From Anaerolineae bacterium (lineage in GTDB: Bacteria > Chloroflexota > Anaerolineae > J102), in contig JALXCB010000166.1 in the NCBI GenBank assembly GCA_026991225.1, positions 1 to 38,372 of the forward strand: a DNA stretch of 38,372 nucleotides, in the 5' to 3' direction. Positions 1-38,372 of the stretch are shown here, piece by piece. Position numbers and translations under genes: made by a program. Each line of letters begins with the position of its first letter. Position 1 is the stretch's first letter. Under the pieces are notes generated by a model that ran no database searches, was not told the origin of the DNA, and was given only the letters and a program-made list of their open reading frames with translations.

Positions 1-1095
1 CGCCCGCCCCATGCGCTCCCGCAGCCCCCTGTCCCCGGCCAGCCGCGCCAGCGCCGCGGCCATCGCCGCCGGGTCCCTTGGCGAGACCAGCAACCCCGTC
101 TCCCCATCCGCCACCGACTCCAGCGGCCCGCCGTGCGCGGTGGCGATGACCGGCCTGCCCGCGGCCATGGCCTCGATCACCACCATGCCAAAAGGCTCGG
201 GTTTGATGGATGGCAGGGCCAGGATATCCAGCGCGGCCATCAGCTCGGGCGCGTTGGCGTGATAGCCGGGCCACAACACCCGGTCGGCCACGCCCAGCTC
301 TCGGGCCAGGGCCTGGAGCTCCTCCCGCCGCCAATCCTCGCCCGGCACCACATCCCCGGCGATGACCGCCTTCAACTGCGGCTGCGCCCGCGCGGCCTGC
401 GCGAACGCCCGCAAAAAGAGATCCTGCCCCTTCCAGGCGGAAATGCGCCCCACCACCCCCGCCAACACCTCCTCCCGGCTCACGCCCCACGCCCGCCGCA
501 GGGCCGAACCATCCACCGCGGGCGAAAACCGCGCCGTATCCACCGCGTCGTAGATGACCGACAACCGGCCCGCCAGCTCCGGCGCATCCGCCAGCAGATG
601 ATCCGCCACGGCCCGGCTGATGGCGACCACATGCGTGCTGCGATGGCTCACCATCCAGGCGATGAGCCGCCGCACCAGCGCCGGGTCCGTCACCAGCTCG
701 TGCACGTGCCACACGTGGGGGAGATGCAGCCGCGACGCGGCCAGGGCCCCGCCCCACACCGCGCTGGTGTTGCTGTGGATCAGCGCAGCCCCCTCCCTCC
801 GGGCGATGGCCTCGACCCCGCGCGTGCCCTGCCACAGATAGCGGGCGAAGCGGGGGAGGCCGGCGGGGGTGAAATAGCGCCGCCGCAGCACGGGCATGGC
901 CAGCGATTCATTCGCCACCCCCGCCTCATCCAACGCCCGACTCAATTTGCCCTCGTATGGAATGTCGGTGGGGAGCAGCACGTAGGGCCGGAAGCGGGCG
1001 CGATCCAGCCTCCGCACCAGATTCAGCAGCACCAAATCCGAACCGTAGAGCTCATCCGAGCTGTGGGGGTAGAGGATGGTCGTGGGGGTGATCAT
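1..1095 (-). CDS. Glycosyltransferase family 4 (group 1), C-terminus truncated by window edge
   Basis: Reverse strand is open from ATG at 1095 (MITPTTILYPHSSDELYGSDLVLLNLVRRLD...) to the window edge; contains ...VIAGDVVPGEDW... and ...PSIKPEPFGMVVIEAMAAGRPVIATAHGGPLE..., the GT4 donor-site E-x7-E type motif. Confidence 0.88.
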   Translation of the reverse strand, partial: MITPTTILYPHSSDELYGSDLVLLNLVRRLDRARFRPYVLLPTDIPYEGKLSRALDEAGVANESLAMPVLRRRYFTPAGLPRFARYLWQGTRGVEAIARREGAALIHSNTSAVWGGALAASRLHLPHVWHVHELVTDPALVRRLIAWMVSHRSTHVVAISRAVADHLLADAPELAGRLSVIYDAVDTARFSPAVDGSALRRAWGVSREEVLAGVVGRISAWKGQDLFLRAFAQAARAQPQLKAVIAGDVVPGEDWRREELQALARELGVADRVLWPGYHANAPELMAALDILALPSIKPEPFGMVVIEAMAAGRPVIATAHGGPLESVADGETGLLVSPRDPAAMAAALARLAGDRGLRERMGRA

Positions 1096-1106
1096 GGCTT
1101 CGCGAA

Positions 1107-1192
1107 AAGATTAAAGACTAAAGATTAAAGGCTGAGGGTTTCTTCGGCAAATCCGGCGCTCATTTTAATCTTTAATCTTCAATCTTTGCTCT
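1107..1192. repeat. Pair of inverted heptad arrays (AAAGATT)n / (TAATCTT)n
   Basis: AAAGATTAAAGACTAAAGATTAAAGGCT and TTTAATCTTTAATCTTCAATCTTTGCTCTC face each other. Confidence 0.8.
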
Positions 1193-2580
1193 CTCCTAAG
1201 AACATAAACGCCCGCGGCGATGAGGCCCGCGTGCACCCAGCTCGCGGTCAGCCAGATGCCGTCGGTGGACTGATAGGCCAGCCCCACCAGCATGGCGTAG
1301 CTGATGACCAGCCCCAGCAGCCTCCCCCGCCTCATCCGATCCCGCTGCTGGCGGGCGACTTTGACGCCGGGCGCCAGCAGGGTGATGAAGAACCCCGCGA
1401 ACATGACCATCCCCATGACGCCCGTCTCCTGCAACAACCGCACGGTGAGATTGCTGATCCAGGCCGGTCGGGCGCGCAGATAGCCGTGGATGGCGAAGAA
1501 GGAGCCCGGCCCCCAGCCGATGAAGGGATGCTCCCGCCAGTCCCCCAGGGCCAGCGCCCAGTCGCTGAGACGGGCGGAGAAGGTGGGGTCGTATTCCAGG
1601 TTGAGGAAGGATTGCAGGCGGTTGACGAAAGGCAGGGTGGGAGGCAGATAGGGCGTGACGGCCAGGATGATGAACAGGAGCAAGGGCAGGGCGATGGCGG
1701 CCAGCAGAAAGCGATTGACCTGACTCCAGGCGCTCGGGCGCTCGAAAATGACGACCGCCGTCGCCCCGACCACGAACATGATCCACGCGGCCCGCGACAT
1801 GCTCAGCAGCACCGCCAGCAGCAGCACGCCCAGGCCCGCCCAACGCAGCGCCTGCCGCCGACGCGGCTCGCCCGCCCTCATGCCAGCCAATGTGATCATC
1901 AGTAAAAGAATCGCCCACGACGCGCTGTGGCTGCCGAAGAGATTGCCCTCTTCGAAGGTGCCGTAGGGCACGGGCTCGGTGAAATTCCAGGCCACCTGCA
2001 CGCCCAGGTTGATCCCGAAGGGATAGACCGCGCGGGCGAAGATGCCGAACGCGGCCTCGACCACGCCCGCAGCCAGGAAAAAGATCACCGCCCGCCGCCA
2101 TTGAATCTCGTCGGGAATGAGATTGTAGACCAGGAAGAACGTGAGGGGCAGCAGGGCGATGCGCGCCGCGTTTTGCAGCCCCAGAGCCCGGTCGGGATTC
2201 AGCCACGCGCCCGAGAGGAGATTGACAGCCCACCAGGCCGCGGCGAACCAGATGGCGGGCGTCGTCCGCAGCGGGCGACGCTCCAGGCCCGCCTGCAAGA
2301 AGCCGATCCCGGCCACCGCCACCGCGGCCACATGCTCGGGCCGCACCGTCACCGGGCCGATATCGATGCGATAGCGAGTGATGAGCGCAGCCAGAATCAG
2401 CACGACCACGCCGCTGAAGGGCCAGCCCATCAACAGCCCCGCCAGCAACACCAGCGCGGCCAGCGCCGCCAACGCCAGCAGCGCATGAACCTGAGTCAAC
2501 AGGACCAGCCCTCCCGCCAGCAGCCCTAACGCCACCGCGGCCCACAGCCATCGCTGCTGATTCACACCCTTTGCCCTCAC
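1165..2580 (-). CDS. O-antigen ligase/polymerase-like (Wzy/WaaL) polytopic membrane protein
   Basis: 471-aa ORF with many hydrophobic segments and the motif ...HPFIGWGPGSFFAIHGYL... typical of O-antigen ligase family proteins. Confidence 0.82.
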   Translation of the reverse strand: MRAKGVNQQRWLWAAVALGLLAGGLVLLTQVHALLALAALAALVLLAGLLMGWPFSGVVVLILAALITRYRIDIGPVTVRPEHVAAVAVAGIGFLQAGLERRPLRTTPAIWFAAAWWAVNLLSGAWLNPDRALGLQNAARIALLPLTFFLVYNLIPDEIQWRRAVIFFLAAGVVEAAFGIFARAVYPFGINLGVQVAWNFTEPVPYGTFEEGNLFGSHSASWAILLLMITLAGMRAGEPRRRQALRWAGLGVLLLAVLLSMSRAAWIMFVVGATAVVIFERPSAWSQVNRFLLAAIALPLLLFIILAVTPYLPPTLPFVNRLQSFLNLEYDPTFSARLSDWALALGDWREHPFIGWGPGSFFAIHGYLRARPAWISNLTVRLLQETGVMGMVMFAGFFITLLAPGVKVARQQRDRMRRGRLLGLVISYAMLVGLAYQSTDGIWLTASWVHAGLIAAGVYVLRREQRLKIKD

Positions 2581-2650
2581 CGCACCGCCTCCCCGGAAAC
2601 AATACCCCCTCCCACCGGCCTCGTCAAACGTAAAACGTCAAACGTCCATC

Positions 2651-2707
2651 CTGAACACTGAACACTGAACACTGAACACTGATGACTGATCACTGAATAC
2701 TGATTAC
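2651..2707. repeat. Heptad array (ACTGANN)n
   Basis: ACTGAAC x3, ACTGATG, ACTGATC, ACTGAAT, ACTGATT: constant ACTGA with two variable bases. Confidence 0.9.
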
Positions 2708-3429
2708 TTCTCACCCTCATCGTCCTCCTCGCCGCGAAATCGAATCACCCGCGCCGGCACGCCGCCCACGATGGCAAACCGCGGCACATCCTTCGTCACC
2801 ACGCTGCCCGCGGCCACCACCGCGCCCCGGCCGATGGTCACGCCATCCAGCACGATGACGCCCGACCCCAGCCACACGTCATCCTCCACCACAATGCCCT
2901 CATTGGTCACCCCCTGCGCCTTGATGGGGACATCCGTGCGGGCGATGACATGATTTTCCGAATGAAACCGCACCCCCTGGCCGATGAGCACATTCCGGCC
3001 GATGCGCACGCCTCCGGCCGCGCCCACGAAATTGTAGTCCCCCAGATTGGAATCATCGCCGATCCAGAACCCTTCGCCCAGGTGCGTGAGGATGCCCGTG
3101 CATTCGATGACCGAAAACCGGCCGATGGAGACGTTGTTTCCGATATGCACGCCATGACGGCTGAGCGCGTCGATCTTCACATCATCCTCGAAAGTGACGC
3201 TGCGGCCCAGATACAGCCGCCGGGAATTCAGGATCTGCACCCGCCGCCCCACGAACAACGTTCCCTGGCTGCCCCCCAGCCAGGGCTTGCGCAACAGCCC
3301 GCGCAGATAGGCAAACCCTCGCTCCTTCAACACCGAGACCAATGCGGTCGTCGGAACCGCGGGATCGATGGTATAATGGGGATCGTTTTTCAGCTTGCGA
3401 ATGATTTGTTGCAGAACATCCCGAAGCAT
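2704..3429 (-). CDS. Acyltransferase with left-handed beta-helix (hexapeptide repeat)
   Basis: 241 aa; repeated [LIV]G-x4 hexapeptides ([58 protein letters not shown]). Confidence 0.87.
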
Positions 3430-3483
3430 GGCCTCATTGTAAAAGCAAACCCTCCAAATTCACAATGTTTTCGGTCAAACGTC

Positions 3484-4362
3484 ATGGCGACAGAGACGCA
3501 ATACGAACTTCTGGTGATCATCCTCGACGATCTCGACAGGCTCCCGCGGCTGCTGGATGCGCTGCATGAGGCGGGCGTGTCGGGCGCGACCCTGTTGAGC
3601 AGCATCGGCGGCTACCGCGCCCGCACCTGGCTGGATGAAATCGGGCTGTCGGGATTACACAAAATGTTTGGGACGCCCGAACTCAAGCGGCGCACCATCC
3701 TGGCCGTGGTGGAAGAAGAGAGGATCGACGCGGCCATCGCCGCGGCGGAGCAGGCCGTGGGCGGGTTTGGGCGAGCGAACAGCGGCATCCTGTTCACAGT
3801 GCCCGTGCGCCGGGCCGTAGGCGTTCGCAAACGGGAACGTCGCCAGGAATCAGAGACCCTACCCGTCGCCGATCTCGCCGACCTGACCATCCGGGACACG
3901 CCCCTCAGCCAGGTCATCCACATCTTCGATACCCCGCCGGTGACTCTCCCCACAGGAGCCTCGCTGCTGGAAGCGGCTCAGGCCTTCGTCCAAAACCCCT
4001 ACGCCCATGTGGCCGCGGTCATCAGTCAGACGGGCCATCTGCTTGGGATTGTCACCCTGCGCCAGCTTGCCGATTACCTCTTCTTTGGCATCATGCCCGA
4101 AGTCTTTTATCGCGAGGTTCACACCGACATCGACCACAGCCTCGACTTCGGAAAGATGGCCAACGTCCACAATGTCGCCGACCTGATGATCGACCCGGTC
4201 GCCGTCCATCTCTCCGACACTGTGGGAGACGCCTTTGCTCTGATGCACCAATATGATCTCTCCGGGCTGCCCATCATCGACGAAAGCGCCCATGTGGTCG
4301 GCTTCCTCAGTATGCAGGACCTGTTGAATCTGACCGTGACCATTCTCCAGAAAGACCGCTAG
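3484..4362 (+). CDS. Protein with N-terminal PII-like domain and C-terminal CBS-domain pair
   Basis: Start ATG 3484 (MATETQYELLVIILDDLDRL...); N-terminus resembles PII-like fold (KRRTILAVVEEERIDAAIAAAEQ...ILFTVPV), followed by two CBS motifs (PYAHVAAVISQTGHLLGIVTLRQLADY; DLSGLPIIDESAHVVGFLSMQDLL). Confidence 0.78.
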   Translation: MATETQYELLVIILDDLDRLPRLLDALHEAGVSGATLLSSIGGYRARTWLDEIGLSGLHKMFGTPELKRRTILAVVEEERIDAAIAAAEQAVGGFGRANSGILFTVPVRRAVGVRKRERRQESETLPVADLADLTIRDTPLSQVIHIFDTPPVTLPTGASLLEAAQAFVQNPYAHVAAVISQTGHLLGIVTLRQLADYLFFGIMPEVFYREVHTDIDHSLDFGKMANVHNVADLMIDPVAVHLSDTVGDAFALMHQYDLSGLPIIDESAHVVGFLSMQDLLNLTVTILQKDR

Positions 4363-4377
4363 ACGACGGACGCCGCC

Positions 4378-5649
4378 ATGAACGAAGCCCTCATCGCAGT
4401 CACCATCTTTGTCCTCGTCTATGCCGCGATCATCTCCGAGAAGGTGGACCGGGCCGCGGTGGCCCTGCTCGGCGGCATGGCGGTCATCATCCTCATCCGT
4501 TCCTTCGACCAGGAGGAGGCGTTCGCCGCCATCGACCTGAATGTGCTCTTCCTGCTCACGGGCATGATGGTTATCGCCAACATCATGGGGGAGACGGGCG
4601 TATTTCAATGGTTGGGCGTGAAAGCCATCCAGTTGGGGAAGGGCAACCCCACCCGCATCATGCAGATTTTGGTCATCGTCACCGCCTTCACCTCGGCCTT
4701 GCTGGACAATGTGACCGTGGTGGTGCTATTGGCCCCCGTCACCCTGGTCGCGGCCTCCAGTCTGGGCGTCAGCCCCATTCCTTTCCTCATCGCCGAAGTC
4801 CTGGCCTCGAACATCGGCGGCGCCTCCACCCTCATCGGCGACCCGCCCAACATCCTCATTGGCAGCGCCGCGGACATCGATTTCCTCACCTTCCTGCTGA
4901 ACATGGGGCCTTACATCCTCACCGTGCTGTTCTTTTTCGTGTTGGGGTTGCCCTTGCTTTTTCGCAAACAGCTTCGCATCGCCCGGGCGGGCATGGTGGA
5001 GCCGGCCGCGGTCGACGCCTCCACCCTCATCACCGACCACGCGTTGCTGCGCAAATCCCTGATCGTGCTCGGGTTCGTGCTGGTGGGATTCATGCTTCAT
5101 GGCTTTTTGGGCCTGGAAAGCGCCACCATCGCTCTGGCCGGCGCGGCCGCGCTCATGCTCTGGACCCGGCAGGAGGCCCATCAGGTCTTCCATCATGTGG
5201 AATGGGCCACCCTGATGTTCTTCGTGGGCCTGTTCGTGCTGGTGGAGGCATTGGTGCACGTGGGCGTCATCGACGCCATCGCCAACTGGCTGTTCGAAAT
5301 GACGGGCGGCAATGTCCCCGTGACGGCCATCGCCTTGCTGTGGGGCTCCGCCATCCTCAGCGGCGTGGTGGACAACATCCCCTACACGGCGACTATCATC
5401 CCGGTTATCCTCAAATTGGGCGAGGACGGCATGAACATCTGGCCTTTGTGGTGGGCGCTGGCCATTGGCGCCGACCTGGGCGGCAACCTCACCATCATCG
5501 GCGCTTCGGCCAACGTGGTGGTGGCCAGCTTCGCCGAACGCAGCGGGCACAAGATTTCCTTCGGCGCCTTTTTCAAATATGGCGCGGTGACGACCTTTTT
5601 CTCCATGATCATCGCCACTTTTTACCTCATGGCCTTTTACCTGAGATGA
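4378..5649 (+). CDS. ArsB/NhaD (IT superfamily) ion permease
   Basis: 423 aa, polytopic; ...TAFTSALLDNVTVVVLLAPVT... and ...ASNIGGASTLIGDPPNILIGSAA... motifs; starts 15 bp after the PII-CBS gene. Confidence 0.87.
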   Translation: MNEALIAVTIFVLVYAAIISEKVDRAAVALLGGMAVIILIRSFDQEEAFAAIDLNVLFLLTGMMVIANIMGETGVFQWLGVKAIQLGKGNPTRIMQILVIVTAFTSALLDNVTVVVLLAPVTLVAASSLGVSPIPFLIAEVLASNIGGASTLIGDPPNILIGSAADIDFLTFLLNMGPYILTVLFFFVLGLPLLFRKQLRIARAGMVEPAAVDASTLITDHALLRKSLIVLGFVLVGFMLHGFLGLESATIALAGAAALMLWTRQEAHQVFHHVEWATLMFFVGLFVLVEALVHVGVIDAIANWLFEMTGGNVPVTAIALLWGSAILSGVVDNIPYTATIIPVILKLGEDGMNIWPLWWALAIGADLGGNLTIIGASANVVVASFAERSGHKISFGAFFKYGAVTTFFSMIIATFYLMAFYLR

Positions 5650-5659
5650 GATTCGATCC

Positions 5660-6769
5660 ATGCGCATCGGTGTAGACATTCGACTCGCCTACCATCAGAT
5701 GGCGGGCATAAGCTGGTATGCCATTCGCTTGTTGACAGCGTTGTCGAAAGTCGATGGGGAAAACAGCTATCTCTTGCTTCAGGATCGCCGCCAGAAAGAG
5801 CCCTTGATCCAGGCTCCTAATTTCTCAGCGACAACCCTTTTCGCTCCGGTGCATCACCGCCTGGAGCAATTCATCCTCAGTCTGGAAACCCGGTTGCTCA
5901 ACCTCGACCTCATCCACAGCCCGGACTTCATCCCGCCCCTGTACAATCGCATCCCTGCGGTCATCACCGTGCATGACCTGGCGTTTCTGCTGTATCCGAA
6001 CTTCGTGACCGCGGACAGCGCCCGTTATTACGGCCAGCTCCGCGAAGCGGTCGGACGGGCCAACCGCATCATCGCAGTGAGCCAATCCACCAAACAGGAC
6101 CTCATCGACCTCATCGGCGCGCCCGAGAACAAGATCGACGTCATCTACGAGGCCGCAGACCCGGCCTTCCGACCCATTCCTCACGAGGAAGCCCGCCGCC
6201 GCCTGGCGGCCAGCGGCATCGATGCGCCCGAACGCTTCATTCTATTCGTGGGAACCATCGAGCCCCGCAAAAATTTGGCGGCGTTGCTGCGAGCTTATCG
6301 TGTGCTCCGACAACGTTATCGGGTGGATGCGCCCCTGTTGTTGTCCGGGGCGATGGGTTGGCTCTCCGAGGATATCCTCGATCTGGTGAAGGAGCTTGGC
6401 CTGGAGGAGGACGTGCGTTTTCTGGGCAAAACCAGCACAGAACAGCTCCTCTGCCTTTACAATCTGACCACGGCGCTGGCCCACCCCGCGCACTATGAAG
6501 GATTCGGGCTGACGCCGCTGGAGGCGATGGCCTGCGGCGCGCCCGTGGTCTGTTCCGACGGGGGCAGCCTGCCCGAAGTCGTGGGCGACGCGGCCATCCT
6601 CGCGCCCCCCGACGATCCAGAGGCCTGGGCTGTGTCGTTGCATCGGGTGTTGGAGGACGCCGGGTTGCGGCGATCACTGAGCGAGAAGGGGCTGGCCCGA
6701 GCCCGACGATTTTCGTGGGAAAAGGCCGCCCGCGAGACCCTGGAAACTTATCGCAAGGCCGTCCTGTAA
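5660..6769 (+). CDS. Glycosyltransferase family 4
   Basis: 369 aa; ...FILFVGTIEPRKNLAALLRAY... and ...HYEGFGLTPLEAMACGAPVVCSDGGSLPEVVGDAA... motifs. Confidence 0.92.
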   Translation: MRIGVDIRLAYHQMAGISWYAIRLLTALSKVDGENSYLLLQDRRQKEPLIQAPNFSATTLFAPVHHRLEQFILSLETRLLNLDLIHSPDFIPPLYNRIPAVITVHDLAFLLYPNFVTADSARYYGQLREAVGRANRIIAVSQSTKQDLIDLIGAPENKIDVIYEAADPAFRPIPHEEARRRLAASGIDAPERFILFVGTIEPRKNLAALLRAYRVLRQRYRVDAPLLLSGAMGWLSEDILDLVKELGLEEDVRFLGKTSTEQLLCLYNLTTALAHPAHYEGFGLTPLEAMACGAPVVCSDGGSLPEVVGDAAILAPPDDPEAWAVSLHRVLEDAGLRRSLSEKGLARARRFSWEKAARETLETYRKAVL

Positions 6770-7386
6770 TGTTCTATCCCCTGCTCGGATTCTCCCTTGG
6801 TTTGAGCGCGGGGCTGGCTCCGGGCCCGCTGCTGGCTCTGGTCATCCAGCGCACCCTGCGCTATGGCGCGGCCAGCGGCCTGCGCATCGCCCTCGCCCCG
6901 CTCATCACCGACCTCCCCATCGTCATCCTGGCCCTGCTGGTCATCTCCCGCCTGCCCGAGATCGCGCTGCATGGCTTGATGGCCGCGGGTGGATTGTTCG
7001 TGCTGTGGCTGGCCTGGGATGCCTGGCGCGAGACGGGCGCGGGGCTGTCCGTCGGCGCGGAAACCCCGACCGCACAACAGGACTTCCTGCGCGGGGCCCT
7101 GGTCAACTTTCTCAACCCCCACCCCTACCTGTTCTGGGGAACCGTGGGCGCGCCCATCGTCATCCAGGCGTGGGAACAGTCCCCCTGGCAGGCCGCTGGG
7201 TTCGTGTTCATGTTCTACCTGATGCTCGTGGGCAGCAAGGTGGTCCTGGCCCTGGTTCTGGGCCGGTTCCGAGGGATGCCCGCACAGCTCTACCATCGGG
7301 CCATGCAGTTCTCGGCGCTGCTGCTCCTCGCGGCCGGCGTCTGGATGCTTTATGCCGCCTGGCAAGGCGTCGCAAGCGTCTTATGA
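6769..7386 (+). CDS. LysE family translocator
   Basis: ATG at 6769 overlaps upstream TAA (TAATG); 205 aa with LysE-type N-terminus (GFSLGLSAGLAPGPLLALVIQRTLRYGAASGLRIALAPLITDLP) and ALVNFLNPHPYLFW. Confidence 0.85.
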   Translation: MFYPLLGFSLGLSAGLAPGPLLALVIQRTLRYGAASGLRIALAPLITDLPIVILALLVISRLPEIALHGLMAAGGLFVLWLAWDAWRETGAGLSVGAETPTAQQDFLRGALVNFLNPHPYLFWGTVGAPIVIQAWEQSPWQAAGFVFMFYLMLVGSKVVLALVLGRFRGMPAQLYHRAMQFSALLLLAAGVWMLYAAWQGVASVL

Positions 7387-8282
7387 TCGAAGTCACGTCT
7401 CTCTACGACCGGGATTTGCCGCGGCTGGCCGCCATCTGGTCGCAGGCGCTGGCCCGCCGCGGCTTTCACTGCGCGCTCAGCGAAAAAGACATCGCAGACC
7501 ACGTGCTGCTGCACGGCGGCGAGCCCCGGGCCATCCTCGCCATCGACCCCAAGGGCTGGCTGGCGGCCCGGCAGGAAGATGACCTCATCGGGTTCATCCA
7601 TTGCACGGTGGGTCGCCTGGAGGAGGATGAGCCGGAGACGCTGCGCGGGGTGGTGCGGGCGTTGATCACCGCCAAGGACGCGCCGCCCGCCACTGCCGGA
7701 TTGCTGCTGAAGGCCGCGGACGCCTATTTCGGCGGGAAACGCGACCTGGATGGGGTGATGGCGTTCGATCTGGCGACAGGCTATCCGCGCGTCGCCTGGG
7801 GCCGCGGGGCCCTGCTGGGGGAGGATTGGCCGCTGATGGACGCGCTGGGCGAGCGAGGCTACCATCTCACCCGACGCTGGCTCTTCTATGAACGTCATTT
7901 CAGCGTCCCCATCCCCGAGCATCTCCCACAGTTGCCCGGACTGGCGCTTTTCTGGCAAGATGATATGGACGACCACATGGCCTTCATCGTTCGGTCGGGC
8001 GTGGAAGAGGTCGCCTCCATCCGCTTCCTGCGCCACCCCCAACCATCCGACTGCCCCGAACCGCTCTCCGCGGGCCTGCACCGGCTGGACGTTCGGGCCG
8101 AGTATCAGCGCCAGGGCGTCGGGCGCTGGCTGCTGGAGCGGGGCGTCAACCACCTCATCGCCCGCGGCGTGCGCCGCCTGTTCGTGGACGTTCCCCACGA
8201 GGACGCGCGGGCCCAATCCCGCCTTATGCGCATGGGCTTTCACGAATCTCCCCTGCGCGGTTACAGCTTCCGGCGAGGATAG
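7383..8282 (+). CDS. GNAT family N-acetyltransferase
   Basis: ATG 7383 overlaps previous stop (ATGA); 299 aa with acetyl-CoA loop ...LDVRAEYQRQGVGRWLLERGVNHLIARG.... Confidence 0.85.
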   Translation: MIEVTSLYDRDLPRLAAIWSQALARRGFHCALSEKDIADHVLLHGGEPRAILAIDPKGWLAARQEDDLIGFIHCTVGRLEEDEPETLRGVVRALITAKDAPPATAGLLLKAADAYFGGKRDLDGVMAFDLATGYPRVAWGRGALLGEDWPLMDALGERGYHLTRRWLFYERHFSVPIPEHLPQLPGLALFWQDDMDDHMAFIVRSGVEEVASIRFLRHPQPSDCPEPLSAGLHRLDVRAEYQRQGVGRWLLERGVNHLIARGVRRLFVDVPHEDARAQSRLMRMGFHESPLRGYSFRRG

Positions 8283-8308
8283 TTCGACTGTGTCAAATTT
8301 CCTCTGAG

Positions 8309-8401
8309 TACGTCATTCCGACGACCGAAGGAGGAGGAAGCTAGCCCGAAGGGCGTTTCGCTAGATTCCTCGGTCGCTTCGCTCCCTCGGAATGACGTCA
8401 T
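8309..8401. repeat. Inverted repeat CGTCATTCCGA...TCGGAATGACG
   Basis: Arms ACGTCATTCCGACGACCGAAGGAGGAGGAAGCTAG and (revcomp) ACGTCATTCCGAGGGAGCGAAGCGACCGAGGAATCTAG. Confidence 0.8.
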
Positions 8402-8409
8402 GTGACATC

Positions 8410-8662
8410 ATCTAAACTGAAAGCAAATTGAAACCAAGGCTTTTGGTTCGCATTGGATCATCCATGAAAGGCGATTCTCTGGCCGCGCCGCCGCCCGCAG
8501 GTTCACCTGCGGGCTAAAAACGACGCCCCATAAATGGGGCTATGGCGCATGTCGCGCGCCGCGGGAAGCCGGGTTCACCCGGCGTCGTTTCGTAGCCCGG
8601 CGCTTCAGCTCCGGGTGGCCGAGGCCGAAAACACCTGATTTCAAAATGCGTTTAGTTTAGAT
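8410..8662. mobile_element. MITE-like element carrying hairpin core 'beta'
   Basis: Imperfect TIRs ATCTAAACTGAAAGCAAATTGAAACCA / revcomp ATCTAAACTAAACGCATTTTGAAATCA; inside are serial hairpins (8494-8513, 8525-8540, 8568-8583, 8596-8615). No clean target duplication seen. Confidence 0.65.
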
Positions 8663-8701
8663 AGTCTCGATTCCCGCAGACAATCCTTCGTTTTTGATCT
8701 T

Positions 8702-8983
8702 TAGTGAGCGTCTAAAAATTACTTCCCTTTTTCGCCGCAACACTGGCCGAGTGAACTCGGGCTCTTTAGGCGCAAGCCCCCTCCTTTGCTTCCTCCCCCG
8801 CTTCGAGACGGGCGGGGGAGGAAATAAGGAAGGAGGATTCGATGGCGCCGGTGGTCGCCCTTCGGCGACCCTTTTGTTTGTTGTCGTTTTGGACGGCGGA
8901 GGCCGTCCACTGGCCGCAGGCCTGAAGCGCACGACTTGAGTCGGTGAGCACAAAAACGGAACTAATTTCTGGACGCGCACTTA
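8702..8983. mobile_element. MITE-like element carrying hairpin core 'alpha'
   Basis: Imperfect TIRs TTAGTGAGCGTCTAAAAATTACTTC / revcomp TAAGTGCGCGTCCAGAAATTAGTTC (20/25 by eye); internal hairpins at 8747-8760, 8853-8870, 8891-8908; core shared with 35582-35795 in inverse orientation. Confidence 0.65.
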
Positions 8984-9051
8984 GTCTTTCTCCGCTCCTT
9001 CGTACCCCTTCCTAGAAGTCGCAGAAACAACGCCACCCCATCCCAACCTCC

Positions 9052-9477
9052 ATGCCCGCCACCTACAAACCCAAGCCCACTTTCTACATCTATGCGCTGC
9101 TCTTCACCCTGGCCACCCTCTGGCTTGGCTCCGAGGCGTGGAAACGGGGAGAGCTCGTGTGGTGGATCATGTTCGCGGGCGTGGGTTTCATCGCCATCCG
9201 CATGATTTTGGCCTCCTTCGCCCGGGCGGAGTTCGATGGCGAAACCTTCGTCTACCGCACGCCTTTCCGCAAACCCCACCGGGTGGATCGCCAGCAACTG
9301 GCCCTGGTGGAGATGGGCGGACGACGAAACGAAGCCCTGGTCATCGGCTATTATCCCCGCGATGAGAACGGACTGGTCACCCTCGACGCCATGCGCTACA
9401 TCAACTGCGTTCCCCTGGAGGGCCAGGGGGAGCTGTTGGATCGGCTGTTGGAGGCCATGCCCGCTTTGGAGCAGTAA
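9052..9477 (+). CDS. Hypothetical membrane protein with possible PH-like domain
   Basis: 141 aa, two N-terminal TM segments then FDGETFVYRTPFRKPHRVDRQQLALVEMGGRRNEALVIGYY. Confidence 0.6.
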   Translation: MPATYKPKPTFYIYALLFTLATLWLGSEAWKRGELVWWIMFAGVGFIAIRMILASFARAEFDGETFVYRTPFRKPHRVDRQQLALVEMGGRRNEALVIGYYPRDENGLVTLDAMRYINCVPLEGQGELLDRLLEAMPALEQ

Positions 9478-9502
9478 TCAGTCATCAGTCGTCAGTCATC
9501 CG
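9472..9502. repeat. Heptad array (CAGTNAT)n
   Basis: CAGTAAT CAGTCAT CAGTCGT CAGTCAT, period 7, containing the TAA stop of the upstream gene. Confidence 0.8.
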
Positions 9503-9520
9503 TTTCGCCCGCGCAGATTG

Positions 9521-9630
9521 GCGCGGAAAGCCAATGCCGTAATACGTAATGCGTGATGCGTAAGCCTTCACGCTTTATGTTTTCACGCATCACGCCCGCG
9601 GCTGACTCGCCCAACACTGGCCTCGCGATC
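9521..9630 (+). repeat. Intergenic CGTRATG heptad/hairpin repeat, copy a
   Basis: GGAAAGCCAATGCCGTAATACGTAATGCGTGATGCGTAAGCCTTCACG...TTCACGCATCACGCCCGCGGCTGACTCGCCCAACACTGG; same layout at five other sites. Confidence 0.75.
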
Positions 9631-9661
9631 CTCAATCCTAATCCTGATCCTGCAAACGACC

Positions 9662-10408
9662 ATGCCCGTCCTCGTTCCCGGCCTCACCGGCACCATCATC
9701 AACACCATCACCGTCATCCTGGGCAGCCTCATCGGCATCTTCATCGGTCACAGGCTGAGCGAGAACACCCAGAACACGGTGCTCCACGGCCTGGGCCTGG
9801 TCACCATCATCGTGGCCATCGACAACGCCATTACCACCCAAAACATCCTCATCCCCCTGTTCGCCATCATCATCGGGGCAATGCTGGGGGAATGGATGCA
9901 GTTGGAGGAGCGGCTGGAGGCTCTGGGCCGCTGGATGGAGCGCACCTTTGGCGAGCGTTTGGGCGAGAAGGATGAGAACCGGTTGGTGCAGGCCTTCGTC
10001 ACCGCCAGCCTGGTCTATTGCGTGGGCCCCCTCACCATCATCGGCTCGGTGCAGGACGGACTGGTCAACAACTACGAATTCCTGCTGCTCAAGGCGGTGC
10101 TGGATGGCTTCGCGTCCATCGCCTTCGCGGCCAGCCTGGGCCCGGGCGTCATCCTCTCCGCCATCACCGTGTTCCTGTTCCAGGGCGGATTGGCCCTGCT
10201 GGCCATGCTCTTCGGCGGCGCGTTGGGCGGCGTCACCGCGGACAACCCCGCTGTCATCGAGATGACCGCCACGGGCGGCATCGTTCTGCTCAGCATTGGA
10301 TTCATTCTGCTGGGCATTAAGCGTCTGCGCGCGGCCAACTTCCTCCCCGCCATCTTTCTGGCCCCCGCCTTCGTCGTCCTGCTACAATGGCTGGGCCTTG
10401 GTTTTTGA
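9662..10408 (+). CDS. DUF554 family membrane protein
   Basis: 248 aa; GTIINTITVILGSLIGIFIGHRLSE... and ...VYCVGPLTIIGSVQDGL... typical of DUF554. Confidence 0.85.
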   Translation: MPVLVPGLTGTIINTITVILGSLIGIFIGHRLSENTQNTVLHGLGLVTIIVAIDNAITTQNILIPLFAIIIGAMLGEWMQLEERLEALGRWMERTFGERLGEKDENRLVQAFVTASLVYCVGPLTIIGSVQDGLVNNYEFLLLKAVLDGFASIAFAASLGPGVILSAITVFLFQGGLALLAMLFGGALGGVTADNPAVIEMTATGGIVLLSIGFILLGIKRLRAANFLPAIFLAPAFVVLLQWLGLGF

Positions 10409-10437
10409 AATCTGTCCTGCCGATTTCGGAAAACCTC

Positions 10438-10550
10438 AGCAGCCACGTTGGGCGAGAAGCTGATACGAAAAACGTGATGCGTGATGCGTCATGACTTCAC
10501 GGATTACGGATTACGTGTCACACCCGTGGCAGACTCGCTCAATGTTGATT
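10438..10550 (+). repeat. Intergenic CGTRATG heptad/hairpin repeat, copy b
   Basis: ACGTTGGGCGAGAAGCTGATACGAAAAACGTGATGCGTGATGCGTC...GGATTACGTGTCACACCCGTGGCAGACTCGCTCAATGTTG. Confidence 0.7.
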
Positions 10551-10601
10551 TCGAATCATTTTTCACGCAAACGCAACATTCTTTTCAAAACCGGAGTCCC
10601 A

Positions 10602-10976
10602 ATGTTCACCCTTGCCCTGCGCAAAAAATTCATCGCCCATCATCATGCCGCCTCGGAGATCGATGCGGACCACCCCATGCGATCCCATCTCTATATCCTC
10701 GAAGTCATGCTGGAAGCTGAGGAGCTGGACAGCGAGGGGTATGTCCTCGATCTGGACGAGCTGGAAGCCGAGGTGGATGACATTCTTTCCCAATACGCCT
10801 ACAAAAGCCTGAACGACGCCGAAGCCTTCCAGGGGCGCATGCCCACGCTGGAGGCGTTCGCCCAGGCGCTTGGCGACGCCATCAATGAGAGCCTGTACGC
10901 ACCCCATCTCACCGCGCTCAGCGTGCGCCTGTGGCGGGATGAGAAAGCCTGGGCGTTGTACGACATCGAGAGATGA
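10602..10976 (+). CDS. Divergent 6-pyruvoyl/6-carboxytetrahydropterin synthase (QueD-like) family protein
   Basis: 124 aa from ATG 10602; layout FIAHHHA...HPMRSHLYILEVMLEAEELDSEGYVLDLDELEAEVDDIL...LND...PTLEAFAQ matches the PTPS family. Confidence 0.62.
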   Translation: MFTLALRKKFIAHHHAASEIDADHPMRSHLYILEVMLEAEELDSEGYVLDLDELEAEVDDILSQYAYKSLNDAEAFQGRMPTLEAFAQALGDAINESLYAPHLTALSVRLWRDEKAWALYDIER

Positions 10977-10980
10977 GATC

Positions 10981-11403
10981 ATGGCTGTCAAAACCCGCGA
11001 ACTCCACTTCGCCACGCAACCTAATTGCGACTTCATCGATTTGACCCATCAGGTGCAGGAGGCGCTGGACAGCACCGGCCTGACCAGCGGGACGGTGACC
11101 ATCTTCACGCCCAGCAGTACCAGCGCCCTCACCACCATCGAATACGAGTCGGGCGCGCTGGCCGACCTGGAGCGCTTCTTCGACCAGGTGGCGCCCCAGT
11201 TCGGGCAGGAGTATCGTCACAACCTGCGCTGGGGCGACGGCAACGGCCACAGCCATCTGCGCGCGGCCATCATCGGGCCCGACCTGCATGTGCCTTTCGT
11301 CCATGGTCGGCTGACGCTGGGAACCTGGCAGCAGATATTGTTCATCGAGTTCGATGTGCGCCCCCGCCAGCGCCGGGTCATCCTGCAATTTATCGGGGAA
11401 TGA
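10981..11403 (+). CDS. YjbQ/UPF0047 family protein
   Basis: 140 aa from ATG 10981; IFTPSSTSALTTIEYE...GHSHLRAAIIGPDLHVPFVHGRLTLGTWQQILFIEFD motifs. Confidence 0.9.
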   Translation: MAVKTRELHFATQPNCDFIDLTHQVQEALDSTGLTSGTVTIFTPSSTSALTTIEYESGALADLERFFDQVAPQFGQEYRHNLRWGDGNGHSHLRAAIIGPDLHVPFVHGRLTLGTWQQILFIEFDVRPRQRRVILQFIGE

Positions 11404-11432
11404 AAAAAACGCCCGCGAAGCGGGCGTTTTTC
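11403..11432 (+). terminator. Rho-independent terminator after YjbQ gene
   Basis: AAAAAAACGCCCGCGAAGCGGGCGTTTTT: perfect 9-bp GC-rich stem, A/T flanks; also usable by the convergent minus gene. Confidence 0.85.
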
Positions 11433-11450
11433 TTTGGCGCTGTTGGGACG

Positions 11451-11732
11451 CTATTTGCGTTTTCGGGGCACGAATTGTTCCAGGTTCATGACCGCGAATA
11501 GCCGATACTCGACGGTTTCGGGCAGTTCCGGCGGATTTTCCCGGAGCTGATGCACGAGATAAAGGGTCTTGTTCAGCGTATCGAAGACGACGCGGCAGTT
11601 GTGGCACACCGCCAGATGCGCCTCCAGTTCCGCGCAGAGCTCAGGCGATAGCTCGCCATCGATATAATCATTGAGATGTGACAACACCTCCTGGCAGTCG
11701 GAGATGTGTTGATGTTGGGGATGGGAACTCAT
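11451..11732 (-). CDS. Putative zinc-finger anti-sigma factor (zf-HC2)
   Basis: 93 aa; HLNDYIDGELSPELCAELEAHLAVCHNCRVVFDTL, H-x3-C-x2-C type motif; directly follows a sigma-factor gene. Confidence 0.85.
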   Translation of the reverse strand: MSSHPQHQHISDCQEVLSHLNDYIDGELSPELCAELEAHLAVCHNCRVVFDTLNKTLYLVHQLRENPPELPETVEYRLFAVMNLEQFVPRKRK

Positions 11733-11753
11733 GATGTTGGCCGGGGACTGGGA

Positions 11754-12362
11754 TCAGGCGAAGTGGGGCGCCAGGAGCTGACGGAGACGCAAGCGGGCCC
11801 GATGCAGGCGCACTTTGGCGGCGGACACGCTGATGCCCAGGATTTGGGCTGTCTCCTCGGTGCTGTATCCTTCGATCTCTCGCAAAATGAAGACGGTGCG
11901 CAGGGTGTCGGGCAATTCGGAGATGGCTTTCTCCAGCACATCGCGCACCTCGCTGTTCATGGCGTGATCATCGGGGGCAAGAGTCCAATCCTGGACTTCG
12001 CGATAGATATCATCGCCATCTTGAACCTCAATGGGTTCATCCAGCGAGACCTCGCGATGCTTGCGCTTGCGCAGGTGCATCAACGCCGCGTTGGTGGCGA
12101 TGCGATGCAGCCAGGTGCCCAATGCGCTCCGCTCTTCGAATTTGTTGATGTTCTTGCATGCGCTGATGAACGTCTCCTGAAGGACTTCTTCGGCGTCGTC
12201 CGGATCGTTCAACATGCGGATGGCGATGGCGTACACCCGCGGTGCGTACTGCTTGATCATGCAGGCGCAGGCCTCGGGGTCGCCCCGTTTGAGGCCCGCA
12301 ACCAGCGCGGCCTCATCGGGATAAATGTCGAGATCGATTTCGATTCCAGTCATTGGATGCAA
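11754..12362 (-). CDS. RNA polymerase sigma-70 family (ECF-like) sigma factor
   Basis: 202 aa; region 2 (MLNDPDDAEEVLQETFISACKNINKFEERSALGTWLHRIATNAALMHLRKRK) and region 4 (FILREIEGYSTEETAQILGISVSAAKVRLHRARLRLRQLL). Confidence 0.93.
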   Translation of the reverse strand: MHPMTGIEIDLDIYPDEAALVAGLKRGDPEACACMIKQYAPRVYAIAIRMLNDPDDAEEVLQETFISACKNINKFEERSALGTWLHRIATNAALMHLRKRKHREVSLDEPIEVQDGDDIYREVQDWTLAPDDHAMNSEVRDVLEKAISELPDTLRTVFILREIEGYSTEETAQILGISVSAAKVRLHRARLRLRQLLAPHFA

Positions 12363-12470
12363 CTCGTGGGGATTCCGTTACCCGGTATGGTTTTGGGGTG
12401 GCTTTTCATCATACCCCATTCGTAAGGAAAATGGAAAAACTTCGGTTTCTTCACGCCCTTATCGAGGCTT

Positions 12471-13046
12471 TCAGCCTTCGGCCGCGGTCCATTCCCTTCT
12501 CAACGCATCCAACACCAGCCTGTCGGTGGGGAAGGCCAAAGGTTCGGGGATGGCGTCCAGGGGGAACCAGGCCGCCTGGTCGAGATCATCGCCCGCGCGC
12601 AATTCACCCCCTACGATCTCACAGCGGAACCACACGCCTACCGTGTGTTGAGCGGGATTGTGGAAATTGGAATGCACGGCCACGACCTCGCCCACCCGCA
12701 CGTCCAGGCCCGTCTCCTCCCGACACTCCCGCCGCGCAGCCTCGCGGATATCTTCATCCCATTCCACATGCCCGCAGGGGATGCACCAGGCGCCGGGATA
12801 GGAGCTGTGCGGCGCCCTACGCCCCAGCAGAATGCGGTTCCCATCCAGGATCACCGTCGCCACGCCCACGGTGGGGTTGCGATAATGAATGAATCCACAC
12901 TGGGGGCAGGCCATGCGCATGCACCCGCCTTTCTCCAGGGGAAGGAGCGGCGCAGCGCAATAGGGACAATAACGAAAAGGGCCGTTCGCGGGGGTGCGTC
13001 CCAATTTTTTGGCAAGACCTCCGGGAGGTGGCGTCAAACGCTTCAT
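12471..13046 (-). CDS. NUDIX hydrolase with N-terminal zinc ribbon; predicted start codon lies inside a MITE
   Basis: 191 aa; CPYC...CPQCG zinc ribbon and NUDIX box GHVEWDEDIREAARRECREETGL; first ~19 codons overlap the repeat element at 12991-13114. Confidence 0.85.
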   Translation of the reverse strand: MKRLTPPPGGLAKKLGRTPANGPFRYCPYCAAPLLPLEKGGCMRMACPQCGFIHYRNPTVGVATVILDGNRILLGRRAPHSSYPGAWCIPCGHVEWDEDIREAARRECREETGLDVRVGEVVAVHSNFHNPAQHTVGVWFRCEIVGGELRAGDDLDQAAWFPLDAIPEPLAFPTDRLVLDALRREWTAAEG

Positions 13047-13114
13047 TTTGCCCCAAACTCTGTCGCCACCTCCCGGAGGTCGCCTACGTCGCCAATTATT
13101 TGGGACACACCCCC
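12991..13114. mobile_element. MITE 1 (long-hairpin type), adjacent to MITE 2
   Basis: TIRs GGGGTGCGTCCCAATTTTTTGGC / revcomp GGGGTGTGTCCCAAATAATTGGC; internal GACCTCCGGGAGGTGGCG...CGCCACCTCCCGGAGGTC palindrome; flanked by (C)CGTTCGCG on both sides (8-9 bp, exact border ambiguous because of G/C runs). Confidence 0.82.
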
Positions 13115-13123
13115 GTTCGCGAG

Positions 13124-13342
13124 GGGGCGTCCCAAATTATGGGCGCGTTGCGCCTGACGCCCCGGAGGTGAACCTCCGGGCTAGAAACGACGCCCCCTCA
13201 AGGGGGCTTTCAGAGCCAGCCCCCGCCCAAAGCCGGGTTCACCCGGCGTGGTTTTGTAGCCCGGCGCTTCAGCGCCGGGTGGAGCCCGCATGACCGAATT
13301 CCTGATGACAACGCGATTTGCCAAAATTTTGGGACACACCCC
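13124..13342. mobile_element. MITE 2 carrying hairpin core 'beta'
   Basis: TIRs GGGGCGTCCCAAATTATGGG / revcomp GGGGTGTGTCCCAAAATTTTGG; perfect 9-bp duplication GTTCGCGAG at 13115-13123 and 13343-13351. Confidence 0.85.
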
Positions 13343-13447
13343 GTTCGCGAGGGTGGTTGATTTTAGGGGGGGCATTGTGTAAAATAGACTTGGCGTAAAA
13401 GTCTTCTTTCGCCATTCATCACGCTCCCACGTTGCAGGAGAAGCATC

Positions 13448-13810
13448 ATGGAAGTCATCAAGGTATCGGCCCGTTCCCGCTCCACAGCTGTCGCCGGAGC
13501 CATTGCTGGCGTGATTCGCGATCAGGGGTACGCCGAAGTTCAGGCCATCGGCGCCAGCGCGGTCAATCAGGCCGTGAAAGCGGTGGCCATCGCCCGGGGT
13601 TATCTTCAGGAGGATGGCATCGCCATCGTCACGATTCCTGTTTTCGTCGAGGTGGATATCCAGGGGTTGGAGCGCACCGCCGTCAAACTGGTGGTGTGGA
13701 CTGTTGATCACGCTACTCTGCCCGAGCAGCTTACAGCTTTGTTCGAGGCGGAACAGGCCGCGAAAGCGGCGTCGCTTGCTTCGGAGAGTGCGGCGTCACC
13801 GGAGGAATGA
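13448..13810 (+). CDS. Stage V sporulation protein S (SpoVS) family
   Basis: 120 aa; MEVIKVSARSRSTAVAGAIAGVIRDQGYAEVQAIGASAVNQAVKAVAIARGYL matches SpoVS. Confidence 0.92.
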   Translation: MEVIKVSARSRSTAVAGAIAGVIRDQGYAEVQAIGASAVNQAVKAVAIARGYLQEDGIAIVTIPVFVEVDIQGLERTAVKLVVWTVDHATLPEQLTALFEAEQAAKAASLASESAASPEE

Positions 13811-13831
13811 CGCCCGAAGACGGAGATTGCG

Positions 13832-14848
13832 TTATCGGCGGACGCTGGCGAGGAACCGCCGCCATCCTTCATCATTTTCGCCGGGGCGGAAGGGGATATA
13901 CAGGGTCGCGCGTTGGAGCAAATCGCCATAGCGGGCCTGGATGGCCGGGCCGATCTCGTCCCACGCGCCCGTGATCGCGAACGTATCCACCATCTCGTCG
14001 GAGATGAGCGCGGGCATGGCCGCCCATTCCTTGCGCACGGCCAGTTTGCCCAGCCGGTCGCCGATCTCGCCCCAGCCGTGCTGCTCCAACACCGGGCGAT
14101 AGGAGGGCGTGGACGCGTAGAAGGCGATCTGCATCCGCACCTCCTGCCGGCGCTGCGCCCGCTCCTTTTCCGTATCCCCCACGATGGCGAAGACCGTCGT
14201 GCTGAAGATGACGTCCTCCACGCGCCGACCTGCTTTGGCCGCGCCCGCGGCCACCCACGGACGGATGCGCTCCCGCAGGTAGTCCACCGTGTGGAAGGGA
14301 TGGACGTGAAAGCCGTCGCACAGCTCCCCCGCCAGCTCGCACAGCCGTCGATTGACGCCCGCGATGTAGATGGGGATGTCGGGATGAGCGATGGGGCCGG
14401 GGTTGAAGAAGGGGGACATGAGGGTCATCTTGTAGAACTCGCCCCGGAAGTTGAGCCGCTCGTTGTGCTGCCAGCCATGCCAGATATGCTTGAGCGCCAG
14501 GATGTATTCCCGCAGCCGGGCCGCGGGCTTGCTCCAGGGCATGGCGAAGCGCCGTTCAATGTGGGGTTTGATCTGGGTGCCCAGGCCCAGGATGAAGCGT
14601 CCATCGCCGTAGCGGGCCATGTCCCAGGCCACGTAGGCCATGTGCATGGGACTGCGGGCGAAGGCCACGGCGATGGCCGGGCCGAACTCGATGGTTTGGG
14701 TGTGTTCGGCCACCAGGGCCAGTTGGGGGAAGGGATCGTGCCGGGTTTCGGGCGTCCAGATGGCGTCGAAGCCCAGGGCCTCGGCCGCGCGGCTGGTCTC
14801 GCGGATTTGCTCTAAGGTGTCTGCGTCGAGCACGATATCGAATTTCAT
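13832..14848 (-). CDS. LLM-class F420-dependent oxidoreductase
   Basis: 338 aa from ATG 14848 (MKFDIVLDADTLEQIRETSRAAEALGFDAIWTPETRHDPFPQLALVAEHT...FILGLGTQIKPHIERRF). Confidence 0.87.
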   Translation of the reverse strand: MKFDIVLDADTLEQIRETSRAAEALGFDAIWTPETRHDPFPQLALVAEHTQTIEFGPAIAVAFARSPMHMAYVAWDMARYGDGRFILGLGTQIKPHIERRFAMPWSKPAARLREYILALKHIWHGWQHNERLNFRGEFYKMTLMSPFFNPGPIAHPDIPIYIAGVNRRLCELAGELCDGFHVHPFHTVDYLRERIRPWVAAGAAKAGRRVEDVIFSTTVFAIVGDTEKERAQRRQEVRMQIAFYASTPSYRPVLEQHGWGEIGDRLGKLAVRKEWAAMPALISDEMVDTFAITGAWDEIGPAIQARYGDLLQRATLYIPFRPGENDEGWRRFLASVRR

Positions 14849-15104
14849 GGGGAAAATCCTGTGGAAAAGCTGTGGAGGTTGTGGAAAAAGGTGGGGAAAG
14901 ATAAAAACAGTATCCCACATTCCCTTTCGTCACCCAAACTTGCAGCAATTCCATGAATGCGTGTATAATCTCTCTCGATACAAGCGCCGGGGACCCCAAG
15001 CGAAGTGGGGCGTTTTTGCGCGTCCTGTTGGAGAGGAGCAAAGAACGTGTTCAGCATTCAGTCTTGATAGAGGCGTATCTGCGCCAAACCGATGAAATCA
15101 GCCT

Positions 15105-15220
15105 GCAGCCAGGTTGGCACAGGAAGCCAGGGGCGTGAAACGTGAAGCGTGATGCGTAAGGCCCTCACGTTTTACGTTTTCACGTCTCACGTCCGTTGTC
15201 TCGCCCAACCTCGGCTTTTC
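15105..15220 (+). repeat. Intergenic CGTRATG heptad/hairpin repeat, copy c
   Basis: GGAAGCCAGGGGCGTGAAACGTGAAGCGTGATGCGTAAGGCCCTCACG...TCACGTCCGTTGTCTCGCCCAACCTCGGC. Confidence 0.7.
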
Positions 15221-15267
15221 GGATCTTTCGCAACCACTGCCAGCGCTATTGACGGAACCATCCCATC

Positions 15268-17082
15268 ATGTCCACATCATCTCCCATCATCGACTTCGAT
15301 TTGAAGGAAACCCTGGCCGAAAACCGCCTGGTCGGGCTTTGGCGGCTGCTGCGCGGCTACTATTTGCGCTTTATCGTCGCCAACCTGGCCGTGGGCGTGT
15401 CCGCGTTCGCCCGCACCGCCACCTACATCCTCATCGGCTTCTACGTGGATAAAGTGTTGGGGACGGGCGCGACCTGGGGATCGCTGGCCCTGGTGGCCCT
15501 GGCTTTCCTCGGCCTGGCCCTGGCCCAGGGCGGATTCACCTTCCTCAGCGGCTATCTGGCCAGCCAGACGGCCGAGGGTATTGCCCTGCGGCTGCGCAAT
15601 TACCTCTACGACCACATCCAGCGCCTGAGTTTCTCCTATCACGACAAGACCAAGACGGGTGAGCTCATCCAGCGGGCCACGTCGGACGTCAACGCGGTCA
15701 TGCAGTTCTACAAGGACCAGGCCATGAGCATCGGCCGCATCCTGCTGCTTTTCACCGTCAACTTCGCGGCCATCTGGCGCATCGACGCCCGCCTGGCCCT
15801 CATCTCGGTGGTGGCCGTGCCCGTGCTGGTCGCGGTCTCCTACGTCTTCTTCAAGCGCATCCGCGACCAGTACGAACGCTATCAGGAGCAGGACGCGGTC
15901 GTCTCCACCCGGTTGCAAGAGAACCTGACGGGCGTGCGGGTGGTCAAAGCCTTCGCCCGGCAATCCTACGAAATCCAACGATTCGACCAGGAGAACTGGT
16001 TGCAGTACCTGTTGGGCCGTAAGCTCATCCTGTGGCATTCCCTGTTCTGGCCCAGTTCCGACCTGGTCGCGGGTGGGCAGATGCTGGTGGGCTATGTCAT
16101 CGGCGGGCTCATGGCCATCCGCGGCATGATCACCATCGGCGATTATCTGGCCTACATCGGCATGCTCACCTACATCATCTGGCCCATGCGCAACCTGGGC
16201 CGGGTCATCGTCCAGACCTCCACCGCGCTGGTCTCCTACGAACGGGTGGCGCACATCATCCGCGAGGAAAAAGAGCCCATCGACGAGGGGGACTACCGGC
16301 CCGCGGGCGACGTGGCGGGCGATATCCGCTTCGAGCATGTGGGCTTTGCGTATGAGGGCGAGGATGAACCCGTGCCCGTGCTCCACGACATCACCTTTCA
16401 CGCCAAACCGGGCCAGACCGTGGCCCTGCTGGGCGCGTCCGGCTCGGGCAAAACGACCCTGGTCAATCTCCTCCCCCGCTTCTACGACTACACCGAAGGC
16501 CGTATCCTGCTGGATGGCGTCGAGCTGAAACGCTATCCCCGTCGCTATCTGCGTTCGCAGATGGCCTTCGTGGAGCAGGAGCCCTTCCTCTTCTCCCGCA
16601 CCATCCGCGAGAACATCGCGTATGGCGTGGACCGGGAAGTGAGCGAGGAGGAGATCATCGAAGCGGCCAGGGCCGCAGCCATCCACGACAGCATTATGCG
16701 CTTCCCCGACGGCTACGACACCCTGGTGGGCGAGCGGGGCGTCACCCTGTCGGGCGGCCAGAAGCAGCGCATCGCCATCGCCCGGGCCATCCTGCGGGAT
16801 CCCCGCATCCTCATCCTGGACGACGCCACCAGTTCCGTGGACGCGGAGACCGAGGAACTCATCCAGCAGGCCCTGTTCCGCCTGATGGAAGGCCGCACCA
16901 GCTTCGTCATCGCCCACCGCTTCCAGACGGTGATGCACGCGGACCTGATCATCGTCCTCGACCACGGGCGCATCGTGCAGATGGGCTCTCACGAGGAACT
17001 CATCCAGCAGCCGGGCTTCTACCGAGAGATTTACGAGTTGCAGTCGAAGATCGATGAGGCGCTGGTGGCGGAGACGGCATGA
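15268..17082 (+). CDS. ABC exporter half-transporter A (TM + NBD)
   Basis: 604 aa; Walker A GASGSGKTT, signature LSGGQKQR, Walker B ILILDDATSS (Asp at catalytic Glu position), H-loop IAHRFQTV. Confidence 0.93.
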   Translation: MSTSSPIIDFDLKETLAENRLVGLWRLLRGYYLRFIVANLAVGVSAFARTATYILIGFYVDKVLGTGATWGSLALVALAFLGLALAQGGFTFLSGYLASQTAEGIALRLRNYLYDHIQRLSFSYHDKTKTGELIQRATSDVNAVMQFYKDQAMSIGRILLLFTVNFAAIWRIDARLALISVVAVPVLVAVSYVFFKRIRDQYERYQEQDAVVSTRLQENLTGVRVVKAFARQSYEIQRFDQENWLQYLLGRKLILWHSLFWPSSDLVAGGQMLVGYVIGGLMAIRGMITIGDYLAYIGMLTYIIWPMRNLGRVIVQTSTALVSYERVAHIIREEKEPIDEGDYRPAGDVAGDIRFEHVGFAYEGEDEPVPVLHDITFHAKPGQTVALLGASGSGKTTLVNLLPRFYDYTEGRILLDGVELKRYPRRYLRSQMAFVEQEPFLFSRTIRENIAYGVDREVSEEEIIEAARAAAIHDSIMRFPDGYDTLVGERGVTLSGGQKQRIAIARAILRDPRILILDDATSSVDAETEELIQQALFRLMEGRTSFVIAHRFQTVMHADLIIVLDHGRIVQMGSHEELIQQPGFYREIYELQSKIDEALVAETA

Positions 17083-17146
17083 TGAGATGATGCGTGAAAC
17101 GTGATGCGTGATCTCTGCCGCCATCACCCTTCACGTTCTTTCACAT
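17083..17146 (+). repeat. Intergenic CGTRATG heptad repeat, partial copy d
   Basis: TGAGATGATGCGTGAAACGTGATGCGTGATC...CCTTCACGTTCTTTCAC, starts at the stop codon of the upstream gene. Confidence 0.55.
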
Positions 17147-17150
17147 ACTC

Positions 17151-17232
17151 AACACGGATAAAAGAGGACACGGATGAAAGCTTTTTGAATAACTTCGTGT
17201 CTTCGTTTCCTTCGTGCCTTCGTGGCAAAACA
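17151..17232. repeat. Hairpin-type repeat 'gamma' without recognisable TIRs
   Basis: AACACGGATAAAAGAGGACACGGATGAAAGCTTTTTGAATAACTTCGTG...CCTTCGTGCCTTCGTGGCAAAA closely matches the core of the MITE at 22523-22648. Confidence 0.65.
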
Positions 17233-17249
17233 GAGGAACAACCATCGCC

Positions 17250-19064
17250 ATGACTGATAAACGCCAATTCGAAGAAGAAGAATTCGTTTCCCAATTCAAT
17301 GCACCGGTGGTAAGGCGCATCCTGGCCCAGGCCGCGCCCCACTGGCCCATGATGCTGACCTTCCTCCTGGCCATCGCCCTGGTCTCCCTGCTGGATGGCT
17401 ATTTCACCTTCCTCAGCAAGCGGATGATCGACGAGGGCATCGTGCCGGGCGACCGGGCGCAGCTCTTCCGCCTGGCCGGGCAGTACGCCGCGCTCATCGT
17501 GGCCCAGGCCGCGGGCGTGTTCGGCTTCATCTACGCCGCGGGCGTGCTTGGCGAGCGGGTGCAATACGACCTGCGCAAGAAGCTGTTCGACCACCTGCAG
17601 GAGCTCTCCTTCTCCTACTTCGACCGCACGCCCGTGGGCTGGATCATGTCCCGAGTGACATCCGACACGTCGCGGGTGAGCGAGCTGGTGAGCTGGGGCC
17701 TGCTGGACGTGACCTGGGCCGTCGTCGGCATCGTCACCTCCTTCTATTTCATGTTCAAGATCAACTGGCGGCTGGCTTCCATCGTCATCGTGATCCTGCC
17801 CATCCTGGTGGCGGTCGCGGTCTATTTCAAGAAGCGCATCCTGGTGGAGTTCCGTCAGGTGCGCAAGTTGAATTCCAAGATCACGGGCGCATTCAACGAG
17901 AACATCACCGGCGTGCGGGTGACCAAAGCCTTTGGCCGGGAGGAACGCAATCTGGAGGAGTTTGCGGAGCTGTCGGGAGAACGCTACCGCGCGGGCTTTC
18001 GCGCGGGCTGGCTTTCCGCACTGTTCCTGCCTGTGGTGCAGCTCATCAGCGCCGCGGCCGTGGCCGTGGTGGTGGTCGTGGGCGGATTGCAGGTGGAATA
18101 TGGCGGGATGACCATCGGCGGCATCCAGGCCTTCATCTCCTACATCGCGTTTATGCTCTGGCCCGTGCAGGACCTGGCTCGGGTCTACGCCAACACCCAG
18201 CAGGCCATCGCCTCGGCTGAACGCATCTTCTCCCTGCTGGATACCGAGCCCGAGGTGAAGGATCGCCCCGACGCGGTGGAAGTGGGCTCCCTGCGGGTGG
18301 ATATCGAGTTCGACCATGTGGATTTCTGGTACGAGGAAGACAAGCCCGTGCTGCAGGACTTCTCCCTGCATGTACGCCAGGGGGAGACCATCGCCCTGGT
18401 GGGCCCCACGGGCGGGGGGAAGAGTACCATCGTCAACCTCCTCTGCCGCTTCTACGAGCCCAAAGCCGGGGTCATCCGCTTCGGCGGGCGGGATTATACC
18501 ACCATCAAACTGGAAAGCATCCACTCCCGCCTGGGCATCGTGCTGCAATCCCCCCATCTCTTCTCAGGCACCATCCGCGAGAACATCCGCTATGGCCGCC
18601 TGGACGCGACCGATGAGGAGATCGAGGCCGCCGCAAAGCTGGCTGGGGCCCACGATTTCATCATGGAGCTGGAACGCGGGTATGATACCGAGGTGGGCGA
18701 GGGCGGCGTCCTCCTCTCCACGGGCCAGAAGCAGCTCATCTCCCTGGCCCGGGCCGTGCTGGCCGACCCCGACATCTTCATCATGGACGAGGCCACCAGC
18801 TCGGTGGACACGGTGACCGAAAATCTCATTCAGCGCGGCATGGAGGCAATGATGGAGGGCCGCACCAGCTTCGTCATCGCCCACCGTCTCTCCACCATCC
18901 GCCGCGCCAGCCGCATCCTATTCATCGAGAACGGGCGCATCGTGGAGCAGGGCACCCACTTCGAGCTGCTGCGCCAGCGCGGGCGCTACTACCGCCTCTA
19001 CACCTACCAGTTCCGCCGCGAGATGGAGCAGCAAAGCGCGCTGCTGGGCGGCCGGGCTGCGTAA
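17250..19064 (+). CDS. ABC exporter half-transporter B (TM + NBD)
   Basis: 604 aa; Walker A GPTGGGKST, degenerate signature LSTGQKQL, canonical Walker B IFIMDEATSS, H-loop IAHRLSTI. Confidence 0.93.
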   Translation: MTDKRQFEEEEFVSQFNAPVVRRILAQAAPHWPMMLTFLLAIALVSLLDGYFTFLSKRMIDEGIVPGDRAQLFRLAGQYAALIVAQAAGVFGFIYAAGVLGERVQYDLRKKLFDHLQELSFSYFDRTPVGWIMSRVTSDTSRVSELVSWGLLDVTWAVVGIVTSFYFMFKINWRLASIVIVILPILVAVAVYFKKRILVEFRQVRKLNSKITGAFNENITGVRVTKAFGREERNLEEFAELSGERYRAGFRAGWLSALFLPVVQLISAAAVAVVVVVGGLQVEYGGMTIGGIQAFISYIAFMLWPVQDLARVYANTQQAIASAERIFSLLDTEPEVKDRPDAVEVGSLRVDIEFDHVDFWYEEDKPVLQDFSLHVRQGETIALVGPTGGGKSTIVNLLCRFYEPKAGVIRFGGRDYTTIKLESIHSRLGIVLQSPHLFSGTIRENIRYGRLDATDEEIEAAAKLAGAHDFIMELERGYDTEVGEGGVLLSTGQKQLISLARAVLADPDIFIMDEATSSVDTVTENLIQRGMEAMMEGRTSFVIAHRLSTIRRASRILFIENGRIVEQGTHFELLRQRGRYYRLYTYQFRREMEQQSALLGGRAA

Positions 19065-19068
19065 ATCC

Positions 19069-19554
19069 TCATGCTTCTCCTGCCAGGCGCAATATACGAT
19101 ACCTGATATCGTTAGAAATCCACATGCCAGACGCCTTCAACTCCTCCACAACGCTCTCCATATTCTCGATATAGCCCAGCCGTTTACTTTCTAGCAACAC
19201 ACGCAACGTCCCCCAAACCGTCAAGCCGGCTGCCTGGGCAATGTTCCGGGCCAGAGCATCATCGAGCAAAACCACGCCTTGTCCCAATTCCAGGGCCAGA
19301 GAAATCACCTCCAATTCACCTTGACCAAGATCGCTTGCTAACCATTCGGAAGGCACATGTTTGGGCTGACGAATGGTGATCCAGGGAAAATGATCAAGAT
19401 TTGGAACATGGTAGCCTAATGTTTCACCCTGGTGCAGCTCCTCTTTTACCCCTGGCGTTGTGACAATGTGCTCGAAATGATGCAATAGCAGATCGATTTT
19501 CCCGATGCGAAAAAGATAAAGCAAGGGAGACGTATTGCTAATTGCGTCAGTCAT
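19069..19554 (-). CDS. DUF3368 / PIN-like toxin of a toxin-antitoxin pair
   Basis: 161 aa from ATG 19554 (MTDAISNTSPLLYLFRIGKIDLL...LGQGELEVISLALELGQGVVLLDDALARNIAQAAGLTVWGTLRVLL). Confidence 0.82.
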   Translation of the reverse strand: MTDAISNTSPLLYLFRIGKIDLLLHHFEHIVTTPGVKEELHQGETLGYHVPNLDHFPWITIRQPKHVPSEWLASDLGQGELEVISLALELGQGVVLLDDALARNIAQAAGLTVWGTLRVLLESKRLGYIENMESVVEELKASGMWISNDIRYRILRLAGEA

Positions 19555-19798
19555 GCGCGGATTCCAGCTCCTCCAATTCCTTTGCCAGGGGAAAGACGCC
19601 ATATCGATCTAAAGCCAAAAGGAATTCCACCCGAGACATGCCCGCCAGTTCCGCCGCCCTGCCTGAGGAAAGGCGTCCCAACTCATATAACTTGACCGCG
19701 GTCAACACCCGCATTTCACGAGCAAAGGCTTCCGCGTCCATCTTTTCTGCCAGAAGGACTTTTTCTGGAATGTCAATTGTGACCTGATACGCTCTCAT
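19547..19798 (-). CDS. UPF0175 family antitoxin
   Basis: 83 aa; VTIDIPEKVLLAEKMDAEAFAREMRVLTAVKLYELGRLSSGRAAELAGMSRVEFLLALDRYGVF; overlaps the toxin start by 8 bp. Confidence 0.85.
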   Translation of the reverse strand: MRAYQVTIDIPEKVLLAEKMDAEAFAREMRVLTAVKLYELGRLSSGRAAELAGMSRVEFLLALDRYGVFPLAKELEELESAHD

Positions 19799-19900
19799 GA
19801 CAAAATATCTCGCTCTAAACGGATAGAAATGATTTTTTCAGTATAACATAAACGCTCTCATCCGAGCAATCGCTTTCGATCAGGCTCCAGCCGTTCCCTC

Positions 19901-21142
19901 ATGCCCACCATTACCAAATTCCAACGCCTCTTTCGCGAATATCCCAACCAATTCTGGCTCCTCCTGGCCGCGACCTTCATTGACGGCCTGGGAGGAGCCC
20001 TGCTCTTCCCCTTCTTCACCCTCTACCTCACCGCCCGCTTCGACATCGGCATGACCACGGTGGGGCTCATCTTCGGGGTGTTTTCGGTGTCCGCCATCGC
20101 TGGCAGCTTCATCGGCGGCGCGCTTTCCGACCGCATCGGCCGCAAGCGGATGATCATCTTCGGCCTCATCGCCAGCGCGCTCATCACCCTGCTCATGGGC
20201 TTCGCTTCGGATATCCGTCTGTTCTTCATCGCCGCGGTGCTGGTGGGGTTGCTGGCCAATGTGGGCGACCCCGCGCGGCAGGCCATGATCGCCGACCTGC
20301 TGCCGCCCGCGCAATGGGCCGACGGCTACGGTCTCATGCGCGTGGTCATGAACCTGGCCGTCACTATCGGCCCGGCCATCGGCGGCTTCATGGCCTCCCG
20401 CTCCTACCTCGCCCTCTTCATCACCGACGCTATCGCCAGCACCCTCACCGCCATCATCGTCGCCATCTTCATCCGGGAGACCCTGCCTAAACGCCAGGCT
20501 GGCGAGAAGCCCGAAAGCGTGGGCTCGACGTTCGTGGGCTACCTTGCGGCGTTCAAAGACCGGGTATTCATGGTCTTTCTGGCGGCTGCGATTTTGGTGA
20601 ACATGGTCTACATGCAGATGAACACGACCCTCTCGGTCTATCTGCGAGACGTGCATGGCGTGCCGCCCCAACAGTACGGCTGGCTCATCAGCATGAACGC
20701 GCTGCTGGTGGTGCTCTTCCAATTCGCGGTCACCCGTCGGGTCAAGCGATTTCAGCCCCTCTATGTGCTGGCGGTGGGCGCGTTTCTGTATGCCATCGGC
20801 TTCGGCATGTATGGCGTGGTCGCGACCTATGCCTTGTTCGTTGTCGCCATGCTCATCATCACCCTGGGGGAGATGATCATTGCGCCTATCGCACAGGCCG
20901 TGGTGGCGATGTTGGCGCCCGAGGCCATGCGCGGGCGCTACATGGCTGTGTTCGGCTTCAGTTGGGCCATTCCCGCCGCGTTCGGGCCTTTGCTGGCGGG
21001 GATGATTATGGACAATTTGAACCCTGATTGGGTGTGGTATGCCGCTTTCATCACGGCAGGACTGGCGGGGTTAATTTACCTGTGGTTGTCGGGCAAAACG
21101 CGTCAACTGGATGCGGATCAGGTTCACGTTAGCAGGGCCTGA
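19901..21142 (+). CDS. MFS transporter
   Basis: 413 aa, 12-TM-like; GGALSDRIGRKRMIIFGLIASAL is the MFS loop 2-3 motif. Confidence 0.92.
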   Translation: MPTITKFQRLFREYPNQFWLLLAATFIDGLGGALLFPFFTLYLTARFDIGMTTVGLIFGVFSVSAIAGSFIGGALSDRIGRKRMIIFGLIASALITLLMGFASDIRLFFIAAVLVGLLANVGDPARQAMIADLLPPAQWADGYGLMRVVMNLAVTIGPAIGGFMASRSYLALFITDAIASTLTAIIVAIFIRETLPKRQAGEKPESVGSTFVGYLAAFKDRVFMVFLAAAILVNMVYMQMNTTLSVYLRDVHGVPPQQYGWLISMNALLVVLFQFAVTRRVKRFQPLYVLAVGAFLYAIGFGMYGVVATYALFVVAMLIITLGEMIIAPIAQAVVAMLAPEAMRGRYMAVFGFSWAIPAAFGPLLAGMIMDNLNPDWVWYAAFITAGLAGLIYLWLSGKTRQLDADQVHVSRA

Positions 21143-21187
21143 TTGCCAGAAAAGCGCGGGGATATGGTAAACTTTGTCTGAAAAATC

Positions 21188-21329
21188 GTAACTGCTAACG
21201 TACCCCGGTTAACAAACCACAAAGGGCACAAAGGCACTAAGAACACGAAGAAAAAATGTAAAAATTCCCCTTTGTGCCTTTGTGTCTTCGTGTTCTTAGT
21301 GGTTTTCGGGTGACGACCTTAGTAGTTAC
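21188..21329 (+). mobile_element. GTAACTGCTAA-family MITE, copy 1
   Basis: TIRs GTAACTGCTAACGTA / revcomp GTAACTACTAAGGTC; perfect 8-bp duplication GAAAAATC at 21180-21187 and 21330-21337; internal CACAAAGG...CCTTTGTG hairpin. Confidence 0.9.
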
Positions 21330-21401
21330 GAAAAATCGAACGACATTCGAAATGACAGCCAAATGGCAAATGTTCCCTAATCAACAAAGGAGTTGGATAC
21401 A

Positions 21402-22457
21402 ATGACAAATCAAATGATCCTCGACCTGTTGGGCGATGAGGCGGAGAGCCTGCTCACCCATACCTGCACAGGCATTCCCAAAGAGATGATTCACGTTCCT
21501 GGCCCGGACTATGTGGACCGCATCATGGCTCCCATGGATCGGCCGCCCGCGGTGCTGCGCAACATGCAAACCATCCTGAATCATGGACGGTTGGCGGGCA
21601 CGGGCTATGTCTCCATCCTGCCTGTGGATCAGGGCGTGGAGCACTCGGGCGCGGCGTCCTTCGCCCCCAATCCCATCTATTTCGATCCCGAAAACATCGT
21701 GGAACTGGCCATCGAGGGCGGTTGCAACGCGGTGGCTTCCACCCTGGGCGTGTTGGGCGCGGTGGCCCGCAAATACGCCCACAAAATTCCCTTCCTGGTC
21801 AAGATCAACCACAACGAGTTGCTGACCTATCCCGCCAAGTATGACCAGACCCTGTTCGCCTCGGTGGAGCAGGCCTTCGACATGGGGGCCATCGCCGTGG
21901 GCGCCACCATCTACTTCGGCTCCGAGGAGTCTCGCCGCCAAATCATGGAAGTGAGTGAGGCTTTCGCCCGCGCGCACGAGCTGGGCATGGTCACCGTGCT
22001 GTGGGCCTATCTGCGCAACAGCGCCTTCAAGAAGGACGGCGTGGATTATCACACCTCGGCCGACCTGACCGGCCAGGCCAACCATCTCGCCGCCACCATC
22101 GAAGCGGACATCATCAAGCAAAAACAGGCCACCAACAACGGAGGCTACACCGCCATCGGCTTCGGGCGCACGCATCCCCTGGTCTACAGCAAGCTCACCT
22201 CCGACCATCCCATCGACCTGGTGCGCTGGCAGGTGGCCAATTGCTATATGGGCCGCATCGGTCTCATCAATTCGGGCGGCGCATCGGGCGAGAACGACCT
22301 GGCGCAGGCCGTGCGCACCGCGGTCATCAACAAACGCGCGGGCGGCATGGGCCTCATTTCCGGGCGCAAAGCCTTCCAGAAGCCCATGGAGGAAGGCGTC
22401 AAGCTCCTGCACGCCATCCAGGATGTCTATCTGGACGAGAGCATCACCATCGCCTGA
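21402..22457 (+). CDS. fbaB: Class I fructose-bisphosphate aldolase
   Basis: 351 aa from ATG 21402; [51 protein letters not shown] and [14 protein letters not shown] motifs. Confidence 0.9.
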
Positions 22458-22473
22458 CAAAACGCGATACGCA

Positions 22474-22507
22474 AAGAAAGCGCGGTCTTCGGGCCGCGCT
22501 TTTTGTT
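22474..22507 (+). terminator. Rho-independent terminator after fbaB
   Basis: AAAGAAAGCGCGGTCTTCGGGCCGCGCTTTTTGTTTT: AAGCGCGG/CCGCGCTT stem followed by T-run. Confidence 0.8.
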
Positions 22508-22522
22508 TTCTTGGAAAAATGG

Positions 22523-22648
22523 GTAACTGCTAACGTAGCCCTGTTCACTCGACACGGATACGAGGAAACACGGATAAAACCTTTTTGAATGACTTCGTGC
22601 CTTCGTGGCAAAAGCGGGGTGATTGGGGCCAACTACCTTAGCAGTTAC
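22523..22648 (+). mobile_element. GTAACTGCTAA-family MITE, copy 2
   Basis: TIRs GTAACTGCTAACGTA / revcomp GTAACTGCTAAGGTA; flanks AAAAATGG / AAAAATTG (7/8 match); core 'gamma' at 22551-22613. Confidence 0.85.
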
Positions 22649-22783
22649 AAAAATTGGGGATTTCGGGACTGAGAATTTGGGAATTGGGCGTTGACGTTTG
22701 GGAAAAAGTGCAATAGGATGATTGTGTCAGAACATTATTTCTATCTTTGGCCATTCCCCATCCCATGCGTTTCTCGTCAAGCC

Positions 22784-23809
22784 ATGAAGAAGTTCCAGCT
22801 CGACCGTCAGGCCGACATTATCGAGTCGGTGCTGGCCGCGCACAATATCGAAGGTCGGGTGTGGGGCGGCGCTGTCACGCCCCGCTTCATCCGCTTCGAC
22901 GTGACCACGGCCCTGGGCACGCGCGTACAAAAGGTGTTGGCGCTGCGCGAGGAGGTGGCCATGCGCCTGGGCGTGCCCGATATCCGGGTCTATCGCAAGG
23001 GCGACGCCATCCGGGTGGAGGTTCCCCGGTCGGATGCGGCCATCGTCCGCTTCGAGGCGCTGTACAAACGCATCAAACGCCTGCCCCCCATGACCGCGAT
23101 TTTGGGCGTCGATGAGGAGGGCGCGCCTCTCCTGCTGAAGATCACCAGCCCGGACGTGGCCCACGTGTTGGTGGCCGGAACGACGGGCTCGGGCAAGACG
23201 ATGCTGCTGAAAGCCCTCATCCTCAGCCTGGCGCTGACCAACCCGCAGCATCGCCTCATCCTGGCCCTCATCGACCCCAAGGCCCGCGGATTCGCGGCCT
23301 TTTCCCAACTCCCCCATTTGATCCGCCCTATCGAAACCGATCCCGCCCGGGCTGTGAAGCTGTTGGAAGGGCTGGTGGTGGAGATGGAACGCCGAGACCG
23401 GCTGCGCTTCAACGCCCCCGCCATCGTCGTCGTGATCGATGAGCTGGCCGACCTGCGTATGGCGGCCGGAAAGCGGGTGGAGCACGCGCTCACCCGACTG
23501 ACGCAGCGAGGCCGGGAGGCCGGGATTCACGTCATCGTAGCCACGCAACGCCCGCAGGCTGCCATCATCGGCGGCATGGTCAAGGCCAATCTGCCCGTGC
23601 GCATGGTGGGCGCAGTGACGTCGCCCGAGGATGCGAAAGTGGCCACCGGCATCGCGGGCAGCGGAGCCAATCGGCTGCGCGGGCGAGGGGACTTTCTGCT
23701 GGTGGTCCGCCAGGAAATCCTCCGCTTTCAGGCTCCTTTTGTCACTGATGCAGTCATCCGAAACAGCATACGCAACCTCCGATTTCCCACCAAGGAGTTC
23801 ATCGCATGA
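22784..23809 (+). CDS. Stand-alone FtsK/SpoIIIE-type DNA translocase ATPase
   Basis: 341 aa from ATG 22784; HVLVAGTTGSGKTMLLKALILSLAL (Walker A), AIVVVIDELADLRM (Walker B), HVIVATQRP; no N-terminal TM region and no obvious C-terminal gamma domain. Confidence 0.87.
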   Translation: MKKFQLDRQADIIESVLAAHNIEGRVWGGAVTPRFIRFDVTTALGTRVQKVLALREEVAMRLGVPDIRVYRKGDAIRVEVPRSDAAIVRFEALYKRIKRLPPMTAILGVDEEGAPLLLKITSPDVAHVLVAGTTGSGKTMLLKALILSLALTNPQHRLILALIDPKARGFAAFSQLPHLIRPIETDPARAVKLLEGLVVEMERRDRLRFNAPAIVVVIDELADLRMAAGKRVEHALTRLTQRGREAGIHVIVATQRPQAAIIGGMVKANLPVRMVGAVTSPEDAKVATGIAGSGANRLRGRGDFLLVVRQEILRFQAPFVTDAVIRNSIRNLRFPTKEFIA

Positions 23810-24210
23810 AAAAAACCATCGCTATTGGAGGCATTGTCGTCGGAGGCGTACTCGCCGCTGTGGTGAGCATTCGTCTCAGCACCGACGCCCTTTCCATCAT
23901 CGTGGGCGCTCTGCTGGGCATCGCCGCCATTCTGCCCACCATCATCCTGGTGGGCTACCTGCTCAAGAAGCAGCAGGACGCCATCACCGCCACCGCCCAA
24001 CCCAATCAGATGCAACCTCCCGTCGTCGTCGTCAGCGGCGGGATGCTGCCCCCACAATATCTCCAACCCCAGGCGCAAACCAATCAGCCCGCTAATCAAC
24101 CCATGCTGCCGCCGCCATCGCAATCCGCCCCGCGCAAGTTCCGACTGATGGGCTACGAGGACGTGGATCGCGTGGAACTGAGCGATGAGGAATGGGTCAT
24201 GGCGGGATGA
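23806..24210 (+). CDS. Small membrane protein coupled to FtsK-type ATPase
   Basis: 134 aa; ATGA overlap with upstream gene; two N-terminal hydrophobic segments, Q/P-rich linker, C-terminal KFRLMGYEDVDRVELSDEEWVMAG. Confidence 0.7.
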   Translation: MKKTIAIGGIVVGGVLAAVVSIRLSTDALSIIVGALLGIAAILPTIILVGYLLKKQQDAITATAQPNQMQPPVVVVSGGMLPPQYLQPQAQTNQPANQPMLPPPSQSAPRKFRLMGYEDVDRVELSDEEWVMAG

Positions 24211-24516
24211 GTCCACGTTGCACAGACGGCCCGATCGGCGGCCCGCCGGGCCTCCTGGCCCCGTAGCCCGTTAAACCAGCCCGATTCGCTGACTCCCCGG
24301 TCTATTGGCCTACCGGTTTCCTGGTTTACTAATTTTTTCAAAGCAGTCGACACGAGCGATAGCTCGCCGATACGGATGAAAATGAGAACGCTGATAACGC
24401 GGATGCGACGCTGATTTTCGCAGATGATTTTCACAGATTTTTTCTTTTTATCTGCGCTCATCCGTTTCAATCTGCGTCATCTGCGTTCCCTAATCCTATT
24501 TTCGGAACAGCGTCTC

Positions 24517-24804
24517 ATGAAATCATCCATGCCCGAACCCATTGTCATTCAAACCAACCGCTTCGGCGCTCCCAGCCGCTTTTTCTGGCAGGGACGCGCC
24601 TATCCCATCGAAGCCATCGACCGCATCTGGCGTCATCCGCATGGCCGCCAGCGAGGCCGTCGGCTCTACCAGGTTCGCAGCCGCGGCCGCACCTTTCTTC
24701 TTCGCTTCGACCAGCGCCTGGAACGATGGTCGCTGGTGCGAGCGCCCTGGCGCACCCGCCTGGGCATCGCCATCGAACGGCTGGCGGCGCAACTTTCCGC
24801 TTGA
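24517..24804 (+). CDS. Hypothetical basic protein
   Basis: 95 aa from ATG 24517 (MKSSMPEPIVIQTNRFGAPSRFFWQGRAYPIEAIDRIWRHPHG...); no confident family assignment. Confidence 0.6.
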   Translation: MKSSMPEPIVIQTNRFGAPSRFFWQGRAYPIEAIDRIWRHPHGRQRGRRLYQVRSRGRTFLLRFDQRLERWSLVRAPWRTRLGIAIERLAAQLSA

Positions 24805-24813
24805 GGGGGCCGG

Positions 24814-24874
24814 GGGCCGGGGCCGTCTTTCTGCTACTTGCTCTGGATCTGGGGTGACGGTCCCGGCCCTTTTT
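24814..24874 (+). terminator. Possible rho-independent terminator with long loop
   Basis: GGGCCGGGGCCGTC (24814-24827) pairs with GACGGTCCCGGCCC (24856-24869) with one mismatch, followed by TTTTTC. Confidence 0.5.
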
Positions 24875-24915
24875 CTGGGTTTGGACGATGGCAGGCCCTC
24901 GGGTAAGATAGGGGT

Positions 24916-25656
24916 ATGCGTGACGCGCCGCTTGCCCGATTGAGCCAACGTCTGACCGAGCTTTTCGCTGCCGAAGAATTCGCCGCGGGGTTCGCGCTGG
25001 GGCGTCATATCCTGCGCTATTATCCCCGCTTCCTGTCGGTGTATCAGCGGATGGGACTGGCCGCGCAGTCGGTGGGGCTTTTTTCCGACAGCGTCGATCT
25101 GCTGCAACGGGCGGTAAGCGCCAATCCAGAGGATGGTCGGGCCTGGCGGGCGTTGCATCTGGCCGCGGTCAAGCTCGACATGCACCCTGATGCGGAGATC
25201 GCAGAGCAGTATGCCCTCGACCTCGATGTTGCTCATCCTGTCGATTCAGACATCGCCCGCGGCCACGCGGCAGCGGCCGACCATCACTGGCCCGACGCAT
25301 ATCGCCTTTTCCGCTCGGGCCTGGAACAGCATCCGGAACGCATGGACGCGGCTTTGGGGATGGCTCAGTCGCTTTATCACCTCGACCATTTCGACGCGGC
25401 GCAATCCATCGCCCGCTATGTGTTGCAGGAATTGCCCTACGCGCTGAAAGCGCATCTGCTCATCCTGCTCACGACTCGTCCCACGGGCCAGGATAACCCT
25501 GTCCTGCTGCGACATATCCGGGCTGTGCGCGGCCTCGACCCCCTGGGCGAACTCAGCCAGACCTGGTTCGCCGTCCTTCAACTGGATGCCATCTTCCCTG
25601 CCCGGCCCATGATACCCGCCTGGGACGAGACCGAACGCTGGGCCTACGCGCGTTGA
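24916..25656 (+). CDS. Tetratricopeptide-repeat-like protein
   Basis: 246 aa; helical repeats ([88 protein letters not shown]). Confidence 0.75.
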
Positions 25657-25750
25657 GGGGATGGGAACTGGGGTTTTCGGGCGGGGTTATGGCAAAATGG
25701 ATGCCCGAACTGAATCAATCTCATTTTCAACCCCAAGGAGTTTTCACCTG

Positions 25751-26197
25751 ATGGAACGTACATTTGTCATGATCAAGCCCGATGGCGTGCAGCGCGGGCT
25801 CATCGGCGATATCATCGCCCGCTTCGAGCGCCGCGGCCTCAAAATCGTCGCCATGAAATTCATGCACGTCTCCCGCGAGCTGGCGGAGAAGCACTATGCC
25901 GTGCACAAGGGCCGCCCCTTCTACGATGGCCTCATCGAGTACATCACCTCGGGCCCGGTGGTGGCTATGGTGCTGGAAGGCACGAACGCCATCAAGGTCG
26001 CTCGGGCCACCATGGGGGCGACGAACCCCGCGGAAGCTGCGCCGGGCACGATTCGGGCCGATTTCGGCATCGAGATCGGGCGCAATCTGGTGCACGGCTC
26101 GGATGGGCCCGACACCGCCGCCTTCGAGATCGGCCTGTGGTTCGGCGACGATATCCCCGGTTGGGAGCGTGATGCCGACCGCTGGATTTTCGAATAA
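25751..26197 (+). CDS. ndk: Nucleoside-diphosphate kinase
   Basis: 148 aa from ATG 25751; [33 protein letters not shown]...[54 protein letters not shown] (active-site His in NLVHGSD). Confidence 0.97.
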
Positions 26198-26221
26198 TCC
26201 CTCCTCCACAACGCTTCCATC

Positions 26222-26256
26222 AAACCCCTCCACCGCCCTGGCAAGAGGGGTTTTAT
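26222..26256 (+). terminator. Rho-independent terminator after ndk
   Basis: AAACCCCTC...GAGGGGTTTTATT, 9-bp perfect stem. Confidence 0.75.
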
Positions 26257-26267
26257 TGTGCAACCCA

Positions 26268-27614
26268 TCACGTCGGCTGCGCCCAAAACCGCTCCCACAC
26301 GCCCCGGGCGACTTCCCGGGCCTGGGCGTAGATGCGCTCCGCATCCAGGTGGGGGATGACGCCGTGGCGCATGAGGATACGTCCGCCCACGATGGTTGTA
26401 TCCACTTTGCGCCCGTCGAAGCCGAACATGATGTGCCAGGGGAAGTTCTCCACGCTCAGGGGGGTAGGCGGGTCGTAGTCCACCAGGATAACGTCCGCGG
26501 CTGCGCCCGGCTCCAGCCGCCCGAAGGTCTGGCCGAAGAATTGCTGCGCCAGGGCCGCGTTTTGGTTCATGACGATGTCCAGGAGCTGGTCCGCGGGCAG
26601 GACGCGGGGGTCGTCGCGGGCGACTTTGTGCAGCAGGTAGGCGACGCGCATCTCCTCGAACACGTCGTTGGAGAAGCCGTCGTTGCCCAGGACGACTTTC
26701 ATGTGCCCCCGCAGCAAGGCGGGGATGTCAGCCACGCCCACCGCGTTGTTCATGTTGGAGCGAGGCTGATGGCTGACCCAGGTGTCGCTTTCCCGCAGCG
26801 CGGCCATCTCCCAGGCGTCGATGTCGATGGCGTGGGCGACGATGGTGTGCGGGCCCAGGATGCCGCGGCGGGCCAGGCGTTCGATGGTGGGGATGCCGTA
26901 TGTCGCCAGGGAGTGCTCGCGGTCGGCCGGGCCTTCGGCCGCGTGGATGTGGAAGCCCTGATGGCCGATGGCCTCCGCTTCGGCCACGCAGCGGTCCAGG
27001 GTCTCGTCGCTGAGGGTGAGCGCGGCGTGGAGGCCGAAGGTGGCGGCGATGCGGGGATGCCCCATCTCCCGCGCCTTCTTGATGAACCGCACGTTCTCGC
27101 GGATGCCCGCGTCGGTGACTTCGGGCCCGTCCCGGTCGGTGACCTCATAGCAGAGGACGGCCCGCACGCCCGTCTCATCCACCACGTCCGCGATGACGTC
27201 CAACGAGCCGTCGATGAAGCGGTTGCTGGCGTGGTGGTCGATGAGGGTGGTCGTGCCGTAGCGGATCGCGTCCAGGATGGGGACCAGCGCGGAATAGCGC
27301 ACGCTTTCCTCATCCAGGCTGCGGTCCAGGGGCCACCACAGCCGCTGCAGGATCTCGGGGAAGTCCTTCATGGGCGGGCCGGGAATGTAGAGCCCGCGGG
27401 CGAAGGTTCCGTAGAAATGGGTGTGGGCCACGATCATGCCGGGCATGACCAGCATGCCTTGGGCGTCGAGGCGCTCTTCCTGCGGGTGCTGCTCTTCCAG
27501 TACGTGGCTGAAATCCACAGCGGCGATGCGGTCGTCCTGGATGAGCACGCCGCCGTTTTCGATGAGGCGAGGGGTCTCGCCGAAAGTCAATACGCGTCCG
27601 TTAGTGATGAGCAT
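26268..27614 (-). CDS. ssnA: SsnA-like metal-dependent amidohydrolase
   Basis: 448 aa; VMPGMIVAHTHFYGTFARG, TTTLIDHHASNRFIDGSLDVIADVVDETGVRAVLCYEVTDRDG, GFHIHAAEG, TIVAHAIDI, LGNDGFSNDV. Confidence 0.8.
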   Translation of the reverse strand: MLITNGRVLTFGETPRLIENGGVLIQDDRIAAVDFSHVLEEQHPQEERLDAQGMLVMPGMIVAHTHFYGTFARGLYIPGPPMKDFPEILQRLWWPLDRSLDEESVRYSALVPILDAIRYGTTTLIDHHASNRFIDGSLDVIADVVDETGVRAVLCYEVTDRDGPEVTDAGIRENVRFIKKAREMGHPRIAATFGLHAALTLSDETLDRCVAEAEAIGHQGFHIHAAEGPADREHSLATYGIPTIERLARRGILGPHTIVAHAIDIDAWEMAALRESDTWVSHQPRSNMNNAVGVADIPALLRGHMKVVLGNDGFSNDVFEEMRVAYLLHKVARDDPRVLPADQLLDIVMNQNAALAQQFFGQTFGRLEPGAAADVILVDYDPPTPLSVENFPWHIMFGFDGRKVDTTIVGGRILMRHGVIPHLDAERIYAQAREVARGVWERFWAQPT

Positions 27615-27682
27615 AGTGGGATTGGAATGAGGATTGGGGATTCGGGTTGGCGCTCCGGCTGGTCCGGGTTAGGGGAAATGCC

Positions 27683-27889
27683 TTATCGGTTATAGGATGA
27701 TTTTTCGATTTCGGCCAGGATATCTTCGATCCTTTCCTCTTTGAAAAGCTTCCGGCGTTCTTCGGTGTAATCACCATAACCTGTTGTGAATTGCTTCAGA
27801 AACCTCACAGCATCGACAACGCCAAGCTCGCGATAGAGTACGTGAATGGCTTTTTGGTTGATTTCGACAAGGGGTTTAATTTGATTCAT
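27683..27889 (-). CDS. Small hypothetical protein
   Basis: 68 aa from ATG 27889 (MNQIKPLVEINQKAIHVLYRELGVVDAVRFLKQFTTGYGDYTEERRKLFKEERIEDILAEIEKSSYNR); the longer 94-aa ORF start is less likely. Confidence 0.65.
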   Translation of the reverse strand: MNQIKPLVEINQKAIHVLYRELGVVDAVRFLKQFTTGYGDYTEERRKLFKEERIEDILAEIEKSSYNR

Positions 27890-27995
27890 CTCATAAGCTA
27901 TTGTAGCACAAAGGAGGCGCCCATGCTGGCTTTCAATGAGGGATGTGAGATTGCCATCGCATGACACTGACTTTCACAACCAGACCGATTTCTTG

Positions 27996-29798
27996 TCACT
28001 TGCTCCCATTGCCGCCGACCATGCCGTAGCCCAGTTGCATGACTTTGCGGATGAAGGCCCGTTCGCGGGAGCTTGGGATGAGCAGGGTGCGGTCGTCCAG
28101 CAGGCGGCAGTAGCGGCGCAGTTCGGGGTCTTCGAGGATGGCGTTGCGCACTTCGGGCCGCCGCACCTGGATGGTGATCATGGTTCGGCCCTTGCGCAGG
28201 GCCGTGCTGTCGGCCTCGGCCTGGTCCAGCCAGTCCTCCACCACGGGCGAGAGGGGCCCGTCGTGGCGGGCGAGGAGCAGCTCCTTGCGCTCTTTCAGGG
28301 TGTTGTCCAGTTGTTGGGCTTGCAGCCACAGGGTTTTGTCCAGACGGAATCGTCCATCTTCGCCCTCGACGCCCACCAGGGGGAGGATTTGATGCTGGTA
28401 GGGGAGCAGCGGGTCGCGGGTGGGCTGGAAGATGAGGTCTTCGTCGATGACGTAGAAGCGTTCGGAGATGGATTTGGGCAGGTAGTAGCGGCGGGTGTGG
28501 CCCAGCAAATACGCGCCCAGGGGATTGATGCGGAAGTAGGTGAGGCCGTCGTAGCGGGTGTAGGGGGTGATGGGCCGCTGCCAGCTTTCGGTGGGCGCTT
28601 CGAGGAAGGGCGGGGCGTGCTGTGGTTCGGTGTAGGCCAGGTCCAGCGCGCCGATGCTGCCCAATATCTCGAAGAGGATGACCAGGGTGTAAGCGCCCTG
28701 CACCGCCCGCCACGGGTCTTTCAGCTCGTCGATGCTCATCTTGCGCCCGTTCATGTCGTCGATGGCGTTCAATTCCGGGTCCACCTCGAAGTCGTGCTGC
28801 CAGAGTTTGAGTGCGGTGAAGAAGTCATCGACGCTGAGCCAGGCGTTGTGCGGGCTCCAGGACAGGGTTTCGATGATTTTGTCGCGGCGTTCGGAGGGAG
28901 GCGTGCGCTGGTCGCTTGGCTTGTTGACGTTGCGCAGGTGGTCGATGCGGTCGATTTCGTCGTAGAGCGTGTTGTTGGTCCAGGCGTCCAGGGCGTCCAC
29001 CAGCAGGTCGGAACTCGGGCGGATGAGCCATTCCCAGCCCATCGGGGTGAGGACGAGGGTCGTGTTGTAGCCCGTGCGCGGCCCCAGCTTGACCAGACCG
29101 CTGCCCAGGGCGAAGCGCACCAGCCCCACCGGTTTGATGGTGTCGTAGGGGTCTTTCACCCGCTGATAATTCAGGAAGTCCCCCGCGGCCAGGTTGTCGA
29201 GAATGAGCTGCGCGCTCTCGAAGGTGGGCAACATGCGGTCGTTGACCTGGAGTTTCTTTTGTCCGGCCAGGGCCAGGACCATGGTCAGGTCTTGCAGGCC
29301 CGCTTCGGGCCCGGGGCTGCGCTCGAAGCCGATGGATTCGTAGCGGGGCGGCGGCTCGGGGTGAACGGGCATCTCCCAGCGTTCGGGCTTGGGCGCAACC
29401 ACCCGCAGCAGGGGATAGAGTTCGGAGAGGATGCGTTTGTCCTCATCGAGGAAGAGGTCGAGCTCGGAGGGAATGTAGCCGCTCCAGTATTTTTGCGGGG
29501 GCGGGGGGGCCTGGCCGTAGCGCAGGCGCACCAGATCGGGCCGGTAAGTGCCTTCGGTGGTGTGGACGGTGAAGCTGATGGCTTTTTGGGTGATGGGGGA
29601 GAGCTTGTCCCACAGTTCTCGCAGCGCGCTTTTGCTGTGCAATTGTTGGATGAGATAGAAAATGGCTTCATCCCGGCGCACTTCGTTGGGATTGGGATGC
29701 CCCACCAGTTTGAGGAGGGCGCGCAGCGCCTTCAAATCGAAGCGGGTGAAGTGGCGGAAAAGTTCTTCCTGGATGGCTTTGATGGCGCTTTCAGTCAT
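27996..29798 (-). CDS. Large hypothetical protein, possibly with XPB/Ssl2 N-terminal-like (helicase-associated) regions
   Basis: 600 aa from ATG 29798; winged-helix-like N-terminus (LWDKLSPITQKAISFTVHTTEGTYRPDLVRLRYG); overlaps upstream SWIM gene by 8 bp. Confidence 0.7.
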   Translation of the reverse strand: MTESAIKAIQEELFRHFTRFDLKALRALLKLVGHPNPNEVRRDEAIFYLIQQLHSKSALRELWDKLSPITQKAISFTVHTTEGTYRPDLVRLRYGQAPPPPQKYWSGYIPSELDLFLDEDKRILSELYPLLRVVAPKPERWEMPVHPEPPPRYESIGFERSPGPEAGLQDLTMVLALAGQKKLQVNDRMLPTFESAQLILDNLAAGDFLNYQRVKDPYDTIKPVGLVRFALGSGLVKLGPRTGYNTTLVLTPMGWEWLIRPSSDLLVDALDAWTNNTLYDEIDRIDHLRNVNKPSDQRTPPSERRDKIIETLSWSPHNAWLSVDDFFTALKLWQHDFEVDPELNAIDDMNGRKMSIDELKDPWRAVQGAYTLVILFEILGSIGALDLAYTEPQHAPPFLEAPTESWQRPITPYTRYDGLTYFRINPLGAYLLGHTRRYYLPKSISERFYVIDEDLIFQPTRDPLLPYQHQILPLVGVEGEDGRFRLDKTLWLQAQQLDNTLKERKELLLARHDGPLSPVVEDWLDQAEADSTALRKGRTMITIQVRRPEVRNAILEDPELRRYCRLLDDRTLLIPSSRERAFIRKVMQLGYGMVGGNGSK

Positions 29799-30564
29799 GG
29801 TTTTGTTCCGGTTGTTGATGGACCCAGGCAAGGGTTTTTTCGGTCACCGTGTCATACACAGGCCGGAGGATGTCCTCCAGATCGAGGGCGGTAAAAGAGG
29901 GGCGCCCCAGGCGTTTGAAATGCGGCATGGGGACTTCGGGTTTGGCGAGATGGAAGGAGATGTCGTTGATGGCGGGCCCGATCTCCCAAAAATGGTCCAA
30001 CATCTGCTCCAATGGCGGGTCTTCGAAGAGTAGGACGGTCTTTTCTTCCGATACGGGACGGGTGGGGGATCGATGTTCGCGCAAAGCGTCCAGCAGGTCG
30101 CCGCGGGCCCGGCCGCGGAAGTAGAAGAGCAGGAAGGGATCTTTCTCGAACTGCTCGGCCAGATAGTAGTAGACGCCCGCGATGTGTTTGCAAGGCACTT
30201 CCCAATCGGGGCAGGTGCAATGGGCTTCGAGTTTGTCGGCGTTGGCGAAGAGAGAGGCGTCGGTCTCCTGGATGACCTCGATGATCTCGGGCGGGATTTC
30301 GCCTTGCAGGAGTTTGGCGCTGAAGAGGGCCTGGCTGGCCAGCCGGTCGATGATGCGATCCCACGTGGCGTCGTCGATGGGCGGATAGTGGATGTCCACT
30401 TCGTAGGTCTTGCGGCCATCTTTGACTTTGGCCCGGATTTCGCCGGGCAGGATCTCCAGGTCTTTGATGGCTTTGTCGTTCGCGTATCGCCGCCCGCGGC
30501 GCATCCGGCCGGGGTGGGAGAAGGCCAGCAGGGATTCGAGCCAGGCGTCGGACCAGGTCGTCAT
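29791..30564 (-). CDS. SWIM zinc-finger domain protein
   Basis: 257 aa from ATG 30564; LEAHCTCPDWEVPCKHIAGVYYYLAEQFEKDPF is a canonical SWIM CxC...CxH motif. Confidence 0.92.
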   Translation of the reverse strand: MTTWSDAWLESLLAFSHPGRMRRGRRYANDKAIKDLEILPGEIRAKVKDGRKTYEVDIHYPPIDDATWDRIIDRLASQALFSAKLLQGEIPPEIIEVIQETDASLFANADKLEAHCTCPDWEVPCKHIAGVYYYLAEQFEKDPFLLFYFRGRARGDLLDALREHRSPTRPVSEEKTVLLFEDPPLEQMLDHFWEIGPAINDISFHLAKPEVPMPHFKRLGRPSFTALDLEDILRPVYDTVTEKTLAWVHQQPEQNHD

Positions 30565-30569
30565 GGGGG

Positions 30570-30616
30570 ATGGAGTCAGTGAGCAGTGAGCAGTGAGCAG
30601 TGAGCAGTAATCGGTG
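30570..30616. repeat. Heptad array (CAGTGAG)n
   Basis: CAGTGAGCAGTGAGCAGTGAGCAGTGAGCAGTAATCGGTGGTG: period 7. Confidence 0.85.
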
Positions 30617-30722
30617 GTGCGGGGAGCCAATGCCGTAATGCGTAATACGTGATGCGTAACGATCTCACGTATCACGTTTCACGCATCACGTTCGTTGTCG
30701 CCTCGGCCAACTTGGGATTCGC
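30617..30722 (+). repeat. Intergenic CGTRATG heptad/hairpin repeat, copy e
   Basis: GGGGAGCCAATGCCGTAATGCGTAATACGTGATGCGTAACGATCTCACG...CACGCATCACGTTCGTTGTCGCCTCGGCCAACTTGGG. Confidence 0.75.
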
Positions 30723-30756
30723 GAATCCTTTCATCGCCGAGAGCAACACGCTATGT

Positions 30757-33700
30757 TCAAAGCATCTTGTCCTTGTGCAGGGAAATCAGCTCGACCAGTT
30801 CATCGTCGGAGAGTTGGGCCAGCCAGCTTTCGTCGGTTCCGATGATGGATTCGGCGAGCTGGCGTTTGCGCTCCAGCATCTCCTGGATGTTTTCTTCCAG
30901 GGTGCCCGCGGTGATGAATTTGTGAATCTGCACGTTGCGGGTCTGGCCGATGCGGAAGATGCGGTCCGCGGCCTGTTTCTCGACGGCGGGGTTCCACCAG
31001 CGGTCGTAGTGGAAGACGTGGTTGGCCGCGGTCAGGTTCAGGCCCAGGCCGCCCGCTTTGAGGGTGAGGATGAAGATGGGGGGCGCGTGGGGGTCTTCCT
31101 GGAAGCGGTTGACCATCTCCTGGCGCTTGCTGCCGGGCACGCCGCCGTGCAGGTAGAGCACGGGCGCATCCAGGGCCGCGGGCAGGTAGTCGGCCAGCAG
31201 ATAGCCCATCTCCGCGAATTGGGTGAAGATGAGGGCCTTGTCCCCCACCTCCAACAGTTCCTCCAGCATGGCGGTGAGGCGGTCGAGTTTGCCGCTGCGC
31301 CCAGCCAGAGGTTCTTTGGGAATCTGGTTGGGGCCGATGCTGTACAGGTATTGGACGGGATGGTTGAGGATCTGCTTGAGTTTGGTGAGCAGGTTGAAGA
31401 CGTGGATGCGGCGTTCGCCCCCGCGGGCGTCGGCGATGCGGGGCAGGCTCTCCTCCACCACCTTCTGATAGAGTTCGGCCTGCTCTTCGGTGAGGGTGCA
31501 GTAGACGTCCATCTCCAGGCGTTCGGGCAGGTCCTGGATGACGTTGGGGTCGGTTTTGAGGCGGCGGAGGATGAAGGGGCGCACCATGCGCTGCAATCGG
31601 GCCAGGGCCACCGGGTCCTGATAGTTTTCGATGGGCAGGGCGAATTCCTTGCGGAATTTGGAGCGGCTGCCCAGATAGCCCCGGTTGGTGAAGTTGAACA
31701 GGGACCAGAGCTCGGACAGGCGGTTTTCGATGGGCGTGCCCGTGAGCGCGAAGCGATAATCGGCCCGAAATTCATTGACGACGCGGGTGATCTGCGCGTT
31801 GGGATTCTTGATCATCTGCGCTTCGTCGAGGATGACGCCGAACCAGTGTTGTTGGCTCAGAAAGTCGGCGTCGCGGCGGGCCAGCGCGTAGCTGGTGAGG
31901 ACGATGTCCTGATCCCGTACGGCATCCAGGAAGGCCCGATCCCGCGCCCGATCCGGGCCGTAGTGGGTGTAGACTTTCAGCGACGGGCCGAAGCGCATGA
32001 TCTCCCGCCGCCAGTTGCCCAGCAACGACGTGGGGCAGACCAGGAGCGTGGGCGCGGGCAGGCTGCCGCGTTCGACCTGTTCTTGCAGCAGAAAAGCGAT
32101 GGCCTGCACCGATTTGCCCAGGCCCATGTCGTCGGCCAGGATGGCGCCCAGGCCGCGGTGGTAATGCTCTTCCAGCCAGGCCGCGCCATAACGCTGGTAG
32201 GGGCGGAGTTTGCCCTGCAGGCCGGGCGGCTGCGGCGCTTCGCGCAGAGCCTCATCCCCAACCGTCAACCGTTTCAACAACGGCGGCAGCCATCCGCCCA
32301 ATTGCACGCTGTGCACGGGCAGGCCCGAAATCCGCGTGTGCTCATCGAAGGCCAGGGCGACGCGGATGCCATGCAGCAGGCTGAGCTGGCCTTCGAAGGT
32401 GTGGCGTTGCCAGAAACGCTCCGCAGCTTCGATCTGTTCCGGGTCCAGGCGCAGCCAGCGGCCATTCTGCTGCACCAGCGGGGAGCGCAGATTGACCAGC
32501 TCGATGAAGGCTTCCCGGGTCAGGGTTGTGCCGCCCAAGACCAGCTCCCATTGGTAGGCGATGGGCTTTTCGGGGGCGTCGTCTCTGGCGATGTCGATGG
32601 GTTCGGGCGTGGTGGGGTTGAGATGCAGCTTCAGGCCCAACCGCGCGCCCGCTTCTTCCCACCAGGGGGGCAGGATGATGCTGAAGCCGCTCTGTTCGAG
32701 CAGAGGCGCAGCTTCGCGCAGAAACTGATAGACTTCGGTGGTGGTCAGCGTCACGCCCGTAGGCGCGGCGGAGCGCAGACTTTTTTCGATGGGAGCGAAG
32801 ATATTGGCGGCGATCCCCAGCCCCTCCAGCAATTTCTCCTGCGGATAATCGAAGCGCAACCCCTGGCTGATCAGCGTCTCCTCTTTGGTCTGCCAGACCT
32901 GTGCAGCGGGAACGAGGATGTTCGGGTCGGTGCGAGAACGAAGGAAGTAGCGAAGCTCCCAGCCGCCCGGCGGCACATGCCAAATCTGTTCGTCGGAGGG
33001 GGCGGGCGGCGGGGGTTCCAGTTTGAAGGCGATGGTGTATTGGGTGCTGCCTGCGGGAAGCAGATTGCGCTGCCAATCCTCCACCTGAGAAACCAGCCGC
33101 CGCAAACGTTCGTCGGGCGGGCCGATGACGGGCTCGGGCCGCACCAGGGCTTTCATCCATTGCGCCACGCCATCGCTGTTGTGGAGATAGCCGATGTGAT
33201 GCGGCGCTTCCGCGCCCCACGTGCGGGCGAGAAAATCGACGGCGTGGGAGACGAAAGCGTGGATCAACTGGACGGACGTGGGCGTCTTCCCCCGATCATC
33301 CTGCTCCGCCCGACAGACGGGAGGCATGGCCTTCGCCAGCTTGTAGAGCTTCTCCTTGATCGCCGGCGTCTCGAAGACGGTGCGCCAGCGGGCCTCGACC
33401 CGATCGTGGTGGAGGAGGATGGTGGGCACGTAATCCTGATGGGCGAGGAGCTCTAGCGCCAGCATGAGGACCCGCCGCCAGAAGAGGAGGTCTCGCCCGA
33501 AGATCAGGTGTTCGGGACAATCGCAGGATGCGAGGCTGCGCAGGATGTGAAGGACACTCTGGAAGGGCACGCGTGTGCCCCGAATGATCCAGGGCTCCAG
33601 CCGCGGATCCTTGAGATCGATATCCCAGCTTTGGGGCAGGGCGGGCGAGGGAAGGGGGCCCGTGCGCGTGGATGGCAGCAGCAGCGTGAACGTCTCGGTT

Positions 33701-33972
33701 CCCAGGGTGATGAGCGAGGAATCGAAACGGCGCAGTTGCCGGGCGATGAGCGTGGATTCCGTTTGGGCGAAGGGATGGGGCCGCGGCTTGGGATGCGCGG
33801 GACGACGCCCGCGCGGGCGTTTGGGCGGCGGAGCGCCGGCATTCTCCGCCCAAAACACAAAGCGCGGGTCATCCTCGGCGCCTTTGCCTGCGCGCCAGTG
33901 CAGATGGAGAACGAGTGGGAATAGCTCTTCAGTGGACGAGACTTGAAGAGTTCCCGGAGACGCAATGCTCAC
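30757..33972 (-). CDS. SNF2-family DEAD/DEAH helicase
   Basis: 1071 aa; AILADDMGLGKSVQAIAFLL, ILDEAQMIKN, ALTGTPIENRLSELWSLFNF, LTLKAGGLGLNLTAANHVFHYDRWWNPAVEKQAADRIFRIGQ. Confidence 0.96.
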   Translation of the reverse strand: MSIASPGTLQVSSTEELFPLVLHLHWRAGKGAEDDPRFVFWAENAGAPPPKRPRGRRPAHPKPRPHPFAQTESTLIARQLRRFDSSLITLGTETFTLLLPSTRTGPLPSPALPQSWDIDLKDPRLEPWIIRGTRVPFQSVLHILRSLASCDCPEHLIFGRDLLFWRRVLMLALELLAHQDYVPTILLHHDRVEARWRTVFETPAIKEKLYKLAKAMPPVCRAEQDDRGKTPTSVQLIHAFVSHAVDFLARTWGAEAPHHIGYLHNSDGVAQWMKALVRPEPVIGPPDERLRRLVSQVEDWQRNLLPAGSTQYTIAFKLEPPPPAPSDEQIWHVPPGGWELRYFLRSRTDPNILVPAAQVWQTKEETLISQGLRFDYPQEKLLEGLGIAANIFAPIEKSLRSAAPTGVTLTTTEVYQFLREAAPLLEQSGFSIILPPWWEEAGARLGLKLHLNPTTPEPIDIARDDAPEKPIAYQWELVLGGTTLTREAFIELVNLRSPLVQQNGRWLRLDPEQIEAAERFWQRHTFEGQLSLLHGIRVALAFDEHTRISGLPVHSVQLGGWLPPLLKRLTVGDEALREAPQPPGLQGKLRPYQRYGAAWLEEHYHRGLGAILADDMGLGKSVQAIAFLLQEQVERGSLPAPTLLVCPTSLLGNWRREIMRFGPSLKVYTHYGPDRARDRAFLDAVRDQDIVLTSYALARRDADFLSQQHWFGVILDEAQMIKNPNAQITRVVNEFRADYRFALTGTPIENRLSELWSLFNFTNRGYLGSRSKFRKEFALPIENYQDPVALARLQRMVRPFILRRLKTDPNVIQDLPERLEMDVYCTLTEEQAELYQKVVEESLPRIADARGGERRIHVFNLLTKLKQILNHPVQYLYSIGPNQIPKEPLAGRSGKLDRLTAMLEELLEVGDKALIFTQFAEMGYLLADYLPAALDAPVLYLHGGVPGSKRQEMVNRFQEDPHAPPIFILTLKAGGLGLNLTAANHVFHYDRWWNPAVEKQAADRIFRIGQTRNVQIHKFITAGTLEENIQEMLERKRQLAESIIGTDESWLAQLSDDELVELISLHKDKML

Positions 33973-34060
33973 AAAATCGATCCTTTTTCAAGGAATATGG
34001 CTGTACAACGCACCCCGGCGAGAGGACGAGAGAAAACAGGCCTGACAGCTGTGGAAATTG

Positions 34061-34191
34061 GTAACTGCTAACGTACCCCGGTTCACAAACCACAAAGGAC
34101 ACAAAGGCGCCAAGAACACGAAAAAATGTATAAATTTCCCTTTGTGCCTTCGTGTTCTTAGTGGTTTTCGGGTGACGACCTTAGTAGTTAC
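34061..34191 (+). mobile_element. GTAACTGCTAA-family MITE, copy 3
   Basis: TIRs GTAACTGCTAACGTA / revcomp GTAACTACTAAGGTC; perfect 8-bp duplication GGAAATTG at 34053-34060 and 34192-34199; core nearly identical to copy 1. Confidence 0.9.
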
Positions 34192-34241
34192 GGAAATTGA
34201 CGAGTTTCAACCAGCGACAGCGGATAAGGAAGTGCGTCGCA

Positions 34242-34395
34242 GTAACTGCTAACGTACTTGACTTTAGGCCGCCAAAAGCCACGAAGGCTCGAAGTTTTTC
34301 GAAGACACGAAGGAAAAATCAAGGAAAATACGTCGTGCCTTGGCTTTTCTTCGTGTCTTCGTGGCAAAAAGTGGTGGCGATACCTTAGCAGTTAC
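34242..34395 (+). mobile_element. GTAACTGCTAA-family MITE, copy 4
   Basis: TIRs GTAACTGCTAACGTA / revcomp GTAACTGCTAAGGTA; perfect 8-bp duplication GCGTCGCA at 34234-34241 and 34396-34403; different internal hairpin from copies 1 and 3. Confidence 0.9.
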
Positions 34396-34642
34396 GCGTC
34401 GCACGTTTATTCAGACAGCGGCGAGAGAGTTGCTACTGTGTGAGCGCGCGGATCGTCGAAACGACCTTAGACCCATGCAATTGGCTAGATTATTGCTCCG
34501 TGCACCAATAGCATCGCCAAACGGAGAAAAACTGCTGATGCCATTTACCGTCAACTATTATCCCCGATTTTCGGTATTTTGACAAGTTTTGTAAACAGTC
34601 TGGCGGCGGGCGAGCCCGCGTCGATACAGATGAAAACGCCTC

Positions 34643-34760
34643 GCGGCCAGGCGAGCGCGGGAAGCCAAGCACGTAATGCGTAATGCGTGATGCGTAAGGA
34701 CTTCACGGGTTACGCATTACGCATCACGCCCGTTGCAGGCTCGCTCAACGTCGGCCCGGC
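34643..34760 (+). repeat. Intergenic CGTRATG heptad/hairpin repeat, copy f
   Basis: GGGAAGCCAAGCACGTAATGCGTAATGCGTGATGCGTAAGGACTTCACGGGTTACGCATTACGCATCACGCCCGTTGCAGGCTCGCTCAACGTCGGC. Confidence 0.75.
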
Positions 34761-34789
34761 GACCCTTCCGCAACCGCAGCCAACACTCC

Positions 34790-35515
34790 TTACTCCCACT
34801 CGAACGGATGCGATTTGCCTTGATAGATGTTATCCAGGATGGTCATCTCGCGGTCGTGGATCGCGTTCAGGAACTTGTCGGCCTTGCCCATGTGGCGGAA
34901 GGAGGCATAGCCGTGTTCCAGGAAATCCTGCAATTCGTGCCAGCCCGCTCGATGCGCGGGGCCTCGGGCCGCGCGCAGCATCCAGCCGATGACGCGATGC
35001 CTGACCAGCTTCTCCAAATCCCGACCGATTTCCACGATCATCTCGATTTGCTTCACCCGATCATCGTAATTGTCGCACAGACGGTAGGCTTCCGCATATT
35101 GCTCCTCCGAAATGCTGTCGGTAACTCCAGCCTGGTTCAGCAACGCGTCCAACAGTTTGGCGTCCAGCTCCTCGGTCAGGTTGTTGAGTTCGATGGCCTT
35201 GGTCAGGGTGCGCAGCGCCCGCGCGGGAATGAAACGGGACATGAATTCGTGTACCCGTAGAATGTCTGCGTTGCGCTGGCTGAAGTCCTTGGGCGCGTAG
35301 ATGTCATCCAGGAAGAAGCGGCACGCGGGCTCGTAGCGGGGATCGGCCAGGAAATCGGCGTAGGTGCGGGCCAGGCGCTGCGCCTGCCAGGCGCGCAGCA
35401 TCGCCATCTCGGGCGAAAGTCCGCCGCCCTCGACGCGTTGATGGCTGAGTTCGTCATGTTTGCGCAGGGCCGCCACCAGGCGGGCCGCGTCTTTGGGAGA
35501 AAGCGCTTCGGTCAT
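34790..35515 (-). CDS. Conserved hypothetical protein
   Basis: 241 aa from ATG 35515; contains CRFFLDDIYAPKDFSQRNADILRV; all-helical appearance, no catalytic motif recognised. Confidence 0.7.
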   Translation of the reverse strand: MTEALSPKDAARLVAALRKHDELSHQRVEGGGLSPEMAMLRAWQAQRLARTYADFLADPRYEPACRFFLDDIYAPKDFSQRNADILRVHEFMSRFIPARALRTLTKAIELNNLTEELDAKLLDALLNQAGVTDSISEEQYAEAYRLCDNYDDRVKQIEMIVEIGRDLEKLVRHRVIGWMLRAARGPAHRAGWHELQDFLEHGYASFRHMGKADKFLNAIHDREMTILDNIYQGKSHPFEWE

Positions 35516-35581
35516 GGTTGAGTGTGGCAAAAGGGGATTTCTCTCAGATTAGAGTATCACAGGCGGATGCAGGTTACGCAA

Positions 35582-35795
35582 GGGTGCGTTTCAAAAATGG
35601 GGCGCACTAGCCGACTCAAGTCGGGCGCTTCAGGCCTGCGGCCAGTGGACGGCCTCCGCCGTCCATTTTCACCGTATGCAACAGGTCGACGAAGGTCGAC
35701 CACTGGCGCGAAGCGCCCAAAAAGCCCGAGTTTACTCGGTCAGTGCTTGGCGACGAATCGACGATGATTTTTTGCCCCCAAATTGAAACGCACCC
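35582..35795. mobile_element. MITE carrying hairpin core 'alpha' (inverse orientation to 8702-8983)
   Basis: Perfect 13-bp TIR GGGTGCGTTTCAA / TTGAAACGCACCC; perfect 9-bp duplication GTTACGCAA at 35573-35581 and 35796-35804. Confidence 0.92.
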
Positions 35796-35836
35796 GTTAC
35801 GCAAATCGAAAGCGCACAAACAGAGAAAACAGAATC

Positions 35837-37816
35837 CTAATTCCCAACGTTTACCACTCCAATCTCCACCTCCGCCTGCCAGTCGCCCGGGATGACGGCG
35901 GGTTCCAGGGTTTCCTCATCGTAGAGCACCACGGTCAGGGCGTAGTCGCCCGGTTGAAGCGGGGCGGGAAGCAAATAGACATTGAGCGCCTCCTCGCCCG
36001 CATCCCAGGCGAAGGTGCGCAGATGACGGTTGCTGAGCAGAACGCGGTCGTCCTGGGCCAGGGTGGCGCCAGACGCGTCTTTCAGCCGCACGGAGACCTT
36101 GTAGCTGCGGTCGGTGGGGCGCTCGACTCGCCAGCGCAGAGCCACGAGGATGGGACGGCCCTGGGCGATGGGCTGCGCCCGCCCGAACCAGTCGCCCGCC
36201 ACCAGGGTCGCGCCCGGCTCCCAGGGGATGTTCAGGGACTTCCAGTCGCGGGGGAGCTGGAACCGGGTGGGGGGATGCATTCGCCAGACCCGCACGGTGT
36301 AGCCGCGGAAGGCTTGTTCGTCGATGCGCTGGCCGTAAGCGTCCAGCAACGCGGGGACGGCCCCGCGCGGGTCCATGTCCGATTCGTACCAGGTGACATA
36401 GAAGACCCGCTGCGCCCGGCCCGCCAGCTCGGTCAGGCGCTCGTCGATGTGGTCGATGTCCACGAACAGGTATTGGGCCGGGGCCTGGTTTGCGGGTTCG
36501 GGGGGCGGGAAGCCGTCGAAATCGTTGTTCCAGCGCTGCCAGTAGAAGCCGAAGGGATAACGCTGGTCCACCAGGATGATGTCGTCGGGCGTGGCGCGGG
36601 CCTTCAGATAGGTTACGACGCCCGTCATGTCCTCGCGGAAGTGGGCGGGGTCGAAGAAATCGGCCCGGAGGGAGGGGATGGTGAGGGCGAGGATGGCGGC
36701 CAGGGCCAGCCAGGGCAGAGGCCGGGCCAGTTTGCGCCATCCCAGCAGTGCCCATCCCCCCAACGCCCACAATGCGGGCAGGATGAAGCTGATGTAGCGG
36801 GGATTGAACGCGGATCGGGCGATGAGCACGCCGTAAAAGATGGCCAGGCCGCCGAAAAGCCAGGTTGCCAAAAGCGTCCAGCGTCCCATGTCCCATGTCC
36901 AATGTCGGGAGACTTTCTCCTTCCCCCCACTGAAAACTGAAAACTGAAAACTGATTACTGATAACGCTGCTCCACCCAAAATCAACGCGCCCCACACCCA
37001 CGCGCCAACCCGCCAGACGTCCTCTGGCGCGAATTCCCCCAGGGTGAAGGCCCGATAGAGCTGACTGAGATAGCCGCCCAGGGTGGGCAGCGTGAGGTTG
37101 GGGTTCTTGTAGCCCGGAATTTGGCGCAGGGCGATGGGCGTGACCGGCGCGAACAGAAGGATGACGACCGCGCCCGTTCCCGCCAGCCTCGCCAGCCGCC
37201 GCCCGCGATGCGGGCCTTTCAGCGCCCAAACCAGCAGCCACAATCCCCACGCGGTCAGGATGAAGACCGCGCTGTAATGGGTGAGCAGCGCGGCCGCGGC
37301 CAGCGCGGCGAAAAGAAGCCACCGCTTCCACGAGCCGGGCGCGTCCAGCGCCCGCCACAGCGCCAGCATCCCCGCGGCCAGCAGCGCCCACGTCATGGTG
37401 TACATGCGGGTTTCCTGCGCTTCGGCCAGGCCATAGGCCGCGAACGCAGCCAGCGCCAGCGCCAACATGCCCGCCACCCATCCCAAACCGGACGTCAGCC
37501 TGCGCCCAAGCTGGAAGGTCAGTGCCACCGTCAGCATCCCAAACCACACGCTGAGGAAGCGGGTGGCGAAGGGGGATGTCCCGGCGACGCGCGTCCAGGC
37601 GTGGAGCGTGTAAAAATAGAGGGGGGGATGGATATCCAGTTCGGGCGCGGGGGCGACCTCGGGCAGGGGGCGGGTGGCCACGTCGATGTTGCGGGCTTCA
37701 TCCCACCAGATATCCTGGTAATCCAGCCGAAAAAGTCGCAGTCCGAACGCGGCCCAGAGGACCAGGATAAGGAGTCCCCAACGCCACCAGGCCAGGCGCA
37801 CAGCGTTCGCGTTCAT
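35837..37816 (-). CDS. Glycosyltransferase family 39 (PMT-like) membrane protein
   Basis: 659 aa; RLDYQDIWWDEARNIDVATRPLPEVAPAPELDIHPPLYFYTLHAWTRVAG and RSAFNPRYISFILPAL motifs, multiple TM segments. Confidence 0.88.
   Translation of the reverse strand: MNANAVRLAWWRWGLLILVLWAAFGLRLFRLDYQDIWWDEARNIDVATRPLPEVAPAPELDIHPPLYFYTLHAWTRVAGTSPFATRFLSVWFGMLTVALTFQLGRRLTSGLGWVAGMLALALAAFAAYGLAEAQETRMYTMTWALLAAGMLALWRALDAPGSWKRWLLFAALAAAALLTHYSAVFILTAWGLWLLVWALKGPHRGRRLARLAGTGAVVILLFAPVTPIALRQIPGYKNPNLTLPTLGGYLSQLYRAFTLGEFAPEDVWRVGAWVWGALILGGAALSVISFQFSVFSGGKEKVSRHWTWDMGRWTLLATWLFGGLAIFYGVLIARSAFNPRYISFILPALWALGGWALLGWRKLARPLPWLALAAILALTIPSLRADFFDPAHFREDMTGVVTYLKARATPDDIILVDQRYPFGFYWQRWNNDFDGFPPPEPANQAPAQYLFVDIDHIDERLTELAGRAQRVFYVTWYESDMDPRGAVPALLDAYGQRIDEQAFRGYTVRVWRMHPPTRFQLPRDWKSLNIPWEPGATLVAGDWFGRAQPIAQGRPILVALRWRVERPTDRSYKVSVRLKDASGATLAQDDRVLLSNRHLRTFAWDAGEEALNVYLLPAPLQPGDYALTVVLYDEETLEPAVIPGDWQAEVEIGVVNVGN
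36876..36965. repeat. Heptad arrays inside the GT39 coding sequence
   Basis: GTCCCAT GTCCCAT GTCCAAT GTCGGGA (36876-36911) and ACTGAAA ACTGAAA ACTGAAA ACTGATT ACTGATA (36929-36965), period 7. Confidence 0.85.
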
Positions 37817-38372
37817 GGTCGGGGGTGATAGCCCTGGTCGGATTCGTCGTAATCGTAGACCTGCGCTGGCGAAAACGTCAGAATGTCATCCCAGGCCGTC
37901 CATTCCCAAACGCCCAGCACGGCGATGGGTTTGCCCTCCTCGCCCGGCGGCGCATCGATTCCCAAACTATCGCCTCCACCCTGCCCGTTCACCGTGTAAA
38001 GCAGCATCGGCGTCCCTTCATCGATCAGCTTCTCCCCCTCGGGCGACAGCCAAAAGGCCGCGAATTTGCCCCCCATGGGGCTGAGGAGCCAGGCCGCCTG
38101 AATGCGTTGTTCCGGGGCGGCGGGCCCCTCGGGCAGGCCCAGCACCGCCTGCTCCGCCCCGACAAACCGCTCGGGAAGGGCGTCCGCGGGCAGCGAGGCG
38201 ACGTATTCGATGGGCGCGTTATCGGTCAGGTTGTAGTGGGTGATGGTGATCGTCGTCTCCTCCCCATGCGTGATGGTCGCCGGGCCCTGGACGAAAACAA
38301 ACCCCTCGGCAGCGCTCGCCGCGTCAGGGATGGGGGTGACGACGACGGGGGCGGCAATGACGGTGGGGGCGT
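37813..38372 (-). CDS. Hypothetical protein, N-terminus beyond window edge
   Basis: Frame open to window end (...EGFVFVQGPATITHGEETTITITHYNLTDNAPIEYVASLPADALPERFVGAEQAVLGLPEGPAAPEQRIQAAW...); stop overlaps GT39 start (ATGA). Confidence 0.65.
   Translation of the reverse strand, partial: APTVIAAPVVVTPIPDAASAAEGFVFVQGPATITHGEETTITITHYNLTDNAPIEYVASLPADALPERFVGAEQAVLGLPEGPAAPEQRIQAAWLLSPMGGKFAAFWLSPEGEKLIDEGTPMLLYTVNGQGGGDSLGIDAPPGEEGKPIAVLGVWEWTAWDDILTFSPAQVYDYDESDQGYHPRP

Follow-up and report, generated by a model that had tools for sequence, protein, structure and literature searches.

REP-like hairpin cores are shared among several MITE shells in an Anaerolineae bacterium

In an uncultured Anaerolineae bacterium, the same structured cores lie inside different TIR shells, and the pairing of cores with shells is many-to-many across the genome. 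The window is the whole stretch of DNA that was analyzed, 38,372 nucleotides in length, and its features are listed in Table 1. We think it likely that the cores are REP-type units from Y1 loci that were enclosed repeatedly in MITEs and then reassorted. The genomes used are fragmented MAGs. Loci were picked through core or TIR matches, and the counts given are not a census.

Shells and cores in the window

Terminal repeats were found where the first-pass annotation of the window had placed them. The shells look like MITEs: they have TIRs, are short and non-coding, and occur in many copies. The target duplications are 3 bp for shell A, 8-9 bp for B, C, F, and X, 9 bp for E, and 8 bp for G; at the shell D element (8410), a clear duplication was not seen. 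The target repeat (C)CGTTCGCG(A)G is common to the X-shell beta element and the adjoining zeta element. Genome-wide, there are 50 matches to the element at 8702, about 45 copies of the one at 8410 (the majority full-length, 96-98%), and more than 40 of the one at 13124. Because of the target duplications and the copy number, we read the shells as mobile MITEs. A DDE_Tnp_1 profile search of the genome, a fragmented MAG, found none. No IS-sized pair was among the TIR places listed in the genome, and a search of relatives for shell-E TIRs gave no IS-sized pair either. Neither a transposase of the shells' own nor an autonomous partner with the same TIRs was therefore found among DDE_Tnp_1 matches and listed TIR pairs in this incomplete MAG, so DDE mobility of the shells is argued from TIRs, duplications, and copy number.

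Table 1. Shells, cores, and nested modules in the window.
Feature	Position	Strand	Basis
Shell D element, CTAAACT...AGTTTAG ends, beta core inside	8411..8661	+	Ends, copies; no clear duplication
Beta core (REP dimer), two inverted hairpin arms with GTAG/CTAG tags	8494..8618	+	Arms match L268/L399 Y1 flanks
Shell A element, GTGAGCGTC ends, carries alpha with H2	8704..8980	+	TTA duplication at 8701-8703, 8981-8983
Alpha core, H1-Ha[H2]-H3-linker-H4-H5-H6	8747..8944	+	Arms match L266/L267 Y1 flanks
H2, nested palindromic module in loop of hairpin GGCGC-GCGCC, replacing TTC	8774..8844	+	Same module in other cores
X-shell element, 121 bp, zeta core GACCTCCGGGAGGTGG...CCACCTCCCGGAGGTC	12992..13112	+	Ends, flanks
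X-shell element, ends GGGGGCGTCCC / GGGACACACCC, beta core at 13161-13282	13123..13341	+	Ends, genome copies
Gamma-like low-complexity hairpin without TIRs	17151..17232	+	48/57 identities to 22534-22640
Shell G element GTAACTGCTAA, low-complexity core 1	21188..21329	+	8-bp duplication GAAAAATC
Shell G element, core gamma	22523..22648	+	Ends
Shell G element, core 1 again	34061..34191	+	8-bp duplication GGAAATTG
Shell G element, third core	34242..34395	+	8-bp duplication GCGTCGCA
Shell C element, ends GGGTGCGTTTCAA, alpha without H2	35582..35795	-	9-bp duplication GTTACGCAA on both sides
Alpha core, shell-C-specific linker TGTTGCATACGGTGAAAA	35611..35739	-	Linker comparison

The first-pass annotation had proposed that the same core recurs in different TIR shells. 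For alpha and beta, this was borne out by alignments against shuffles and by genome-wide copies. Alpha in the 8702 element (8739-8950) and, inverted, in the 35582-35795 element (35601-35760) has 84/100 identities and scores 118, where shuffles reach at most 30. For beta in the elements at 8410 (8485-8625) and 13124 (13151-13290), there are 110/138 identities and the score is 126, with the same shuffle maximum. The similarity noted between the two gamma copies was likewise recovered (17151-17232 and 22534-22640, score 67 against a shuffle maximum of 24), but gamma, unlike alpha and beta, is not a REP dimer; it is an inverted repeat of the CTTCGTG type, with low complexity. At least three different cores do lie in one shell, shell G, as had been noted; two of its four elements have a common core (Table 1). 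Another explanation for the shared cores is convergence, with short GC-rich hairpins arising independently in many elements. The short loops and variable stems would suit this, but the scores are about four times the shuffle maximum, and 80-200 bp are common across shells at 85-98%. Convergence is refuted for alpha and beta and is highly improbable as a general account, although it may still explain gamma.

The alpha and beta cores are REPIN-like REP dimers with an arm-linker-arm layout. In each, the right half repeats the left in inverted, diverged form, and the alpha arms also give cross-strand matches. Each alpha arm has three hairpins. Beta bears a GTAG/CTAG tag at the hairpin foot, but no such tag was recognized in alpha. 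In the core stems, there was little covariation: H3 pair 6 is C:G and A:T, plus G:C in G007, and H4 pair 4 is C:G and G:C. Therefore, no functional RNA is claimed. Rfam gave nothing at gathering scores for the whole window.

Core-shell pairing, mosaics, and the H2 module

In the genome-wide matrix, alpha occurs in five shells (A, B, C, E, and F), beta in three (D, X, and Z), and delta in two (C and E). A class of three elements pairing shell C with beta was left out; these had X ends with one mismatch and were mis-assigned. The first-pass annotation had set against its own reading a fixed one-to-one pairing, with sharing due to short GC-rich convergence. Since pairing is many-to-many genome-wide, that objection fails and is excluded.

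Linkers were compared between different shells within one genome and gave an identity of 0.40, against 0.37 for shuffled sequence. The core hairpins have 0.84-0.94 identity across shells. Near-shuffled linkers together with similar hairpins fit independent captures of cores by shells. The sharing could also be simple descent from one ancestral MITE with alpha, whose TIRs diverged or were replaced by lineage. The identical hairpin order across all shells, the constant orientation of the arms towards the core, and the GCGTCC.AGAAAT-like stretches common to A and X ends agree with such descent. However, the linkers between shells are non-homologous, the linker within shell A varies from species to species, A has target duplications of 3 bp but X and E of about 9 bp, E ends are unrelated to those of A and X, and shells C and E each contain delta as well as alpha. 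We consider a single ancestral MITE quite unlikely. The ends of A and X are somewhat similar, and some shells may share ancestry, with their ends changed later. No empty versions of shells A, B, C, E, F, and X were found; the sole empty/filled pair is Z.

Several elements are mosaics. One has F ends with an E linker (C164:5614) and another is a beta-plus-alpha element (C112:91347), both with an intact 9-bp duplication. A third has the order F-C-F (C21:7926), and mismatched ends are seen at C59:20829 (C/E) and C112:30245 (F/B). Some mosaic breakpoints fall within the core.

The H2 module is present in the loops of three core types. Its identity is 0.90 for copies in the same genome but different shells and 0.80 for copies in different genomes but the same shell. 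The shell arms show the reverse, with 0.54/0.52 and 0.78/0.73, respectively. In the H2 tree, the 23 G000 copies, which come from five shells, all fall in a single group (support 91/92), and the genome label changes 5 times compared with 12 for the shell label. H2 thus tracks the genome and not the shell. The exchange of cores between shells suggested earlier is supported by the many-to-many matrix, the mosaics, and this grouping of H2 by genome. Ordinary recombination presumably performs it: homologous exchange or conversion among dispersed copies would generate mosaics and would carry H2/M5 variants into every shell within a genome.

Cognate Y1 loci and palindrome-centered Z

IS200-like Y1 (HUH) transposase genes are flanked by alpha, beta, or epsilon arms, and each arm type has a Y1 clade of its own. 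In relatives too, the arm type goes with the Y1 clade: for alpha in G000, G001, G005, and more weakly in G006; for beta in G000, G006, G008, and G013; and for epsilon in G006 and G010. At L267, two alpha arms tightly enclose the gene with no TIR shell in view, at L266, tandem whole alpha cores lie on both sides of it, and at L268, beta units flank it. Zeta-like palindromes upstream of the Y1 gene at L269 match by motif only, and BLAST gave no match for this link. The His-x-His motif and a catalytic-type Tyr are invariant across 19 Y1 homologues. The alpha and beta Y1 genes score above the cut-offs for Pfam Y1_Tnp and the NCBIfam IS200/IS605 transposase; for alpha, NF033573 (IS200/IS605) gave 66-68 against a cut-off of 55. 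With NF047646, alpha genes reached 28-32 bits against a cut-off of 80, which places them outside the TnpA-REP/RAYT family, and the Y1 genes are below the REP_Tyr_transpos cut-off. Some genomes have two copies of the alpha Y1 gene, whereas canonical RAYTs are single-copy genes. Because the arms flank their own Y1 clades, the cores resemble non-autonomous elements derived from RAYT-type loci.

Alternatively, homologous recombination or gene conversion among MITEs may be all that is at work, with immobile cores and incidental arms beside Y1 genes. Mosaics with breakpoints inside the core and H2 homogenized within genomes would both be expected from it. Yet in several species the type of the arms matches the Y1 clade that they flank, which is the REPtron arrangement of REPs with a RAYT described for RAYTs (PMC6006769). 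Recombination also requires homology and does not account for how a core first got into a shell unrelated to it. We judge this unlikely, and gene conversion as a full account was dropped after Y1 loci with core arms were found.

Z is a MITE of 67-205 bp that enters many different stems, mostly within core hairpins. It lies exactly at palindrome centers in 41/59 copies, compared with 0/142 for other MITEs and 0.5% for random positions. Z is filled in G006 and G008 and empty in G000 and G005, the difference being the beta core, and in relatives it brings the beta core into alpha cores. The earlier idea that cores are themselves mobile is supported, at the level of sequence, by filled and empty Z and by the Y1 genes flanked by alpha, beta, and epsilon arms.

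In the explanation we favor, REP dimers would derive from several resident Y1 (IS200/RAYT-like, HUH) loci, and Y1 activity probably put them into MITEs. They would have been enclosed several times, independently, by TIRs of several MITE families with marks of DDE transposition. The composites would then multiply by shell transposition, leaving target duplications, with the REP dimer as a passenger. Palindrome-targeting Z, and probably also H2 and M5, would add modules in hairpin loops. More tentatively, there could be a two-layer ecology in which Y1 REP dimers repeatedly enter DDE MITEs, palindrome-seeking MITEs such as Z enter REP hairpin loops, and new transposable combinations keep forming. 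If so, REP dimers would gain a second mode of spread.

Relation to known systems

These findings bear on the spread of REP/REPIN elements. If ordinary MITEs can package them, how many copies there are and where they lie need not depend on their own transposase, and REP-RAYT dynamics would have to be modeled differently. Natural mosaics with intact target duplications offer material for testing exchange among mobile elements that differ in chemistry, and Z, a MITE reading palindrome centers, is a second target-choice system open to testing. The first-pass annotation knew of no described system of this kind. We did not find the layered arrangement, REP elements inside several MITE shells and reshuffled between them, described in the literature; the claim is narrowed because the cores themselves belong with REP/REPIN elements.

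Like the cores, REP/REPIN elements with a RAYT (PMC3116915, PMC2817692, PMC6006769) consist of hairpin units paired as inverted dimers around a spacer and reach high copy number; their units also flank Y1 HUH genes, and each transposase clade has its own unit type. Here, in contrast, most of the dimers sampled lie within TIR-MITEs that have target duplications, each alpha arm is made of three hairpins with no GTAG tag of the classical REP kind recognized, and profile scores assign the transposases to IS200/IS605. REP dimers also lie regularly within an inverted-repeat frame in GTAG-15 of A. variabilis and CGTC-1 of H. neapolitanus (PMC3733652). There, each family has one frame, whose mobility was not demonstrated, whereas here several mobile frames share cores. 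BOX and RUP of Streptococcus pneumoniae are modular small repeats that are inserted into one another, as here; in the parts of the source cited (PMC3049150), the number of boxB units varies between fixed ends, and there is no mention of unrelated TIRs exchanging a core. In our elements, the ends vary and the core is common. BIMEs and Neisseria intergenic mosaics, in the passages that name them (PMC3049150, PMC3733652), are also mosaics of several repeat families but, unlike the cores here, are not packaged in TIRs of several transposon families. ISRm22, ISPpu9, ISPa11, and others insert into REP palindromes, ISRm22 at the axis, as Z does (PMC1525189). Z differs from these IS elements in being a short MITE that enters many different stems and carries a REP dimer in relatives.

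Cores shared between terminal-repeat shells

The window spans the entire contig C166 of G000, a 3.87-Mb MAG that is 97% complete and comprises 201 contigs. The first-pass annotation had proposed that MITEs with different terminal inverted repeats (TIRs), here called shells, share structured cores termed alpha, beta and gamma. All three similarities were found in place, with alignment scores far above those of shuffled controls (118 vs 30 for the alpha pair, 126 vs 30 for beta and 67 vs 24 for gamma). Gamma, a low-complexity inverted repeat, lies outside the REP story. The 8702 element (shell A with alpha) has 50 matches across G000, the 8410 element (shell D with beta) about 45 copies, the majority full-length at 96-98%, and the 13124 element (X shell with beta) more than 40, part of them tandem; copies within one MITE family are non-independent. 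In a scan of 84,980 genomes, from which the records nearest the window were possibly omitted, core pattern matches were confined to Chloroflexota, mainly Anaerolineae plus one Caldilineae.

The alpha hairpins follow the order H1-Ha-H3-linker-H4-H5-H6, and the right half, read on the other strand, is a repeat of the left in which the stems have diverged. Beta, similarly, is an inverted pair of arms tagged GTAG/CTAG, a tag that was not recognised in alpha. The four-base loop on the alpha H4 stem, which stays the same, reads either GGAG or CTCC (contig C18, C166:35648 and locus L029), as if flipped.

Shells were inventoried in 316 kb of G000 around cores and TIRs; loci were sampled through core and TIR matches, shell and core classes were assigned by sequence patterns, and the genomes compared are fragmented drafts. 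The X-type pattern occurs at 116 places in the genome vs 0 for the reversed control, and the E pattern at 105 vs 0. In G000, the shells that carry alpha are A, B, C, E and F, those that carry beta are X and D, and zeta is carried by X. In relatives, the delta core lies within shell C (G008, plus one copy in G001) and shell E (G001, G006 and G008), so C and E each house alpha and delta, and beta lies within a further shell, Z (G006 and G008). When the transposases of the shells were looked for in G000, no DDE_Tnp_1 gene was found, and none of the listed TIR pairs was IS-sized despite hundreds of MITE copies. The mobilising transposases of these MITEs are lost, unassembled or from another family.

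Features of shells, mosaics, MITE Z, Y1 loci and neighboring repeats
Feature	Location	Ends or sequence	Duplication	Description
Shell A		GTGAGCGTC	3 bp, e.g. TTA	
X group		GGGTGCGTYYYAAA	8-9 bp	subtypes B, C, F and one beta-bearing
Shell E		CTGRTTGACTGACAAA	9 bp	
Shell G		GTAACTGCTAA	8 bp	
Shell D		CTAAACT	none clear	
Mosaic	C164:5614	F ends	intact, 9 bp	E linker
Mosaic, double core	C112:91347	X-type ends	GCAGGGAAC	whole beta and whole alpha core
Mosaic	C21:7926			F-C-F
Mosaic, unlike ends	C59:20829, C112:30245	left and right differ	none	
MITE Z	L272-L368 (G000, G005, G006, G008)	ATGAACRTT.ACAAAAYAATC...		
Y1 locus	L267			alpha arm, Y1 gene, alpha arm
Y1 locus	L266			tandem alpha cores on both sides of Y1 gene
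Y1 locus	L268			three tandem beta units before Y1 gene, one beta arm after
Y1 locus	L269			upstream palindrome resembles that of 121-bp zeta element (motif only)
MITE in MITE	C69:10138-10611, C77:18755-19098			F element with alpha core within G element
Adjoining zeta and beta X elements	window 12992-13341	CCGTTCGCG	three copies of this target repeat flank and separate them	as if second insertion reused the first one's duplication
Further repeat family	window 9523, 10451, 15133, 17092, 30619, 34657	CGTAATGCGTGATGCGTAAGG..TTCACGCATTACGCATCACG		six copies
Inverted repeat adjoining D element	window 8297-8402	GACGTCATTCCGA-like (ACGTCATTCCGACGACCGA...TCGGTCGCT...TCGGAATGACGT)		

Reassortment and probable enclosure of cores

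Among the 58 alpha cores read in G000, ends and linker agree in most and several are mosaic. The two copies with unlike ends and no duplication are as expected for crossovers. Of the nested modules H2 and M5, neither, H2 alone or both may be present, and each of shells A, B, C, E and F shows all three states, the shell C copy with M5 (C143) being cut by a contig end. H2 identity tracks the genome whatever the shell (0.90 within and 0.80 between genomes), and shell-arm identity tracks the shell (0.54/0.52 between different shells in one genome vs 0.78/0.73 between genomes for a given shell). All 23 G000 copies in the H2 tree, from five shells, form a single group (support 91/92); label changes number 5 for genome vs 12 for shell, with many inner branches weak.

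Linkers from different shells of one genome are barely more alike than shuffled sequence (0.398 vs 0.367), in contrast to the hairpins of those cores, which are 84-94% identical, and within shell A linkers vary between species. The simplest reading is that REP dimers were enclosed in shells repeatedly and independently. The sole comparison of empty and filled states is Z, whose coreless form in G000 and G005 measures 68 bp and whose form in G006 and G008, with a beta dimer inside, measures about 204 bp.

Insertion into palindromes

H2 is located in hairpin loops of three core types, alpha, delta and epsilon. MITE Z sits at the exact palindrome centre in 41 of 59 distinct copies; the corresponding figure is 0 of 142 for insertions of other MITEs and 106 of 20,000 for positions drawn at random. 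Among the palindromes that Z has entered are alpha H1, several hairpins of beta and a few that lie outside the cores. Since identical 68-bp copies are present in both G000 and G005, which are two species, Z was active recently or transferred. In G006 and G008, Z bearing a beta dimer lies in the H1 loop of alpha, which is one observed route placing one core into another. Certain ISs insert at the axis of REP palindromy (PMC1525189).

Y1 transposase genes and known REP systems

GTAG-tagged REPs in the literature (PMC3733652) were the lead that prompted a search for Y1 transposases. G000 has five such genes, four of them in the table; the fifth (L265, contig C125) is followed by other GTAG-type hairpins (GTAGCCCGAGGGTTCCAGCCTCGGGC). 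The five proteins are 135-197 aa and all are Y1_Tnp in Pfam. NCBIfam places four of the five in IS200/IS605 and the remaining one in the REP type, with a score under the REP-type cut-off. Solved IS200-type transposases are related to the alpha Y1 protein, and the 19 homologues compared show no variation at H-x-H and Tyr. Homologues of the alpha Y1 gene, 54-99% identical, occur in G001, G005, G006, G010 and G029, with clear alpha arms alongside in G001 and G005 and a weaker variant in G006. The beta-type Y1 clade (G006, G008 and G013) bears beta arms, and epsilon arms are found at Y1 loci L391 and L374. We infer that a Y1 enzyme made the REP-dimer insertions into shells.

No description of REP dimers common to several TIR shells was found in a search of open-access papers. 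The nearest precedent is in A. variabilis and H. neapolitanus, where REP dimers sit inside palindromic frames (PMC3733652). The REPIN layout (PMC3116915) and the REPtron arrangement of RAYTs (PMC6006769) have been described. The arrangement of arms and Y1 gene here matches these systems, but no GTAG tag was recognised in alpha and the Y1 proteins are nearer IS200.
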